NCBI RefSeq assembly: GCF_000733755.1
Contig: NZ_JPOF01000001.1
Location: forward strand, 290,001 to 354,000
Origin: Lachnoclostridium phytofermentans
Lineage (GTDB): Bacteria; Bacillota; Clostridia; Lachnospirales; Lachnospiraceae
Direction: 5' to 3'
DNA: 64,000 bases
The notes below the pieces were generated by a model. It was not told where the DNA came from. It searched no databases and saw nothing but the letters and a program-made list of their open reading frames with translations. Position numbers and translations under genes: made by a program. Shown piece after piece: positions 1 to 64,000 of the stretch; position 1 is the stretch's first letter; each line of letters opens with the position of its first letter.

Positions 1-2517
<2,517 letters not shown>

Positions 2518-2582
2518 AAAGGTTTGTTTAAACTTTTTCTGAGTTGACTATGTCAACCTCATTATATACAATGTAGAAGTAT

Positions 2583-2654
2583 TCCTCGATAGCTCAATGG
2601 TAGAGCACACGGCTGTTAACCGTGGGGTTGTTGGTTCGAGCCCAACTCGGGGAG
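2583..2654 (+). tRNA. tRNA-Asn (GTT)
   Basis: Cloverleaf with 7-bp acceptor stem TCCTCGA/TCGGGGA, anticodon loop CTGTTAA giving GTT, and T-arm GGTTCGAGCC. The 3' CCA is not encoded. It begins only about 65 bases after the 23S end and is probably cotranscribed with it. Confidence 0.96.
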
Positions 2655-2732
2655 TTATTAACAATAATCATACTACTTAGGAAGATATTGTTAATTGACA
2701 AAAATATAATTATATGTTATTATTATTTGCAC

Positions 2733-2804
2733 GGCTCCATGGTCAAGCGGTTAAGACACCGCCCTTTCACGGCGGTAACAGGGGTTCAAATCCCCTTGGA
2801 GTCA
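2733..2804 (+). tRNA. tRNA-Glu (TTC)
   Basis: Acceptor stem GGCTCCA/TGGAGTC, anticodon loop CTTTCAC giving TTC, T-arm GGTTCAAATCC. CCA is not encoded. Second tRNA of the array downstream of the 23S gene. Confidence 0.96.
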
Positions 2805-2922
2805 TTTGTAAGATTGATAGTTGAGTAAAGTGGTGTAGACTACTATCGGTCTTATCTTTATGAAGAAAAACTACACAAAAGAACGTTGTGCTGATGAGGC
2901 CCAATGAAAATTGAGTAAATAT

Positions 2923-2995
<73 letters not shown>

Positions 2996-3024
2996 TTAGT
3001 GCCTTTTGAAATATCAAAAGACAT

Positions 3025-3098
3025 GGACCTTTAGCTCAGTTGGTTAGAGCAACCGGCTCATAACCGGTCGGTCCCGGGTTCGAGTCCCCGAAGGTCCA
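3025..3098 (+). tRNA. tRNA-Met (CAT), probably elongator
   Basis: Acceptor stem GGACCTT/AAGGTCC is fully paired at position 1-72, which argues against an initiator tRNA. The anticodon loop CTCATAA gives CAT. A tRNA-Ile2 with lysidine-modified CAT cannot be ruled out by eye. Confidence 0.93.
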
Positions 3099-3145
3099 CT
3101 TGAGGTAATCGAACAGAGGATTATCTTATAGAAGTAAAATATTTT

Positions 3146-3219
3146 GGCTCAGTGGCTCAGTTGGTTAGAGCGCCGCCCTGTCACGGCGGAGGTCGTGGGT
3201 TCGAGTCCCATCTGAGTCG
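3146..3219 (+). tRNA. tRNA-Asp (GTC)
   Basis: Acceptor stem GGCTCAG/CTGAGTC with one G-T pair, anticodon loop CTGTCAC giving GTC, discriminator base G. CCA is not encoded. Confidence 0.96.
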
Positions 3220-3295
3220 TTGTAATCGGTGAGATTACACGATTTAAAACACTCTGTATCTAGTTGATATTGAGTTTTAAAAGACCAGTTAATTT

Positions 3296-3368
3296 GGGAT
3301 CTTAGCTCAGCTGGGAGAGCATCTGCCTTACAAGCAGAGGGTCATAGGTTCGAGCCCTATAGGTCCCA
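3296..3368 (+). tRNA. tRNA-Val (TAC)
   Basis: Acceptor stem GGGATCT/AGGTCCC, anticodon stem TCTGC/GCAGA with loop CTTACAA giving TAC. CCA is not encoded. Confidence 0.96.
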
Positions 3369-3384
3369 TCAACCGAAAGGTTAT

Positions 3385-3470
3385 GCCGGCGTGGCGGAAC
3401 TGGCAGACGCACAGGACTTAAAATCCTGCGGGACTAATCTCCCGTACCGGTTCGATTCCGGTCGCCGGCA
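3385..3470 (+). tRNA. tRNA-Leu (TAA)
   Basis: Class II tRNA of 86 bases with a long variable arm (CGGGACTAATCTCCCG). Acceptor stem GCCGGCG/CGCCGGC, anticodon loop CTTAAAA giving TAA. Only 16 bases separate it from tRNA-Val. Confidence 0.96.
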
Positions 3471-3517
3471 TTATCTTTGAATATTCAAGGATAATTGGTG
3501 TGAAAATTTCATACTAT

Positions 3518-3591
3518 GTACGTGTAGCTCAGCTGGATAGAGCGTCTGGCTACGGACCAGAAGGTCGCGTGTTCGAATCATGTCACGTACA
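3518..3591 (+). tRNA. tRNA-Arg (ACG)
   Basis: Acceptor stem GTACGTG/CACGTAC, anticodon stem TCTGG/CCAGA with loop CTACGGA giving ACG (inosine-modified in life). It is the last tRNA of the array and is followed directly by a terminator hairpin. Confidence 0.96.
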
Positions 3592-3594
3592 TGA

Positions 3595-3626
3595 AAGCTT
3601 GTAAACATTAGTTTACAGGCTTTTTT
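3595..3626 (+). terminator. Rho-independent terminator of the rRNA/tRNA operon
   Basis: Inverted repeat AAGCTTGTAAAC / GTTTACAGGCTT followed by a run of T, placed three bases after tRNA-Arg. A very similar hairpin recurs at 5775-5806. Confidence 0.9.
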
Positions 3627-3810
3627 CATGTTTATGACCGGGAATCTTTCTCAACATTAGAAATCTTCAAAAGAATAGATGTATTTTTATGTTTATTTCA
3701 GAATGCTTACATAACTTTTACTTGGCAGACATACATTAACTAATATTCAAAGATGAATTAATATAACTATCTTTCTTCTATAGTACATATATTATATCGA
3801 GGTGGTAACC

Positions 3811-4164
3811 ATGAATTTTTGCTCAGATATACTAATGATAAGCACATTGGCCTGTCAAATAGCGGAATGCCTTGATGATAATGAATTAGCGTTACTAGCA
3901 GCAGATACGTTATTATTGAGCGATGCATTAAGTGCAATTGCTGTGCGAAGAGCAACCTTAAAGAATATATGTGAAACGCAAAACGCTAATACTGAGCCAA
4001 ATAGTAAGGGAAGTAATATCAACCAAGTAGCTGTCAAAAATAACTCCAGTACAGCTGGTAATAGTGAGGGAAGCTCAGTGAAACAAGAAACTTATGAATA
4101 TAATCCTAGAAAAGCAGTGAATAGCGGAGAAAGAAGGATAATAAAAGACAGCGGTATGAAATAA
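3811..4164 (+). CDS. Small DUF6774-like protein
   Basis: This encodes 117 residues. The N-terminal 60 or so residues (Cys3, then a helix rich in Ala/Leu with LDDNELALLAADTLLLSDAL and ending IAVRRA) resemble the small DUF6774 family of Clostridia, whose function is unknown. The C-terminal half is Asn/Ser/Lys-rich and looks disordered (NSKGSNINQ, NSSTAGNSEGSS). The ATG at 3811 is preferred over an in-frame GTG at 3802 because the GAGGTGG ribosome binding site (3799-3805) overlaps that GTG. No signal peptide or membrane segment is visible. It stands alone between the tRNA array and the convergent lysO genes. Family assignment is from memory and moderate. Confidence 0.72.
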   Translation: MNFCSDILMISTLACQIAECLDDNELALLAADTLLLSDALSAIAVRRATLKNICETQNANTEPNSKGSNINQVAVKNNSSTAGNSEGSSVKQETYEYNPRKAVNSGERRIIKDSGMK

Positions 4165-4180
4165 AGTATGTTAAAAAAAG

Positions 4181-4224
4181 GATAGACATCAATGTCCCAA
4201 TATGGCCGGTAATTAATGTCTATC
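4181..4224 (-). terminator. Terminator for lysO, possibly bidirectional
   Basis: Inverted repeat GATAGACAT (4181-4189) / ATGTCTATC (4216-4224). Read on the minus strand it is followed by CC and seven T residues (plus-strand A run at 4173-4179), so it best terminates the leftward lysO genes. The plus-strand tail (ATTATT) is weaker. Confidence 0.7.
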
Positions 4225-4274
4225 ATTATTCATGACTTTTTATATATGAAAATTTTATTTTACATGAATTTATG

Positions 4275-4874
4275 TTAAAAAATCTGATAGCAAAGGTTAA
4301 TGAGTATTGGTACTGCTGCAGAGCAAATCATACCATTGATAACAGAAAGTACTACGGTTTCTTCATTAGTATATTTGATTAACATAGGGAGAGTTGTATC
4401 TTCACTGGTAGCTCCAGCAGGTGCGATACAAGTTGGAAAATTTAAATGCTTTGCTATGAGAGGAATACTAAAGAAAGAAAATATTTCCCTCATTAAATTA
4501 CTTAAGAAAGTAATACTTCCAAGCTGTGCGCCAGCGAATTCACTAACCATAACTCCAGATAAACTATACCAACCTAATCCGCTTGCGATAGCAGTACTGG
4601 TGTTCATGGAGATTCCAGAGATAAAACTACATACAATGCCACCTAATAGTGATCCTATTATGATACCAATAGGAATAATAAAGATCTTAATATGATATTC
4701 TCTGATTTTTTCCATGATCCCATGATTTAGCCCAATACTAATTCCTACAAGAAACATGAGCAAATATAGAATATAGTGAGTATGTTCTGTAATAAATCCA
4801 ATAATTGATATGTCAATGCCAGATAATCCATACACGATACCTAATAGTAGAGCAATTACAGTAAGTAGAACCAT
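4275..4874 (-). CDS. lysO: LysO-type lysine exporter, C-terminal part
   Basis: This 199-residue membrane protein matches the C-terminal two-thirds of the LysO (YbjE, DUF340) lysine exporter, which exports L-lysine across the cytoplasmic membrane. About six hydrophobic segments are visible. Hallmarks are GLGWYSLSGVM near residues 99-109, GSITFLSNLMRE near 118-129 and the conserved PAGATSEDTTLP near 151-162. The ATG is preceded by AAAGGAGG. It starts two bases after the stop of a 94-residue gene that supplies the missing N-terminal part, so the transporter is made as two polypeptides that presumably assemble. E. coli LysO is one chain of about 300 residues. Confidence 0.85.
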   Translation of the reverse strand: MVLLTVIALLLGIVYGLSGIDISIIGFITEHTHYILYLLMFLVGISIGLNHGIMEKIREYHIKIFIIPIGIIIGSLLGGIVCSFISGISMNTSTAIASGLGWYSLSGVMVSEFAGAQLGSITFLSNLMREIFSFFSIPLIAKHLNFPTCIAPAGATSEDTTLPMLIKYTNEETVVLSVINGMICSAAVPILINLCYQIF

Positions 4875-4876
4875 TC

Positions 4877-5161
4877 TTAGTCCTCCTTTTCTTTTTGTTT
4901 CTTTTTCATAAATATTCTAGTAAGTAAGTAAACAACGATAGTTGATAAGACTGTTGGAATTAAAAAGTATAGAAAACTTGTCAAACCTAGAGTTGATAAT
5001 TCCTGAATGAAGTTTTCTCTTCCACCAAGCATTACTCCCATAGAAAAAATGATAAGAACGGTGCATACTATTTGCATTTTTTCATTCTTCTTTTTATGTC
5101 TATCAGGAAAAAATTTTGACCCGACGAAAATACCAATTCCCATAATGATGAGAATATCCAT
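4877..5161 (-). CDS. LysO-type lysine exporter, N-terminal part
   Basis: This 94-residue protein has three hydrophobic segments (about residues 2-14, 30-46 and 60-84). It contains the motif IFSMGVMLGGRENF typical of the N-terminal repeat of LysO/DUF340 exporters, and ends in a charged tail KKKQKEKED. AAGGGAGA precedes the ATG. The next gene begins two bases after its stop, so translation is likely coupled. The two products together equal a full-length LysO. I see no frameshift that would join them: each has its own ribosome binding site and start, so the split appears genuine. Confidence 0.8.
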   Translation of the reverse strand: MDILIIMGIGIFVGSKFFPDRHKKKNEKMQIVCTVLIIFSMGVMLGGRENFIQELSTLGLTSFLYFLIPTVLSTIVVYLLTRIFMKKKQKEKED

Positions 5162-5699
5162 AAATTTATCTCCCTTCTATAAAAAGTATCCATATACCAA
5201 TATCAGATTATTATCTTTAAGCAGGAATAACATGCAACCAGCAATGAAAGTTAGCTTGAATCATAGGAAATGATTTATTGAGACCTTGCTTCATGATAAT
5301 AGCCTAACATTAATCTAATGGCGTATGGAAACTAAATAGAGAACCTTATCTTAAGTAAAGCTCACTAAAATTAATACAAACGTATATACTATAACAAATA
5401 TTTAGCATTCAAGCAATAGAAACGAATAGTTATAATAATGCATCATAGAAAAATATTTTTATAATCTAGTATTTTAGTATAAAAAAATTGTATGAGTTTT
5501 CTTTGGATTTTCTAGCAATCAGCACCAAGAAGCTAAGATTTTCACTAAAATATCATCACTTTGACGAATTAAAGTGTAAAAATGTATGAAAATTTTGATT
5601 TTTTGTACGTTTCTTATCTAACGACAAGCATATTTTTATCTGCTCGAGAATAGCTAAGATTCTTGACTTTATAAGTTGTTTGTGATATATTAAACCGTA

Positions 5700-5770
5700 T
5701 CCGACATGAGTATAATTTGCGTGCTAAGCGAAGTACCTCACAGGTTACTAACTAGATTATGTCACGTGAA
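5700..5770 (+). pseudogene. Possible eroded tRNA-Arg 3' half
   Basis: The block TAGATTATGTCACGTGA (5753-5769) closely matches the T-arm/acceptor 3' end of tRNA-Arg at 3575-3590 (CGAATCATGTCACGTAC). It is followed at the same relative place by a hairpin that resembles the tRNA operon terminator. The anticodon region and 5' half are not recognisable, so this cannot be a working tRNA. The left boundary is a guess. Confidence 0.4.
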
Positions 5771-5774
5771 TTTC

Positions 5775-5806
5775 AAACCTGCAAACAATATGTTTACAGG
5801 TTTTTT
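5775..5806 (+). terminator. Terminator hairpin, copy of the tRNA-operon terminator
   Basis: Inverted repeat AAACCTGCAAAC / GTTTACAGGTTT with a T run, similar in stem sequence and size to the hairpin at 3595-3626. No gene lies directly upstream, which supports the idea that it is left over from an old rRNA/tRNA operon end. Confidence 0.7.
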
Positions 5807-6031
5807 GTTAAAATTAATAGGATAAGAAGAATTAATTGAATGTAATATAATTAAACTTTTGTAAGATTAGGAAATATTATCATGAGTTTGCATTAGAATT
5901 AGATAATTTATTAACAATATCTTTATTTGACTTCTTAAGGCTTTTCTAATAAGATTATATTTAAATATTACTTAGGAGTAAAGATTAACTTAAGATACCT
6001 CCTTGATAAACTTAGGTTAGGTGGTGATATA

Positions 6032-6391
6032 GTGACAAAGGGTCAGTTGGAAGCAAAGATAAGCGAGGCTCTCAGTAGATTCGAGATTGAGTATATGGGT
6101 CGCGGGCCAAAAACTATTAGAACCTATATTATCCATGACATAATTATCGTCAGGCTTACTGGTGTACTTAGTCCATCAGAACAGAAATTGACAGATAATC
6201 CTCAAGGAATCGAGTTATTTAAGAAGGTAAGGTCATCGCTATTTGAAGGTGGGCGAGGATACTTAGAAACATTAATTAATGAAATCATTGATGTAGCTAT
6301 CATCAGCACTCATTCTGATATTAGTACGAAAACCGGTGAGAAAGTTGTTGTTATAACAACAGATAAAGATGTTGAAGATCTAATCTCCTAA
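6032..6391 (+). CDS. DUF2294 family protein
   Basis: This is a 119-residue soluble protein. It begins with a GTG preceded by TAGGTGGTGA. The sequence pattern matches the DUF2294 family: an N-terminal TKGQLEAKISEAL helix, EYMGRGPKTIRTYI near residues 19-32, VRLTGVLSPSEQ near 38-49, and a C-terminal SDISTKTGEKVVVI. The family is widespread in Firmicutes and often sits alone; its function is not established. There is no signal peptide or membrane segment. The gene is monocistronic, with a strong terminator about 70 bases downstream. Confidence 0.85.
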   Translation: MTKGQLEAKISEALSRFEIEYMGRGPKTIRTYIIHDIIIVRLTGVLSPSEQKLTDNPQGIELFKKVRSSLFEGGRGYLETLINEIIDVAIISTHSDISTKTGEKVVVITTDKDVEDLIS

Positions 6392-6458
6392 GAAAAAAGT
6401 TGGTTTAATATTTCATAATATGGAAGACGATACAAAGTAGTTATACTAAATTGTAAGT

Positions 6459-6496
6459 AAGCCAATATCAAAGGTTTCTTTGATATTGGCTTTTTT
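6459..6496 (+). terminator. Rho-independent terminator after DUF2294 gene
   Basis: Inverted repeat AAGCCAATATCAAAG / CTTTGATATTGGCTT with a short loop and a run of six T. Confidence 0.92.
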
Positions 6497-6724
6497 AAAA
6501 AAGGAGGGGGCCTTCATTATGCAGAATGACATATGGTGGAGGTTATAAAGGATATATAGTATAGATGAGGTAGTAGGTCACATTTGATAATAATGATTAC
6601 CCCAAAATACGTATAGATAAAAGCTAAGGTAGGAATAATTAGTATAAGGGCTAAAAATATATGATAGGTAGCATCTTGAAATATATTTTTATATAAAAAG
6701 ACATGGAAGAAAGAGAGGATTGCT

Positions 6725-8602
6725 ATGAAAATCAATCAGGAAAAGTGGAATTTGCCATCTTATATCAAGGATATTTTAACGGAGAGCAAACATGTATTTT
6801 ATCCACGTTCAAAAAAGGAGCTGATACATATGGCTTTTGGTGGAGAAGATGTGGACACTTATGATGTAGCTTATGATGTACCTGGTAAGGGAAACATTGT
6901 GGAAGCAACTGTTACTCGTTGTAAGAATGGTATTGTAGTGAATTATCCAGAAGATTATATGCGTAGACGTGACCCAGATTGTCTATTGGTTGCTGATGAT
7001 AATGATACTGATAAGCCAAAATACGATGATGTTTATAACAAAGATTTTGAACCACTTCGTCAGGAAACCTTCCAATGGTTAAAAGGACAGGAACTTGTCG
7101 TTTTTGCATTTAAGTCTGGTGGAGAGGAATACGGCTATGATACTTTGTTAGTTGCTCCAGCGAATGCAGGCTTTTTTGCTTGCGCGGTTGCAGATCTACA
7201 GGGATTTATCAGTATGTATGATATCTCGGAGGACTTTAATCCAAAGGCTGTTATTTTCTTAGCACCTCCATTCCGTCATACTCATTTTGATGGTAAGCAG
7301 ATTGTAATTCACAACCGTTTGAAAGAAATTCATGAGTTATACTCCTACAACTTATATCCAGGACCAAGTGCGAAGAAGGGTATCTACGGTGTATTACTTA
7401 ACATTGGTGAAAATGAAGGCTGGACTACCGTTCATGCGTCTACCGTTAAGGTCATTACTCCATATGATAATGAAATTGTTATTATGCATGAAGGTGCTTC
7501 TGGCGGTGGAAAGAGTGAGATGATTGAGCATGTTCACCGTGAGATGGATGGTCGTATTTTACTTGGTAAAAATACAGTGAATGGTGAAAAAACTTATATA
7601 GAGTTAACAGAGTCATGTGAGTTAAGACCAGTTACCGATGATATGGCAATATGTCATCCAAAGATGCAAAATGACAGTCAAAAACTTGTGGTAAAGGATG
7701 CAGAGCAAGGTTGGTTCTTACGTTGTGACCATATTAAGAGTTATGGTTCTGCACCACAGTATGAGAAAATTTTTATTCATCCAGAGGAACCATTGGTATT
7801 CTTAAATATTCAGGGTGTGCCAAATTCTACTTGTCTTGTTTGGGAGCATACCTTAGATTCTAATGGAAAACCTTGTCCAAATCCGAGAGTAGTTCTTCCA
7901 AGACATTTGGTACCAAACGTTATTGATGAACCTGTAGAAATTGATGTTAGAAGCTTTGGTGTTAGAACCCCAGCTTGTACCAAGAAGAATCCTTCTTATG
8001 GTATCCTTGGTTTGTGTCACATCTTACCTCCAACACTTGCTTGGTTATGGAGATTAGTTGCACCAAGAGGATATAATAATCCAAGTATTACTTCTTCCGA
8101 AGGTATGACAAGTGAAGGCGTAGGATCCTATTGGCCATTTGCAACCGGTAAGATGGTTGAGCAGGCAAACCTTCTTATGGAACAGGTGTTAAATTCCAGT
8201 CATACTCGCTATTTACTCATTCCAAATCAACACATTGGTGTTTATGAAGTTGGATTTATGCCACAATGGGTTACAAGAGAGTATATTGCTAGAAGAGGTA
8301 GTGCAAAATTTAAGCCAGAGCATTTAGTAGAAGCTCGTTGTCCAATCCTAGGATATGGACTTGGATCCCTTAAGGTGGATGGTCAGTATATCCACAAGGA
8401 ATTTTTACAACCAGAGACGCAGCAAGAAGTTGGTATCGAGGGCTATGATGCTGGTGCTAAAATACTTCTTGATTTCTTTAAAAAGGAAGTAGAGAAATTC
8501 TTAACCCCAGAACTTCATGAGATGGGTAGAAAGACAATTGAGTTGTTACTTTCTGACGCTACAGTTCAAGAGTACAATGATTTATTGCCAATGAGATATT
8601 AA
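6725..8602 (+). CDS. DUF4914-like protein with P-loop (PEP carboxykinase-like)
   Basis: This 625-residue soluble protein begins at an ATG preceded by AGAGAGG. A glycine-rich P-loop EGASGGGKSE lies near residues 257-266, similar in type to the kinase loop of ATP-dependent PEP carboxykinases. An acidic stretch (PVTDDMA) follows about 40 residues later and could carry metal ligands. Further on are FLNIQGVPN and FGVRTPACT. I recognise the overall pattern as DUF4914, whose biochemical role is not settled. It is not a standard PckA: length and most signature blocks differ. It stands alone and ends at a strong terminator. Codon use matches a well-expressed gene. Likely an ATP- or GTP-binding carboxykinase-like enzyme, by inference only. 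Confidence 0.75.
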   Translation: MKINQEKWNLPSYIKDILTESKHVFYPRSKKELIHMAFGGEDVDTYDVAYDVPGKGNIVEATVTRCKNGIVVNYPEDYMRRRDPDCLLVADDNDTDKPKYDDVYNKDFEPLRQETFQWLKGQELVVFAFKSGGEEYGYDTLLVAPANAGFFACAVADLQGFISMYDISEDFNPKAVIFLAPPFRHTHFDGKQIVIHNRLKEIHELYSYNLYPGPSAKKGIYGVLLNIGENEGWTTVHASTVKVITPYDNEIVIMHEGASGGGKSEMIEHVHREMDGRILLGKNTVNGEKTYIELTESCELRPVTDDMAICHPKMQNDSQKLVVKDAEQGWFLRCDHIKSYGSAPQYEKIFIHPEEPLVFLNIQGVPNSTCLVWEHTLDSNGKPCPNPRVVLPRHLVPNVIDEPVEIDVRSFGVRTPACTKKNPSYGILGLCHILPPTLAWLWRLVAPRGYNNPSITSSEGMTSEGVGSYWPFATGKMVEQANLLMEQVLNSSHTRYLLIPNQHIGVYEVGFMPQWVTREYIARRGSAKFKPEHLVEARCPILGYGLGSLKVDGQYIHKEFLQPETQQEVGIEGYDAGAKILLDFFKKEVEKFLTPELHEMGRKTIELLLSDATVQEYNDLLPMRY

Positions 8603-8638
8603 TAAACAGTGATGTTACTGTTGTGATATAGTTCGTTT

Positions 8639-8714
8639 AAAAAGCGAGTGCAAATGGAATATTCTAAGGAGAAGCCAATCGGCTTTCGGAGGATTCTGTT
8701 TGCGCTCGCTTTTA
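8639..8714 (+). terminator. Long-stem terminator
   Basis: A 15-bp stem AAAAGCGAGTGCAAA / TTTGCGCTCGCTTTT (one G-U pair) encloses a loop of about 46 bases that itself contains the hairpin AGCC/GGCT. It follows the DUF4914-like gene by about 35 bases. The downstream T run is short. Confidence 0.75.
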
Positions 8715-8819
8715 TTCATGACAAGAAAAAGTCCGCACAGTGTGCCTTTTCTTGTTTATGGGGGATGATATTTCATAGGTTACATTAGAGAGAGGTATTA
8801 ATTTAAATTAATATAAGCT

Positions 8820-8849
8820 TTGCATTTTTAATCATAGTTCTGCTATAAT
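8820..8849 (+). promoter_or_regulatory. Sigma-A-type promoter for the response regulator
   Basis: TTGCAT (8820-8825), 18-base spacer, TATAAT (8844-8849), about 57 bases upstream of the response regulator start. Confidence 0.6.
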
Positions 8850-8905
8850 CATGCTAATGAGGTAGGAATATAAAAGAATACGGTGATTGTTATCAGGGGA
8901 GATTT

Positions 8906-9586
8906 ATGAATAGAATTTTAGTTGTTGAGGATGATCTAAATATTAATAATATGCTAAGAGAAGCATTAGAGGAAGTTGGTTATGAGGTGGTACAAGCATA
9001 TTCAGGTACTGAAGCTATGTTAAATGTAAGTATGACAGAGTTTGACTTAATTCTTTTGGATTTAATGCTGCCCGGAATGTCAGGAGAAATGTTTCTAAAG
9101 TCGTTTCGTAAAAAAGAGCGGACCCCTGTGATTGTATTGTCTGCGAAGGATGAACTTGATAGTAAAGTGGATCTTTTATCGTGTGGAGCCGATGATTATA
9201 TTACAAAACCATTTCAATTAAAAGAACTATTAGTTCGTATTGAAGTCGCTCTTAGACGGATGAATCAGAAGTGCCAGGATGGTATAATTCAATGTTTATG
9301 CCATAAAGAATTAAGATTGGATCGTAATTCCTACGAGGTTACACTAAAAGGGGAATTACTATCACTTACCAAACAAGAATTCAAGATATTAGAACTATTG
9401 CTCCTCCACCCAAGTAAAGTTTTTAGTAAGCAGGAGATTTATAATTATGCATGGGAAGAATACTTTATTGGAGAGGATAAGACGATAAATGTACATATCA
9501 GTAATATTCGAATGAAGTTAAAAAGGATTACAGAAGAAGACTATATTGATACAGTCTGGGGGATAGGCTTTAAACTTAGTAAATAG
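8906..9586 (+). CDS. OmpR-family response regulator
   Basis: This is a 226-residue two-component response regulator. The receiver domain (about residues 1-120) has the acidic pair Glu8/Asp9-Asp10, phosphoacceptor Asp52 in LILLDLMLPG, Ser79 and Lys101 in ITKPF. The C-terminal winged-helix DNA-binding domain (about 128-226) has LTKQEFKILELL and ends with IDTVWGIGFKL, typical of OmpR/PhoB regulators. GGGGAGA precedes the ATG. Its partner kinase is not adjacent but lies at 11533, separated by an ABC transporter pair, which is a common arrangement for lantibiotic/bacitracin resistance systems. A promoter with repeated TTTCTTT motifs before the ABC genes is a candidate target. Confidence 0.93.
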   Translation: MNRILVVEDDLNINNMLREALEEVGYEVVQAYSGTEAMLNVSMTEFDLILLDLMLPGMSGEMFLKSFRKKERTPVIVLSAKDELDSKVDLLSCGADDYITKPFQLKELLVRIEVALRRMNQKCQDGIIQCLCHKELRLDRNSYEVTLKGELLSLTKQEFKILELLLLHPSKVFSKQEIYNYAWEEYFIGEDKTINVHISNIRMKLKRITEEDYIDTVWGIGFKLSK

Positions 9587-9613
9587 TATCTTTACCATTT
9601 CTTTAACTTTTCT

Positions 9614-9642
9614 TTGCGATATATTTAGGAACCTCGTATAAG
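9614..9642 (+). promoter_or_regulatory. Promoter upstream of the ABC transporter, with direct repeats
   Basis: TTGCGA (9614-9619), 17-base spacer, TATAAG (9637-9642). TTTCTTTAAC and TTTCTTTGCG form two repeats spaced about ten bases apart around the -35 region (9597-9618), a pattern expected for tandem binding of an OmpR-type regulator. The regulator link is inferred. Confidence 0.5.
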
Positions 9643-9712
9643 ATAGTAGATGAAAGTGTAACTAACTTATAAAATAAGGAATATAGAGACAGGAAAGAAG
9701 AGGAGGAAGAGT

Positions 9713-10633
9713 ATGAATGATATCTTGTTAAGGTCATCCAATCTAACCAAGAAGTATAAAAATCATGCTGCTGTTAATAACGTAAGCCTAACGATAAAAC
9801 GTGGTGATATCTATGGCTTTATTGGTAGAAATGGAGCAGGTAAGACGACATTTTTAAAAATGATAAGCGGACTAGCGAAGCAAACCTCAGGCAATATTGA
9901 ATTGTTTGGTACTGACTGCAATAAGCAAAAGGAGCTATTTTCACGAATTGGTGTTTTAATTGAAGCACCTGGGTTATTTCCTAATATGACTGCTTTTGAA
10001 AATCTTAAAATGAAGTGTATCAGCCTTGGGATTAAGGAGGATAACTATATCCACGAGATTATTGAATTAGTCGGATTAAAGGGTGTGGATAAGAAAAAAA
10101 CGAAAAACTATTCCCTTGGTATGAGGCAAAGGCTTGGAATCGGTATGGCATTGGTGGGGGAACCAGACTTATTAGTATTAGATGAACCTATCAACGGTCT
10201 TGATCCTCAAGGTATTGTTGAGGTGAGAGATACGATTCAACGGTTAAACAAAGAACGAAATATGACAATCATTATTTCCAGCCATATCTTAGAAGAATTA
10301 TCTAAAATAGCGACTAGATATGGGATTATTGATAAAGGGATACTCCTTCAGGAATTAACCAATGAAGAACTGATGGAGAGTTGCAGTGAGCGTATCCAGA
10401 TCACCCTAAGTAATGCGAAGGAAGCGTGTACAATCTTAGAAGAAAAATTGGGAATAACAGATTATAAAGTGATTGATCCAACAACCATCTATGTATTTGA
10501 GCAACTTAATAATCCTGCACTCATTAATATGACGTTATGTAATAATGGGGTTTTGGTTTCATCCTTTCATGTTGCTAATGATGATTTGGAGACTTATTTC
10601 ATTCATTTAACTGGAGGTGCTAGCTATGTTTAG
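9713..10633 (+). CDS. ABC transporter ATPase (BcrA/LanF-like)
   Basis: This 306-residue ATP-binding subunit energises a peptide-antibiotic export or defence transporter. Visible motifs are Walker A GRNGAGKT (residues 38-45), signature YSLGMRQR (133-140), Walker B LLVLDEP (153-159) with NGLD as the D-loop, and the switch His in IISSHI. The C-terminal 90 residues form an accessory region as in BcrA, LanF and NatA types. A strong GAGGAGGAAGAG site precedes the ATG. Its end overlaps the start of the permease gene by eight bases, so the two are translationally coupled. Subfamily is inferred from the two-component genes on either side. Confidence 0.92.
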   Translation: MNDILLRSSNLTKKYKNHAAVNNVSLTIKRGDIYGFIGRNGAGKTTFLKMISGLAKQTSGNIELFGTDCNKQKELFSRIGVLIEAPGLFPNMTAFENLKMKCISLGIKEDNYIHEIIELVGLKGVDKKKTKNYSLGMRQRLGIGMALVGEPDLLVLDEPINGLDPQGIVEVRDTIQRLNKERNMTIIISSHILEELSKIATRYGIIDKGILLQELTNEELMESCSERIQITLSNAKEACTILEEKLGITDYKVIDPTTIYVFEQLNNPALINMTLCNNGVLVSSFHVANDDLETYFIHLTGGASYV

Positions 10634-11450
10634 AACGATAAAAATGGATTTGTATCGCATGTTTCGTAGTAAAAGTTTTTATGTTACTTTATTTATTACT
10701 TATATTCTTGTTATTGTATCAATATTTACATTTAAAATGGTGTTAAGTAATGATAGTTTAAAGAATTTTTACGATCAGAGTTTGGAGGCATCGGATTCCG
10801 TAAATGTTGGTATAACCGCAGGCATGATATATATAGATAATGCCGAACTTAAATTGGGAGACTTATTTAGTGCTACAGTTGGTGGTGCATCAATAGCCGT
10901 TATGGCTGTTATATTTGCAATTATTTTTATCTGCTCTGAACATAGTAGTGGCTATATTAAGAATGTAGTCAGCAGAAAAGGATATAGGGAATACTTTACA
11001 ATTTCAAAAGCGATTTGCATGGCGATTTATCTATTGATTAGTTTGTTAGGTACCGCACTTTTTATCGGCATTTCTTCCACTCTTTTATTGGATAATTATA
11101 CGCTAGGTAATATTGGTGAGTTTGCTGCTTACTTTTTCACTCAATATCTGATTCATTATGCAATCGTTATGTTGGTGATCTTTTTATGCAATTTAACTAG
11201 AAACATGGCGATCAGTATGGCAGCCGGAATCTGTCTTTGCTCTGGAATGGTAGCATTACTGACTGGCCTTTTGGATCGTTTGAAATTAAATATCGTTTTT
11301 TCGGATTATTTACTAACGACTAATATGAAACTTTTACCAACATCATTTAATACGACAATTTATTCAAGAGCTATTTTGGTATCCTTAGTAGCGTCAGTTA
11401 TATTTGGAATATCGAGTATTATCTTAATGAGAAAACAAGATGTGAGGTAA
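10626..11450 (+). CDS. ABC transporter permease (ABC-2 type)
   Basis: This 274-residue membrane protein has about six hydrophobic segments: one near residues 18-42, a large lumenal-type loop up to about 85, then segments near 88-110, 133-157, 171-192, 200-220 and 250-270. It fits the ABC-2 permeases that pair with BcrA/LanF ATPases. The ATG at 10626 is chosen over an in-frame GTG at 10617 because GGAGG lies at 10613-10617. Overlap with the ATPase gene indicates one transcription unit. The likely role is removal of a membrane-active peptide or lipid II-binding antibiotic; the substrate cannot be told from sequence. Confidence 0.87.
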   Translation: MFRTIKMDLYRMFRSKSFYVTLFITYILVIVSIFTFKMVLSNDSLKNFYDQSLEASDSVNVGITAGMIYIDNAELKLGDLFSATVGGASIAVMAVIFAIIFICSEHSSGYIKNVVSRKGYREYFTISKAICMAIYLLISLLGTALFIGISSTLLLDNYTLGNIGEFAAYFFTQYLIHYAIVMLVIFLCNLTRNMAISMAAGICLCSGMVALLTGLLDRLKLNIVFSDYLLTTNMKLLPTSFNTTIYSRAILVSLVASVIFGISSIILMRKQDVR

Positions 11451-11532
11451 AGAAAGATTAGAAAAGAAACTTTCATAACTATAGTCTAACGAACGAAGCT
11501 GATTAGGATAAGAGAAAAGGAGGAGATAGAGA

Positions 11533-12426
11533 ATGATATGGATCATAGTGGTCGTTTTATGTATTGCAGCTGGATACTTTATCGCAGTCCTTCAATATCG
11601 AAAACAAATTCGTACGTGGAATCAGAATCTTTCTTTTATCTTATCTAATAATTCTAATATGCTATTAGAACAGTTAGTTCCATCGAAGGATATTACGAAG
11701 CTATTGGAATTATTGAATGAGTTAATGCAAAAACATAGGGATCTAAAGGTAGAATATGAAGAAAAAGATGAAGCATTTCGGCAATTGATAACAAACCTAT
11801 CTCATGACATTCGCACACCGCTTACTTCACTGGATGGCTATTTTCAATTGTTATCAAAAGCGAAAGAACCAAAGATACGGGAGCACTATATTACTATTAT
11901 CGAAGGTCGTATTAGACAATTGTCAGAGATGCTAGATCAGTTGTTTTTATACATGAAATTACAGAATAATTGTTATGAAATTTCCATGGAGAAATGCAAT
12001 CTTAGTCAGATTCTCTGTGAGTGTATGCTTGATTTTTATGAGCAATTTACTAGCCGGGGGATAGAACCAGAGATTCAATTGCCAGAAGAAGAGGTGATTA
12101 TACTTGGTAATTCTTCTGTACTCATTCGTATCCTTCAGAATATGATTAAGAATGCCTTAGAACATGGAGATGAGCATTTTCAGATTACTTTAGAGAAAGC
12201 AGAAGAGATTGTAGTTACTTGTAAAAATGGCTATGCAAATGGAGAAGAAATTGACTTTTCTCAAATCTTTGAACGATTCTATAAAGCAGACAAAGCCAGG
12301 ACACAAACGTCTACTGGATTAGGCCTTGCAATTGCAAAAGAATTGGTTGAAAAGATTGGTGGACGTATAGAGGCTATCAGTGGAGGGGCTGAGTTTTCAA
12401 TTAAGGTTCATTTTCCAATTGGTTAG
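11533..12426 (+). CDS. Sensor histidine kinase, single-TM short-sensor type
   Basis: This 297-residue histidine kinase has one N-terminal transmembrane segment (residues 2-20) and no extracellular sensor domain. A coiled linker (about 50-85) leads to the dimerisation domain with phospho-acceptor His91 in LSHDIRTPL. The ATPase domain shows the N box NMIKNALEHG and the G box TGLGLAIAKEL. Kinases of this shape usually read their signal through the partner ABC transporter or within the membrane. The start has a GGAGGAG site. It is the last gene of the response regulator/ABC/permease/kinase group, about 80 bases after the permease. Confidence 0.9.
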   Translation: MIWIIVVVLCIAAGYFIAVLQYRKQIRTWNQNLSFILSNNSNMLLEQLVPSKDITKLLELLNELMQKHRDLKVEYEEKDEAFRQLITNLSHDIRTPLTSLDGYFQLLSKAKEPKIREHYITIIEGRIRQLSEMLDQLFLYMKLQNNCYEISMEKCNLSQILCECMLDFYEQFTSRGIEPEIQLPEEEVIILGNSSVLIRILQNMIKNALEHGDEHFQITLEKAEEIVVTCKNGYANGEEIDFSQIFERFYKADKARTQTSTGLGLAIAKELVEKIGGRIEAISGGAEFSIKVHFPIG

Positions 12427-12537
12427 AAGATATTATAGGAGTGTATTGGTAATCCAATAAATTAATTATGCAAAAAGAAGAGCTTAGTAAGGTAGGATGC
12501 TTTTTGCAAAAGGAGAAATTATGCGTTCTTACTCTTT

Positions 12538-12608
12538 CTAGGCAAGTTAGCTTGATGTTATAAACTCATTTAGCTAGGCAAGTTAGTCCAAAGTTATAAA
12601 TTCAATTA
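12538..12608 (+). repeat. Two-copy 36-base direct repeat
   Basis: Two imperfect tandem units start with CTAGGCAAGTTAG at 12538 and 12574, and both carry TTATAAA about 18 bases later. The function is unknown. They lie in the intergenic gap just before a bidirectional terminator. Confidence 0.7.
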
Positions 12609-12610
12609 GA

Positions 12611-12671
12611 AAAAAACAGGCACAACGTGATGTTAAGGATAATACTTTAAATCACATTGTACCTGTTTTTT
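12611..12671. terminator. Bidirectional terminator between kinase and ABC-F genes
   Basis: Long inverted repeat AAAAAACAGG / CCTGTTTTTT with an inner paired block (ATGTGATTTA-like), A run on one side and T run on the other. It serves the convergent histidine kinase (plus) and ABC-F gene (minus). Confidence 0.88.
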
Positions 12672-12706
12672 CCTGTTGCTATATTTTATAACTACAGATC
12701 ATTTCA

Positions 12707-14260
12707 TTATATTTTAATTGACCAATTGCTACAATCGATAACTTTCGTAGCAAAATCCTCATAGAAGTCTGGTTCATGGCAGATTAATAAGATACTTCCT
12801 TTATATTCGCTTAGAGCACGTTTTAATTCCTCTTTTGCTTCCACATCTAAGTGGTTCGTAGGTTCGTCTAGAAGTAAAATATTGGTTTCTCGATTAATTA
12901 ATTTACAAAGTCTTACTTTCGCTTGCTCACCACCACTTAATACACGCACCTGGCTTTCAATGTGTTTTGTTGTAAGTCCACATTTTGCTAGAGCGGAACG
13001 CACTTCATACTGTGTCCAGGACGGAAACTCACACCAGAGCTCTTCAATACAGGTATTGTTTTTGGCTCCTGTCATTTCTTGCTCAAAATAGCCCTGATAG
13101 AGGTAGTCACCTAGGGTAACTTTACCGTTCAATGGTGGTATAATTCCTAAGATACTCTTCATTAATGTTGTTTTTCCGATACCATTAGCACCTTTTAATA
13201 CAATTTTATCCCCACGTTCCATAGAAATCGAGATAGGTTTGGATAATGGCTCCTCATAGCCGATGATTAAGTGCTCTGTTTGGAAGATATAGCGACTTGC
13301 AGCACGGGCTTCTTTAAAATGAAACTCTGGCTTTGGTTTTTCTTTTGCCAGCTCAATCACATCCATTTTGTCAAGTTTTTTCTGACGAGACATTGCCATA
13401 TTACGGGTGGATACACGTGCTTTATTACGAGCTACGAAGTCTTGAAGCTCGTTAATTTCCTGCTGTTGCTTTTTATAGGCAGATTCTAATTGTGCCTTTT
13501 TCGCTGCGTAAACTTCTTGGAATTTATCATAGTCCCCAACGTAACGATTTAATTCCCCATTTTCCATATGATAAATAAGATTTATTACACTATTTAAAAA
13601 TGGTATATCGTGTGAGATAAGAATAAATGCATTTTCATAATCCTGCAAATAACGCTTAAGCCATTCTATGTGTTCCACGTCTAAATAGTTTGTAGGCTCA
13701 TCAAGTAAAAGAATATCAGGTTTTTCAAGAAGTAATTTACCAAGTAAAACTTTTGTTCTTTGACCACCACTTAAATCAGTAACATCCTTATCTAAACCGA
13801 TATCTGTAAGGCCCAGTGCTCGTCCAATCTCTTCTACTTTAGAGTCGATAATATAGAAGTCATGGGCATCTAAAAGGTCTTGGATCGTACCAAATTCCTC
13901 CATAAGCTCTGCCATCTTTTCCTCGGAAGCATCCGCTAATTCGTTACAGATGTTATTCATTTTGGCTTCTAATTCAAATAAAAAGTTAAAAGCTGATTTT
14001 AATACATCACGGATTGTCATTCCTTTTTCTAAAATGGAATGTTGATCTAGATAGCCAACACGAACATTTTTTGACCATTCAATGTTACCTTCGTCTGGCA
14101 TAAGTTTATTGGTTATAATATTCATAAAAGTAGATTTACCTTCACCATTTGCTCCGATAAGCCCAATATGCTCCCCCTTTAACAGGCGGAAGGATACATC
14201 GTGAAATATCATTCGCTCACCAAAACCATGATTTAGGTTCGATACATTTAATATGCTCAT
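12707..14260 (-). CDS. ABC-F family ATPase (YbiT/YkpA-like)
   Basis: This 517-residue soluble protein has two ABC nucleotide-binding domains and no membrane segment. Domain 1 has Walker A GANGEGKST, signature LSGGQRTKV and Walker B LLLDEPTNYLD. Domain 2 has Walker A GANGIGKTT, signature LSGGEQAKV and Walker B LLLDEPTNHLD. The linker between them (about residues 245-310) is highly charged and helical, as in the P-site tRNA-interaction motif of ABC-F proteins. These proteins bind the ribosomal E site and relieve stalling or protect from antibiotics. Length and linker fit YbiT/YkpA housekeeping types more than the Vga/Lsa resistance types, but that is not decisive. It is transcribed alone. Confidence 0.92.
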   Translation of the reverse strand: MSILNVSNLNHGFGERMIFHDVSFRLLKGEHIGLIGANGEGKSTFMNIITNKLMPDEGNIEWSKNVRVGYLDQHSILEKGMTIRDVLKSAFNFLFELEAKMNNICNELADASEEKMAELMEEFGTIQDLLDAHDFYIIDSKVEEIGRALGLTDIGLDKDVTDLSGGQRTKVLLGKLLLEKPDILLLDEPTNYLDVEHIEWLKRYLQDYENAFILISHDIPFLNSVINLIYHMENGELNRYVGDYDKFQEVYAAKKAQLESAYKKQQQEINELQDFVARNKARVSTRNMAMSRQKKLDKMDVIELAKEKPKPEFHFKEARAASRYIFQTEHLIIGYEEPLSKPISISMERGDKIVLKGANGIGKTTLMKSILGIIPPLNGKVTLGDYLYQGYFEQEMTGAKNNTCIEELWCEFPSWTQYEVRSALAKCGLTTKHIESQVRVLSGGEQAKVRLCKLINRETNILLLDEPTNHLDVEAKEELKRALSEYKGSILLICHEPDFYEDFATKVIDCSNWSIKI

Positions 14261-14480
14261 TCTAATACTGCTCCTTGTATAATAAATTCAATAGGTGCAA
14301 AACATGTACATTATAGACGATGTAGAGTAAAATTACAAGAGATTTCTCTTTGGCTAAGTTGGGTTATGCTAACATTTTATTAGAAACAAATTATGAAATT
14401 TTTAATAGGATATTAATGAAACCACCATTTACGGGAGATTCTAGTTGTGTTAGAATGTTTTTTAATAAAGGAGATAACAT

Positions 14481-14984
14481 ATGACAATACAAGAATTTTT
14501 AAATCAATTAAGAGATAGCTTGGATGGCGAACTCCCTTACAACGAAATTGTTTCCAATGTGAATTATTATAGAGATTATATGAATTCCCAAAAGGGGGAG
14601 AAGTCTGAAGAAGAGATTACAGCAGCACTTGGTGACCCTCGTCTGATTGCGAGAACAATCATTGATACTTATCAAATGAATCATGATAATCAGGTACACT
14701 ACCAATCTTATAGTTATTCAGATGGTGGGAACTATCAATCTACGAATTCTTCCAATGTTAATCATGAAGAGAACGAAAAGAAGAATAGAAATCGAGGAAC
14801 ATTTAAGGCAATAGGATTTCAAGGTTGGCTAGGATGTTTAATTAGTTTATTTATTCTGTTTATTGTGTTAGGTGCTGTTTTCTGGCTCGGTACACTGGCA
14901 TTTAAGGTGTTTTTTAGATTTGTTCTTCCTGTTGTTTTAATCGTTGCAGGAGTATCTTATGTTTATAATCGATTTAGAAGGTAA
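14481..14984 (+). CDS. HAAS/DUF1700-domain membrane protein
   Basis: This 167-residue protein starts after an AAAGGAGAT site. The N-terminal 65 residues (MTIQEFLNQLRDSL, YYRDYM, EEEITAALGDPRLIARTII) form the helical HAAS domain found in DUF1700 proteins. A polar Asn/Ser/Tyr-rich linker follows (about 70-105). Two hydrophobic segments lie near the C-terminus (about 113-135 and 140-160). HAAS proteins often act with PadR-type repressors in envelope-stress control, but no PadR gene is adjacent here. The gene is transcribed alone and ends at a hairpin shared with the convergent SatP gene. Confidence 0.8.
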   Translation: MTIQEFLNQLRDSLDGELPYNEIVSNVNYYRDYMNSQKGEKSEEEITAALGDPRLIARTIIDTYQMNHDNQVHYQSYSYSDGGNYQSTNSSNVNHEENEKKNRNRGTFKAIGFQGWLGCLISLFILFIVLGAVFWLGTLAFKVFFRFVLPVVLIVAGVSYVYNRFRR

Positions 14985-15012
14985 GTTAAAGTATCGATTT
15001 ATGCAATTAATT

Positions 15013-15064
15013 AAAGGGAGCATCGCCTAGTAGCCTAACATTGCTATGAAACGATACTCCCTTT
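15013..15064. terminator. Hairpin between convergent genes
   Basis: Inverted repeat AAAGGGAGCATCG (15013-15025) / CGATACTCCCTTT (15052-15064), placed between the HAAS gene and the convergent SatP gene. T runs are short, so efficiency is unclear. Confidence 0.65.
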
Positions 15065-15077
15065 CACCATTCTATGT

Positions 15078-15638
15078 TTAGAGTGGCAGTATATTTTTTT
15101 TGAATTCTTCGTTTATAATTTGAGCAGCAGCGTTATAAATTGCAGATAAACCACAAAAGATTCCAACGTAACCTGCGATGGTATGAATTGTGTGTGAGTC
15201 CATAAAATTAGCGAAAGCTAATAGGATAAACAGGATAGTTAATGAACCAAATACAATACGAGATGCCATGTTGTGTTTTAAAGTGCCAATAAACATAAAG
15301 AATGTGAAAATACCCCATAACAAAAGATAAAAACCAAGGCTGATAGAATCAGAGGATGGAATCGATTTTGTTGGGTTCATCCAAATCAGTATGAGTGACC
15401 ACCAAAAGAATCCGTAAGCGGTAAATGCAGTGGCTCCAAATGTGTTATTCTTTTTAAACTCCATAATTCCAGCTATAATTTGAGCGGCTCCCCCTAGAGC
15501 AAATCCCATTGCTACAATTACTATGGATAGTGGTATAAATCCTGCATTGTGAAGATTAAGTAAGCAGGTTGTCATTCCAAATCCTAGCAAACCAAGTGGA
15601 GCTGGATTGGCAATCATTGCTTTTGTTTCTGTTGACAT
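15078..15638 (-). CDS. Acetate/succinate transporter, GPR1/FUN34/YaaH (SatP) family
   Basis: This 186-residue membrane protein has six hydrophobic segments. The family signature NPAPLGLLGFGMTT is at residues 11-24, and the later motif GFFWWSLI fits as well. SatP/YaaH proteins are hexameric channels or symporters for acetate and succinate, acting in the cytoplasmic membrane. GGGAGGAC lies just before the ATG. It is transcribed alone. In an acetate-producing fermenter it could handle acetate efflux or uptake; the direction cannot be told from sequence. Confidence 0.93.
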   Translation of the reverse strand: MSTETKAMIANPAPLGLLGFGMTTCLLNLHNAGFIPLSIVIVAMGFALGGAAQIIAGIMEFKKNNTFGATAFTAYGFFWWSLILIWMNPTKSIPSSDSISLGFYLLLWGIFTFFMFIGTLKHNMASRIVFGSLTILFILLAFANFMDSHTIHTIAGYVGIFCGLSAIYNAAAQIINEEFKKNILPL

Positions 15639-16157
15639 AGTGTCCTCCCATGAATTATTAAAGGTATTATTTAAACATAGGGTGCCATTGTAGCATGAGG
15701 GGAGGATTAATTCAAGAGAAAAATATGATAGAAATTCCTAGATAAGGTGTTAGTGTTTTTAAAAGTGAAACAGCCGGTAGGGGAGCTACCGGCTGTTTCG
15801 TTGAGGGGAGTATAAATAATTAATAAGGGGTTATATAGCGTATCAAAATTATGTAAGCTTACTAAGCAGTTTCCTACTTACTTCGTATTCATAATTACTG
15901 ATACATTTTTTATAATACTACATAAAAAGGGAAAAATCAATAGATAAATAAATCTTTTTTTAATTTAAGAATTACTAAATATTTCCTTAATAAATTAAAA
16001 ATGAAATAGAAAGAATTGTGTCACAATTTACCAAAAATACACTAAAAGACAAGAAATATTAAGTTAGATATTTCCCATTCATCAGAATAATTATGAATGG
16101 AATTGGTATACTAACTCCTGTAGTTATAATAACTAATTTTTAATAGGAGGACATACT
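15639..16157. other. Intergenic stretch with a perfect palindrome
   Basis: This 519-base gap between SatP and the Asn/Gln-rich protein is divergently flanked. It holds a perfect 14-bp inverted repeat GAAACAGCCGGTAG / CTACCGGCTGTTTC (15767-15780 and 15786-15799) with a 5-base loop. The rest is AT-rich with no coding region that I can support. The repeat lacks a clear T run on the plus strand; read on the minus strand it is followed by CACTTTTA. Confidence 0.7.
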
Positions 16158-16364
16158 ATGTCATCAGAAAATAATAGCAAGAATACAAAGAACAGCAATA
16201 ATTCTAGCTCTTATAAGAATTCCCAGAATGCTCAAAACGCTCAAAACGCTCAAAACGCTCAGAACGCTCAGAACGCTCAGAATTCCCAGAATGCTCAGAA
16301 TAACACAAAGAACAACAATTCTGGTAACTACAAAAATACCCAGAACAACCAGAATTTCAAATAG
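16158..16364 (+). CDS. Asn/Gln-rich repeat protein
   Basis: This 68-residue protein is made almost wholly of Asn, Gln, Ser, Lys, Ala and Thr. A central run of six QNA repeats (about residues 23-43) is built from 9-base tandem DNA units. The strong TAGGAGGACA site eight bases before the ATG argues that it is translated. There is no signal peptide, hydrophobic core or known domain, so it is expected to be disordered and could be prion-like. Stop codons and a terminator follow. I do not recognise a family. Small Asn/Gln-rich proteins of this sort occur in some spore formers, but a spore role here is a guess. Confidence 0.6.
   Translation: MSSENNSKNTKNSNNSSSYKNSQNAQNAQNAQNAQNAQNAQNSQNAQNNTKNNNSGNYKNTQNNQNFK
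16224..16301 (+). repeat. 9-base tandem repeat encoding (QNA)n
   Basis: Tandem units CAGAATGCT / CAAAACGCT / CAGAACGCT, interrupted once by CAGAATTCC. Units differ only in synonymous or near-synonymous positions, so copy number could change by slippage while keeping the reading frame. Confidence 0.85.
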
Positions 16365-16467
16365 TTATCACTAAGAAAAATTCTCTGAAAGAAGAGAAAA
16401 TATTCTAATTTGAATATTTTTATTCACAATAAGAATGAATTTTAGTGATGTTCTATTGTATCAAAAG

Positions 16468-16528
16468 TGCCTAGGATGCAGTAATATAAGAGGATTAATA
16501 CTTATATTACGTAATTCTAGGCATTTTT
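16468..16528 (+). terminator. Terminator downstream of the Asn/Gln-rich gene
   Basis: Inverted repeat TGCCTAG...TAATATAAG / CTTATATTA...CTAGGCA followed by five T. It sits about 100 bases after the stop codon. Confidence 0.75.
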
Positions 16529-16699
16529 CATTCATAACGTAACTATTTATTTATTTTTCTGTTTTACTAAATTAAATGGATAAGGAAAAGAGAATTTGTC
16601 AATTTAACACTTAAAACAATCACCATTCTCGTCGAATGGAATACTATATTGTAGAAAGCTTTTCTTTCTTTGTATTCTAGAACAAAGGCGGTGTATGGT

Positions 16700-17002
16700 A
16701 TGTATTTTGAAGGAGTGCGTTTAGAAGATATCAAACATTATATTGATAGAAAGGATGCTATTATTGTAGACTTAAGAAAAAAGGAAGATTATGATAAGGG
16801 GCATATTCCAAGCGCTGTTAGTGTACCATATACTTCTTCTGAGGAACTTGCGGAAAAAGTGAGGTATTTTAAAGTGGTTGTCTTATATTGTTACCGAGGA
16901 AATTTAAGTATGCTCGCTGCAAGAGATTTATATGGGATTCAAGGAAAGGTGTATCATATATGCGGAGGCATTCATGCTTATCCGTATCGTTTGGAGCATT
17001 AA
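16700..17002 (+). CDS. Rhodanese-like domain protein
   Basis: This is a 100-residue single rhodanese domain. The active-site loop CYRGNLS has a Cys near residue 70, preceded by VVVLY and followed by AARDLYG, and the N-terminal part has IVDLRKKEDYDKGHIPSAVSVPY. Such proteins bind persulfide sulfur and move it to acceptors. The ATG at 16700 is preferred because AAAGGCGG lies at 16684-16691; upstream in-frame TTG (16670) and GTG (16691) lack a well-placed site. It lies about 160 bases upstream of a THUMP-domain methyltransferase. THUMP and rhodanese are linked in thiouridine synthesis, but this methyltransferase does not need sulfur, so the pairing may be chance. Confidence 0.86.
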   Translation: MYFEGVRLEDIKHYIDRKDAIIVDLRKKEDYDKGHIPSAVSVPYTSSEELAEKVRYFKVVVLYCYRGNLSMLAARDLYGIQGKVYHICGGIHAYPYRLEH

Positions 17003-17159
17003 TGGGTGATATAATAACATTGACTGAAAGAGAAAAGAGAATTACAATGAGACCAGTGGTTTTTAGAAAACCAACGCGAGCAGTGAAATATATAGCTGAT
17101 TTGGTTGGTTTTCTATGCGCTAATTATGGCGTATTGTTAAAAAACAATTGGAGGTTAGA

Positions 17160-18302
17160 ATGAGTCGATACGAATACATTGCACCATGTCATTTCGGATT
17201 GGAGGCAATACTGAAGCGAGAAATTACAGACTTAGGGTACGAAATAGTCAGCGTAGAAGATGGACGAGTTATTTTTGCTGGAGATGAATCCGCAATCTGT
17301 AGAGCTAATATGTTCTTAAGAACAACAGAAAGAGTACTTATAAAAGTAGCAAAATTTAAAGCAGAGACCTTTGAGGAACTATTTCAAAAGACAAAGGAAG
17401 TTCCGTGGGAGCAGTTTATACCTAAAGATGGTAAGTTCTGGGTAGCGAAAGCAACATCAATTAAAAGCAAATTATTTAGCCCTTCTGATATTCAGTCTAT
17501 TATGAAAAAAGCTATGGTTGAAAGACTAAAGGGAGTATATAAGTTGGAATGGTTTGAAGAGAGCGGTAATGAGTATCCTGTTCGCGTTACGTTTATGAAA
17601 GATGAGATAACCATTGGTATTGATACTTCTGGTGTATCACTTCATAAGAGAGGATACCGTAAGTTAATATCCAAGGCACCGATCACAGAAACTTTGGCAG
17701 CAGCATTGATTATGCTAACGCCATGGAATAAGGAACGAGTATTAATCGACCCATTCTGCGGTAGTGGTACATTTCCTATCGAAGCGGCCATGATTGGAGC
17801 TAGAATAGCGCCTGGTCTGAATCGTTCTTTCTTAGCGGAAAATTGGACGGATCTTATCCCAAAGAAAGCATGGTATGAGGCAGTGGAAGAAGCGAATGAT
17901 TTAATTCTCCATGACATCGAAATGAATATCCAAGGGTATGACATTGATGGGGAAGTAATCAAAGCTGCGAAACAGAATGCTGAAGTTGCGGGAGTGGATC
18001 AGTACATTCATTTTCAGAAACGTTCTGTCAGTGAGCTTAGTAGTCCGAAAAAATATGGGTTTATAATAACGAATCCACCGTATGGAGAACGTTTGGAAGA
18101 AAAATCAGCGATGCCTCCAATTTATCAAGAAATTGGACAAGCAATGAAACGATTAGACACATGGTCTTGTTATTTGATAACAAGCTATGAGGATGCTGAA
18201 AAACACATTGGACGTCAGGCTGATCGTAATCGTAAAATCTATAATGGTATGTTAAAGACTTATTTTTATCAGTTCATGGGACCAAAACCACCGAAACGTT
18301 GA
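17160..18302 (+). CDS. THUMP-domain RNA N2-guanine methyltransferase (RlmL/YpsC-like)
   Basis: This is a 380-residue class I SAM-dependent RNA methyltransferase. The N-terminal THUMP domain (about residues 45-155) binds RNA. The C-terminal catalytic domain has the SAM loop DPFCGSGTFPIEAAM (near 199-213) and the catalytic NPPYGERL (near 303-310). It matches the YpsC/RlmL N-terminal family that methylates 23S rRNA guanine (m2G). The ATG at 17160 is chosen because a GGAGGTT site lies at 17150-17156; an in-frame TTG at 17148 overlaps that site. It is followed by a strong terminator. Confidence 0.92.
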   Translation: MSRYEYIAPCHFGLEAILKREITDLGYEIVSVEDGRVIFAGDESAICRANMFLRTTERVLIKVAKFKAETFEELFQKTKEVPWEQFIPKDGKFWVAKATSIKSKLFSPSDIQSIMKKAMVERLKGVYKLEWFEESGNEYPVRVTFMKDEITIGIDTSGVSLHKRGYRKLISKAPITETLAAALIMLTPWNKERVLIDPFCGSGTFPIEAAMIGARIAPGLNRSFLAENWTDLIPKKAWYEAVEEANDLILHDIEMNIQGYDIDGEVIKAAKQNAEVAGVDQYIHFQKRSVSELSSPKKYGFIITNPPYGERLEEKSAMPPIYQEIGQAMKRLDTWSCYLITSYEDAEKHIGRQADRNRKIYNGMLKTYFYQFMGPKPPKR

Positions 18303-18366
18303 GAGATTAGCAAATGCGAAAGAGTAGGCTGAATGGGGCAACGTTATAAATAAGTAAAACGAAAAG

Positions 18367-18427
18367 GACGAAAGCAAATGGCTCTCCATCATTTTATAGT
18401 AGAGGCTATTTGCTTTCGTCTTTTTTT
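18367..18427. terminator. Strong terminator between convergent genes
   Basis: Inverted repeat GACGAAAGCAAATGGCTCT / AGAGGCTATTTGCTTTCGTC (19 bp with minor mismatch) with T run on the plus side and an A-rich tract before it. It serves the methyltransferase gene and probably the convergent lipase gene. Confidence 0.92.
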
Positions 18428-18436
18428 CTTTATAGT

Positions 18437-19357
18437 CTAGATATGTTTTGTAACCCAAGCTTCGATATCTTTCATAATTTCTTCTGCATTTAATTCGTTT
18501 AACAATTCATGTCTGCAATCGTTATACATAACACAGTCTACATTCTGAAACCCCAAACGTTTATACAACATAAATAAGCGCTCTACATCTTTCCCGTAAC
18601 GGCTAACAGGATCTTTCGTACCACTAGTAAAGAGGATTGGTAAATCCTTACGAGTAAGTTTAATACGTTTTGGTAAACCAGCATGATAATCTAAGTTAGC
18701 AAGGTCTTCATAGAAGCTTGTACTGCATTGAAATCCACAGTAGGGATCATTAATATAAGCACCTACATTCGGATTATTTCGTGACAACCAATCATAGGAT
18801 GTCCGTTCAGAAAGAGAAGTATAATGTTTGGTTTCAAAGATTTGTTTATTTAGGAATGCGGAATAATGTCTTGGACCTTTCAATTTTTTAATTGTGTGGG
18901 CGCATGCGATACCAATCCGGCTTTTTATTCGAGGATTAAAAGCTGTTCCAATTAAGACAACACAATCTAAATCCTGAAAAAACTGTATCGCATTTCTTGA
19001 AACCAGAGAACCCATACTATGTCCAATTAAGACTAACTTTTTTGCACGGTTGTTTTCTTTTACATAAGTTAAGACATTTAAAGCATCAGAAATTAAAAGC
19101 TTATAACCATCATTGTCTGCAATATAGCCAAGATCATCAAGCTTTTGATCCGTACCATGACCTCTATGGTTATATCGATACACATCATAGCCACAACTGT
19201 TTAGATAGTCCGTAAATAATTGATAGCGTTTGTGATGTTCTGCCATGCCATGAAGTAACAAAATAGTGCCTTTCACAGGCTCTGATTGACATAACTGAGG
19301 GTAAAGGATGGATTCATAACCATCTTTTTGAACTACAATTGGATTTGTTGCTTTCAA
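18437..19357 (-). CDS. Alpha/beta hydrolase, monoacylglycerol lipase/lysophospholipase type
   Basis: This is a 306-residue alpha/beta-hydrolase fold protein. The nucleophile elbow GHSMG (Ser near residue 114), the Asp in FTSGTKDPVS and the His in DCRHELLNE form the expected catalytic triad. HGMAEHHKRY near residues 36-45 is the oxyanion-hole loop typical of lysophospholipase/monoglyceride lipases. No signal peptide is seen, so it acts in the cytoplasm or at the inner membrane face. The start is TTG at 19357, supported by AAAGGAG at proper spacing. It is transcribed alone, divergent from the amidase gene. Confidence 0.9.
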   Translation of the reverse strand: MKATNPIVVQKDGYESILYPQLCQSEPVKGTILLLHGMAEHHKRYQLFTDYLNSCGYDVYRYNHRGHGTDQKLDDLGYIADNDGYKLLISDALNVLTYVKENNRAKKLVLIGHSMGSLVSRNAIQFFQDLDCVVLIGTAFNPRIKSRIGIACAHTIKKLKGPRHYSAFLNKQIFETKHYTSLSERTSYDWLSRNNPNVGAYINDPYCGFQCSTSFYEDLANLDYHAGLPKRIKLTRKDLPILFTSGTKDPVSRYGKDVERLFMLYKRLGFQNVDCVMYNDCRHELLNELNAEEIMKDIEAWVTKHI

Positions 19358-19630
19358 TTTAAAATCTCCTTTCTTAACTAGGAAATAAGTAGCATACTAA
19401 ACTTTACTTAGATTAGCCACCCACTTAATTATAAGAGGATTATGGGAAAAAGGCAATTAAAATCAATTCAATTTACTATAGAATATCAAATAATTAAAAA
19501 GGAACAATATAGACAAATGATAAGGAAACCATTATACTTAAGCATGAAAATTATGTTAATTAAACAAGTTTCATGCCGATATATAGATAGAGCATTTTAT
19601 TTTATCTATATTGTGATAGGAGGAGCAAAA

Positions 19631-21064
19631 GTGCCAGAAGATAGGATATTAAAGCGCGCTGCAGCATATAGTGTGTTGCTTATGGTCTGTGTATTACTAA
19701 TTCCTTTTGTTTTACATCTACAAAAGGAGAGTGTGTCGTACACTAGTGTATTTCCTATGTTTCCAACGACGGTTTCTACCATGCTCCCAATCGCTGAGAG
19801 TGAAAACTTTAAATACCTTTCAAATCAAGAGGGTTCTGATAGTAAGCAGGAAATAAATCAGCAAGTACCAGGAGGAATTTCAGAGGATATAAAAAAAAGG
19901 TTAGGTGATAACTTTATTGTAATAGAAAAGCCCTCTCTTTTGTCCGACTCCACCATGGTTGATTTAATCGATGAAGCAGTGGATCGTAAAATCCGTTTGA
20001 TTATTACGGATTCCATTGAGACTAAGATAGAGGTAAACCAAATTCATCGGATGTATCGTGGTTACTATCACAAAGGGCTTCCAGAATCTGAGGTTCCGAA
20101 GGTAACCACTGTTCCTGAAAATCAAATAAATCAAGAAGAATTTGCAGAAAATCAACCTCTTACTTCTGCTTCGTCAGGAAAGGATAAAGTGGATGACAGT
20201 ACTTTGGATAGTAACAAGGATACATCCAGTATTAGTAATTCGGGTTCTGGCTCTAACGAAGATACAGCAGAGAAAAGTGTAGTAGAGAATGTAACTAGTA
20301 CGGATTGTATAAAGAGTCTTGAAATTAATTCCTATGCATCTGAAAAGAATAATTTTTCGACTGAGATTACAATAGAACTAGATAAGACATATGCTTATCT
20401 ATTGTATGAGGATGATCATAACTACTATATTTCCCTAGTGCGTCCAAAGGATATCTATGATAAAATCATTGTTGTAGATGCAGGGCATGGTGGAAATGAC
20501 TCCGGAACTTACTCAAGGGACTATTTATATCACGAAAAGGATATGAATCTTTCGATGGTACAGGAGTTAAAGAAATTATTAGACCAAGAAGACATTAAAG
20601 TTTATTATACCAGAACTATAGATCGCAGACTTACCCTGAATCAACGTGTAAACCTTGCAAATGATGTGGAGGCAGACTTTTTCTTAAGTATTCATTGTAA
20701 TGCAAATGAGGAACGTGGAGTTCACGGTACAGAGGTACTTTATAATGAGAAACAAAACGATTGGGTAGTTATGAATTCCAAGGGATTTGCATCCATTTGC
20801 CTAAAGGAAGTCGTGGAGGAAATTGGTTTAGAGGAAAGAGGCTTAGTTCCGCGTAGTAAAGATGTTCATATTGTTGGAGAAGCGAACGTGCCGGTTGCTT
20901 TGGTAGAAGTAGCGTTTATGTCAAATCAAGGTGATCTAAATTTTTTAACTAGCGAGAATGGAAAGCAGAAGGTTGCGAAAGGTGTATACGATGCGATTTT
21001 ATCTGCTTATAAGGAATTAGAAAAAGAAGAGCAACAAGGGCAAATAGCAATAAAAGAACCATAA
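19631..21064 (+). CDS. N-acetylmuramoyl-L-alanine amidase (Amidase_3), membrane-anchored
   Basis: This 477-residue cell-wall hydrolase has an N-terminal signal anchor (about residues 11-30). A Ser/Asn/Glu-rich linker without a clear fold (about 170-230) precedes the catalytic domain (about 280-470). Zinc-site motifs are VVDAGHGGNDSG with a first His, the Glu of HEKDMNLS, His in FLSIHCNANEE and Glu in ALVEVAFMSN. It cuts the bond between MurNAc and L-Ala in peptidoglycan. The GTG start at 19631 with AGGAGGA at 19618-19624 is preferred over an ATG at 19442, which would add 63 residues of atypical, Lys/Ile-rich sequence before the signal anchor. It is followed closely by rdgB. Confidence 0.9.
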   Translation: MPEDRILKRAAAYSVLLMVCVLLIPFVLHLQKESVSYTSVFPMFPTTVSTMLPIAESENFKYLSNQEGSDSKQEINQQVPGGISEDIKKRLGDNFIVIEKPSLLSDSTMVDLIDEAVDRKIRLIITDSIETKIEVNQIHRMYRGYYHKGLPESEVPKVTTVPENQINQEEFAENQPLTSASSGKDKVDDSTLDSNKDTSSISNSGSGSNEDTAEKSVVENVTSTDCIKSLEINSYASEKNNFSTEITIELDKTYAYLLYEDDHNYYISLVRPKDIYDKIIVVDAGHGGNDSGTYSRDYLYHEKDMNLSMVQELKKLLDQEDIKVYYTRTIDRRLTLNQRVNLANDVEADFFLSIHCNANEERGVHGTEVLYNEKQNDWVVMNSKGFASICLKEVVEEIGLEERGLVPRSKDVHIVGEANVPVALVEVAFMSNQGDLNFLTSENGKQKVAKGVYDAILSAYKELEKEEQQGQIAIKEP

Positions 21065-21111
21065 GAATCCTACGTAATTAAAATAGAAATTAAAAAGTAA
21101 GGAAGTTAACA

Positions 21112-21693
21112 ATGAGAAAGATTATTTTTGCAACATCCAACGAAGGAAAAATGAAAGAAATTCGGATGATACTAAAAGACTTAGATTACGAAGTTGTATC
21201 GATGAAGGAGGCTGGAATCGAGGTCGCGATTGAAGAAACAGGGACAACCTTTGAAGAGAATGCTATAATTAAGGCAAAAACTATAATGGAGATTACAGGA
21301 GAGATTGTTTTAGCCGATGATTCCGGACTTGAAGTTGATTACCTTGATAAAGCACCAGGTGTATATTCCGCACGTTATCTTGGAGAAGATACCTCTTATG
21401 ATATTAAAAATAATCATATCTTATCCTTACTTTCTGGAGTACCAGAGGAGAAACGTTCGGCTCGATTTGTATGCGTCATTGCATGTGCATGGCCAAATGG
21501 AGAGATAAAGGTTAAGAGAGCAACCATTGAAGGCAACATTGGTCATAAGATAGCTGGTGAGAATGGATTTGGATATGATCCAATTTTTGTTGTTCCAGAA
21601 TACGGTTGTACTACTGCGGAATTATCTGCAGAGCAAAAGAATACAATTAGTCATCGGGCGAAAGCGTTGAATGCAATGAAGGAAGAATTATAG
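21112..21693 (+). CDS. rdgB: XTP/dITP pyrophosphatase (RdgB/HAM1)
   Basis: This 193-residue house-cleaning enzyme hydrolyses dITP, XTP and ITP to monophosphates, keeping damaged purines out of nucleic acids. The family landmarks are clear: FATSNEGKMKEI at residues 5-16, ETGTTFEENAIIKA, LADDSGLEVDYL near 63-74, SGVYSARY-type sequence (PGVYSARYLGE) and GENGFGYDPIFVVPE near 147-161, then SHRAKAL at the end. The next gene, a YfcE-like phosphoesterase, follows by 16 bases, an order seen in many Firmicutes. Confidence 0.96.
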   Translation: MRKIIFATSNEGKMKEIRMILKDLDYEVVSMKEAGIEVAIEETGTTFEENAIIKAKTIMEITGEIVLADDSGLEVDYLDKAPGVYSARYLGEDTSYDIKNNHILSLLSGVPEEKRSARFVCVIACAWPNGEIKVKRATIEGNIGHKIAGENGFGYDPIFVVPEYGCTTAELSAEQKNTISHRAKALNAMKEEL

Positions 21694-21709
21694 GTTTAGG
21701 AGAACATTC

Positions 21710-22204
21710 ATGAAGATACTAATTGTAAGTGATTCACATGGTAGATGTTATTATTTGGAGAGAGCTTTAAAAAAGGTCTCTCCAATTGATATGTTAATCC
21801 ATCTTGGAGACTTGGAAGGTGATGCAACCTATATCGAAGCGTTAGCGGATTGCCCTGTTGAGATGGTTTCTGGAAATAATGATTATTTTACCGATATTCC
21901 ACGTGAAAGATTTTTAGAAATCGGGAAATACTATGTAATGTTAACACACGGTCATCGGTACGGTGTGAATTATGGAATAGAGCAACTTAAAGAGGCTGCT
22001 GTGCTAAATGGTGCAGACATCGTGATGTTTGGACATACTCATCAACCGTTGATTGATTTGACAGATGATAATCTCGCTGTCATTAATCCTGGTAGTATTA
22101 CACAACCTAGACAAACAGGGCGAATACCAACGTTTATCCTAATGGATATTGATTCAAAAGGAGAAGCGCATTACACACTTAATTTTATAGATGATAATCT
22201 TTAG
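21710..22204 (+). CDS. YfcE/MJ0936-type metallophosphoesterase
   Basis: This 164-residue calcineurin-like phosphodiesterase carries all metal-binding motifs in order: SDSHG (residues 7-11), HLGDLEGD, VSGNNDY (the GNxD/H block), LTHGHRYGV and FGHTHQP. It is predicted to cleave phosphodiesters such as cyclic nucleotides or nucleic-acid ends using two metal ions in the cytoplasm. TTTAGGAGAA precedes the ATG. It is the last gene in an amidase-rdgB-phosphoesterase group and is followed about 57 bases later by the promoter of the second tRNA array. Confidence 0.94.
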   Translation: MKILIVSDSHGRCYYLERALKKVSPIDMLIHLGDLEGDATYIEALADCPVEMVSGNNDYFTDIPRERFLEIGKYYVMLTHGHRYGVNYGIEQLKEAAVLNGADIVMFGHTHQPLIDLTDDNLAVINPGSITQPRQTGRIPTFILMDIDSKGEAHYTLNFIDDNL

Positions 22205-22260
22205 GACATTCTTAAATATGGGATGGCATAAACTGGATGAAAAATCTTATAAAAAAAGTG

Positions 22261-22289
22261 TTGACATTCACCTTTTTGTCATATATAAT
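22261..22289 (+). promoter_or_regulatory. Consensus sigma-A promoter of the second tRNA array
   Basis: TTGACA (22261-22266), 17-base spacer, TATAAT (22284-22289): an exact match to the housekeeping consensus. It lies about 70 bases upstream of the first tRNA-Pro gene and would drive all eight tRNAs. Confidence 0.9.
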
Positions 22290-22358
22290 AACTCTTGCGT
22301 CTGACAGAGAACACCTCTTAAGGATGCAAAACAGAATATAATGTGTGAATTTATTTAC

Positions 22359-22433
22359 CGGGGTGTGGCTCAGTTTGGCTAGAGTGCTTGATTTGGGATC
22401 AAGAGGTCGCAGGTTCGAATCCTGTCACCCCGA
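22359..22433 (+). tRNA. tRNA-Pro (TGG), copy 1
   Basis: Acceptor stem CGGGGTG/CACCCCG, anticodon stem CTTGA/TCAAG with loop TTTGGGA giving TGG. It is the same sequence as the last tRNA of the array at 23272-23336, apart from ten bases I did not need to align in the flanks. Confidence 0.95.
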
Positions 22434-22453
22434 TTGAATAACAAAACACGCAT

Positions 22454-22524
22454 GCGGGTGTAGTTCAATGGTAGAACACTAGCCTTCCAAGCTAGATACG
22501 TGGGTTCGATTCCCATCACCCGCT
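22454..22524 (+). tRNA. tRNA-Gly (TCC)
   Basis: Acceptor stem GCGGGTG/CACCCGC, anticodon loop CTTCCAA giving TCC, T-arm GGTTCGATTCC. CCA is not encoded. Confidence 0.96.
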
Positions 22525-22561
22525 TGATGTTTGGCATGACATCAAAAAAAATATGCTAAAT

Positions 22562-22635
22562 GTGCTAGTAGCTCAGTTGGATAGAGCATCGGCCTTCTAA
22601 GCCGGTTGTCGGGGGTTCGAATCCCTTCTGGCACA
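22562..22635 (+). tRNA. tRNA-Arg (TCT)
   Basis: Acceptor stem GTGCTAG/CTGGCAC with one G-T pair, anticodon loop CTTCTAA giving TCT. CCA is not encoded. Confidence 0.96.
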
Positions 22636-22664
22636 TTTTTTCTTTCTTAAGAGAAAATATTTGT

Positions 22665-22739
22665 GGTGGGTATAGCGCAGTTGGTTAGCGCGCCAGATTG
22701 TGGCTCTGGAGGCCAAGGGTTCGAATCCCTTTATCCACC
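22665..22739 (+). tRNA. tRNA-His (GTG)
   Basis: Acceptor stem GTGGGTA/TATCCAC with the extra G at position -1 (22665) opposite C73, the mark of tRNA-His. The anticodon loop TTGTGGC gives GTG. Confidence 0.96.
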
Positions 22740-22794
22740 CTAACAACAAAGAGTTGTATTTATTAAGTCTTTTATTAATAAAAGATTTTGATAG

Positions 22795-22866
22795 TGGGCT
22801 ATCGCCAAGCGGTAAGGCACAGGACTTTGACTCCTGCATTCGCTGGTTCAAATCCAGCTAGCCCAG
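22795..22866 (+). tRNA. tRNA-Gln (TTG)
   Basis: Acceptor stem TGGGCTA/TAGCCCA, anticodon loop CTTTGAC giving TTG, T-arm GGTTCAAATCC. Confidence 0.96.
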
Positions 22867-22940
22867 CTGCTAAGTGATTTAGCATAGATTTCTTTTGGAT
22901 GACTAGGTTTTATGTAATTTAGTTATTAAAAAGAAGAAAT

Positions 22941-23013
22941 GGGATATTAGCTCAGTCGGTAGAGCACTTGACTTTTAATCAAGGTGTCCCGGGTTCGAAT
23001 CCCGGATGTCTCA
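22941..23013 (+). tRNA. tRNA-Lys (TTT)
   Basis: Acceptor stem GGGATAT/ATGTCTC with G-T pairs, anticodon loop CTTTTAA giving TTT. CCA is not encoded. Confidence 0.95.
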
Positions 23014-23087
23014 TGACAGAGCTAGAAAGTTGTTTTGACAACTGGATACTTCTGTTAGAAAGAGCAATAAAAGAATTGCTAATGTAT

Positions 23088-23167
23088 GCGGATGTGGCGG
23101 AACTGGCAGACGCACTAGACTTAGGATCTAGCGGGCAACCGTGCAGGTTCAATTCCTGTCATCCGCA
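23088..23167 (+). tRNA. tRNA-Leu (TAG)
   Basis: Acceptor stem GCGGATG/CATCCGC, anticodon loop CTTAGGA giving TAG. Class II with a short variable arm (CGGGCAACCGT). Confidence 0.94.
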
Positions 23168-23271
23168 TTAGTTTTTTCTTTCCATGTATCTCTGAGAAAT
23201 ACACTATTTCTAGGAAATACATAATTTCCATATAGTAGAATGCATGGAATAAATATTGCCGCGGGGTGTGG

Positions 23272-23336
23272 CTCAGTTTGGCTAGAGTGCTTGATTTGGG
23301 ATCAAGAGGTCGCAGGTTCGAATCCTGTCACCCCGA
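23272..23336 (+). tRNA. tRNA-Pro (TGG), copy 2
   Basis: Same cloverleaf and anticodon (TGG) as the first tRNA of the array, reading CGGGGTG through CACCCCG plus discriminator A. The two copies bracket the array. Confidence 0.94.
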
Positions 23337-23348
23337 TAATTTAGAGAG

Positions 23349-23371
23349 AAGAGGCGAGAGCCTCTTTTTTT
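23349..23371 (+). terminator. Terminator of the second tRNA array
   Basis: Compact hairpin AGAGGC-GAGA-GCCTCT followed by seven T, 12 bases after the last tRNA. Confidence 0.93.
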
Positions 23372-23548
23372 GTTGTCTAGAAAAGAAATCTGTTCTGCTG
23401 TCTGCTCTTGTTTTCTGGCATTGTCTAGTCTTATTTTGTAGCATATACTTCCAATTACAATTATTATCTGATATAATGAAAGTTGGTATATGCTTTGGAT
23501 CACAGATCGTTTTGGGGATTCCATAGCGTCAGATAGGGAGGTTTTACT

Positions 23549-24097
23549 ATGGCATCAGTATATGTTTTTTTAGCGGATGGATTTGAGGAAATAGAGGCTC
23601 TCACGGTGGTTGATTTACTGCGTAGAGCTAAGGTTGATGTTACGACAGTATCAATTACTGAAAATATTCTTGTTCATGGGGCTCATGGAATTGATGTTAT
23701 GGCCGATATACTATTTAGAGATAATTTATCAGAATCTGATATGTTGGTTCTACCGGGCGGTGGACCAGGTACAAGAAGTTTATTAGCTCATGAGGGATTA
23801 AAAGATTTACTAAAAGACTATGAAAAGAAAGGTCGTTACTTAGCAGCAATTTGTGCAGCTCCATCGGTATTAGGAATGCATGGTATCTTGAAAGGAAAAC
23901 GTGCAATTTGTTATCCTGGTTTTGAGGACAAATTATTGGATGCTATAGTAATTAACAATAAGGTCATAGTAGATGGAAAAATTATTACGAGTAAAGGTCC
24001 AGGGACTTCCATAGAATTTTCCTTAGAACTAATAAAGATTCTTTGCGGAGAGGAAATAGCGAATCAGATTTTAGATGGAATTTTGTATCAGTTGTAA
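23549..24097 (+). CDS. DJ-1/PfpI family protein (ThiJ/YajL-like)
   Basis: This is a 182-residue protein of the DJ-1/YajL branch. Motifs are FLADGFEEIEA at residues 7-17 (the conserved Glu), LVLPGGGPGTRSL near 66-78 and the nucleophile elbow AAICAAPSVLG with Cys102. These proteins act in oxidative-stress defence, as glyoxalase III-like enzymes or chaperones; older annotations link them to thiazole phosphate synthesis, which is probably wrong. AGGGAGG lies before the ATG. It is transcribed alone, in a cytoplasmic location. Confidence 0.93.
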   Translation: MASVYVFLADGFEEIEALTVVDLLRRAKVDVTTVSITENILVHGAHGIDVMADILFRDNLSESDMLVLPGGGPGTRSLLAHEGLKDLLKDYEKKGRYLAAICAAPSVLGMHGILKGKRAICYPGFEDKLLDAIVINNKVIVDGKIITSKGPGTSIEFSLELIKILCGEEIANQILDGILYQL

Positions 24098-24220
24098 CTT
24101 GTGGTGATGAAAGCCAAGGATGGCGGAATTAAGTTGTTTTAAACGCTTTACAGATTAAGAGTAATCGTTATCCTTAACAAACTTCATATGCACAAAATAA
24201 GTGCAGGAATGGGGGATAAA

Positions 24221-25567
24221 ATGAAAGAAAAAAAAGAGGAATACAGTTATATTGTCAATAGGAACAATGAGACAAAGCATAAGAGTAGAGTTAGAAAAGT
24301 AATAGCGATATTTACAACGTTAAGTCTTTTAATGGGAGCATTTCTACTGATTGACCAATTAACGCCGTGGATTGTATTCTCTAAGGAAGAGGATATGGAA
24401 TCAGTTAATAAAGCTGAGGTAGAATCCATAAGGGAGATTTCCTTACTAGATAATAAATTAACGGTACCTGCCGCTTTAACGAAAATAGAACAGATCACGA
24501 ATGATGGTACAGCGGTGAAGGTAGTAGTGAATTATAAAAATGAAAAAATATATGTTTCAGCTGGTACGAACAGTACAAAGTTCTACTTCTCACAAGATAA
24601 GATGAAGACATGGGAGAAGGTTACAGATGATCAACTTAAATACGGTATTGATATATCTGTTTTTTTAAAAACGTCTGATAACACCATTTACTTTAAGGGT
24701 GATAGAGATAAAGCAATTGTTGCAGTTACATTGCCGAAAGAAGACAAAGGCTTAAAAGTCACTTATTATGTTGAAAATGGAAAAGGTAGATTAAAATATG
24801 AAAATGTAACTCGTCCTTTGGAATTTCGAAAAGGAACTTATGGGCAGTGGGATAGTGATTTATCCAAAATTTTAGATCTATCAAGTTTTGAAATCACAGG
24901 TTATACATTACAGTTTCGTCTACAAGCAACGGATACGGAAAGAGCTGGACGAGTTGTAAGTGTCAAGATACCAAAACGTCAGGCACCTCCAAAGATTAGA
25001 GTAGACTATTCTAAGATGGAGATATCAGGACTAAAAGCTGGTCAAACTCTTTATCAAAAAGAAGGAGAGTCATTTCAGAGATTATTTGCACCAGAAGATT
25101 CTAAAATTAAAACTATAAGTCTTTATGAATTATTGTTTAATCAAGCTCAAACGCCAAATGTTACTCCTTTTCCAGCAACTACTATTGAGTTTCAAACTGC
25201 AGCTACAGATAAGAAAGTTGCAAGTGCTATTGTTGCAGTAGAGTTTCAGAAGCAGCCAGATGCGCCGGCATCTGGTAAGATTTTGGTGGATAAAACTACA
25301 GTAACTTTCCCAGAGGCTACAAAGACTACTCCTTATGAATATGTTGTTCTTCATCTAGGTGAAAAGCTAGACCTAACTGAAGTTAAGTGGACTAAAGTAA
25401 CATCGAATAAACCATTTGAGATTAAAAAAGTCGGAAAAGCAACTCCTGCACCGGGAGATGTTATTTACTATAGACTTGCATCTACAACCAATAAAGAGAC
25501 CAAGGTTGTGACACCTGCATCTATATATGCTAATGTACCGATTACTGCGGTACCAATTACCAATTAA
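24221..25567 (+). CDS. Surface-exposed protein of unknown function, N-terminally anchored
   Basis: This encodes 448 residues. A short basic cytoplasmic tail leads into one hydrophobic anchor (about residues 27-46, VIAIFTTLSLLMGAFLLI). The rest is extracytoplasmic and beta-rich, with Thr/Lys-rich repeats that look like Ig-like modules, for example around LPKEDKGLKVTYYV and APASGKILVDKTTVTF. I do not recognise an enzyme motif or sortase signal. The ATG at 24221 with GGGGGA six bases upstream is preferred to an ATG at 24188. The last four bases overlap the end of the convergent symporter gene. It may be a wall-associated adhesion or scaffold protein; this is a guess. Confidence 0.75.
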   Translation: MKEKKEEYSYIVNRNNETKHKSRVRKVIAIFTTLSLLMGAFLLIDQLTPWIVFSKEEDMESVNKAEVESIREISLLDNKLTVPAALTKIEQITNDGTAVKVVVNYKNEKIYVSAGTNSTKFYFSQDKMKTWEKVTDDQLKYGIDISVFLKTSDNTIYFKGDRDKAIVAVTLPKEDKGLKVTYYVENGKGRLKYENVTRPLEFRKGTYGQWDSDLSKILDLSSFEITGYTLQFRLQATDTERAGRVVSVKIPKRQAPPKIRVDYSKMEISGLKAGQTLYQKEGESFQRLFAPEDSKIKTISLYELLFNQAQTPNVTPFPATTIEFQTAATDKKVASAIVAVEFQKQPDAPASGKILVDKTTVTFPEATKTTPYEYVVLHLGEKLDLTEVKWTKVTSNKPFEIKKVGKATPAPGDVIYYRLASTTNKETKVVTPASIYANVPITAVPITN

Positions 25568-26970
25568 CTTTTAATCTTTTTTCGTAATAGCCACAAAGCA
25601 ATTAAATTTGGGATTGCCATAACGGCATTGATTAAATCAGAACTCTCCCATACGAGTTCCAATGACATAATGGAACCAAAAAAAATCATAAGAATATATA
25701 CAAGGCGGTAGATTTCGATTCCTTTTTTCGGGAAGAGATATTCTACCGCTTTTTCTCCGAAGTAACTCCATCCAATTAGGGTTGCAACTGCAAAAGCGAC
25801 TAAAGAGATACGGAGCATAAAAACTCCAAATGGAATTTGAGCAAAGGCTGCGGTGGTTAATTCACCCATTGATAATCCCTTAATGGAATCAGGGTTTTTA
25901 AGTATGGTGGACACAATAATAAGTCCAGTAAGAGCACACATAACAACAGTATCCCAAAAAGTTGCACTCATAGAGACGAGAGCTTGGTTTTTGTAACGGA
26001 GATTAAGAGAATCAGCGTGGTTTTCTAAATCATTGTTTGAGTTGTTATTCGCTAAAACAGTTTTATTTATGCGATCCGATGAAATAGACTGCTTAGGATT
26101 GTCTGATAAAGCGGAGCCACCTGCTGCAATTGCAGCAGAACCAAGTCCAGCTTCATTCGTAAAAAGTCCACGAGAAATTCCATATCTGGCAGCAATGCTG
26201 ATAGAACCACCTAAAACTCCTCCAGCAACAGCTTTTGTAGAAAAAGCGGTTTTAATGATAATGCTAAGAGCTGGTAAAACATATGGAAGATTGACCAATA
26301 GGATAAAAATACAGCCACCAACATAAAAGATAGCCATCGCAGGTACTAGTTTCATACAAATATTCTGTATGGAATTAACACCCCCAACAATGACTAGACC
26401 AATTAAGAAGGCAGCAACGATACCGGACAGATAGGGAGAGATTCCAAACGCTTTCGTAGCATCTGTTATCGAGCGAGCTTGCGTTGAACCTCCCATGCCG
26501 AAGGCTGCTAATAAGGTGGCGATGCAAAAGATGATAGCCAACCATTTACTATGTAACCCATATTCTAGTGCGTACATTGGACCACCGCAATATGTTCCAT
26601 CTGGTTTTTGTTTGCGGTAGCACATACCCAGATAACATTCTGCATAAGTGGTTGCCATCCCAAAAACACCAGTGAGCCAACACCATAAAACTGCTCCAGG
26701 ACCACCAAGCGCAATCGCAGTTGAAATACCAACGATATTACCAGTTCCAAGGGTAGCAGCTAACGTAGTTGTAAGTGTTTTAAAACTACTGGAATTCCCG
26801 TGAGCATCTGATTCTGTGGAGACAGAATTTTTGATTCCTTTTTTTAATTCTTTTTGAATAAAATGAAGTCGAAATGTAAAGTACAGGTGAGTTCCAAATA
26901 ATAAGAATAACATTGGACCGCCCCAAAGATAATGATTGATTGTTTGTATTGATTTTAGTAAGTCATTCAT
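25564..26970 (-). CDS. Sodium:alanine/glycine symporter (AGCS family)
   Basis: This 468-residue membrane protein has about ten to twelve hydrophobic segments. It matches the AGCS/AgcS family that imports alanine or glycine with Na+. Family blocks visible are ATLGTGNIVGISTAIALGGPGAVLW near residues 71-95, the GTYCGGPMYALEYGL loop and RYGISRGLFTNEAGLGSA near 263-280. AAAGGAATTT lies before the ATG, a moderate site. The last codons overlap the end of the convergent surface-protein gene. I looked for a glycine riboswitch upstream and found none. Confidence 0.94.
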   Translation of the reverse strand: MNDLLKSIQTINHYLWGGPMLFLLFGTHLYFTFRLHFIQKELKKGIKNSVSTESDAHGNSSSFKTLTTTLAATLGTGNIVGISTAIALGGPGAVLWCWLTGVFGMATTYAECYLGMCYRKQKPDGTYCGGPMYALEYGLHSKWLAIIFCIATLLAAFGMGGSTQARSITDATKAFGISPYLSGIVAAFLIGLVIVGGVNSIQNICMKLVPAMAIFYVGGCIFILLVNLPYVLPALSIIIKTAFSTKAVAGGVLGGSISIAARYGISRGLFTNEAGLGSAAIAAGGSALSDNPKQSISSDRINKTVLANNNSNNDLENHADSLNLRYKNQALVSMSATFWDTVVMCALTGLIIVSTILKNPDSIKGLSMGELTTAAFAQIPFGVFMLRISLVAFAVATLIGWSYFGEKAVEYLFPKKGIEIYRLVYILMIFFGSIMSLELVWESSDLINAVMAIPNLIALWLLRKKIKS

Positions 26971-27442
26971 AAATTCCTTTCTAGTAATCTTAAGTCTAAG
27001 GAAGGAAAGACGAATCGATTACCTAGCGCTACTATCGCTCGGGAAAATCCTTATTCTATGTATATGAAATCAATCTTTTCTATATTCAAGAAGCCTAGTA
27101 AATAACATAACTTACCATCATAATATTATATTGCGTGGTAATAATAATATCAAGATAAGTGACGAAACACAAAGCATATCAAATATGAAATGACTTTTTG
27201 AAAGTTGATTGCAAAATGACATCTAAGGTATCAGGCAATAATCTTAGGATTACAGCAGGATTTAGACAGAATGGATCGCTATTAGTAGTGAGTGCAGCCA
27301 ATTGAAATTAGGAAGTTTTATAAATGTCGATAAGCGGTGAGGAGTAGTTGCTTATCGTTCCTAAGAGCAGTTTTAGTCGAAACGACTATCCCTAGTATAT
27401 GGAACTGCTCGTCAACTATACAGCTTCACGGAGGTGAATTTT
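26971..27442. other. Intergenic region with two tandem hairpins before the spore protein gene
   Basis: This 470-base gap is mostly AT-rich. Near its right end are two stem-loops: CGATAAGC (27328-27335) / GCTTATCG (27350-27357), then GAGCAGTT (27365-27372) / AACTGCTC (27403-27410) with an inner TAGTCG-AAA-CGACTA stem. They fall 30-110 bases upstream of the spore-protein start and could form a structured 5' leader or separate RNA. No forespore promoter could be assigned with confidence. Confidence 0.55.
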
Positions 27443-27664
27443 ATGACAAGTAGCAATCAAAGTACAAGTTCTAGCAATAGGATGGCAGTGCCTGAAGCAA
27501 AAGAAGCAATGAATCGTATGAAGATGGAAGTTGCGTCTGAATTAGGAGTACCTCTAACTCAGGGCTATAATGGAAATCTTACAAGTGCTCAGAACGGATC
27601 AGTTGGTGGAGAAATGGTTCGCCAGATGATTAAAAAGCAAGAAGAATCTATGAGCGGCAAATAG
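27443..27664 (+). CDS. Alpha/beta-type small acid-soluble spore protein
   Basis: This is a 73-residue spore DNA-binding protein. It has the alpha/beta-SASP hallmarks: AVPEAKEAMNRMKMEVASELGV near residues 15-36 (containing the GPR protease cleavage region EVASE), and GYNGNLTSAQNGSVGGEMVRQMI near 41-63. These proteins coat and protect spore DNA from UV and heat and are later degraded as an amino acid source. The ATG at 27443 is chosen because GGAGGTG sits at 27430-27436; the in-frame GTG at 27434 lies inside that site. Expression is expected in the forespore (sigma G). The N-terminal Ser-rich extension is slightly longer than usual. Confidence 0.95.
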   Translation: MTSSNQSTSSSNRMAVPEAKEAMNRMKMEVASELGVPLTQGYNGNLTSAQNGSVGGEMVRQMIKKQEESMSGK

Positions 27665-27689
27665 CAAATAGAAATAAAGCAAATAGAAA

Positions 27690-27735
27690 GAAACGCTGCA
27701 AAGTGGTATTTTTACCACTTTGTGGCGTTTCTTTT
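27690..27735 (+). terminator. Strong terminator after SASP gene
   Basis: Inverted repeat GAAACGCTGCAAAGTGGTA / TACCACTTTGTGGCGTTTC with a 4-base T loop, followed by TTTT. Confidence 0.92.
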
Positions 27736-27844
27736 CGTTTAATTAATGCAATAATGAAAAAATATTCACATTATGAATATAATATGATAGAATAAATGTA
27801 TATGGGCAAAAATTTTGCCAAACATTAAATAGAGGAGTAACGGC

Positions 27845-29200
27845 ATGGGAAAGTATTTTGGAACAGATGGCTTTCGTGGGGAAGCGAATAAAACGTTAAC
27901 TGTGGAGCATGCTTATAAGGTTGGTCGTTTCTTAGGATGGTATTATGGAAAAGATCACAAAGCAAAGGTAGCAATAGGTAAGGATACAAGAAGATCCAGT
28001 TATATGTTTGAATATTCCTTGGTAGCCGGTTTGACTGCGAGTGGGGCGGATGTTTATCTTCTGCATGTAACACCTACACCGAGTGTTTCCTATGTAGTAC
28101 GTAGTGAAGGATTTGACTGTGGTATCATGATAAGTGCTAGTCACAATCCATTTCAAGATAATGGAATTAAAGTAATTAATGGCAGTGGGTATAAATTAGA
28201 GGCTGAAGTTGAAAAACTAATTGAAGACTATATTGATGGTATGCTACCAGAGATACCATTTGCTTTTGGGGAAAACATTGGAAAAACAGTAGACTATTCC
28301 ATGGGGAGACATCGTTATATAGGACACCTAATTTCGCTTGCAACACGCTCCTTTGAAGGTATTAAAGTTGGACTTGACCTTGCCAATGGGTCAGCTACTA
28401 CAGTTGCAAAAGGTGTTTTTGATGCTCTAGGAGCTAAGACTTATGTGATTAATAGTGAACCAAATGGTGTCAATATCAATACGAATTGTGGTTCTACGCA
28501 TATAGAACATTTGAAACAATTTGTCGTTGATCAGAAGTTAGATATTGGATTTGCATATGATGGAGATGCGGATCGCTGTCTTGCAGTAGATGAATTAGGG
28601 CAAGAGATTGATGGGGATGCGATTCTTTACTTATGCGGATGCTATATGAAGGAGAGAGGCGAGCTTTGTAATAATACTGTTGTCACAACTATAATGTCGA
28701 ATCTAGGACTATATAAATCCTTAGATGCAAAAGGAATAGGATATGCCAAAACTGCTGTTGGTGATAAGTATGTATATGAAAATATGATGGAGCATGGGCA
28801 TTCAATTGGTGGAGAGCAATCTGGTCATATTATCTTTAATAAGCATGCTACGACAGGGGATGGTGTTTTAACCTCTCTTAAGATTATGGAAGTTATGTTA
28901 GAAAAGAAAGTAAAAGTATCTGAATTACTTCGCGAGTTAAAGATATATCCTCAGCTTCTGCTTAATATCCCAGTGGTAGATAAGAAAAAAGCAAAGAATG
29001 ATCCAGATGTGATAAAAGCAGCAGAAGCTGTGGAAAAAGAGCTTGGAGAGGATGGCAGAATCTTAGTTCGCGAAAGTGGCACGGAAGATGTTGTTCGTGT
29101 TATGGTTGAAGCAGGATCGAATGAGATATGTCAAAAGTACGCTGATGAAGTAGTTGCAGTCTTACGTCAGAATGGCCATATAAATGATAAGAAAAAATAG
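27845..29200 (+). CDS. glmM: Phosphoglucosamine mutase
   Basis: This 451-residue enzyme converts glucosamine-6-phosphate to glucosamine-1-phosphate, a step to UDP-GlcNAc for peptidoglycan. The four family blocks are present: the start KYFGTDGFRGEAN, the active-site loop MISASHNPFQDNGIK with phospho-Ser99, the metal loop DGDADRCLAVD near residues 239-249, and the sugar-binding GEQSGHI plus the phosphate loop RESGTEDVVRV near 398-408. AGAGGAGT precedes the ATG. It is transcribed alone after the SASP terminator. Confidence 0.96.
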   Translation: MGKYFGTDGFRGEANKTLTVEHAYKVGRFLGWYYGKDHKAKVAIGKDTRRSSYMFEYSLVAGLTASGADVYLLHVTPTPSVSYVVRSEGFDCGIMISASHNPFQDNGIKVINGSGYKLEAEVEKLIEDYIDGMLPEIPFAFGENIGKTVDYSMGRHRYIGHLISLATRSFEGIKVGLDLANGSATTVAKGVFDALGAKTYVINSEPNGVNINTNCGSTHIEHLKQFVVDQKLDIGFAYDGDADRCLAVDELGQEIDGDAILYLCGCYMKERGELCNNTVVTTIMSNLGLYKSLDAKGIGYAKTAVGDKYVYENMMEHGHSIGGEQSGHIIFNKHATTGDGVLTSLKIMEVMLEKKVKVSELLRELKIYPQLLLNIPVVDKKKAKNDPDVIKAAEAVEKELGEDGRILVRESGTEDVVRVMVEAGSNEICQKYADEVVAVLRQNGHINDKKK

Positions 29201-29527
29201 TTTTATTTTCGAAATTGATCGTTTCATCGTTAGTGCTACGTGGTGTAAAAATACACATACTTTATCGGATCTTAGAATTTCTTCGGATAAGTTATAACAT
29301 AATATTGTCTAACTACGTCTAAGAGGTGCAAATACAGAAAAAAATATCTAGCTTTTGTCTAGGTGACATGATATAATATACTAATGTCTAGCCCATTTTC
29401 CTTGGTAAGTGGGTTATGAAAAGTAAACTTAACAATTCGGCGTGCGTAAAAGCAAGTGCCATTATACTTTAAAAAGTTTGGTATATGAAAGCATATACTT
29501 TGCTATATTTTAAGGAGGACTTAACAA
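29201..29527. other. Intergenic region upstream of tig
   Basis: This 327-base gap contains a small hairpin GTATATG/CATATAC at 29481-29498 just before the trigger factor ribosome binding site, which could modulate its translation. A TATAAT-like box near 29372-29377 lacks a matching -35. I see no coding region or riboswitch. Confidence 0.5.
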
Positions 29528-30814
29528 ATGAGTTTTAAGGTGGATGATTTAGGAAAGAATATGGTAAAGCTAACAATAGAAGCGACAGCAGAGGATTTTG
29601 ACAAGGCAATTGAACAAGCTTACCAAAAAAATAAGGGCAAAATGAATGTACAGGGATTCCGTAAAGGAAAAGCACCACGTGCAATCATCGAAAAGATGTA
29701 TGGTGTAGGTGTATTCTATGAGGATGCTGCTAATTTTATTATCCCAGAAGCTTATGAGAAGGCTATTGAAGAAAGTAAGTTAGAAGTTGTAGCTAGACCA
29801 GAAATCGATGTTGTTCAAGTTGAGAAAGGCAAGCCTTTTATCTTCACCGCTGAAGTAGCAGTTAAACCAGAAGTAACTCTTGGTGCATACAAGGGAGTAG
29901 AAGTTCCAAAGTCTGACATCGAAGTAACAGAAGAAGAAGTTATGGCTGAGCTTGATAAGGTGAGAGAGCAAAACTCCAGAACAATTACAGTAGAAGATAG
30001 AGCAGTAATGGATAAAGATGTCGTAACTATTGACTTTGAAGGTTTTGTAGATGGCGTTCCTTTTGAAGGTGGAAAGGGAGAAGATTATGCGTTAACAATC
30101 GGTTCTCATTCCTTTATCGATACATTCGAAGATCAGTTAGTGGGTAAGAGCATTGGTGAGGACGTAGAAGTTAATGTTACATTCCCAGCGGAATACCATG
30201 CAGCAGAGCTTGCAGGAAAGCCAGCATTATTTAAAGTAAAAGTAAAAGAGATTAAGGCGAAAGAACTTCCAGTAGCAGATGATGATTTTGCACAGGATGT
30301 TTCCGAGTTTAATAGCTTAGAAGAGTATAAAGCTGATCTTAAGAAATCTTTAACTGAGAAGAAAGAAAAGGCAGCCAAAACTGCGAAGGAAGATGCGGTA
30401 GTTGATAAGGTAGTAGAGAATGCAACTATGGATATTCCAGATGCAATGGTAGATTCTCAGAAGCGTCAGATGGCTGAGGATTTTGCTCAGAGACTAAAGA
30501 TGCAAGGTCTTACTTTAGAGCAGTACTTCCAGTTCACAGGATTAAATCCAAATACATTTATGGAGAACCTCGGACCACAAGCTCTTAAACGTATTCAGAG
30601 CAGACTTGTATTAGAAGCAGTTGTTAAGGCTGAGAATATTACAGTATCAGAAGAAGAAATTGATAAAGAACTTGCAGAGATGGCTTCCGCTTACCAGATG
30701 GAAGTTGATAAATTAAAAGAGTTAATTGGCGAGAAGGAAAAAGAACAGATCGTTATGGATATGGCAGTTCAAAAAGCCATTGATCTTGTAGCAAGTGAGG
30801 CAAAGGAAGTTTAA
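29528..30814 (+). CDS. tig: Trigger factor
   Basis: This 428-residue ribosome-associated chaperone and peptidyl-prolyl isomerase has three parts. The N-terminal ribosome-binding domain (1-130) carries FRKGKAPRAIIEKMYG near residues 44-59, with the signature GFRKGK. The FKBP-like PPIase domain (about 150-240) has VTIDFEGFVDGVPFEGGKGEDY. The helical C-terminal chaperone domain follows. TAAGGAGGAC precedes the ATG. It is the first gene of the tig-clpP-clpX-lon-engB set, a common Firmicute order for protein folding and turnover. Confidence 0.97.
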   Translation: MSFKVDDLGKNMVKLTIEATAEDFDKAIEQAYQKNKGKMNVQGFRKGKAPRAIIEKMYGVGVFYEDAANFIIPEAYEKAIEESKLEVVARPEIDVVQVEKGKPFIFTAEVAVKPEVTLGAYKGVEVPKSDIEVTEEEVMAELDKVREQNSRTITVEDRAVMDKDVVTIDFEGFVDGVPFEGGKGEDYALTIGSHSFIDTFEDQLVGKSIGEDVEVNVTFPAEYHAAELAGKPALFKVKVKEIKAKELPVADDDFAQDVSEFNSLEEYKADLKKSLTEKKEKAAKTAKEDAVVDKVVENATMDIPDAMVDSQKRQMAEDFAQRLKMQGLTLEQYFQFTGLNPNTFMENLGPQALKRIQSRLVLEAVVKAENITVSEEEIDKELAEMASAYQMEVDKLKELIGEKEKEQIVMDMAVQKAIDLVASEAKEV

Positions 30815-30846
30815 TCAAGGCGATTTCACTCTTTGCAATTCATATG

Positions 30847-30882
30847 GGCTGTTGCTGAAAGCGTGTTGCTAAAGCAGCAGCC
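30847..30882 (+). other. Hairpin between tig and clpP
   Basis: Inverted repeat GGCTGTTGCT / AGCAGCAGCC (with G-U pairs) and a 16-base loop. There is no T run, so it is unlikely to stop transcription fully. It may be a processing or mRNA-stability site between tig and clpP. Confidence 0.45.
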
Positions 30883-30911
30883 TGTTGTTCATGAAAGGAA
30901 AGGTGACGGAT

Positions 30912-31493
30912 ATGAGTTTAGTACCTTATGTAATCGAGCAGACAAGCAGGGGAGAGCGCTCCTACGATATTTATTCCAGACTGTTAAAGGAAAGAATTAT
31001 TTTCCTTGGAGAAGAAGTTACTGATGTTAGTGCAAGTGTTATTGTGGCTCAGTTGTTATTCTTAGAGGCAGAGGATCCTGGCAAGGATATTAGTTTGTAT
31101 ATTAATAGCCCTGGTGGTTCTGTAACAGCAGGCATGGCTATTTACGATACGATGAATTACATTAAATGTGATGTTTCCACCATTTGTATTGGTATGGCAG
31201 CTAGTATGGGAGCTTTCTTATTAGCAGGCGGTGCTAAGGGTAAGAGATTTGCACTTCCAAATGCAGAGGTTATGATTCATCAACCATCTGGCGGTGCGAA
31301 AGGTCAGGCAACTGATATTCAGATTGTTGCGGAGAATATCTTAAAGATTAAGAAGAAATTAAATACAATTTTAGCGCAAAATACAGGTAAGCCACTGGAA
31401 ATAATTGAAGTGGATACTGAGAGAGATCACTATATGTCTGCAGAAGAAGCGCAAAGCTACGGTATTATTGATAGTGTGATTGCAAACAGATAA
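30912..31493 (+). CDS. clpP: ATP-dependent Clp protease proteolytic subunit
   Basis: This 193-residue serine peptidase forms the tetradecameric chamber fed by ClpX (and ClpC). The triad is visible: Ser98 in GMAASMGAF, His123 in VMIHQPSGG and Asp172 in [23 protein letters not shown] is the substrate-binding strand. The ATG at 30912 with AAAGGTGA upstream gives the usual N-terminus [10 protein letters not shown]; an upstream in-frame ATG at 30885 would add nine atypical residues. It is followed by clpX about 65 bases on. Confidence 0.97.
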
Positions 31494-31558
31494 ATTTATT
31501 GGATTCATGTAAAACCTAACATGTTGGTATAGCATGTGTACGAAGAGAGGTGAACAGA

Positions 31559-32860
31559 TTGGCAAATAGAACAGAAGATAGAAAACAGGTTAGATGCTCC
31601 TTCTGCGGAAAGTCTCAAGAACAGGTGCGAAAACTTCTTGCAGGACCTGGTGATGTCTATATCTGCGATGAATGTATTGAGCTCTGCTATGAGATAGTAG
31701 AGGAAGAATTCGATGATGATGTAGCGGAGTCTGCATCCGGTATTAACCTCTTAAAACCGAAGGAAATTAAAGAATTTTTAGATCAATATGTGATTGGACA
31801 GGAAGAAGCGAAAAAGGTTCTGTCTGTATCCGTTTATAATCATTATAAGCGTGTATTATCAGAGAAAGATTTAGATGTTGAACTGCAGAAGAGTAATATT
31901 CTGATGATTGGACCGACTGGTTCAGGTAAAACCTATGTTGCACAGACTTTAGCAAAAATCCTTAATGTACCTTTCGCCATTGCAGATGCAACTGCATTGA
32001 CAGAGGCAGGTTATGTTGGAGAAGATGTGGAAAATATTCTGCTCAAGATTATTCAAGCAGCAGATTACGATATTGAACGAGCACAGTATGGTATTATCTA
32101 TATCGACGAGATTGATAAGATAACACGTAAGTCAGAGAATACATCGATTACAAGAGATGTATCTGGCGAAGGAGTTCAGCAAGCACTTTTAAAGATTTTG
32201 GAAGGATCCGTGGCTTCCGTTCCACCACAAGGTGGGAGAAAGCACCCTCATCAGGAATTTATTCAGATTGATACTACGAATATATTGTTTATCTGTGGTG
32301 GTGCATTTGATGGATTAGAGAAAATCGTGGAAGCCAGAATCGGGCAGAAGTCCATTGGATTTAATGCTGAAATTGCACATGGTCAAAAGGCAAACATCGG
32401 TGAGTTATTCCGTCAGGTGTTGCCACAAGACTTGATTAAGTTTGGAATGATTCCAGAGTTTGTAGGGCGTGTGCCAGTGACTACTGCTCTTGATTTATTA
32501 GATGAACAGGCTTTAGTACGAATTCTAACGGAGCCAAAGAATGCTATCACGAAACAATATCGCAAGTTGTTTGAGTTAGATGGTGTCGAACTTGCTTTTG
32601 AAGAGGATGCGCTGAAAGAGATTGCGAAGCGTTCCTTTGAACGTAAAACAGGTGCAAGAGGATTACGTGCAATTATGGAATCTGTCATGATGGATTCTAT
32701 GTTTAAAGTACCAACGGATACCAGTGTTCTTAAATGCATTATCACTAAGGAGGCTGCTCAAGGGAAAGAAGAGCCTAAGTTGGTAACTGCCGAGAATGGA
32801 CAGCAACGTAAGATTGCTCAAAAAAAGGTAGCAAAAAAAAGCAATAATGAAATAGCTTAG
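31559..32860 (+). CDS. clpX: ATP-dependent Clp protease ATP-binding subunit ClpX
   Basis: This 433-residue AAA+ unfoldase delivers substrates to ClpP. The N-terminal zinc-binding domain has CSFCGK and CDECIELC (four Cys). The AAA domain has Walker [13 protein letters not shown] near residues 116-127, Walker [11 protein letters not shown] and the pore loop YVGED. The TTG at 31559 is preferred because GAGAGG (31545-31550) is at proper distance, and it gives the typical [18 protein letters not shown] start. An in-frame GTG at 31550 overlaps that site. The Asn/Lys-rich C-terminal tail is slightly longer than usual. Confidence 0.96.
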
Positions 32861-32956
32861 TTATGAGATCGTATAACTTATCAGAAGATGCAAAGCAGAT
32901 TCTGATAAAAGGTGCACCTTTTGCACCGTAAATCCGATAATATAACTAACATGAAG

Positions 32957-32998
32957 AAGTCTGTCGGCGAATTCTAATCAGATAGCTGGCAGACTTTT
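32957..32998 (+). terminator. Terminator after clpX
   Basis: Inverted repeat AAGTCTGTCGGC / GCTGGCAGACTT (G-U pairs) followed by TTTTG. Downstream lon starts about 150 bases later, probably under its own promoter. Confidence 0.65.
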
Positions 32999-33146
32999 GT
33001 TAACAGAAGTGTGAAAAGAAATTCTAAGGCAACATGACTAGAGTGAAAGATTTTTAATCTTTCACAGTTTACTAAGAGGCATGTTATCAAGTGTAAATGA
33101 TTGAAAATTTTATAGTTTGTTTTAATTCATAGTTTTGGAGGTATTA

Positions 33147-35576
33147 ATGAGTGAATATACGAGACAACTGCCCGTGGTGGCTCTAAGAAATATGGCAGTC
33201 ATGCCCGGAATGTTGATTCATTTTGATGTTAATAGAAAAACCAGTATTGAAGCAATTGAGGCAGCAATGCTAATAAATCAGCAGGTACTACTTGTTTCGC
33301 AGATTGATGCAGAAACCGAAAACCCTACGATAGAGGACTTGTACCGTGTAGGGACAATAGCAGAAATCAAACAAATGATAAAACTTCCTGGAAATGTAAT
33401 ACGTGTTTTAGTTACCGGATTGGAACGAGCAACCTTAGATTCCCTAGTATCGGAGCAACCATATCTAAAAGCGCAATCTACATCCATGGAAGCAGAGCTT
33501 CTTAACTTAACTGAGGCAGAAGAAGAAGCAATGGTTCGTGCGCTTAGAGATCTATTTGAAGTATATATCGCTGAAAACAATAAGTTAAATAAGGATATCA
33601 TTCGTCAAGTGGAAGCATCCAGAGAAATAGAAAAAATGGTGGAACAACTTTCGATTCATATTCCTATGACGTTAGAGGATAAGCAACTTTTGTTAGCGGC
33701 AAGCGATTTGATGGAACAGTATGAACGCCTATGTGTAATCTTAGCGGATGAGATAGAAGTCATGCGAATAAAAAAGGAGCTTCAGAATAAGGTTAAGGAT
33801 AAAGTTGACAAAAATCAGAAAGACTACATAATGAGGGAACAACTAAAGGTCATTAAAGAGGAACTTGGTGAAACGAGTTCTGTTTCCGATGTTATGCAGT
33901 ATCAAGAGCAATTAGAACAATTAACCGCAAGTGATGAAGTGAAAGAGAAGATAAAGAAAGAAATCGAACGATTTCAAAATGTTGCTGGAAGTAACTCAGA
34001 AAGTGCTGTTGCAAGAGGATATGTTGAGACTTTACTTGCGTTACCTTGGGACAAGGTTAGTGAAGATTTTAAAGACCTAGCCTATGCAAAAGAAGTACTA
34101 GAAACAGAGCACTATGGGTTAAAAAAGGTAAAGGAACGTGTTCTTGAGTTCTTAGCCGTACGTCAGTTGACGAAAAAGGGTGATAGTCCGATTATCTGTC
34201 TTGTTGGTCCTCCAGGAACCGGAAAAACTTCGATTGCTCGTTCGATTGCCAAAGCTCTTAATAAAGAGTATGTCCGTATAAGTCTTGGTGGTGTCAGAGA
34301 TGAAGCTGAAATAAGAGGACATCGTAGAACCTATGTAGGTGCTCTTCCTGGACGTATTATTACAGGGCTTAAGCAAGCGAAGGTGAAAAATCCTCTAATG
34401 CTTCTTGATGAAATTGATAAGATGAGCTCTGATTATAAAGGTGATACAGCGTCAGCTATGTTAGAGGTACTTGATTCCGAACAGAATTGCCATTTTGTAG
34501 ACCACTACGTGGAAATCCCGGTTGACCTATCGGAAGTGTTGTTCCTTGCAACCGCAAATTCAACGCAAACAATACCGAAACCTCTCTTAGATCGTATGGA
34601 AATAATCGAGGTGAGTTCTTATACAGAAAATGAAAAATTCCATATTGCTAAGAATCATTTACTTACCAAGCAAATAGAAAAGAATGGTTTGAAAAAGAGC
34701 CAGATTAGTTTCTCAGAGAAGGCGCTTAGAAAGATAATTAGCGATTATACAAAAGAAGCTGGAGTTCGTAGTTTAGAGCGTAAGATATCGGAAGTTTGTA
34801 GGAAATGTGCCAGAGAATTATTAGAGCAAGAGTCAGAGCAGAATCGTGATCTTAAAAAGAGGGCAAAAGGAAATCCACGTACGAAGAATCAGAGTCTTAA
34901 TGAAGTCGCAGCTACTTTAGAGATGGGTGAGGTTAGTGTAATAACAAAGCCATCAAAGATTAAGGTGACAGAAAAGAATATCACCACTTACCTTGGAAAG
35001 CCAAAGTATCGAAATGAAATGGCGAATCAAAAGGATGAAGTTGGAATTGTATGCGGTCTTGCTTGGACGAGCGTAGGTGGAACTACCTTACAGATAGAAG
35101 TAAATTCGTTACCAGGAAAAGGTGCTATTATATTGACAGGCCAGATGGGGGATGTGATGAAAGAATCTGCCCAGCTTGGAATCAGCTATATTCGATCTAT
35201 TGGTAAGGAATATCAGATCGCAGAGGATTATTTTGGGAAGAATGATATTCATCTTCATATTCCAGAAGGTGCTACTCCAAAAGACGGTCCGAGTGCAGGT
35301 ATAACGATGGCTACAGCAGTGCTATCTGCGATTACTGGGAAAAAGGTACATTCCAAGGTTGCAATGACTGGAGAAATAACACTTCGTGGTCGTGTATTAC
35401 CAATTGGCGGACTAAAAGAAAAGCTATTGGCTGCAAAGAATGCGGGAATTAAGAAAGTTATAATACCTGAAAAAAATAGACTGGATTTTGAAGAATTAGA
35501 GAAAGAAATAACAGATGGTATGGAAGTAATCTGTGTTACTTCGATGGAAGAAGTATTAAAACATGCGCTTGTGTAA
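33147..35576 (+). CDS. lon: ATP-dependent Lon protease
   Basis: This 809-residue Lon degrades misfolded and regulatory proteins. The N-terminal LON substrate domain (about 1-200) is followed by a long coiled region, then the AAA+ module with Walker A GPPGTGKTSIA near residues 354-364 and Walker B LMLLDEIDKM, then the peptidase domain with the Ser/Lys dyad Ser716 (PKDGPSAG) and Lys759 (GGLKEKLL). A Lys/Asn-rich insert (about 565-600, KKRAKGNPRTKNQS) between the AAA and protease parts is not typical. The ATG at 33147 with GGAGGT upstream is chosen; an in-frame TTG at 33135 overlaps that site. Confidence 0.96.
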   Translation: MSEYTRQLPVVALRNMAVMPGMLIHFDVNRKTSIEAIEAAMLINQQVLLVSQIDAETENPTIEDLYRVGTIAEIKQMIKLPGNVIRVLVTGLERATLDSLVSEQPYLKAQSTSMEAELLNLTEAEEEAMVRALRDLFEVYIAENNKLNKDIIRQVEASREIEKMVEQLSIHIPMTLEDKQLLLAASDLMEQYERLCVILADEIEVMRIKKELQNKVKDKVDKNQKDYIMREQLKVIKEELGETSSVSDVMQYQEQLEQLTASDEVKEKIKKEIERFQNVAGSNSESAVARGYVETLLALPWDKVSEDFKDLAYAKEVLETEHYGLKKVKERVLEFLAVRQLTKKGDSPIICLVGPPGTGKTSIARSIAKALNKEYVRISLGGVRDEAEIRGHRRTYVGALPGRIITGLKQAKVKNPLMLLDEIDKMSSDYKGDTASAMLEVLDSEQNCHFVDHYVEIPVDLSEVLFLATANSTQTIPKPLLDRMEIIEVSSYTENEKFHIAKNHLLTKQIEKNGLKKSQISFSEKALRKIISDYTKEAGVRSLERKISEVCRKCARELLEQESEQNRDLKKRAKGNPRTKNQSLNEVAATLEMGEVSVITKPSKIKVTEKNITTYLGKPKYRNEMANQKDEVGIVCGLAWTSVGGTTLQIEVNSLPGKGAIILTGQMGDVMKESAQLGISYIRSIGKEYQIAEDYFGKNDIHLHIPEGATPKDGPSAGITMATAVLSAITGKKVHSKVAMTGEITLRGRVLPIGGLKEKLLAAKNAGIKKVIIPEKNRLDFEELEKEITDGMEVICVTSMEEVLKHALV

Positions 35577-35813
35577 AACCTTAAAATATGACTTTCATAG
35601 TTGTTTTTATAAAGAGTTAATTTAAGATAGAAAAATAAATATAGTTATAAGGCTGCTTGTAAGTGAATTTCATGATAAGTTCATGCTATTACCCAGATAT
35701 CGAAAAGTTAGCATAAACGATAAGGTAAGAATAGTTCTTTTGTTCTAACGATAGATCAATGATTTGTCAATATGTTAAGTCACACAACAAGTAGCCAGGA
35801 AATGAGGCAAATT

Positions 35814-36422
35814 ATGAATGTAAACCAAGTAGATTTGGAAACGGTATGTGGAGTAACCAGTATTTTACCGGTGAATACACAGCCAGAATTTGCTTTTGCT
35901 GGAAAATCTAATGTGGGGAAATCTTCGTTAATTAACTCGTTGATGAATAGAAAATCTTTTGCAAGAACATCTTCACAACCAGGAAAGACGCAGACAATTA
36001 ATTTTTATCACATCAATGATAAGTTATATTTTGTAGATCTCCCGGGTTATGGTTATGCAAAAGTATCTGCGGAGTTAAAAGCAAAATGGGGTAAAATGAT
36101 TGAGAAATATCTTAGAACGTCAACACAGTTAAAAGTGATATTTCTTTTAATTGATATTCGGCATGAGCCTTCTGCAAATGATAAAGATATGTATGAATGG
36201 ATTGTTCATAATGGATTTGAACCAGTGATTATAGCAACAAAACTAGATAAAATCAATCGTAGCCAACGAGACAAGCATATAAAGATGGTACGAACTGGGC
36301 TGTGCGCAGGGGCTAATACTAAAATCATGCCATTTTCCTCTCTCTCCAAAGAGGGAAGGGATGATATCTGGAGATGCATTGAACAGTATTTAGAAGTCCC
36401 AGAGACAGTAAGTGAGTTATAA
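35814..36422 (+). CDS. engB: Ribosome-assembly GTPase EngB (YsxC/YihA)
   Basis: This 202-residue small GTPase is needed for 50S ribosome assembly. GTPase motifs are G1 GKSNVGKS (residues 30-37), G2 in PGKTQTINFY, G3 DLPGYGYAK and G4 TKLDK, with the C-terminal SSLSKEG as G5. The ATG at 35814 is chosen because GAGG at 35804-35807 gives good spacing and the protein then starts MNVNQVDLETV like other YsxC proteins; ATGs at 35772 and 35802 are alternatives. The lon-engB order is typical of Firmicutes. Confidence 0.95.
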   Translation: MNVNQVDLETVCGVTSILPVNTQPEFAFAGKSNVGKSSLINSLMNRKSFARTSSQPGKTQTINFYHINDKLYFVDLPGYGYAKVSAELKAKWGKMIEKYLRTSTQLKVIFLLIDIRHEPSANDKDMYEWIVHNGFEPVIIATKLDKINRSQRDKHIKMVRTGLCAGANTKIMPFSSLSKEGRDDIWRCIEQYLEVPETVSEL

Positions 36423-36510
36423 TCGATGTAGGTCTTAACTAATGTCGAATGATTAGGTAGGGAGGATATCGTAGCACAAAGGTGATACGTTATCCTTCTT
36501 TTTATACAAA

Positions 36511-36524
36511 TGTAAGCGATTACA
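36511..36524. promoter_or_regulatory. Palindromic operator 1 (cre-like)
   Basis: TGTAAGCGATTACA fits the CcpA cre consensus TGWAANCGNTNWCA at every position and is an inexact palindrome. It lies about 75 bases upstream of the MATE promoter -35 region. Confidence 0.7.
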
Positions 36525-36597
36525 AAAAATACAGATTTTTTGCTACTGCTTCTTAGTTTTTTTATTGAGATTTCGTTTATTAGACTTTTACCATTGC

Positions 36598-36620
36598 TAT
36601 AATTGATGTAAGTGATTACA
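36598..36620. promoter_or_regulatory. MATE promoter -10 box with overlapping operator 2
   Basis: TATAAT at 36598-36603 is followed at 36607-36620 by TGTAAGTGATTACA, differing by one base from operator 1 (36511-36524). The second site covers the expected transcription start, so a bound LacI/CcpA-family protein would block initiation; two sites 96 bases apart could loop. The -35 box is weak. Confidence 0.65.
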
Positions 36621-36682
36621 ATGTCTTATAGGAAGAAGACGTACTATAACGTACAAAAAGTGTGTGAAAAGAGATGTGAGCT

Positions 36683-38038
36683 ATGCGAATGAAGGAAAAC
36701 AGAGACTATTTACTTAAGGGAACCTTATGGAAAACAATATTAATGTTAGCCATACCAATCGTCGTGAACAATTTTATTCAAACGATGTATAATCTTACAG
36801 ATTCCTACTGGCTTGGTAAAATTGGTACGGACCCACAATCAGCCATTACGGTAGTGACTCCGATTCAGAATATCATTGTTAATTTTGGTTCTGGTATTAC
36901 TGTAGCTGGTGCAATTTTAATATCACAGTACTTAGGAGCCAAGGATGAAAAGAATGCAAAAACAATGGTAGGACAGTTATTTGCTTCTTGTATGATATTT
37001 TCGGTCGCTTGTTCAGCTATATGCTTTTTATTAACTCCAGCTTTGGTTGGATGGCTAGCAGGTGGTGAATCGTTTTATTCCATGGCGGTTACATATTTAA
37101 GAATTGTAATATTGGATATGCCATTTTTATTTACCATTAATATCTTTACTGCCGTAAATCAATCGCAGGGAGATACTGTAAAGCCAATGTTTTTAAATCT
37201 TTTTGGAATTATATTAAATATGATTTTAGATCCTCTATTTATGATAGGATTTGATTGGGGCATCGCAGGTGCAGCATTAGCTACATTATTAGCGAAGGTT
37301 CCTTGTGCGTTAATTGCATTATATAGTCTATGTAATAATAAAAAATCTCTTTATATAACCAAAGAAAGTTTAAAAATTCAAAAGGATAAGCTAAAGTCAA
37401 TTGCAAAAATAGGTTTGCCTACTGCGATTGGTGGAAGTACCATGCAACTAGGATTTCTCTTGATGACTTCCAATGTAATTAAATATGGTTCCACTGCGGT
37501 AAGTGCATACGGAATAGGAAACCGTGTGAATGGATTAATATCAATGCCTGCAAATGCTATGGGTTCTGCAGTTGCAACCATTGTTGGACAATGTGTCGGT
37601 GCTAAAGATCAGGTTAGAGCTCAAAAAGCTTATTTATTGGCAAGAAGAATAGCAGTAATTTTCTTATTTGTTGGTGGATTGATATTATCACGAAATGCTG
37701 TTTCAGAACCGATTGTGCGTATTTTTAGTGATGATCCTGAGGTAATACGCTTAGGCACGGACTTTCTACAATTGATGGCTTTTTGGTGCTTTACGAACGG
37801 TATTTATAATACAACCAACGGCTTGCATCAAGGTTCTGGTCATACCATGATTAATATGACAATTGATGCTACGAGACTATGGGTCTTTAGACTAGCTACA
37901 TTATTTGTATGCGAACGTATCCTTCATATGGGTGTGGAAAGTATCTGGTATGCTGTTGTTGTAAGTAATGGAATATCAGCAGCAATTCTGTGGATTATTT
38001 ACAAGATGGGGATTTGGAAAAGGCAAGTCATCTCCTAG
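36683..38038 (+). CDS. MATE family efflux transporter
   Basis: This 451-residue membrane protein has twelve hydrophobic segments, matching the multidrug and toxin extrusion family that exports cationic drugs or metabolites using Na+ or H+. The N-terminal LAIPIVVNNFIQTMYNLTDSYWLGKIG is characteristic, as is GGSTMQLGFLL in the middle and PANAMGSAVATIVGQ in the C-terminal half. The ribosome binding site is weak (AGAGATGTGAG). Two palindromic sites upstream point to repression linked to carbon source or a local regulator. The substrate is unknown. Confidence 0.9.
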   Translation: MRMKENRDYLLKGTLWKTILMLAIPIVVNNFIQTMYNLTDSYWLGKIGTDPQSAITVVTPIQNIIVNFGSGITVAGAILISQYLGAKDEKNAKTMVGQLFASCMIFSVACSAICFLLTPALVGWLAGGESFYSMAVTYLRIVILDMPFLFTINIFTAVNQSQGDTVKPMFLNLFGIILNMILDPLFMIGFDWGIAGAALATLLAKVPCALIALYSLCNNKKSLYITKESLKIQKDKLKSIAKIGLPTAIGGSTMQLGFLLMTSNVIKYGSTAVSAYGIGNRVNGLISMPANAMGSAVATIVGQCVGAKDQVRAQKAYLLARRIAVIFLFVGGLILSRNAVSEPIVRIFSDDPEVIRLGTDFLQLMAFWCFTNGIYNTTNGLHQGSGHTMINMTIDATRLWVFRLATLFVCERILHMGVESIWYAVVVSNGISAAILWIIYKMGIWKRQVIS

Positions 38039-38147
38039 CGGTTGCATTTTACTTAAGAAGTGCTATACTTAAAAGTGGCTACTAAATGAGTGAAACGCTT
38101 ATTTGATAACCAAATAGTATGAAAGTACAAGGAAAGAGGGCTTAAGT

Positions 38148-38495
38148 ATGTTTGGTTTTGGTGGAAGCACTGAAGAAAAAATGGAACATTTGGTTCAGAA
38201 AAAAGAATGGGATAAACTAAAGAAAAAATATTTGTATTCGGATGCTAATACACGAATATCTTTGGCGAAAGCCTGCTCAGAGGATAATTCGGATGAATCA
38301 GTCAATATAGTATTGGCAATCTTAGAAGGTGATGAGGAGGACGTAAAGCTTGCTGCGCTTTCTGCACTTGGAAAAATAGGAACTGATCATGTTACCTCAA
38401 CGCTTCAACTGTTATTAGCAAAAGTACCATCGGAAAATTCAAAGTTACATGATGCGGTATTGGATACTCTGCATCAAATTCGTAATAAAAAATAA
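38148..38495 (+). CDS. Small HEAT-repeat protein
   Basis: This 115-residue soluble protein starts MFGFGGSTEEKMEHLVQKKEWDKLKKKYL and is followed by two to three HEAT-like helical repeats. SVNIVLAILEGDEEDVKLAALSALGKIGTD near residues 52-81 is the clearest. HEAT repeats usually act as protein-protein contact scaffolds. GGAAAGAGGG lies before the ATG. It is transcribed alone, between the MATE gene and a terminator. Function is unknown. Confidence 0.75.
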   Translation: MFGFGGSTEEKMEHLVQKKEWDKLKKKYLYSDANTRISLAKACSEDNSDESVNIVLAILEGDEEDVKLAALSALGKIGTDHVTSTLQLLLAKVPSENSKLHDAVLDTLHQIRNKK

Positions 38496-38511
38496 GTAGA
38501 TAACTTTTATA

Positions 38512-38557
38512 CTCCATAGGTTGGCCGAAGTAGTGGTCATACCCTATGGAGATTTTT
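38512..38557 (+). terminator. Terminator after HEAT gene
   Basis: Inverted repeat CTCCATAGG / CCTATGGAG followed by ATTTTT. Confidence 0.8.
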
Positions 38558-38635
38558 AATAGTTGGATCAGATGAATAGATTTTAGAGCTGCATTGTAAT
38601 TGAGAGTGATAATAGGTGCTATGCGATGAGGTATT

Positions 38636-38677
38636 AAAAAGAAGATTAGCTATCTTAATAAGGCTAATCTTCTTTTT
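38636..38677. terminator. Second terminator-type hairpin
   Basis: Perfect inverted repeat AAAAAGAAGATTAGC / GCTAATCTTCTTTTT with a 12-base loop, and A and T tracts on either side. It can work for either strand and probably also stops the leftward gene at 38745. Confidence 0.85.
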
Positions 38678-38744
38678 ATATAGTTAAATATAATATTGAT
38701 AAAACGACTACCTCTAATAACATTCACAAAAATTTTAGAAGCCA

Positions 38745-39296
38745 CTACTGTAACATCTTCTTCCCAAGTGCTGCAAGAGTCGTCTGATCCTTAGTTCCAA
38801 TACCAAACTGAAATTGCATCGTATCAGTGCCATAGGATTTCACAATTTTGCATTGAATTAAGGTTTGATTTTTTATTCTGCATTCATAGGAAGCCATGGA
38901 TTCTATTTCGGCATCTGCTCTAGCCTTTAACATAAGATTGGTATAGACTACTTTATCTTGCTTATTTCTTATTTTACAAGCAACAAAGTAAAGTCTTTCT
39001 TCATTCACTGCTTTTTGAACTTCTACTTGTTTCGTAATAACGACAGCTGATTTCTTATCTTCAGATACTGCTTCTGCTTGTGTATCTGCAAGTTGAAGAC
39101 CATTTAAAGTTCCACGAATATAAGCAAGTTCGACTAATCTCTTCGCTTGTGGATCGTGTATTGAAGTAAAGTTTTTCGACTTTAAGTTTGTAGTAGACAG
39201 ATCCGCCTCGGTAAAAGAAGAAACACCATTATTTTTGGCAACCATTTTTTGCATTTCAAACTGACTTTTAATTTTACTATTTTTCCATTCATACAT
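38745..39296 (-). CDS. Hypothetical protein
   Basis: This 183-residue soluble-looking protein has no recognisable domain. The N-terminus MYEWKNSKIKSQFEM is charged, and the middle holds a helix-rich region (DPQAKRLVELAYIRGTLNGLQL) and a beta-rich C-terminal half with YECRIKNQTLIQCKIVK. No signal peptide or membrane segment is visible. AAAAAAGGAAG lies about ten bases before the ATG. It sits next to an IS remnant and is the left edge of a region I suspect was acquired. Unknown function. Confidence 0.6.
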   Translation of the reverse strand: MYEWKNSKIKSQFEMQKMVAKNNGVSSFTEADLSTTNLKSKNFTSIHDPQAKRLVELAYIRGTLNGLQLADTQAEAVSEDKKSAVVITKQVEVQKAVNEERLYFVACKIRNKQDKVVYTNLMLKARADAEIESMASYECRIKNQTLIQCKIVKSYGTDTMQFQFGIGTKDQTTLAALGKKMLQ

Positions 39297-39389
39297 AATA
39301 ATTTACTTCCTTTTTTACTAATTATAACATGGAATTGGTAAATCACAATGAAATTAAGTGCTATAAGTTCACATGCTCTTCTCTTAAAG

Positions 39390-39700
39390 TTATTTGAACT
39401 GAAATAGTCTCTCTACCAATACAGTTAGATAACAGATGAGGAAATGTCCTTTCATCGTTTCGTCCTTTTGAAGATAGACTGGACGTGCATCAAGATCAGA
39501 CTTCATTATCTTAAAGGATTCTTCGATCCTTCAAAGGTTATGGTATGTGTTATTGATATCTCTATCAGCCATTTCTGTTTCAGAAGTTATAAGCAGGTTG
39601 TAACCTGAAACTCGCAAATCCTTGTCAATGGCTTTTTGGTTGATTTTAATCGAAAGAAAAGTTTTGTTTTTCAAAGTTTTTCAAAGTGCTTTTCTTCAAA
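39390..39700 (-). pseudogene. Decayed IS1634-type (IS4-like) transposase fragment
   Basis: Reading the minus strand gives SIKINQKAIDKDLRVSGYN, then LLITSETEMADRDINNTYHNL, an in-frame TGA, then RIEESFKIMKSDLDARPVY, LQKDETMKGHFLICYLTVLV and a stop at 39390-39392. The block RIEESFKIMKSDLDARPVY is the signature C-terminal segment of IS1634-family DDE transposases (the TGA probably replaces a Trp codon before it). The upstream part is frameshifted and the rest of the gene is missing. No terminal inverted repeats were identified. Confidence 0.75.
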
Positions 39701-39896
39701 AAACAAGCCATATAGATACCTCATCGAATATAGCACTACTAATACTTATCTGCAATAAAAAAGCCTTATTTAAAGGCTAGTACAGACATTTTTATATTGA
39801 TTTTAATCCTAAAGATCATAGCGTTAATTACTAAATATAGGTATATATGGAATAAGTTGACATATTATCCCGTTTATTATAAAATGAAATTATAAA

Positions 39897-40319
39897 TTGT
39901 TATACCAATCATTTCTCATATTATTGAACACCTTAAAGAGAATCGTTGTTTTATTATTAATCATACTGTCTTTGTCTGCACCTAAAATTGTATCTGCACA
40001 CATTTGTTACTATAATATTAAGGATGGAGTTAGTTTTGCTTATGTTGACAACGGTGATCATAATGAACACGAAAAAATAACTTATGATATTTAGAAATGT
40101 TCTTGTGGTGATTCAATTCGAACAGTCAGCCATTCCACCAATATTTCACATGTATTTACTTCGTATTCCTATACTGGATATAATTATCATTCAGGCACAA
40201 AACACACTTTTGAATATGCACGCTATTGTAGTTACTGCTCGCATAGAGATTCCTATACTTCTACAGTAAGCTGTAGTGGACCTCCATGTGTAATTCCATA
40301 TAGCTTTATAGAATATTAA
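39897..40319 (+). pseudogene. Cys/His-rich secreted protein interrupted by one in-frame TAG
   Basis: One reading frame of 140 residues spans this region except for a single TAG at codon 66 (40092-40094). Before it comes a signal-peptide-like N-terminus (KRIVVLLLIILSLSAPKIVSA) and a Tyr/His-rich stretch (HICYYNIKDGVSFAYVDNGD). After it the same frame continues with KCSCGDSIRTVS, ARYCSYCSHRDSYTS and VSCSGPPCVIPYSF: seven Cys and several His that look like a metal or disulfide-rich domain. The start is uncertain (TTG at 39897, no clear ribosome binding site). It lies just before an ABC exporter and could be its cargo or immunity partner. A broken gene is the simplest reading. Confidence 0.6.
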
Positions 40320-40353
40320 ATTCTATTTACCCTAAAGGAAAAGAAAATTAACC

Positions 40354-42414
40354 ATGAATAGTTTAAAACAGTTATTAAGACAACCAACACAATCTATGAT
40401 TTGTATTATTATGCTGGTTTTATCTGGCACAGTTCTGTGCATGAGTATCGGCTTATATTATTCTGCTAATGTGACCATAAAGGAAGCAGGTTCTGTCTAT
40501 ACAACCATTGCCTTACCCACCAACCGTACAGTAAAAACACAAGAGATGGTTGGTGATAGAGTGTTCGAATCTGAACAAAGTGTTATAACCAGTGAGATTC
40601 GTGAATGGATGAACAGTCTGACTGATACAAACCCCGAAGTTAAAGGTGCATACCAGCAACAATTCATATCTGCCTATTCAGAGGGACTTCACACTTTGGT
40701 ATCAGCGATGGAAGAGAGTAATTATTCTCACTCGAAAGATGAACCTTATAGAGATGCTGCTTTTGTGGTCACAATTGAAAGCTTGGATCATGATAAGACA
40801 TCTCAAACAGTTGATGTTGCAGCGAAGATTAAGGAATCTCTATTATTACATGAAGGCTATATGCCACCTGAGGGATCTTTACACTTTACATATCGATATT
40901 TTTCTGAAAATGAATGGAACGACGCAAGTTTAGAAATAGACGGAACTTACCTAGTGTTTGGACAAAACTATGTAGATAGTGATCTTGCGCTTAGACAAGA
41001 TATAGCGGAACGTTTTAAAATATCAATGAATGAAGTTGACTGGAACAACATCAACTATGATATTGAAGACTTCGTTACCGATTTAAAAGAACACGATTTT
41101 GATATAGGTAATGTTGCTGCTTTATATGAATATAATGAGAAATCTTCCACTCTCAGTATTACCGATCTAGAATCTATTAGATCAGCTAGGATGTCTGTGC
41201 AAAACCCTGCGAGTTTTTTGATGGGAGGACATACTGTTATCCATTCCGATGGAACAGTAGAAACTGTTGCTGCAACCGATGGAGAAATTAATGCTGTTAC
41301 ACTTCCAACGATTGCTAGATTGATGACAGATGTAGATACTTTCCTTAGTTCAGAAGAAGGAAAATTGTGGAGAGATGCGTTTAAACAGTACGAGATTACC
41401 AACCAGTCAGTCCCTGTACTTGGAACTGATCTGCTAGAAAGTATGTTTGAATTTCATCAAAACAGAGCTATAATCACGAGCGGTAGAAGTTTTACGAAAG
41501 ACGAATATAAAAGTGGAAACAGAGTTTGCCTTATTTCAGAATCACTAGCCTTAGCGAATGACTTGAAGGTTGGCGATGTAATACCCCTAGCTTTCTATCA
41601 GGGATATGATTCATATCTGGAGAAAAACTATAATCCACCAGCGGATCAATACAGCTCTGTAGTAGGTTTTAGCACGGAGAGTGAGTCCTTCGAGATTATA
41701 GGTATCTATCGCCAATCTAATTTATGGGCAGACACCAGCTATACATTTACTCCAAACACTATTTTTGTTCCAAATAAATCCATAACCTGTGAAGCATATA
41801 CGGATAACACAGGTATCTTTTATACCATAATTCTTAAAAATGGCAGTATAGATAAGATGAAAACATATCAAGAGACTCTGGGCTATCAAGATATTTTCTA
41901 CTTTTATGACCAGGGGTATTCCCAAATTGAGGATACCTTGACGGACTACCTGTCAACTACACGTGTAATGCTGATTATCGGTATTACAACCTGGATTGCT
42001 GTACTGGTTTTATTCCATGCCTTGTATGTGACAAAATTGAAGCAGACAGCAGGTATGATGCTTTCCCTTGGTTCAGGTAGAAAAAATACTCTCATACATA
42101 TCCTTACCAGTACCTTGTCACTTGTGATATTTGCTTCAGCAATCAGTGGAATACTAGGATATTCAATGCTGGGAAGTATCATAGATTATGTCTATAGTAA
42201 TGCTTCAACACATGAAAGCATCAATACAACCTTCAGTGCTGCTATTACCTCAGATACCAATCTGGTGAGAGACTTGACCGTACAGAAGTTGCCGCAGATT
42301 GCGGTTTTCGTAGCTGTGGTGCAGATACTGGTATTTACTTTTGTTATATGGATTTATGGGCATTCTATTATGAAAAAAAGGCCGCTAAAACTAATGAGGA
42401 ACAAGGAGAACTGA
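40354..42414 (+). CDS. FtsX/MacB-type ABC transporter permease, large
   Basis: This is a 686-residue permease. An N-terminal membrane segment (about residues 15-37) is followed by a large extracytoplasmic domain (about 40-545) and three C-terminal segments (about 555-580, 605-635 and 650-675). This layout matches the MacB/FtsX fold, used for exporting peptides or lipoproteins or for signalling. The next gene starts two bases after the stop and encodes a second permease of the same fold. There is a weak AAAGGAAAAG ribosome binding site. Base composition is like the neighbours, so acquisition cannot be shown by composition alone. Confidence 0.82.
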   Translation: MNSLKQLLRQPTQSMICIIMLVLSGTVLCMSIGLYYSANVTIKEAGSVYTTIALPTNRTVKTQEMVGDRVFESEQSVITSEIREWMNSLTDTNPEVKGAYQQQFISAYSEGLHTLVSAMEESNYSHSKDEPYRDAAFVVTIESLDHDKTSQTVDVAAKIKESLLLHEGYMPPEGSLHFTYRYFSENEWNDASLEIDGTYLVFGQNYVDSDLALRQDIAERFKISMNEVDWNNINYDIEDFVTDLKEHDFDIGNVAALYEYNEKSSTLSITDLESIRSARMSVQNPASFLMGGHTVIHSDGTVETVAATDGEINAVTLPTIARLMTDVDTFLSSEEGKLWRDAFKQYEITNQSVPVLGTDLLESMFEFHQNRAIITSGRSFTKDEYKSGNRVCLISESLALANDLKVGDVIPLAFYQGYDSYLEKNYNPPADQYSSVVGFSTESESFEIIGIYRQSNLWADTSYTFTPNTIFVPNKSITCEAYTDNTGIFYTIILKNGSIDKMKTYQETLGYQDIFYFYDQGYSQIEDTLTDYLSTTRVMLIIGITTWIAVLVLFHALYVTKLKQTAGMMLSLGSGRKNTLIHILTSTLSLVIFASAISGILGYSMLGSIIDYVYSNASTHESINTTFSAAITSDTNLVRDLTVQKLPQIAVFVAVVQILVFTFVIWIYGHSIMKKRPLKLMRNKEN

Positions 42415-42415
42415 C

Positions 42416-43684
42416 ATGTTTATCGTAGAATATGCTATAAACAGAATGAAACGTGGGAGGAAGGGCTGTATCGCACTAATGATGTTAACCTTTTCTTTCG
42501 TGCTGTATCTTTGTATACTCAATAATACGCTGGAAAAAAAAGAGCATCAGTTGGATGACATTTACCAAAACCTTGATGTGGAATGTGTGGTATCTAATCT
42601 GCGGGGAACACAAACTGATAATCTTTATATAAAAGACTACATCGTATCTTTATTTCTTTCGGATGAGAGTACCTTTCTTGGAAAAAAAGATGTTATCCCC
42701 TTTTCCTCTTATGTGAAAAACTTGAAGTTTAAGCTTAACTTAAAGTATCAGTATCTTGTTGAAGGACAGGAAGTCTTTATTTCTAATCTAAGAGATGCAG
42801 ATGACTTGATTGGGCTGACTCATCTTTCTACCGACAGCTTGATTGCGCAAGAAAGTAATGCGATAACATATTTTGAAAATTATTCGGAATCGTTATTTTT
42901 ATCTGATGAATCGGTTTGTATTGTATCCGCTGACATATTTCAGACTTTGTCGAAAGACAAAGAAGGAAACTGCTATGTGCGTTTGGCAGTGGGTGACTCC
43001 GCATATAGTGAAGATATATTTGCTGAACAACGATTTAAGGTAGTCGGAACTTATGAAGGAGATAATCGTAATATCTATTGTCCTTGGGAAATTATTAAGG
43101 CACTCTCCATAAAAATTACTGGAATGATTCATACAGATAGTCTAAGTTTTAGTATAAAAAACAACCGACAGATTGATATCTTTAAGGAACTTCTTGCAAG
43201 ATATTTTACAAACGTAGACATTACAGGTACCTTGACAGATTATGAAGCTTCTAATGTGCTGACTTATTATGAATATGCTATTACAGTATATGATGGTACT
43301 TTAAACAAGACGGTATCTAGTATCAAGGATAATATAAAGGTTTTAGAGATATTACAACCGGTTATCATTATGATGTCCTTCTTTATTGGTTTTCTATCAA
43401 GTTTTCTATTTGTCAGAAACCGAAAGCCTGAGTTTGCTGTCATGCGTTCTTTAGGGACTAAAAAAGGGATGGTATTTGGAGAAGCCTTTTTTGAGCAGTT
43501 TTTTTTAGGCATTATTGGCACCGCACTTGGATTAATTGTATATTACATGTCATATCATTTTGAAATAAGACCTCCTTGGGATAACATTGTTGCATTTTTA
43601 CTATGTTATCTGTTAGGCTCTGGTGTTGTTATATTTTGGATTGTGAATGTAAAGGTTATGGCAATTTTGAAAGAAAAGGAGTAG
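42416..43684 (+). CDS. FtsX/MacB-type ABC transporter permease, small
   Basis: This 422-residue membrane protein begins with a membrane segment (about residues 17-37), then has a soluble extracytoplasmic domain (about 40-310) and three C-terminal segments (about 315-337, 358-378 and 390-412). The motif FAVMRSLGTKKGMVFGEAFFEQ near residues 342-363 is typical of the FtsX-like permease core. ATG at 42416 follows the previous stop by one base and is four bases ahead of the ATPase gene at the other end, so the three genes are one operon. It pairs with the larger permease as a heterodimer. Confidence 0.85.
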   Translation: MFIVEYAINRMKRGRKGCIALMMLTFSFVLYLCILNNTLEKKEHQLDDIYQNLDVECVVSNLRGTQTDNLYIKDYIVSLFLSDESTFLGKKDVIPFSSYVKNLKFKLNLKYQYLVEGQEVFISNLRDADDLIGLTHLSTDSLIAQESNAITYFENYSESLFLSDESVCIVSADIFQTLSKDKEGNCYVRLAVGDSAYSEDIFAEQRFKVVGTYEGDNRNIYCPWEIIKALSIKITGMIHTDSLSFSIKNNRQIDIFKELLARYFTNVDITGTLTDYEASNVLTYYEYAITVYDGTLNKTVSSIKDNIKVLEILQPVIIMMSFFIGFLSSFLFVRNRKPEFAVMRSLGTKKGMVFGEAFFEQFFLGIIGTALGLIVYYMSYHFEIRPPWDNIVAFLLCYLLGSGVVIFWIVNVKVMAILKEKE

Positions 43685-43688
43685 AAAG

Positions 43689-44357
43689 ATGGATATGATA
43701 AGCTTACAGCACGTGGTCTATACCTACCATAATAAATATCAGACAGTTAATGCAGTTAATAATGTTACCTATAGCTTTGTACCAGGGAAAATGTATGCTA
43801 TTGTAGGAAAAAGTGGTAGTGGTAAAACAACACTGTTGTCTTTACTGGCTGGATTAGATTTACCGACACAAGGTGAAGTATTATATGATAATGCACCTAC
43901 AAAAGAAATGGATTGTGACTTATATCGAAGAGACAAGGTAGCTGTTATCTATCAAAGCTATAATTTATTTCCTCTTCTTACGATATTGGAAAATGTCATG
44001 TACCCGTTACGTCTTAATAAGGTATCGAAAAAAGTAGCAGCGGGAGTAGCCATAAACAAGTTGAAATCAGTTGGTTTGGATGAACAGTATTTTAAAAGGC
44101 TACCATCTATGCTTTCTGGCGGAGAACAACAGCGGGTAGCAATCGCAAGAGCATTGGCAAGCAAGGCTGATGTGATTTTAGCTGATGAACCAACCGGCAA
44201 TTTAGATTCCGAGAACGGAAAAAATATAATAGGAATTTTAAAACAATTAGCTCATGTAGATAACTACTGTGTTATCGTTGTAACCCATGATTTAACTATC
44301 GCTGACGAAGCTGATGTTATAGTCCGTATGGGTGATGGTAAAATACAAACCGAGTAA
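43689..44357 (+). CDS. ABC transporter ATPase, MacB/LolD type
   Basis: This 222-residue ATPase drives the two FtsX-like permeases. It has Walker A GKSGSGKTT (residues 40-48), Q-loop IYQSYNLFP, signature LSGGEQQRV (142-150), Walker B VILADEP (162-168), D-loop NLDS and switch His in VVTHD. The LolD/MacB type uses mechanotransmission rather than classical transport. Spacing of four bases to the upstream permease shows translational coupling. The operon has no two-component genes, unlike BceAB systems, so regulation is unknown. Confidence 0.93.
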   Translation: MDMISLQHVVYTYHNKYQTVNAVNNVTYSFVPGKMYAIVGKSGSGKTTLLSLLAGLDLPTQGEVLYDNAPTKEMDCDLYRRDKVAVIYQSYNLFPLLTILENVMYPLRLNKVSKKVAAGVAINKLKSVGLDEQYFKRLPSMLSGGEQQRVAIARALASKADVILADEPTGNLDSENGKNIIGILKQLAHVDNYCVIVVTHDLTIADEADVIVRMGDGKIQTE

Positions 44358-44601
44358 AGGAAACTGATCTTATTTTTTGGTATTTACTGAACGTGATTGA
44401 GGTATATGCGGAAAATGTTAGACTTAACGTTCGCAATTGCCAATGTGGAGAGATTTAAAAACCAGAGGATGGGATAATTATTCACTGCATATGTCAAAAA
44501 TAATATTTTGTAATACTTAAGCAATAATCAAAAGACTATTTCGCTTTCCTCTTATTAAGTAAATTACAATGTAGGAGACAAGGCTTATATCAATAACAAC
44601 C

Positions 44602-45582
44602 CTAGGACCAGTACTTCTGTATCTGATCCTTTGTTAATGTATCAGAAAATTGCTCCTTCATCATAAGAAATATCTTAAACTCTTTTAAAATCATATATAA
44701 TACAGCACGGTCTTCAAACTCTTCTCTAGTAAGAGGTAGTGAGCTTTTACGGTATTCTTCTTCTAAGCTTAGTTCAAGCTGTAATAGCGCCTTTGCATTA
44801 TTTGATTCTGCAAGGGAATTTGCGATTCTTTCAATAAACTGTGAAATCGGTAAAACCTGATTTGGCACAGAATGAAGAGATATGATTTTTTCATAAATTT
44901 CTGTTAGTACCTGTAACTGTTGTTTACGCATCTCCATATATCGAATAAAGTATTGAGATTCTTGAAATAAGGTATTGTTCATATTGGTATAAGCATACGT
45001 AAGACCTAGATTAATATCTTCTTGTAAGGGTGTAAAACAGTGATCTTTATACTCACTCTTATCGGACTCTCTTAGAAAATAAGCCATACGAAATAAAATT
45101 TTGCGCAAATCAGATTCAATTTGTTCTTGTACTTCTCGAATTTGTTTTACGTTACTTGGCATAAATAAATTAATGAGGGTACCAATTCCTGCCCCAATAA
45201 AAAGAAGGAGAGCTTCATTTGTTATCATGGTGATACTAATACTCTCAGAGAGTATATAATGAGTAGCAAGTACTGAATTCATCGCTATTCCATCTTGCAA
45301 TTTAACAATGGAACAACCACCAACAAACAAAAAAAGAAATACACCAAATGGAATGGTACGAAATCCGAAGTTCGGAAAAAGTAGGAGTGCTAGTATCGTG
45401 GCAAATAGAAATGCAACGATACGTTTCAGAGAAATAAAAATTGTCTCTTTTTTTGTATCTTGTATTGTTAAAAGGGTTATAATCCCGGCAGATATACTAT
45501 AGTCTAGCCCAATGGCATTCGCGAGTAAGATTGCAAGGGTACTTCCAAAAGCAATTTTACTTACTTTGTTAAAGTTTTTCAT
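44602..45582 (-). CDS. Aromatic acid exporter (ArAE_1) family membrane protein
   Basis: This encodes 326 residues. Six hydrophobic segments fill the first 150 residues (KIAFGSTLAILLANAIGLDYSISAGIITLLTIQDT at the start is characteristic), then a cytoplasmic helical domain (about 155-326) follows, with the ArAE_1_C pattern. These proteins are thought to export aromatic acids or amphipathic compounds; few are characterised. The ATG at 45582 is chosen over a GTG at 45597 because AAGGAGGA sits at the right distance. It is transcribed alone, divergent from the membrane AraC regulator. Confidence 0.85.
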   Translation of the reverse strand: MKNFNKVSKIAFGSTLAILLANAIGLDYSISAGIITLLTIQDTKKETIFISLKRIVAFLFATILALLLFPNFGFRTIPFGVFLFLFVGGCSIVKLQDGIAMNSVLATHYILSESISITMITNEALLLFIGAGIGTLINLFMPSNVKQIREVQEQIESDLRKILFRMAYFLRESDKSEYKDHCFTPLQEDINLGLTYAYTNMNNTLFQESQYFIRYMEMRKQQLQVLTEIYEKIISLHSVPNQVLPISQFIERIANSLAESNNAKALLQLELSLEEEYRKSSLPLTREEFEDRAVLYMILKEFKIFLMMKEQFSDTLTKDQIQKYWS

Positions 45583-45728
45583 TAAATCCTCCTTCACGAT
45601 AAGGTTCGATTTCTATTTTTTATCATACCATAAATTTCCGTCAAAGCAAAGTGTCATTGCATACCTCCTATCAATGTTATTTATTTAACCCCCTCCAGGT
45701 AAAAAAGGACTAAAATACACCAAAAGTA

Positions 45729-45757
45729 TTAACAAAAAGTGAAATCTATAGTATCAT
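45729..45757 (+). promoter_or_regulatory. Possible promoter of the AraC-type regulator gene
   Basis: TTAACA (45729-45734), 17-base spacer, TATCAT (45752-45757), about 55 bases upstream of the start codon at 45813. Confidence 0.4.
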
Positions 45758-45812
45758 CAAAGGTAGGATTTCATAGTTACTTATATGGAAGGAATGGGAG
45801 GGGCAAAGTTAC

Positions 45813-48116
45813 ATGTTATTTCGTAATTTAAAAATTCTAAAAAAATCAAGTGTTTATATGGTTTTTTTCTCTTCGTATATCTTAATATTGATTGTAGCTT
45901 TAAGTAGCGGCTTTGCTTATTATTCGCAGATAACGGCAAAAATTACGAAGCAAACTGAGAATACGAAACAGTTGTTATTAACAGAACTTCGTACCAGTGT
46001 CGAGTCAAGCACTAAATATATTGAGGAATTATGCAATGAGTTTACGTTCAATACGAAATTAGTTCAATTTGCAAAAGGGTTGCCCTCTGTAACACTACAT
46101 GAGGCGATGCAGGAATTGACACTGAGACAAAAACCAAGTGACCTTTTATTCGATTATTTTCTGTACATAAAAAATACTGATGAGATTATCACACCAAACA
46201 TACGAATGAAGGCAGATAAATTTTTTGATGTTATGTATTCCTTTGAGGCTTCAGAGTATGAAAAATTTAGAGATCAATTAAAGGGAAATCATTTTCAGAA
46301 TTATTTACCGATTATTAAGGTCAATCAATATGATAAAAATCCAGTTGATATATTGCCTTTACTTCAAACCTTTCCTGTTGGAACAAAGCAGAAACCTCTT
46401 GGCCAAGTCATAATTTTTATTAATGCTGAGGAACTATTTTCTATGGTTGAGCAGTTTCATGTTGCAACAGAATCTGATATCTATATTTATAATGAAAACA
46501 ATGTTTGCATCCTATCGAGTTCAGATGCTCCTTTGTTACCGGAAGAACTTGTAACTGATAAATCAGTAGGAAATAATACCAAGGATAGTATTGTTTTTCG
46601 ACAGTTATCCGATACACTGGGCTGGAAGTTTATCATCTCCACACCAAAGGATTTATTCTATTCTGAAAACTATGATTTTTTGCTCCGAATGATAGGAGTC
46701 ACAGTTGTATACCTGATTATTGGTATCGTAATAGTATCTTTCCTAGCAGAATATAGCTTTAAGCCAATTCGTGAGATTCGAAAGTACATTGATAAACACA
46801 CTAAGGTTGATGGTATAGTAAAGAATGAATTTGAAGTTATTAAAACTACTCTCAAAGAACAAATCACAAATGGTAGAGAACTTTCTGGGCTATTAGAAAG
46901 TCAAAAGCCAATTGTAAAACGTGAGGTACTTGGGAAATTGCTACGTGGGATGGTGACCGATTACAACAGCTTGAAAGAACGTTTTGTCCCGCTTGGAATC
47001 ACTTTTACAACGAATCAGTTTTATACAGTAGCTCTCGAGGTTTCAGAAGGATGTGATTTCTTTCGAATAGAAAATACAGAGAATGATCAAAGTATGATAC
47101 TGGCAAAGTTCATCCTGGAGAATGTTGGTTTGGATTTGTTTCAAGAAAAGTTTAACTATTACTACCTTGATATGGGACAAAATACAGCAGTTCTTTTATT
47201 AAATCCACTTAAGGAAGAAGAACTTGAGGTAGTAGAAGAAATCGTATACCAGAAGGTTTTCGAGTTAAATCAATTTCTTAAGAAGTATTATTCCTTATAT
47301 ATTTACACTGGTATTAGTAAGCAGCATCATACGTTAAAGGGTATTCAGCTTTGCTTTGATGAAGCCAGAAAAGCACTGGAACAACACAAACTATACGGTG
47401 GATTTGAGCCTTATTGCTTTTCAGAGTTAGAGAATTTGGAAGCGGATTATTATTACCCAAGCGAGATGGAATATCAATTATTACGCTATATCAAGACAGG
47501 TGAGAGTGATAAGGCGAAGCAATTATTACAAAGTATCCTTGATATTAATGCACGAAAGAAAAAAATATCGACAGGTGCAGCGAGAGGTCTGTTATTTGAA
47601 ATCTCAATCAGCTTAAAGAAGTTGTTTGATGGCGCCATGATATCAAGTGGGAAGGAGTCGAGTAACCTTCTGGACCTTGATAATTATATGAAAGCGCCAA
47701 ATCTTCAGGTTGCATTCCAAGATTTTTGTTCTTTGATTGATTGGTATCAGAAGGAGCGTGCGGAAGTTCCGGTTAGTAATAAGACAAAACGCTTGGTGGA
47801 TTCCATTGCTGAGTGTATTGAGCAAAATATTGGAGAGAACTGGCTTGATTTAAATGGACTTTCTTCAGAGTTTGGAGTTACTCCACAATATATATCCAAT
47901 ATCTTTAAGAAGTATAAGGATGAGAATATTAAGGACTATATCTCGAAACTTCGGTTAGCAAAGGCAAAAGAATTGCTTAGAGACACGGAACTACCGATTA
48001 AAGAAATTGCAAATCAATTAGGCTATGTTGGTGAGATTGGTGTAATACGTTTATTTAAGAAGTATGAGGGAATTACACCAGGAGATTACCGTAATCAGGT
48101 GCATGCAGGAAGTTAA
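45813..48116 (+). CDS. Membrane-bound AraC-family regulator with extracellular sensor
   Basis: This 767-residue regulator has a transmembrane segment near residues 13-35, an extracytoplasmic sensor region (about 40-290, dCache-like), a second segment near 291-313, a cytoplasmic linker and a C-terminal AraC helix-turn-helix (about 665-765). The HTH motifs are NGLSSEFGVTPQYISNIFKKY and IKEIANQLGYVGEIGVIRLFKKYEGITPGDYR. Such membrane AraC proteins in Lachnospiraceae and Paenibacillus usually sit beside LplB/YtcP-type sugar ABC systems and activate them when a sugar is sensed outside. Here that fits the locus to its right. GGGAGGGG lies before the ATG. Confidence 0.93.
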   Translation: MLFRNLKILKKSSVYMVFFSSYILILIVALSSGFAYYSQITAKITKQTENTKQLLLTELRTSVESSTKYIEELCNEFTFNTKLVQFAKGLPSVTLHEAMQELTLRQKPSDLLFDYFLYIKNTDEIITPNIRMKADKFFDVMYSFEASEYEKFRDQLKGNHFQNYLPIIKVNQYDKNPVDILPLLQTFPVGTKQKPLGQVIIFINAEELFSMVEQFHVATESDIYIYNENNVCILSSSDAPLLPEELVTDKSVGNNTKDSIVFRQLSDTLGWKFIISTPKDLFYSENYDFLLRMIGVTVVYLIIGIVIVSFLAEYSFKPIREIRKYIDKHTKVDGIVKNEFEVIKTTLKEQITNGRELSGLLESQKPIVKREVLGKLLRGMVTDYNSLKERFVPLGITFTTNQFYTVALEVSEGCDFFRIENTENDQSMILAKFILENVGLDLFQEKFNYYYLDMGQNTAVLLLNPLKEEELEVVEEIVYQKVFELNQFLKKYYSLYIYTGISKQHHTLKGIQLCFDEARKALEQHKLYGGFEPYCFSELENLEADYYYPSEMEYQLLRYIKTGESDKAKQLLQSILDINARKKKISTGAARGLLFEISISLKKLFDGAMISSGKESSNLLDLDNYMKAPNLQVAFQDFCSLIDWYQKERAEVPVSNKTKRLVDSIAECIEQNIGENWLDLNGLSSEFGVTPQYISNIFKKYKDENIKDYISKLRLAKAKELLRDTELPIKEIANQLGYVGEIGVIRLFKKYEGITPGDYRNQVHAGS

Positions 48117-48135
48117 AGAATATGTATTAAAACAG

Positions 48136-48200
48136 GGACCAAGAAATACCGCACCAATTGTAAAGCATTAATTTTACAAAGGTATTTCTTGGCCTTTTTT
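48136..48200 (+). terminator. Terminator after the AraC gene
   Basis: Inverted repeat GGACCAAGAAATACC / GGTATTTCTTGGCC with a nested inner stem (TTGTAAA/TTTACAA) and a run of six T at 48195-48200. Confidence 0.9.
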
Positions 48201-48387
48201 AGTTAGTATTTGGGTTGACGTGCTGTTGTTTTAACATACAATTCTAATATTATATTTTGATAATAAAACCTTAAAAATTGATAATCGCAGTTTAAGTATC
48301 GAATATCATCTTTAAACACTGGAAGTTTACGCTGAACAATCTCCAAGTTACAATTAATTTGTTATCAAAATTAAGGAGGTATTAGGT

Positions 48388-50757
48388 ATGCGAAAACAAA
48401 GCATGGAAAACCAAGGGGAAGTTGTCCAAACAGAAAGCGCACTAACCAAGGAAGTCACCCGAAGGCAAGCGATGAAAGCCATTGGTGCAGGGGGACTTTT
48501 AATTGCCTGTGCACCTCTTTTGTTTGGAAAAACAGCATCTGCTGCTACAGGAAAGGACAAGAAGCAGGCGCAAGAACAGGATGTTCTTTCTTTGACGGAT
48601 GTTGAGTCCCTAAAAAAACTTTCTAAGTCAGAACGAAAGGATGGAATGATAGTCAATCTACTAGGGTACTATAAGGCAGGCGATGCTGGTCAAAAAACCT
48701 TAGTCTACCTTTCAGAAAGCAAGGAAAAGGATAATGGTGGAACCGTTCATCGGCCAAACGATGGAGTGGGGGCATGGCATGTCATGCACGATGGTATTGG
48801 CTATTTTCGATGGTTTGGTATCTTTGACGAGAGTATACCAGCAGACAATGCATTAGAATCACTGGTAGGTGATGAGTCATTTCATCGAATTGAGGCAAGC
48901 AGTGATTTATTATTAATCAAGAGACATATTTTCCATCGAAGTAATTTAGAACTTGATTTTCAAAATCACACGATGTTTACCTATGGAGCTGAAAATGCAA
49001 ACAGAGATAATCCATTTGCAGCAATGATGTTTTTCCAAGGAGTAAAGGTTGGCAGTCCAATCACAGTTACATTACCGTTTGTAAAAAACGAGAAAGGTAC
49101 GTTAGTGGAAACAGAATTTAGCGAAGATTCGGACTATCTCTATGTTGGTAATAACAAAAAATTCGCTGAAAATGAATGGTATTATGTTGAGACAGATGTA
49201 CGCCCAATGGAAGAAGTGCCAGGGCGACTACCAATCGGTGGTGGAAGCAGTGATAAAGAGATACAAAAACTTCTTCGGGTAACCAAAGTTGGAAAGAGCG
49301 TTAATGATACCGAATATGTAGCATTTAACTACCTAAATGCATGGCCGCTAAAGAGCAAACGAAAGATTACCTATCAAAAGATTGAACCTGTATGCCATGT
49401 CAATGTGAAAAACCTTAAGTTTGAAGGACAAGGGCATTCTGATACTACAGGAACTAGTCCGGTAGCTCACGAATTCTGTGTAGACTGTAATATCACAAAT
49501 ATTCAAGCTACGAAAGTATTCTGGCCACTGAACCTTCGCAGATATTGTACTCAATATGAGGTCAGAGATTGCCTGCTAATGAATCCAGAAGAAGTCACCG
49601 TTGGTGGAACAGGATATTTAATACAACAAATAGGATGCCTTTATGGAAGTGTAATTAATTGTAGGGCTCATAATGTAAGACATCTAAATGATTTTACAGG
49701 ATGTGCGTATTCACTTGTAGAAAACTGCCATTGTACTGGGGATGAGAATGGAGCTTTTGTAACACATGGGCAATATGATCATGATTTAACTTACATAGGA
49801 AATTCAGGGTTCTTAAGCTTTGCCAATAGTGCCCTAAATGCTAAGGCATCCCATACCTGGGGGGGATTTCACAAGAGAATTGTAGTAAAAAAACACCAGG
49901 CTCCAAGGGTGGTTTTTGAGAATAAAATGAATCGTATTATTGATATGACATTAGAGGATTGCTATGTGTATCGTAATACAGAGCGTTATGGTGGCAATGG
50001 TGGTTCTGTGTGGGCAAATGTTGATGGTCTTATTATGAGAAACTGTGTATTAATGGGGCCGTTAGCATTAGGAGAGGACTCTTCTTTGTCTCATCGCCCG
50101 ACAATAATTGAAGGATGTACGATTCATATGTTGGATGGGCATTACCTTACCAGACATCGTGGCAGTACCTATGAAGTAGAAAGAGATATCACTTTTAAAA
50201 ATTGCATCTTTAAGAATATTGGCCAAAACTTTATTGTAAAAGGTGAGACAATGCGTTTTTACGATTGCCATTTCTATGCTGATCCTAATGCACCAACCAG
50301 CAGGTTAAATATAGAATCAAAACATGTGGTAATATCTGGCGGTGGCTTCCACAATGTTTGCTTAGCTTTTGATAAAGGTGGAACGACGACAGAAGCGGTA
50401 GGTGATCAGAGTTTGACTATCTGTGGTGGAGCGGTAATGGAAGGAAATAATGCGAGTGGTGCTTTAATTGATATAAAAAATAATGCTCATGTAATGTTAG
50501 ACTTTTCGCAAGCGGTATTTGCTCCTGGGCATAAGATGAAGATGATATCGCATACTCCCGAGGATGGAACAACTTCTACGGGTACATTAAGCTTACAGAT
50601 GCAAGGAACCACACTTAAGAATGCAGAATTAAGTATTAAGGAATCCTCATTAGGAAAGGGTTCCTATATCATGGTTCAGTCTTGTATATTAAAAAATAGT
50701 AAACTTGATTTGCCAAGTACAAGTCTCTCCTTGGTTATGAATAATTTGGTTCTGTAA
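48388..50757 (+). CDS. Tat-type exported right-handed beta-helix protein
   Basis: This 789-residue protein starts with a twin-arginine signal (TRRQAMKAIGAGGLLIACAPLL; Arg25-Arg26), hydrophobic to about 47 with an Ala-rich cleavage area near 50-53. A head region follows (VNLLGYYKAGDAGQKTLVYLS, about residues 86-106) like that of pectate-lyase and phage tailspike folds. A parallel beta-helix follows, with repeated short turns and a conserved block (GGTGYLIQQIGCLYG, about 410-424; RHLNDFTG; AFVTHGQYDHDLTY, about 455-468) rich in His and Asp. The same block occurs in the paralogue at 62052. I infer a polysaccharide lyase or hydrolase, but no named family matched. AAGGAGGTAT precedes the ATG. Confidence 0.8.
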   Translation: MRKQSMENQGEVVQTESALTKEVTRRQAMKAIGAGGLLIACAPLLFGKTASAATGKDKKQAQEQDVLSLTDVESLKKLSKSERKDGMIVNLLGYYKAGDAGQKTLVYLSESKEKDNGGTVHRPNDGVGAWHVMHDGIGYFRWFGIFDESIPADNALESLVGDESFHRIEASSDLLLIKRHIFHRSNLELDFQNHTMFTYGAENANRDNPFAAMMFFQGVKVGSPITVTLPFVKNEKGTLVETEFSEDSDYLYVGNNKKFAENEWYYVETDVRPMEEVPGRLPIGGGSSDKEIQKLLRVTKVGKSVNDTEYVAFNYLNAWPLKSKRKITYQKIEPVCHVNVKNLKFEGQGHSDTTGTSPVAHEFCVDCNITNIQATKVFWPLNLRRYCTQYEVRDCLLMNPEEVTVGGTGYLIQQIGCLYGSVINCRAHNVRHLNDFTGCAYSLVENCHCTGDENGAFVTHGQYDHDLTYIGNSGFLSFANSALNAKASHTWGGFHKRIVVKKHQAPRVVFENKMNRIIDMTLEDCYVYRNTERYGGNGGSVWANVDGLIMRNCVLMGPLALGEDSSLSHRPTIIEGCTIHMLDGHYLTRHRGSTYEVERDITFKNCIFKNIGQNFIVKGETMRFYDCHFYADPNAPTSRLNIESKHVVISGGGFHNVCLAFDKGGTTTEAVGDQSLTICGGAVMEGNNASGALIDIKNNAHVMLDFSQAVFAPGHKMKMISHTPEDGTTSTGTLSLQMQGTTLKNAELSIKESSLGKGSYIMVQSCILKNSKLDLPSTSLSLVMNNLVL

Positions 50758-50855
50758 AAGGTACGAAATAAACTAATCGCACGTAAAGTTTGTCTCTGAG
50801 CAATATGATACAAACTCTACATGTATAAAATTCGTGGACAGGAATGGAGGTTTCA

Positions 50856-51857
50856 ATGAATAGAAAATCAAACAAATCACACGTAATATATCGAGTTGTT
50901 GCCTTATTTGCAATGTTTTGTACTATAACAGGGCTGTTTGGTAATCAAGCCTTAGCAGCCAAAGTTACAACAGCAAAGGATATCAAGATTGGCCAATATA
51001 TTACATTTGGAACATACGATAAAGAGCCAATTCTATGGAGAGTGATCGACATAGATAAGGAAGGAAATCCATTACTCTATGCAGAGAATATCTTAACCTA
51101 TAAAGCGTTTGATGATCAATTATGGGTAGCAAATACTGCAAAAAATTACGGAAATAATTACTGGGCATCGAGTGACTTACGTGCGTGGTTAAATGGTGTT
51201 GGTGATGAGATTGCATATGATGCTTCTGGTGCTCCAAAATCTGGAACGACCAAGGACGGTTGGAATGCATACGAGGAGGAGCAAGGATTTTTAACGGAGT
51301 TCACGAATGAGGAGCGAGACGCAATTGTTTTAACCAAGCATAAACAATTGATTGATGAGGTAAATAGTACCTCTTCCTCAGTTGTAAATAAAGATGCCAA
51401 ACTACACCGCTATGAAAGTGCTATGAAGGATTGTCTTACAAACTATGAGGAAGCTAGATATTTAGTTACGGAAGAGAAGGTATTTTTACTAGATATAAAA
51501 GAGTTTTATACTCTTATCTATCAGGCTGGATTTCCAGTAGTGAAAGAGCCAACGAAGAATGCAAAAGAAAAGAATGAAGCTAAAAATAAATTATCATTCT
51601 CTCCTTATTGGTTAAGAACTCCTAGGGCAAGTTATGCAGAAGAGAGTGCTGATCCAAAGTATGGAGGAATCTCAGCAAAACCGGATGGTGCGAGTGTACG
51701 AGTAGTATATGGAAAGGATTATATCCTAGCAAAAGATGCTTATGATGGAAGTGTTGGTGTAATCCCTGCATTATATCTGGATAAGGATTGTATTTTATCT
51801 GAGGGGAAAGGAAGCATTACTTCTCCATATCGTACCAAGGGATTAAACGAGAAATAG
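50856..51857 (+). CDS. Secreted DUF6273-domain protein
   Basis: This 333-residue protein has a signal peptide (about residues 15-34, ending NQALAAK). The rest matches the DUF6273 pattern: an N-terminal beta strand (KIGQYITFGTYDKEPILWRVIDID), then WASSDLRAWLNGVGDEIAYD near 110-130, and a C-terminal block SPYWLRTPRASYA. DUF6273 is a formylglycine-generating-enzyme-like C-type lectin fold and is often found in surface proteins; function is not settled. The ATG at 50856 with GGAGGT at 50846 is preferred over an ATG at 50844 that overlaps it. It lies about 100 bases after the beta-helix gene, with no terminator between, so the two may be cotranscribed. Confidence 0.8.
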   Translation: MNRKSNKSHVIYRVVALFAMFCTITGLFGNQALAAKVTTAKDIKIGQYITFGTYDKEPILWRVIDIDKEGNPLLYAENILTYKAFDDQLWVANTAKNYGNNYWASSDLRAWLNGVGDEIAYDASGAPKSGTTKDGWNAYEEEQGFLTEFTNEERDAIVLTKHKQLIDEVNSTSSSVVNKDAKLHRYESAMKDCLTNYEEARYLVTEEKVFLLDIKEFYTLIYQAGFPVVKEPTKNAKEKNEAKNKLSFSPYWLRTPRASYAEESADPKYGGISAKPDGASVRVVYGKDYILAKDAYDGSVGVIPALYLDKDCILSEGKGSITSPYRTKGLNEK

Positions 51858-51967
51858 GTAGATAATACTGTGAAAGAACAATACTATATAGGATAACAAA
51901 TTATTAGAAAAGGACAAGAGAGAAAGAGAAGAAGCAAGAGAAAAATCAATAAAATAAAAAGCGAAAG

Positions 51968-52012
51968 AAAATGTCACCAGGGAAGAATAAAATCTTCTCT
52001 GGTGACATTTTA
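51968..52012. terminator. Terminator after the DUF6273 gene
   Basis: Inverted repeat AAAATGTCACCAGGGAAGA / TCTTCTCTGGTGACATTTTA with one loop, and A/T tails on both sides; it may be shared with the convergent oxidoreductase gene. Confidence 0.85.
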
Positions 52013-52050
52013 CTGTAGAATGGATAATGAGGTAAACCTATATTAAAAAA

Positions 52051-52114
52051 AGCTCGGTTCTAATGATAAGAAGTAAAAAAATAGCTAGGATCTAATGATA
52101 AGAAGTAAAAAACT
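52051..52114 (+). repeat. Two-copy 32-base direct repeat
   Basis: Units AGCTCGGTTCTAATGATAAG... (52051) and AGCTAGGATCTAATGATAAG... (52083), each continuing AAGTAAAAAA; about 90 percent identical. They lie just outside the stop of the leftward oxidoreductase gene. Confidence 0.85.
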
Positions 52115-52123
52115 GTTGGAACT

Positions 52124-53011
52124 TTATTTCACAGAGAGATTAGAGAAAGGAACTTCATTTTTAGTGCGGATTGCTTCTTCAAGTGCATTTAACAATAGTA
52201 CTGGGCGAAGGAGGCTATCAAAATCCTCAGGCATTTGTCCTCTTTTTAGGGCGTCAACATATTTTTGAAAGCCCTGACGATAGACCGTTGCAATACTAAT
52301 AGGATGAGTAATAACCTTATTCTTAGCATAAATTGTTGCAAAGAAATCAGAAACTTCTGCAAAATGTATCGTTACAGCAAAATCCTCATATTTAAAAAGA
52401 GCAATTAAATTACCACAGTGTACATCTGTTTTCACGCTGATTGGATTCTTTCCAAAAACCGTAGTCATTATTTCAATCGCATGACCTCCATAAAAATAAA
52501 TTCCACCATATGGGCTTGTCAATTCACCTGGAAAGTTAAAATTAGCTGAAATAACGGAATGCTGTTGGTGTAAAAAATTAAATTCCTTCTGTAATAAAAG
52601 TACGTCTGGGCAGTATTTGCAGGTGGAACCACCAGCGAGTAGAGTATGAGTTTTCTTCGCTGCTTCAATTAACTTCCTTGTTTCGTCTGGTTGTATGGTA
52701 AAGGGTTTATCAATCCAGGTTGGAATACCAGCTTCCACAAATGGCAGTGCGTACTCATAATGGAGATTACCATGACGAAATACAACCATAACTGCATCTA
52801 CGGTAGAAAGCATTTCTTTTGGATGATTAACAATCGTTTCAATCTTTCCTTCTTTTGCTACCTCGATTGTCCTTTCCTTATCAAGTCCATAGATAGAGGT
52901 GACTCGAACATCATCATATAAGTAATTTCCATCTTCCTCTGGCAGGTTTGCTAGCTTAGAAAATGCTAATGCATGAGAGTTATCAGAGCCTATTATGCCA
53001 ATACGTATCAT
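52124..53011 (-). CDS. Gfo/Idh/MocA-family oxidoreductase
   Basis: This 295-residue NAD(P)-dependent sugar or sugar-acid dehydrogenase has the N-terminal Rossmann motif IGIIGSDNSHA (GxxG-like, residues 3-13) and the loop WIDKPFT near residues 97-103, where most relatives have EKP. The C-terminal part has the conserved GGHAIEIMTTVFG near 175-187. The oxidised sugar is unknown. GGAAGTTAAC lies before the ATG, a moderate site. It is separated from the DMT transporter gene by about 200 bases, so it may have its own promoter. Confidence 0.88.
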   Translation of the reverse strand: MIRIGIIGSDNSHALAFSKLANLPEEDGNYLYDDVRVTSIYGLDKERTIEVAKEGKIETIVNHPKEMLSTVDAVMVVFRHGNLHYEYALPFVEAGIPTWIDKPFTIQPDETRKLIEAAKKTHTLLAGGSTCKYCPDVLLLQKEFNFLHQQHSVISANFNFPGELTSPYGGIYFYGGHAIEIMTTVFGKNPISVKTDVHCGNLIALFKYEDFAVTIHFAEVSDFFATIYAKNKVITHPISIATVYRQGFQKYVDALKRGQMPEDFDSLLRPVLLLNALEEAIRTKNEVPFSNLSVK

Positions 53012-53207
53012 TATGTTAACTTCCTTTCCATAATAGATTAAACTTTATAAGAACCATATCACGTAGCTGAGGGTGCAATTTCTTCTCAGAGTTTAATGAT
53101 TCATTAAAATAAAATCTGTTTCAAGTATTTGTTTTACTGATATTTAAAATCAGTTACATTTCATATATAGATAAGCATTTATCTTGATAAAAATGAAAAG
53201 CAATTAG

Positions 53208-54119
53208 CTAAATATTAATAAATACAATTGCAAGAACACCTAACAAGATACCTATTTTTCCACGTGTAGACAACTTCTCATGAAAGAATAACGTAGAAAT
53301 TATTGTAATTCCGAGGATAATACTGCCTTGTACGAGTGGAAACAAATAGCTGCTAGGGATTTTTCCTGCTAAACTTGTTAATAACAGGTTACCAAGAAGA
53401 GAGCCTGCTGCTAAAAAAAGAATTGGAATTAAGTTCTCTTTCGCTTTCTTTTTCGGGCTTAAGATAATACTCCCCTTATTTGAAGAACTTTGTTTCACAA
53501 CAGGATAGGCAATAAAGTAGCAAAGAGATGCAAAGGCAAAGCCAAGTAACATGAGCCCAGAGGCTTCAGTACCATGTTGGAGATGCTGATGAAGCTTTTG
53601 TACAATAGCAAGGCAGCCATTCCCTATGAAAGTTAAAATGCAATAGAGGAGCCATTGCCTTTTTTGTTTTCTTTGAGTGGAAGAAGCAGATTCATCCTTC
53701 GATTCTTTTGTTACGTTAAGAAAATAGAATGCTATTAGGAATAGCATAATTGCTACTATAAGTGTCCAACGAAGTTCTTCTTTTAAAAAGAGGAGACCGA
53801 AAAGGGTTGGAAGCAGCATACTGGAAGAAAAATAAAAGGCAGTATAGGATAGAGGACCGCTGTTGATAGCTAGATTATAAAACAGTATGGTAAAGGCAAA
53901 TAAAAATCCGAAAAGAATGCCGAAGAGTACGGTATTTTTACTAAATGTGAATGGTTCTTTCGATAGGAATAAAAATAAGCACATACCAATCCCTGCAACT
54001 AGAGTAAAAGATCCGTGAATCAGCATCTTTTCGGGTAACGTTTCCGCTTTAATAAATTTCATTGATACGGATTGGAGGATAAAGAATGTGATGCTTAAAA
54101 TCAAAAGTAGGGTTGTCAT
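53208..54119 (-). CDS. DMT/EamA-family transporter
   Basis: This 303-residue membrane protein has ten hydrophobic segments and the EamA repeat layout (two halves of about five segments). It belongs to the drug/metabolite transporter superfamily, whose members export or import small metabolites such as amino acids or sugars. A central charged loop with SSTQRKQKRQ lies near residues 140-150. It sits between the oxidoreductase and the M20 gene in the same orientation. It may export a waste product or import a monomer of the locus; the direction is not known. Confidence 0.85.
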   Translation of the reverse strand: MTTLLLILSITFFILQSVSMKFIKAETLPEKMLIHGSFTLVAGIGMCLFLFLSKEPFTFSKNTVLFGILFGFLFAFTILFYNLAINSGPLSYTAFYFSSSMLLPTLFGLLFLKEELRWTLIVAIMLFLIAFYFLNVTKESKDESASSTQRKQKRQWLLYCILTFIGNGCLAIVQKLHQHLQHGTEASGLMLLGFAFASLCYFIAYPVVKQSSSNKGSIILSPKKKAKENLIPILFLAAGSLLGNLLLTSLAGKIPSSYLFPLVQGSIILGITIISTLFFHEKLSTRGKIGILLGVLAIVFINI

Positions 54120-54197
54120 TGAAACCTCATTTCTAGCGCTTATATAAGGTGTTAGCGCATTGTTTAAAAGTATGTTTTTTGGAAAATTTATTTGGTA

Positions 54198-55559
54198 TTA
54201 CTCCTGTAATAACGTATCCCATAATAAGATATAATCTTCTTTTTCCCGTCTGGGGGATGTTTTCCTAATTTCTTTTGCAATGATAGCATTATTGGTAAGG
54301 AGATCAATGACGGTCATTGCCATTAGTTTGGCAGGAACAAGGTAGGCTAGTTCTTCGTCGTCTACCTGAAAATCACAGCTATGTAAATCCCCTGAAAATC
54401 CGCTGATGGTAGGTTGAATCACTGGAATCAGGTACGACAGGTCTCCTGCATCCGTGCTTCCACAGAAAGGAAGATTCTCTTCCACAGTAACATTCGGAAG
54501 CAGCCCGGCAGCGTTATCTGAAAAGAGTTTACTAAGACCAGGATTTTGCATCAGTGGAAGATAACCAGCAGAATCTATAATTTGAACGTTAGTGCCGATG
54601 GCATAAGAAGCTCCTTTGATAGCACGATTTACTTTAGTATTCGCAGCTTTCATTGCTTCAATCGATGCAGCTCTTACGTAGCTCTCCATGATAACTTCAC
54701 TTGGAACGGTATTTACCAAATCTCCACCCTTTGTAATGATTGGGTGAACTCTGACAGAGTCACAATCTCGAAAGGTTTCTCTTTGTGCATGGATTGCAGA
54801 GATAGCTAGAGTCGCCGCATTTAGTGCATTGACTCCATCCCAAGGTGCGCCACCTGCATGTGCTTCTTTTCCAAGGAATCGAATGTTCTTGCCTATGAAT
54901 CCAGTAGAGTGACTGTTGATGGAGATATGGGGACTACTTTGATTTGTTTCACTATGTACCATAAGAGCCATATCGATATCATCAAAGACACCTTCTGCAA
55001 TCATTTGCTGCTTACCTCCATAGTAGGTGATATGTCCATCTTTCTTTAACTGACTGCGGTAACCAAGCTCAATGTATTCTTCTGCAGGAGTAGCAAGAAA
55101 GCATACATTCCCATCTAGTGCATCTTTGACTGCAGATAAGCCGATGGCACAGCCAATCATAGCGGCAATTTGAGCGTGATGCCCACAAGCATGTGCAGCA
55201 CCGGTGTCTTTGTCTGCAAAAGGATGTTTTGGTGAGATAACAGCATCTAGTTCTCCCATAATGGCAATGGTAATCGGAGAGTTTGTATTATTTTTTAAAT
55301 TTTTTGCATCTTCATAATTTTTATCAGTTTTGGTGTTTGTTTTGCTTTCTTTCTCTTTCAGATATCCTTTCCATCCGGTAAAACCAACACCTGTGATATT
55401 TTCTAAACCTAAATTCTCCCATACCTGTTTTACAAGGGTACTAGTGTTATGCTCCTTATAACCAAGTTCTGGGTGACGAAAAATCTCCTCACCTATGGAG
55501 ATAATCCCATTGCGTTGTTTGGTAATAGCATCTAGTGCTTTAATTTTTAATAGATTCAT
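54198..55559 (-). CDS. M20-family amidohydrolase (AbgB-like)
   Basis: This is a 453-residue zinc peptidase-fold amidohydrolase. The first metal-binding region has MGELDAVISPKHPF and HACGHHAQIAAM, then ATPAEEY (catalytic/metal Glu) and MVHSETN. The dimerisation domain lies near residues 220-330. ENLPFCGSTDAGDLSYLIPVIQPTIS near the C-terminus resembles the aminobenzoyl-glutamate hydrolase AbgB. It removes an acyl or amino acid group from an amide. The ATG at 55559 is chosen by its GGAGGT site; an ATG at 55571 overlaps that site. A Lys/Asn-rich insert near residues 69-90 is unusual. In this locus it may act on an N-acylated sugar or amino-sugar acid. Confidence 0.87.
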   Translation of the reverse strand: MNLLKIKALDAITKQRNGIISIGEEIFRHPELGYKEHNTSTLVKQVWENLGLENITGVGFTGWKGYLKEKESKTNTKTDKNYEDAKNLKNNTNSPITIAIMGELDAVISPKHPFADKDTGAAHACGHHAQIAAMIGCAIGLSAVKDALDGNVCFLATPAEEYIELGYRSQLKKDGHITYYGGKQQMIAEGVFDDIDMALMVHSETNQSSPHISINSHSTGFIGKNIRFLGKEAHAGGAPWDGVNALNAATLAISAIHAQRETFRDCDSVRVHPIITKGGDLVNTVPSEVIMESYVRAASIEAMKAANTKVNRAIKGASYAIGTNVQIIDSAGYLPLMQNPGLSKLFSDNAAGLLPNVTVEENLPFCGSTDAGDLSYLIPVIQPTISGFSGDLHSCDFQVDDEELAYLVPAKLMAMTVIDLLTNNAIIAKEIRKTSPRREKEDYILLWDTLLQE

Positions 55560-55580
55560 GTTTACCTCCATTTGTGCTCC

Positions 55581-55607
55581 AGAAGAACCCGCATTGCGGG
55601 TTCTTCT
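55581..55607. terminator. Perfect hairpin between DapA-like and M20 genes
   Basis: Perfect inverted repeat AGAAGAACCCGC-ATT-GCGGGTTCTTCT, just upstream of the M20 gene start on the minus strand. It probably stops transcription coming from the DapA-like gene, or acts in the leader of the M20 mRNA. Confidence 0.75.
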
Positions 55608-55614
55608 AAATTAT

Positions 55615-55652
55615 AACAAGGAAAAGTACGCGAAGCGTGCTTTTTCTTGTTT
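55615..55652. terminator. Second hairpin in tandem
   Basis: Inverted repeat AACAAGGAAAAGTACGCG / CGTGCTTTTTCTTGTT (one internal mismatch), 7 bases from the previous hairpin. Two tandem hairpins here mark a transcription boundary. Confidence 0.65.
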
Positions 55653-55789
55653 CTATACTTAACTATATTTTCAAACACAATGCATTGAAATAGAATTAAA
55701 ATTATTTCTATTTATGAGTAGGTAACAAGGCTTGGAATAAGCAGGCTTACCTCAGCTCGCTAGCTAATCGTATACTTTCTTTTATTATC

Positions 55790-56845
55790 TTAAAATTGAG
55801 TGAGAAAGACTTTTACAAAGTCATTATCAGTTAAATGAGGATACATCTTTTCAACACGTTTAATTTCTTCTAATTGATTTACGGACAATACTTCTTCCTC
55901 ATTTAAACACCAGATACCATCCATAAGTCCCTGTTCCATTAAAATTTCATGAACACCAGGAATACAGCCTGCAAAGTTATTTGCTACATCAAAGAAGGCT
56001 CCATTGCAATCCGTTACTTCAATTGCTAGCGAGAGTAAATCGCTTGGTATCATAGACTCGCGTTGATATTTCTTAAGATCAGAAAACAGTTTTACTACGG
56101 TATTCGTCCAAAGGGACCAGTGACCGAGTAAACCTCCGACAAATCGCTTTTCTATCTGCTTTCCATCGATTGTAAAACGAAATGGTGTTAGTAAATCTAC
56201 AACAATATTATCGTCATTTCCAGTATAAAGAGCCACTTCTTCACTTCTTTTTGATGCAGCAACACCACGGACAAGATCTATGGTTTGATAACGGTTAAAG
56301 GAAGCACATTTGATGGCAACCACATTCGGGGTATCTGCAACAGCCCTCCAATATTCATAAGAGAGACGTCTTCCACCACAGGCTGTTTGTAGATAAAAGC
56401 CGATGACAGGAATAATTTCTGCTACAGCTTTTGTTCTTTCAACAAGGTAGTCTTCATTTTCTTCTAATAACCCTCCAGGACTTAGTAAAACAGCATCATA
56501 GCCAAGTGATTTTGCAAGTTTTGCTTCGCTGACTGCTTGTTCTGTCCTTCCGCAAGCACCCGCAACCCGGATAATTGTCTTTCCAGTCTCCTGTTCATAT
56601 TTTGTGATTTCTTCTGCTGCTACCGTAAGTACTGGTTCCAATAAATTAATTTCAGGCTTTCTGATTTCAAACTGAGTGGTATGTACTGCAACTGCTACAC
56701 CACCAACACCTGCATGAAGATAATACTTCACTAGTTTTCGTTGACCTTCCTCATGAAAGCTACGGTCACTATGGAGTGCAAGTGGGATAGCAGGAATTAC
56801 AGTACCCTCCTTTAAATTATAGAGAGCGGTTTCGTGTCGATTCAT
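55790..56845 (-). CDS. DapA-superfamily aldolase/lyase
   Basis: This 351-residue class I aldolase-type enzyme has the TIM-barrel DapA pattern. GVGGVAVAVHTTQF near residues 47-60, the Tyr in IGFYLQTACGG and the Schiff-base Lys in VAIKCASFNRYQ near 176-187 are visible. DapA relatives include N-acetylneuraminate lyase, 2-keto-3-deoxygluconate aldolase and dihydrodipicolinate synthase. It is longer than the usual 290-300 residues, with a C-terminal extension (NQLEEIKRVEKMYPHLTDND). ATG overlaps the stop of the epimerase gene by one base, so both are cotranslated. The likely job is retro-aldol cleavage of a keto-deoxy sugar acid. Confidence 0.85.
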   Translation of the reverse strand: MNRHETALYNLKEGTVIPAIPLALHSDRSFHEEGQRKLVKYYLHAGVGGVAVAVHTTQFEIRKPEINLLEPVLTVAAEEITKYEQETGKTIIRVAGACGRTEQAVSEAKLAKSLGYDAVLLSPGGLLEENEDYLVERTKAVAEIIPVIGFYLQTACGGRRLSYEYWRAVADTPNVVAIKCASFNRYQTIDLVRGVAASKRSEEVALYTGNDDNIVVDLLTPFRFTIDGKQIEKRFVGGLLGHWSLWTNTVVKLFSDLKKYQRESMIPSDLLSLAIEVTDCNGAFFDVANNFAGCIPGVHEILMEQGLMDGIWCLNEEEVLSVNQLEEIKRVEKMYPHLTDNDFVKVFLTQF

Positions 56846-57861
56846 TAGAAATTCCCCTTTCTTTCTTCAAAATGTGTTGGCTTTCCTAGAGAACGTCCTC
56901 CTGATAGAATCCATTCTGCCTGCCAATCAATTAAGGTGTTGATAGAAACGGTTGGATAGCCAAAGAGTTCTGCCATCTTACTAGCATTGTTTAAGTAAGC
57001 AGTAGAAGACTCTTCTCCTACGAAACTTACCTCTTTCCCAAGTTTCTTTGCTAATTTTAGAGCGGTCTCTCTGACACCAATGGTTTCTGGTCCGGTAACG
57101 TTTAAACGGAAGATAGAGTTGTCAGCATGGAGTAGAAGTCTAATTGCCACTTCATTTGCATCTCCCTGCCAGATGCAATTAAAGCAAGGGCTCTCTAAGG
57201 AAATCGGACGATGATTCATGATATTCTCTGCAATGTCGTAGAGCACGCCATAACGAAGGTCAACGGCATAGTTTAATCGATAAATCGCAAGTTTGGTTCC
57301 ATAAGTTTTTGCGCCATACTCAAAGATACGTTCTCTAGAAAGGCTTGACATTGCATATTCTCCAACCGGTTCCGGATGGGTTTCTTCCGTAGCACCTCCA
57401 CTATAAATAGCAACCTTTGGATAAATGTTTCCGGTTGAAAATGCAACGATACGGCTTTCTTTAAAGTGCTCCATAACAAGAGAAGGAACGGTTGCATTCA
57501 TAGCCCAGGTTTGATACTCATTTCCGTTTGTACCAAACTTTTTGCCTGCCATATAGATAATATTCTCTACTTTTGGAAGGGAAGCAACTGCTCCGGCCTC
57601 CAATAAATCAGCAGAAATCATCTCTATCTTATGATCACTAAGGAGCTTTTTTACAATCGGATCGCTAAAACGCGATACAGCGATTATTCGCTTATTTACA
57701 CCTGCCATCTCACAGGCACGCTTTGCAAGTAAGCTAAGCGTTGGCCCCATCTTTCCACCAGCACCGAGAATCATAATATCACCAGTAATCTTTTTCATAT
57801 CTTCGATCAGCGCATTTGACGGGTTGGTCAATAACGTATCTAATCTTTCTTCAGTCCACAT
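56845..57861 (-). CDS. Extended SDR (NAD-dependent epimerase/dehydratase-like)
   Basis: This is a 338-residue Rossmann-fold protein. The nucleotide loop MILGAGGKMGPTLSLLAKRA near residues 30-49 (GxxGxxG) and the serine in AFSTGNIYP near 140-148 fit extended SDRs. The usual YxxxK is YAMSS here (EYAMSSLSRERIFEYG near 168-183): the Tyr is present but the Lys position is Ser, so normal proton-shuttle chemistry is in doubt. It may be a catalytically altered epimerase, reductase or a binding protein. The gene starts the leftward operon with a GGAGGAG site and overlaps the DapA-like gene. Similar pairs occur in sugar-acid loci. Confidence 0.82.
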   Translation of the reverse strand: MWTEERLDTLLTNPSNALIEDMKKITGDIMILGAGGKMGPTLSLLAKRACEMAGVNKRIIAVSRFSDPIVKKLLSDHKIEMISADLLEAGAVASLPKVENIIYMAGKKFGTNGNEYQTWAMNATVPSLVMEHFKESRIVAFSTGNIYPKVAIYSGGATEETHPEPVGEYAMSSLSRERIFEYGAKTYGTKLAIYRLNYAVDLRYGVLYDIAENIMNHRPISLESPCFNCIWQGDANEVAIRLLLHADNSIFRLNVTGPETIGVRETALKLAKKLGKEVSFVGEESSTAYLNNASKMAELFGYPTVSINTLIDWQAEWILSGGRSLGKPTHFEERKGNF

Positions 57862-58240
57862 AGGTACTCCTCCTTGGAATTTTCTTAATTCACGACAGTG
57901 AAAACCGCAGATAGAAGTTCTACTGCCTTTTGTGTAGTTTCAGTATAAAAGACCATAAAAATATAGTAAATTGCCAGTATTTAAGCCTAAGGTAACAAAG
58001 TATAAAGTTTAAACTTTGATAGGAAATCCTTAAAAATGTTAGTTCTAAATGTTGGACATGTATTATGCCTAGATTAATTTTTGTGAGTGTTAGATTAAGT
58101 AGTGGCAATTTTAAGTTGCGGCTACAGCAGATATAATAAAATTACAAAGCAAGCCTAAGGACATACGTTCTCAACAATACATAAGAAGACAGAACAAAAA
58201 GTTTAGGGTTTGAAACGAAATAAGAAGGAGGTATATCCTT
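57862..58240. other. Divergent control region of the epimerase and sugar-importer operons
   Basis: This 379-base gap separates the leftward catabolic genes from the rightward importer. It is AT-rich and must hold both promoters. It contains a perfect 14-bp palindrome AAAGTTTAAACTTT (58004-58017; longer symmetric flanks give TATAAAGTTTAAACTTTGAT), a good candidate binding site for the membrane AraC protein or another regulator. No promoter boxes were clear enough to mark. Confidence 0.55.
58004..58017. promoter_or_regulatory. Palindromic operator candidate
   Basis: AAAGTTTAAACTTT is a perfect 14-bp palindrome in the divergent intergenic region. AT-rich palindromes arise by chance, so this is only a candidate. 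Confidence 0.35.
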
Positions 58241-59221
58241 ATGGGGATGAAAAAGGATAAAAGAAAAGAAGGGAGAGCCAGACCCAGTAAAGAGGTAAGA
58301 GCGCGAATAAGGCATCGAAACCAAGTACTAATTAAAAGAAACTGGGCGCTGTACTTATTTATATTACCTGCGTTCCTGTATTTTCTAATATTTGCTTATG
58401 TACCTATGTATGGAGTACAGATTGCCTTTAAAGACTTTATTGCTACAAAAGGATTTGGGGGAAGCCCTTGGGCAGATCCGATTTTTAAACATTTTCTAAC
58501 GTTTTTTAGTTCGGTTAACTTTTCACAGATATTTATGAATACGATCACCCTTTCCTTATATTATATGGCAGTTAGTTTTGTAACACCAATTATCTTAGCC
58601 TTAATGATTAATGAAGTTGGGAATAAGTATTTTAAGAAGACAGTACAAAACATTACATACATGCCTTACTTTATCTCAACTGTAGTACTTGTTGGTATGA
58701 TTGATCTTTTTCTTTCAAGAAATGGATTATTCAATCAAATCGGAGGAGCATTATTTAACTCGGAACCAACGATGTTTTTGATGAAGGACAGCTTGTTCAA
58801 TGATATTTATGTGTGGAGTGGTGTATGGCAGGTTACCGGATATGGTGCAGTAATTTACATTGCCGCATTGAGTGGTGTTTCGCCTGAACTTCATGAAGCA
58901 GCTATTATGGATGGTGCAGGGCGAATGCAGCGAATCCGACATATCAATTTACCGGCGATTATGCCAACCATTGTAGTAATGTTGATAATGACGGTCGGTG
59001 GTATCATGAACCTTTCCTTTGAAAAAGTGTTACTGATGCAAAAGGATGGAAACATGATGGTGTCGGAAGTAATCTCTACCTATGTATATAAATTAGGTAT
59101 TCAAAGGGCACAGTACAGTTTATCTTCTGCTGTCGGATTATTTAATAATGTAATTAACTTAATCTTATTAGTAACTGTCAATAAAATATCAAGAAAAGTC
59201 AGCGAAAACTCATTATGGTAG
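58241..59221 (+). CDS. Sugar ABC transporter permease, LplB type
   Basis: This is a 326-residue inner-membrane permease. Six hydrophobic segments follow a basic N-terminal tail (about residues 1-35). FILPAFLYFLIFAYVPMYGVQIAFKDF near residues 41-67 is typical of the LplB family. The EAA loop is PELHEAAIMDGAGRMQRIRHINLPAI near 210-235. This class pairs with a YtcP-type permease and a large lipoprotein and imports complex oligosaccharides; the ATPase (MsmK-like) is usually encoded elsewhere and is not seen here. GGAGG at 58227 lies about ten bases before the ATG. It is the first gene of the importer operon. Confidence 0.93.
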   Translation: MGMKKDKRKEGRARPSKEVRARIRHRNQVLIKRNWALYLFILPAFLYFLIFAYVPMYGVQIAFKDFIATKGFGGSPWADPIFKHFLTFFSSVNFSQIFMNTITLSLYYMAVSFVTPIILALMINEVGNKYFKKTVQNITYMPYFISTVVLVGMIDLFLSRNGLFNQIGGALFNSEPTMFLMKDSLFNDIYVWSGVWQVTGYGAVIYIAALSGVSPELHEAAIMDGAGRMQRIRHINLPAIMPTIVVMLIMTVGGIMNLSFEKVLLMQKDGNMMVSEVISTYVYKLGIQRAQYSLSSAVGLFNNVINLILLVTVNKISRKVSENSLW

Positions 59222-59236
59222 AAAGGAGGGGGATAC

Positions 59237-60148
59237 ATGAAGCGAAAGAATAGAATGAAACAATCCAGAGGAGACAAGATCTTTGTTATCATCAATTATA
59301 CTCTCTTAACTGTAATATTACTGTTATGTCTCTACCCTCTATGGTTTGTTATTATTTCATCAGTTAGTAATCCAGACCTAGTAAATTCAGGAAAGGTATG
59401 GTTGCTTCCAAAAGAAATTAGTTTTACTGGTTACAAAAACCTATTTAATGACAAAAGTATTATTAGAGGTTATATCAATACCTTAATTTATACAGGTGGA
59501 GGCACTTTGTTAAATCTAGCGGTTACATTACCAGCGGCTTATGCACTGTCTAGAAAAGATTTTGTAGGAAGAAAGTTTTTTACACTGATGTTTCTATTTA
59601 CCATGTTTTTCTCTGGTGGGTTGATTCCAACCTTTATGACAGTAAAAAACCTTGGTTTATACAACAATCCATGGGTTATGGTAATACTCGGTGCAACGTC
59701 CATGACGAATATTATTATTAGCCGAACGTTTTTTATGACGAATATTCCAAATGAGTTACATGAAGCAGCTCAAATTGATGGCTGCGGAAACGTAAGGCTC
59801 TTTCTACAGGTCGTGTTACCAATATCCACTGCAATCTGCGCTGTAATGGCTCTGTTTTTTGCAGTAAATCACTGGAACGGTTATTTTACAGCATTAATTT
59901 ACATTCGTGATGATCGATATAAGCCACTTCAAATTATAATGAGAGAAGTTTTAATGAGGAGTCAGTTTAACGCGGAGATGTTACAACAAGGTGGTGATTC
60001 TGCAGGATTATTACAAGAGGAGCTAAAAGCAGCAGAGCAGATTAAATATGCATTAATCGTAGTTGCTTCACTCCCAGTAATGGCAATTTATCCATTTATT
60101 CAGAAGTATTTTGTAAAGGGCGTAACGGTAGGTGCAGTAAAAGGGTGA
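59237..60148 (+). CDS. Sugar ABC transporter permease, YtcP type
   Basis: This 303-residue permease has six hydrophobic segments and a carbohydrate-importer pattern: FFSGGLIPTFMTVKNLGLYNNPW near residues 116-138 and the EAA loop NELHEAAQIDGCGNVRLFLQVVLP near 173-196. The C-terminal PVMAIYPFIQKYFVKGVTVGAVKG is diagnostic of the family. AAAGGAGGGGG lies before the ATG. It is 15 bases after the LplB-type gene, so the two form one heterodimer. Confidence 0.94.
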   Translation: MKRKNRMKQSRGDKIFVIINYTLLTVILLLCLYPLWFVIISSVSNPDLVNSGKVWLLPKEISFTGYKNLFNDKSIIRGYINTLIYTGGGTLLNLAVTLPAAYALSRKDFVGRKFFTLMFLFTMFFSGGLIPTFMTVKNLGLYNNPWVMVILGATSMTNIIISRTFFMTNIPNELHEAAQIDGCGNVRLFLQVVLPISTAICAVMALFFAVNHWNGYFTALIYIRDDRYKPLQIIMREVLMRSQFNAEMLQQGGDSAGLLQEELKAAEQIKYALIVVASLPVMAIYPFIQKYFVKGVTVGAVKG

Positions 60149-60220
60149 TATTTTAACCAAAACTACACAAATCGTGATATAATTTAGCCAAGTGAAATTA
60201 TTATAAGAGGAGGATTCATT

Positions 60221-61900
60221 ATGAAGTTTAAGAAACTTGTAGCAATGGGGCTTTGCACATGTCTGGCGGTATCTATGCTAGCTGGATGCGGTAAGAAGAA
60301 TGATGATCAAGCAAATAATAATGGTACGGTGGCTCCAACAGAGGGGCAAAGTAATCCATCTGGTGGTGACACTGGAAAAGATGATATGCCAGAAAATGTG
60401 AATGCGGTAGGTGTTTATCCAATTGTAAAAGAGCCAATCACACTTACGATTATGGGACGTAAGGATCCAGGAGCTACGGATTGGGGTGAACTTGAGGTAT
60501 TCAAACGCTTAACAAAAATCACTAACATTAATTTTGAGTTTGAATTATCAGAAGGTGATACCTTCGTAGAACAAAAGAATATCGCATTAGTGGGTGGTGA
60601 ATATCCAGATTTAATTTTACGTGCAGATACTTCTTCTATCACGGACGAAGAAACTTATGGACCACAAGGAGTATTCCTAGACTTAACAGATTTAATTGAT
60701 AAGTATGCTCCAAATATCAAAGCATTATTAGAGGAGCGTCCTGACATTAAAGCAGCGATTACTTCTATGGATGGTAAGATTTATGGATTACCATATGCAT
60801 TCCAGACAGCAACAACACAAGCGCACACTGGATTCTTTGATTCTAAGTGGATGGAGAACGTAGGGATCACAAAGGTTCCAGAAACAACAGATGAATTATA
60901 TGATATGTTAGTGAAGTTTAAAGAAATGGATGCGAATGGAAATGGTGATCCTAATGATGAGATTCCATTTAGCTGTTCCGGTTTAAATACAACAATTCGT
61001 CGTCTTTTAATACCAGCATTTACGGGTACTGCAGAAGGTTTAGGATTTGATATCAAAGATGGTGAAGTTGTATATGCACCAGCTCTACCAGAGTATAAAG
61101 AGTTTTTAATCTATGCAAACAAGCTTTATAGCGAGGGATTACTTGATCCAGAGTTTTCAACACAAACAAGCCAACAGTGGCAGGCTAAGGTAAAAGCAGA
61201 TATGTGTGGAATATACTCCGCTTCTCCAACTTTATTGGATCCAGAAGTGACAACTACGCAGCAGTTATCTCTTCCTCCATTAACAAGCAGTTCGAATGAT
61301 AAGAAGGTAGCTATTCAGCCAGATAACTTATATCCAGCCAGAGGATTTATCACAGATAAATGTAAAGACCCAGTAGCAGCAATCCGCTTACTTGATATGT
61401 TCTACGCAACTCCAGAAAATGCTGTAGAAGGCTTTTCCGGTCAGACTTTATTCCTTGGATGGGAAGGTGAACATTGGAAATACACTGACGACACGAAAGA
61501 GCATTATCAATGGATTGATCCAATCACTGGATTTGGTGATATCAATAAATCCATCTCAGTCAATATGGAATTACCAGGATACTTAAACTTTACTGCTGGC
61601 CCTGCTGGAAATCCATTGATGGAGATGAAGGTAGAACAAGTAAACAAGATGCAGAAACCTTATTATACTACTGCTTACCCTATTAATGCTAGATTTACAG
61701 CAGAGGAATCCGAGCGAGGTAATGTAATTGAAAATGATTTATATACCTATGTAACAATGATGACTACTAAGTTTATCATTGGTGAAGTAAGCATCGATAA
61801 GTTTGATGAATACATTGATACATTAAATAAGACAGGTCTTCCAGAGCTATTAGAAATCAAGAGAGCAGCTTTAGCAAGATGGAATGAGGCTATGAAGTAA
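60221..61900 (+). CDS. Extracellular sugar-binding lipoprotein
   Basis: This is a 559-residue solute-binding protein for the ABC importer. The signal peptide ends in the lipobox LAGC with lipid-modified Cys23 (MLAGCGKK), then an Asn/Gly/Asp-rich linker (about 24-60), then the typical binding lobe. It belongs to the large (about 500-560 residue) family of oligosaccharide-binding lipoproteins found with LplB/YtcP permeases. GLPYAFQTATT and GEVVYAPALPEYKEFL are family-like. AGAGGAGGA lies before the ATG. The ligand cannot be told from sequence, but the neighbours suggest a poly- or oligosaccharide with acidic or modified sugars. Confidence 0.93.
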   Translation: MKFKKLVAMGLCTCLAVSMLAGCGKKNDDQANNNGTVAPTEGQSNPSGGDTGKDDMPENVNAVGVYPIVKEPITLTIMGRKDPGATDWGELEVFKRLTKITNINFEFELSEGDTFVEQKNIALVGGEYPDLILRADTSSITDEETYGPQGVFLDLTDLIDKYAPNIKALLEERPDIKAAITSMDGKIYGLPYAFQTATTQAHTGFFDSKWMENVGITKVPETTDELYDMLVKFKEMDANGNGDPNDEIPFSCSGLNTTIRRLLIPAFTGTAEGLGFDIKDGEVVYAPALPEYKEFLIYANKLYSEGLLDPEFSTQTSQQWQAKVKADMCGIYSASPTLLDPEVTTTQQLSLPPLTSSSNDKKVAIQPDNLYPARGFITDKCKDPVAAIRLLDMFYATPENAVEGFSGQTLFLGWEGEHWKYTDDTKEHYQWIDPITGFGDINKSISVNMELPGYLNFTAGPAGNPLMEMKVEQVNKMQKPYYTTAYPINARFTAEESERGNVIENDLYTYVTMMTTKFIIGEVSIDKFDEYIDTLNKTGLPELLEIKRAALARWNEAMK

Positions 61901-61911
61901 AAATTTAAGAT

Positions 61912-61970
61912 AAGGCTGCTGTGAGATGAAATAGTACGTAAGGATATTCATTTTTCAGTAGCCTTTTTAT
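61912..61970 (+). terminator. Attenuator/terminator after the lipoprotein gene
   Basis: Inverted repeat AAGGCTGCTG / CAGTAGCCTT (one G-U) followed by TTTTA. It may lower transcription into the downstream beta-helix gene, as is usual after highly expressed binding proteins. Confidence 0.65.
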
Positions 61971-62051
61971 TCGATATCCGCTTTGACCAATCGAAATGAG
62001 TCACAGTAGTTACCGATGTAGTCCAAGAAATAACTTTATGAGGGATAGAAT

Positions 62052-63383
62052 ATGCAGAAAGAAATGACAGCCTTTGAGACAGACTTTAGTAGATACGGAA
62101 TACTAGATGCATCTGTCCCGGCAGATAGCGCATTGGAACAGATGCTTGCAGATGAGAAAATTCGAGTAATTCATGCGTATACGCCACTTAATTTTACGAA
62201 AAGACATCATATAAAACGTGATAATATTACCTTTGATTTTCATGGAAATATGGTAACCGCAATTGGAATCGAGCATGCAAAACATAACGACCCATTTTCT
62301 GCGTTATTTCATGTTGCCGGGGAGAGGCTTAGTGAAATACGAAGTGTCAGTTTATCTCATCCGCTTAAGGAGCTTTATGATATTTTTGAAGTGGATGATT
62401 CTAGCCAGTTTGAACTAGATTCTTGGTGGATTGTTACTTGTAATGCCTTAATCGGCAGAGAAGAAAAAGAAATTGATAAAATGCTACAGGTAACAGAAAT
62501 CATTGATAAGACTCATGTCCGCTTTAATTATAAGATGGGATGGCCCCTTGAAACTGGTAGAACGTTAACCTACCAAAAAGTAAAGCCCATCGTTGATGTT
62601 TCAGTTAGTAATATGAGATTTCATGGAAATCAGGATGGAGAAGAAACTGGCGTAGAACCACTAGCTTTTGAATATGCAGTCAATTGCAATGCGAATAACA
62701 TTCATGCAAAGTTTACCTATTGGCCAGTAATATTGCGCCGGCATAACACAGGCTATGTTACTGAGAAGTGCTCCTTACATAATCCTATCGAGGTAGTAGT
62801 TGGAGGTACTGGTTATCTGACACAACAAATACATTGTCTTTATGGAAAGGTCAGAGATTGTGAAGCAAGCAATGCAAGACACTTAAATGACTTTACCGGC
62901 AGTGCATATTGTATGGTGGAGAACTGTCACGGTGACGGTGATTTCCATGGTGCTTTTGTCACTCATGGGCAATTTGAGCACGACCTTACCTATATTGGAA
63001 ATTCCGGACTTCTTTCCTTTGCCAATAGTGGACCAACCTGGGGTTCCAGCGCAAAGAGAATTACAGTAATACGCCATGTGGGCTGTTGGGGGCTTGCTTT
63101 TGCAAAGGTCAGCGATTTAACCTTACAGGATGTAGTGATACGAAAGACAGAAAAGTATGAGGAATGTGGAAATCTTCTATTAAATGCAGATGGTCTTCAG
63201 GTGAGAGGGTGTGAGGCGGATCGGTTAATCCTTACACAGCGTTCCAATCGTTCCAAACGTCCTGTTGTGATTGAAAACAGTTATTTTATGGAAGGTGTTG
63301 AAATTACAACGACAGGTGAAGCAGCGGTTAACAATAAAGTGAACATCATAAATACAATAGACAAAGAAGGAAAGGAATGTTGA
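62052..63383 (+). CDS. Cytoplasmic right-handed beta-helix protein (paralogue of the 48388 protein)
   Basis: This 443-residue protein has no signal peptide. It matches the middle of the 789-residue protein at 48388: YGILDASVPADSALEQML aligns with its WFGIFDESIPADNALESL, and the conserved block (GGTGYLTQQIHCLYG, RHLNDFTGSAYCMVENCH, AFVTHGQFEHDLTYIGNSG, then LSFANS) is nearly the same. It lacks the tailspike-like head and the C-terminal region. Repeated His, Asp and Glu in the block may form the active site. Location is cytoplasmic, suggesting it cuts an imported oligosaccharide. GAGGGATAG lies before the ATG. It is third in the ABC importer group. Confidence 0.8.
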   Translation: MQKEMTAFETDFSRYGILDASVPADSALEQMLADEKIRVIHAYTPLNFTKRHHIKRDNITFDFHGNMVTAIGIEHAKHNDPFSALFHVAGERLSEIRSVSLSHPLKELYDIFEVDDSSQFELDSWWIVTCNALIGREEKEIDKMLQVTEIIDKTHVRFNYKMGWPLETGRTLTYQKVKPIVDVSVSNMRFHGNQDGEETGVEPLAFEYAVNCNANNIHAKFTYWPVILRRHNTGYVTEKCSLHNPIEVVVGGTGYLTQQIHCLYGKVRDCEASNARHLNDFTGSAYCMVENCHGDGDFHGAFVTHGQFEHDLTYIGNSGLLSFANSGPTWGSSAKRITVIRHVGCWGLAFAKVSDLTLQDVVIRKTEKYEECGNLLLNADGLQVRGCEADRLILTQRSNRSKRPVVIENSYFMEGVEITTTGEAAVNNKVNIINTIDKEGKEC

Positions 63384-63471
63384 ATAAAAAGCGTTTCAAC
63401 ATTTCATAGAAATTGAGACTAGAGTTGTTTCAGTTTTGTTAGCGCGTCGCAACGCGTAGATAGGTACCCAT

Positions 63472-64000
63472 ATGTTAAATATATTAGTTACAATCCCTAA
63501 ATTAAGTGCAGTATTCCCAACATTTTTTGACGATAAACGAAGAAAAGAACTTGAAAGCATTGGTAATGTTATCTGGAATGATTCTGACAAGCAATTTACA
63601 AAAGAAGAATTCGCGGAAAAATTGAACGATATTGATATTTGTGTAACTGGCTGGGGAACTCCTGTGATGGACGAAGAAGTATTAGCCTCTGCGAATCGTC
63701 TTCGATTTATTGCTCATACGGGTGGTTCCGTAAAGCCTTATGTCACGGATGCCTGCTATGAGAGAGGAATTCGTGTGGTTAGCGGTAATTCGGTTTTTGC
63801 AGAAAGTGTGGCAGAAGGTGTGATAGCTTATGCACTTGCCTCATTAAGAGATATTCCTAAGTTTTCTCTTGAGCTAAAGCAGGGAATATGGCCAGCACAG
63901 TTTTATAATCGTGGGTTATTAGAACGAGAGGTTGGTATTGTTGGATATGGAATGATTGCACGTTATGTAGTTTCGATGTTAAAGCCATTTCATTGTGGAA
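63472..64000 (+). CDS. D-isomer-specific 2-hydroxyacid dehydrogenase, truncated by window end
   Basis: Only the first 176 codons are in the window. The N-terminal half reads MLNILVTIPKLSAVFPTFF and continues through ITGW-like sequence (ICVTGWGTPVMDEEVL), FIAHTGGSVKPYVTD, VVSGNSVFAESVAEGVIAYALAS and then the start of a Rossmann domain (REVGIVGYGMIARYV, GxGxxxx). This is the pattern of D-3-phosphoglycerate/hydroxypyruvate reductase-type enzymes, using NAD(P)H on a 2-keto acid. The gene continues past the window. The ribosome binding site is weak (ATAGGTAC). It may reduce the keto acid made by the locus. Confidence 0.85.
   Translation, partial: MLNILVTIPKLSAVFPTFFDDKRRKELESIGNVIWNDSDKQFTKEEFAEKLNDIDICVTGWGTPVMDEEVLASANRLRFIAHTGGSVKPYVTDACYERGIRVVSGNSVFAESVAEGVIAYALASLRDIPKFSLELKQGIWPAQFYNRGLLEREVGIVGYGMIARYVVSMLKPFHCG

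Follow-up and report, generated by a model that had tools for sequence, protein, structure and literature searches.

Two tail-spike-like beta-helix proteins in a putative acidic polysaccharide utilisation locus of Lachnoclostridium phytofermentans

The window analysed is a stretch of 64,000 nucleotides of Lachnoclostridium phytofermentans, and all gene coordinates follow the numbering of this whole stretch. Open reading frames were read at the places given, and families were assigned from Pfam and NCBIfam profile scans. The genes that a first-pass annotation had grouped at one end of the window were all found there, with families named by these profiles:

45813..48116, + strand: AraC-type regulator of 767 amino acids (HTH_18, E 5.6e-18), with an apparent membrane anchor by reading; the probable inducer sensor
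48388..50757, + strand: BH1, beta-helix protein of 789 amino acids; probable extracellular polysaccharide lyase, judged from sequence and fold model
50844..51857, + strand: DUF6273 protein (PF19789, E 1.6e-11), with a signal-peptide-like start by reading
52124..53011, - strand: Gfo1, Gfo/Idh/MocA oxidoreductase of 295 amino acids (PF01408, E 5.8e-13)
53208..54119, - strand: DMT/EamA-family transporter (PF00892, E 1.6e-12)
54198..55571, - strand: M20 amidohydrolase of 457 amino acids (TIGR01891, 184.4 bits); proposed N-acyl-amino-acid deacylase
55790..56845, - strand: DapA-like (DHDPS superfamily) aldolase or dehydratase (PF00701, E 1.5e-7)
56845..57861, - strand: extended-SDR-like protein (PF01370, NAD-epimerase, E 5.6e-8)
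58241..59221, + strand: LplB-type permease of a carbohydrate ABC importer (PF00528, E 2.1e-10)
59237..60148, + strand: YtcP-type permease (PF00528, E 5.1e-10)
60221..61900, + strand: lipoprotein-like solute-binding protein (TIGR03850, E 5e-6, far under the cut-off)
62052..63383, + strand: BH2, beta-helix paralogue of 443 amino acids; proposed cytoplasmic oligosaccharide lyase, from sequence and model
63472..64473, + strand, the first part (to 64000) within the window: D-2-hydroxyacid dehydrogenase of 333 amino acids (PF02826, E 3.4e-50)
64589-65863, beyond the window end, after the 2-hydroxyacid dehydrogenase: second Gfo/Idh/MocA gene

The locus thus extends 1.9 kb beyond the window, through the second Gfo/Idh/MocA gene, and a serine dehydratase gene lies downstream. 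As in the first-pass annotation, no glycoside hydrolase was recognised, there being no match to such a family in Pfam among the locus proteins scanned. Rfam matches were to rRNA and tRNA only.

BH1 and BH2 are paralogues, as had been proposed (41% identity over 436 columns, E 1e-105), and their beta-helix fold is backed by predicted structures. Neither protein matched Pfam at E<=1 or NCBIfam at E<=0.1, apart from a TAT-signal model on BH1 under its cut-off, and the sole PHROGs match was phrog_4250 on BH1 (E 0.037). Searches of PDB sequences, run with BH1 and with a profile of 11 rows, found no known family; the Pfam Beta_helix model matched two of the 11 profile rows (best E 0.0012). A clear match to a characterised family of known substrate, which the first-pass annotation had named as evidence against its reading, was not found, the relation to spike lyases described below being remote.

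The family is rare and includes a few phage tail spikes; BH1 carries a phage-type N-terminal module that BH2 lacks. Beta-helix relatives were found in two of 299 genomes of the bacterial family (the own genome and a congener), in one of 391 genomes of the class (the own genome) and in three of 398 in a phylum sample, namely the own genome and two weak matches limited to the N-terminal module. A megablast against E. coli gave no match for a tandem pair or its acrB-like neighbour, and one of 72,556 plasmid records was matched, with an enterobacterial-type query. Two entries with identical match coordinates (L003, the single locus given by a contig scan, and G127:C244) were counted once. The congener BH1, which contains a run of N, was left out of both the K1-lyase alignment and the 14-member conservation alignment; L056, which missed the motif filter, was left out of the latter. 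Residues R, H, D, H and H (BH1 431, 432, 435, 460 and 465) are invariant in all 14 aligned members, the column of BH1 464 has Glu in 13 and Asp in one, and the column aligned with an active-site Tyr has Tyr in 11 and His in three.

In the predicted structures a right-handed parallel beta-helix carries a beta-barrel (rider) insertion; the mean pLDDT is 66 for BH1 and 85 for BH2. The BH1 model was not decisive, many beta-helices being tied near Z 25. The BH2 model matches spike depolymerases: the best Foldseek entries were AP22 gp54 (rank 1), K1 lyase and the S2-4, P560, phi297 and LKA1 spikes, and 383-404 residues superpose on K1, S2-4, phi297, LKA1 and AP22, compared with mostly 275-330 for the other beta-helices listed. 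These matches also bear on two other explanations. BH1 and BH2 could be glycoside hydrolases of tail-spike fold, with the SDR-DapA module handling a sugar acid released by hydrolysis, which we consider unlikely. The first-ranked AP22 gp54 we take to be a hydrolase, and the invariant Asp435 together with Glu/Asp464 could act as acids; the bacterial WceF is a tail-spike-like stewartan hydrolase (PMC7949094). The second explanation, which we rate as highly improbable, holds that the BH proteins are phage-derived binding or adhesion proteins and the catabolic genes a separate neighbouring system. In its favour, the structural matches include the PfbA adhesin and the rare family also occurs in phages; against this, the polar residues are strictly conserved, as is typical of active sites.

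A remote relation to tail-spike lyases was found by profile comparison. The BH family (12 rows) aligned by hhalign with the K1 capsule lyase family (5 rows) with probability 95.1 and E 3.1e-8, scoring 74.3 over 370 columns, whereas reversed profiles scored 23.9 and 24.8 and the best of 60 column shuffles 24.4. This significance is carried by the rider insertion, since the rider region alone gave E 6.5e-9 and a score of 53.0 (best of 40 shuffles 21.5), while the catalytic region alone scored 21.7, within the null (best of 60 shuffles 23.4, reversed 22.9). Rotated K1 alignments kept the score in all but one case (50.7) and were unusable as a null, since they leave the rider intact. The bacterial rows alone gave E 0.005 (score 32.7) and the phage rows alone E 5e-7; ten of the 12 single members scored 18-26 against the K1 family, and two phage members 44-46. 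Against the K1 lyase sequence alone the profile was not significant (E 0.094).

BH2 Y255, R276/H277 and H305 are in register with K1 Y311, R333/H334 and H373 in this alignment, whose catalytic region alone is not significant. The H373A mutant of K1 lyase is inactive and Y311A retains about 0.4% (PMC8822698). K1 R397, the likely carboxylate neutraliser, falls on BH2 Ser333, with Lys335-Arg336 close by; the ESCO8 spike lacks these.

The second relative is LKA1 gp49, described in PMC5701251 as a proven beta-eliminating O-antigen lyase. The BH family scored 36.5 against it (probability 20%; best of 60 shuffles 26.5), which is modestly above the spike-versus-spike level, as other such pairs reach 31.9 (KP34 gp57 against the K1 family; KP34 against the BH family gave 26.9). 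BH2 R276, H310 and K139 align with LKA1 R459, H499 and R329, which the same paper places in the active site (PMC5701251), and a Lys or Arg stands at or beside the K139 column in all seven aligned rows. With the catalytic region within the null against K1, the lyase claim rests on the rider homology, the residue register and the LKA1 match. By these comparisons BH1 and BH2 appear to be remotely related to two tail-spike lyases established by experiment, and the earlier suggestion that the locus is catabolic and that its beta-helix proteins are the likely cleaving enzymes gains support. The alignment of the invariant R-H and T-H-x4-H with residues in the active sites of the K1 and LKA1 lyases argues against hydrolases, as do the downstream enzymes of keto-deoxy-acid type, which fit lyase products.

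The start of BH1 is twin-arginine-like (TRRQAMK followed by a hydrophobic stretch) and scores 15.0 bits with the TAT model TIGR01409, for which the cut-off is 16.7. The single TatC of the genome is encoded in a Tat operon 6 kb beyond BH2 and 18 kb from BH1. TatC exceeded its cut-off in only five of 150 family genomes, of which two are the BH genomes; these two, carrying both BH genes and TatC, belong to one genus. From its signal, BH1 is probably exported by Tat. For BH2 no export signal is visible by reading, which speaks against an adhesin, and we propose a cytoplasmic location.

In the congener the gene order is identical as far as its two contigs extend, including the DUF6273 gene next to BH1, so the grouping is not due to chance. 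The locus is kept in part in Subdoligranulum, a member of another family, where the LplB-type and YtcP-type permeases are each 77% identical, the solute-binding protein 69% and BH2 64%; the AraC-type regulator is 89% identical in the congener and 36% in Subdoligranulum. Within 30 kb of contig sequence, Subdoligranulum showed no serine dehydratase. BH2 lies between the importer and 2-hydroxyacid dehydrogenase genes in two bacterial families, a further point against adhesion proteins beside an unrelated system.

The SDR and DapA-like genes also occur together elsewhere, in 20 of 21 other loci (directly adjacent in 17, with one gene between in three), and the pair was found in Clostridia, Bacilli, Actinomycetota, Alphaproteobacteria and Planctomycetota. 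For plasmid matches to the DapA-like protein, the neighbourhoods of nine out of 20 were read. None of the 21 loci has a beta-helix gene within the stretches read. The co-occurrence of six gene types that the first-pass annotation asked for is therefore seen only in the window genus, and partly in Subdoligranulum. The tail-spike link, the twin-arginine-like signal with a nearby Tat operon and the SDR-DapA pair elsewhere without beta-helix genes are new beyond that annotation.

The DapA-like protein keeps the Schiff-base Lys of the A(I/V)K motif in all 11 aligned sequences. Among NCBIfam models it is matched best by one for a subfamily of 5-dehydro-4-deoxyglucarate dehydratase (E 5.8e-8; 31.9 bits, cut-off 278); the KdgD model TIGR03249 gave 27.9 bits and did not reach its cut-off of 373.95. 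In the SDR-like protein the Lys of YxxxK is missing in all 11 aligned orthologues, and the protein may therefore be something other than a simple dehydrogenase. The M20 protein exceeds the TIGR01891 cut-off of 153.75.

Four other clostridial genomes have an M20 relative (45-48% identity) next to SDR-DapA, and two genomes from a single clostridial genus have a Gfo1 relative there (35% identity). The run SdaA-M20-SDR-DapA-Gfo1 is present in two genomes from one genus; in Prescottella serine ammonia-lyase, M20, SDR and DapA are grouped together. Relatives of the 2-hydroxyacid dehydrogenase (29%) are near SDR-DapA in Streptomyces and Glaciihabitans. The module might instead degrade a conjugate of a sugar acid with an amino acid, such as a uronoyl-serine amide from a bacterial capsule; M20 would then free the serine directly, and the lyases would attack that capsule. 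M20 and serine dehydratase do stand beside SDR-DapA where the stretches read show no beta-helix gene; however, M20 is near SDR-DapA in six of the 21 loci and unmatched in the other 15 stretches, and serine dehydratase is near in only three, two of them of one genus (plain counts). We hold a conjugate to be improbable.

Our preferred reading is that two tail-spike-like enzymes probably cut an acidic sugar polymer, judged from sequence and models, and that neighbouring genes import and degrade the products. The locus would serve to utilise an acidic polysaccharide that contains uronic acid and is possibly N-acylated; of the N-acylated or keto-deoxy acidic sugar suggested earlier, the N-acylated acidic sugar is compatible with the findings. 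We infer the following route. Exported BH1 would cut the polymer by beta-elimination, the LplB/YtcP/lipoprotein importer would take up the oligosaccharides, and cytoplasmic BH2 would trim them to unsaturated units, giving 4-deoxy-5-keto sugars. After C1 oxidation by the SDR-like protein or a Gfo/Idh/MocA enzyme, the DapA-like protein could split the keto-deoxy diacid by retro-aldol reaction (or act by dehydration) into pyruvate and a C3 semialdehyde, which for a 2-acylamino-uronate would be N-acyl-aminomalonate semialdehyde. The 2-hydroxyacid dehydrogenase or a Gfo enzyme may reduce this to glycerate, or to N-acylserine if the sugar is a 2-acylamino-uronate; M20 would then release serine, from which the downstream-encoded serine dehydratase could make a second pyruvate.

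We see an even chance that tail-spike-type lyases feed the SDR-DapA module. The N-acylserine branch by itself is unlikely to be correct, and the full combination of phage-type lyases, neighbouring Tat export and a new N-acyl-2-amino-uronic acid route via N-acylserine to a second pyruvate is a shade more doubtful. The route may be an undescribed sugar degradation, and the natural target could be capsules or O-antigens of other bacteria. In one open-licence library, no literature was found on the locus, the SDR-DapA pair or an N-acylserine route.

To our knowledge, bacterial catabolism of amino-uronic acids is poorly known, and the locus offers a defined, testable hypothesis for their breakdown. 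If the proposal is true, capsule lyases of phage type serve an anaerobe as digestive enzymes, a single pool of enzymes supplies both phage depolymerases and the glycan-utilisation loci of bacteria, and a function is suggested for an uncharacterised SDR-DapA pair of several phyla.

Several known systems are close. The oxidative uronate pathway, with uronate dehydrogenase and a KdgD-type enzyme, resembles the locus in its logic of an SDR with a DapA-superfamily protein, and the best NCBIfam model of the DapA-like protein is of KdgD type; the locus differs in that its scores fall far short of the cut-offs, the YxxxK Lys is absent from the SDR, and M20, DMT and Gfo genes are additional. WceF of Pantoea stewartii is, like the BH proteins, a bacterial enzyme of tail-spike fold, but it is a hydrolase (PMC7949094) encoded in an exopolysaccharide synthesis cluster, whereas the BH genes lie in an uptake and catabolic locus. 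LKA1 gp49 (PDB 4RU4) and phi297 gp61 (4RU5) of Pseudomonas phages share the beta-helix with beta-barrel insertion and superpose over 390-404 residues on the BH2 model; their sequences are remote, and the C-terminal jelly roll and particle-binding domain differ. The K1 capsule lyase ORF34 of Klebsiella phage NTUH-K2044-K1-1 (PDB 7W1C) is a phage virion protein acting on K1 capsule, at 10% identity and with an R397 not kept in the BH proteins; BH1 has instead a twin-arginine-like start, and BH2 is without the N-terminal module. Both sides share the beta-helix and the rider insertion, and the Tyr, Arg-His and Thr-His of the K1 active site fall in register in the family alignment.

All genes of the grouping claimed in the first-pass annotation (AraC regulator, importer, two beta-helix genes, and the SDR, DapA, M20, DMT, Gfo and 2-hydroxyacid dehydrogenase genes) were found in the window (G000:C1:290001-354000), and the grouping is real, conserved and rare. 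The arrangement is as follows.

Window, first block, + strand: AraC regulator, BH1 (beta-helix protein of 789 aa, 48388-50757), DUF6273 protein
Window, middle block, - strand: SDR-like (56845-57861), DapA-like, M20, DMT and Gfo/Idh/MocA (Gfo1) genes
Window, last block, + strand: LplB, YtcP, solute-binding lipoprotein, BH2 (paralogue of BH1, 443 aa, 62052-63383), 2-hydroxyacid dehydrogenase (truncated at the window edge)
Past the window end: second Gfo/Idh/MocA gene (Gfo2), then a GNAT gene
Past the window end: serine dehydratase beta and alpha genes, by reading, 30-39% identical to an annotated Prescottella L-serine ammonia-lyase
Past the window end, L004:5732-7061 (L004 being the adjoining stretch of the same genome): tatB/tatA/tatC-like run, TatC by Pfam and the two small genes by reading

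Further on, L004:10366-18744 (G000:C1 about 363366-371744) reads as a natural-product-like cluster with radical-SAM/SPASM-like proteins, a peptidase-like protein and an adenylation-domain protein.

Co-occurrence of the set was recovered in full order in a congener as far as its contigs reach, and only in part in Subdoligranulum. In the congener (Lachnoclostridium phytofermentans isolate UBA11728, a MAG; 81-96% identity) gene order matches the window from AraC to SDR, where the congener's contig stops, and a second contig carries the lipoprotein, BH2 and 2-hydroxyacid dehydrogenase genes. A Subdoligranulum variabile contig (OY725879.1) carries the SDR start, LplB, YtcP, lipoprotein, a single beta-helix gene, 2-hydroxyacid dehydrogenase, Gfo2 and an AraC gene at 36-77% identity, together with GNAT at 33%. 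The SDR end and DapA (70-72% identity) are on a 1170-base fragment belonging to that assembly. The Subdoligranulum sequence that was read showed no M20, DMT, Gfo1 or DUF6273 gene, the contig ending within SDR. Beta-helix genes were rare, occurring in 2 of 299 family genomes and 1 of 391 class genomes. OY725879.1 is recorded as a circular 215-kb plasmid; given an AsnRS-like gene on it and a first gene truncated where the record begins, it is probably a chromosomal contig instead. Some 11 kb away from the locus (L019:20924-23018) KDPG-aldolase-like and KDG-kinase-like genes were read, with an IclR-like regulator nearby.

SDR and DapA were also compared in 21 loci, all in genomes other than those with beta-helix genes: nine records of the plasmid collection (drawn from 20 with a DapA match, two of the 20 being Subdoligranulum fragments), one Bacillota genome retrieved using DapA as query, and 11 Clostridia genomes retrieved using SDR. 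The two genes occur together in 20 of the 21, directly adjacent in 17 and with one intervening gene in three (GNAT in Tistrella and Sulfitobacter, TetR in Nitratireductor); the remaining one (G733) showed no DapA in the stretch read. M20 is present in six (45-48% identity in four, 26% in two), LplB/YtcP in four, serine dehydratase in three and a related 2-hydroxyacid dehydrogenase in two, and two genomes of one genus share the run serine dehydratase-M20-SDR-DapA-Gfo1. No beta-helix match was present in these 21 stretches of 4-21 kb. Counting the own genome, SDR was found at E<=1e-30 in 12 of a 148-genome class sample and the DapA-like protein in 2 of a 199-genome phylum sample. The Schiff-base Lys of DapA is retained; in its partner, the SDR-like family, all 11 aligned sequences have a GEY motif and lack the YxxxK Lys four residues further on. 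In L074 and L077, two genomes from a single clostridial genus, a URO-D family gene lies shortly upstream of the pair, and large S-layer-homology proteins lie immediately upstream of the serine dehydratase-M20-SDR-DapA run in L070 and L071.

Among the relatives of the beta-helix proteins found by tblastn is the Escherichia phage ESCO8 tail spike, which matched BH1 at E 3e-20 and BH2 at 1e-29. Other relatives were three Vibrio phage proteins and five IMG/VR contigs, and an Acinetobacter phage protein was reached via a bridging viral protein. One IMG/VR contig carries a prophage and, after it, genes read as porin, acrAB and AraC regulator, and is therefore probably enterobacterial chromosome. At its end lies a tandem beta-helix pair (L015:1-4446), one copy split, at best 49-50% identical to BH2; the pair adjoins the AraC-type regulator and acrAB-like genes. 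Seven residues are invariant in 14 aligned members (G407, R431, H432, D435, H460, H465 and G492, BH1 numbering).

Predicted structures had a mean pLDDT of 66 for BH1 and a pLDDT of 84.9 (pTM 0.88) for BH2, and structure search matched both to tail-spike depolymerases. The top Foldseek entries for BH2 were AP22 gp54, K1 lyase (Klebsiella K1 capsule), S2-4, P560, phi297 gp61 and LKA1 gp49. By VIA-align, AlgE epimerases had the top Z (29.4-29.5 over 310-314 residues), and S2-4, phi297, K1 lyase, AP22 and LKA1 gave 27.4-28.6 over 383-404 residues. Z by itself does not discriminate here, and coverage favours spikes with an insertion.

As proposed, the beta-helix proteins are the likely cleaving enzymes. 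Comparing profiles of 12 family members and five K1-lyase-family members gave E 3.1e-8 and a score of 74.3, against 24-25 for reversed or shuffled controls. On dissection the significance is carried by the rider, a beta-barrel insertion (E 6.5e-9), while the catalytic rungs on their own score at null level against the K1 family. In the alignment R-H falls over R333/H334 and T-H over T372/H373, K1 residues identical in 5/5 K1-family rows; R397 of K1 lyase has no clear counterpart. According to PMC8822698, H373A inactivates K1 lyase. Against LKA1 gp49, a Pseudomonas phage O-antigen lyase, the family scored 36.5 (best of 60 shuffles 26.5), exceeding other spike pairs only modestly (KP34 gp57: 31.9 against the K1 family, 26.9 against ours). 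Counted along the alignment, BH2 R276, H277, H305, H310 and K139 correspond to LKA1 R459, H460, H494, H499 and R329. PMC5701251 places the conserved residues Arg329, Arg459 and His499 in the likely active site, and demonstrates that LKA1 gp49 acts by beta-elimination. The strongest argument for a putative lyase chemistry is that both alignments point to the same residues. BH1 and BH2 are probably tail-spike-type lyases, with rider homology and K1/LKA1 register in favour.

BH1 starts with TRRQAMK followed by a hydrophobic stretch, scoring slightly below the TAT model cut-off, and the split beta-helix protein of the IMG/VR contig likewise starts with a twin-arginine-like stretch; for BH2 no export signal was visible by eye. 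The genome's single TatC lies past both genes, 6 kb from BH2 and 18 kb from BH1. TatC exceeded the cut-off in only 5 of 150 family genomes, both BH1-bearing genomes included, which is one event since both belong to one genus.

GH88/105-type genes (seven matches) and KduI-type genes (two matches) occur elsewhere in the genome; the usual unsaturated-uronate route is therefore present outside this locus. As a hypothesis, a uronate lyase product would ring-open to a 4-deoxy-5-keto sugar, and C1 oxidation would then give a 2-keto-3-deoxy acid fit for DapA-superfamily retro-aldol cleavage. A plain uronate would yield tartronate semialdehyde as the C3 product, and a 2-acylamino-uronate would yield N-acyl-aminomalonate semialdehyde, reducible to N-acylserine. 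Formation of N-acylserine would account for the M20 deacylases and serine dehydratase found beside SDR-DapA in some loci. The locus probably acts on an acidic glycan; as a glycan utilisation locus it is of a known type, here with a catabolic branch that is possibly new.
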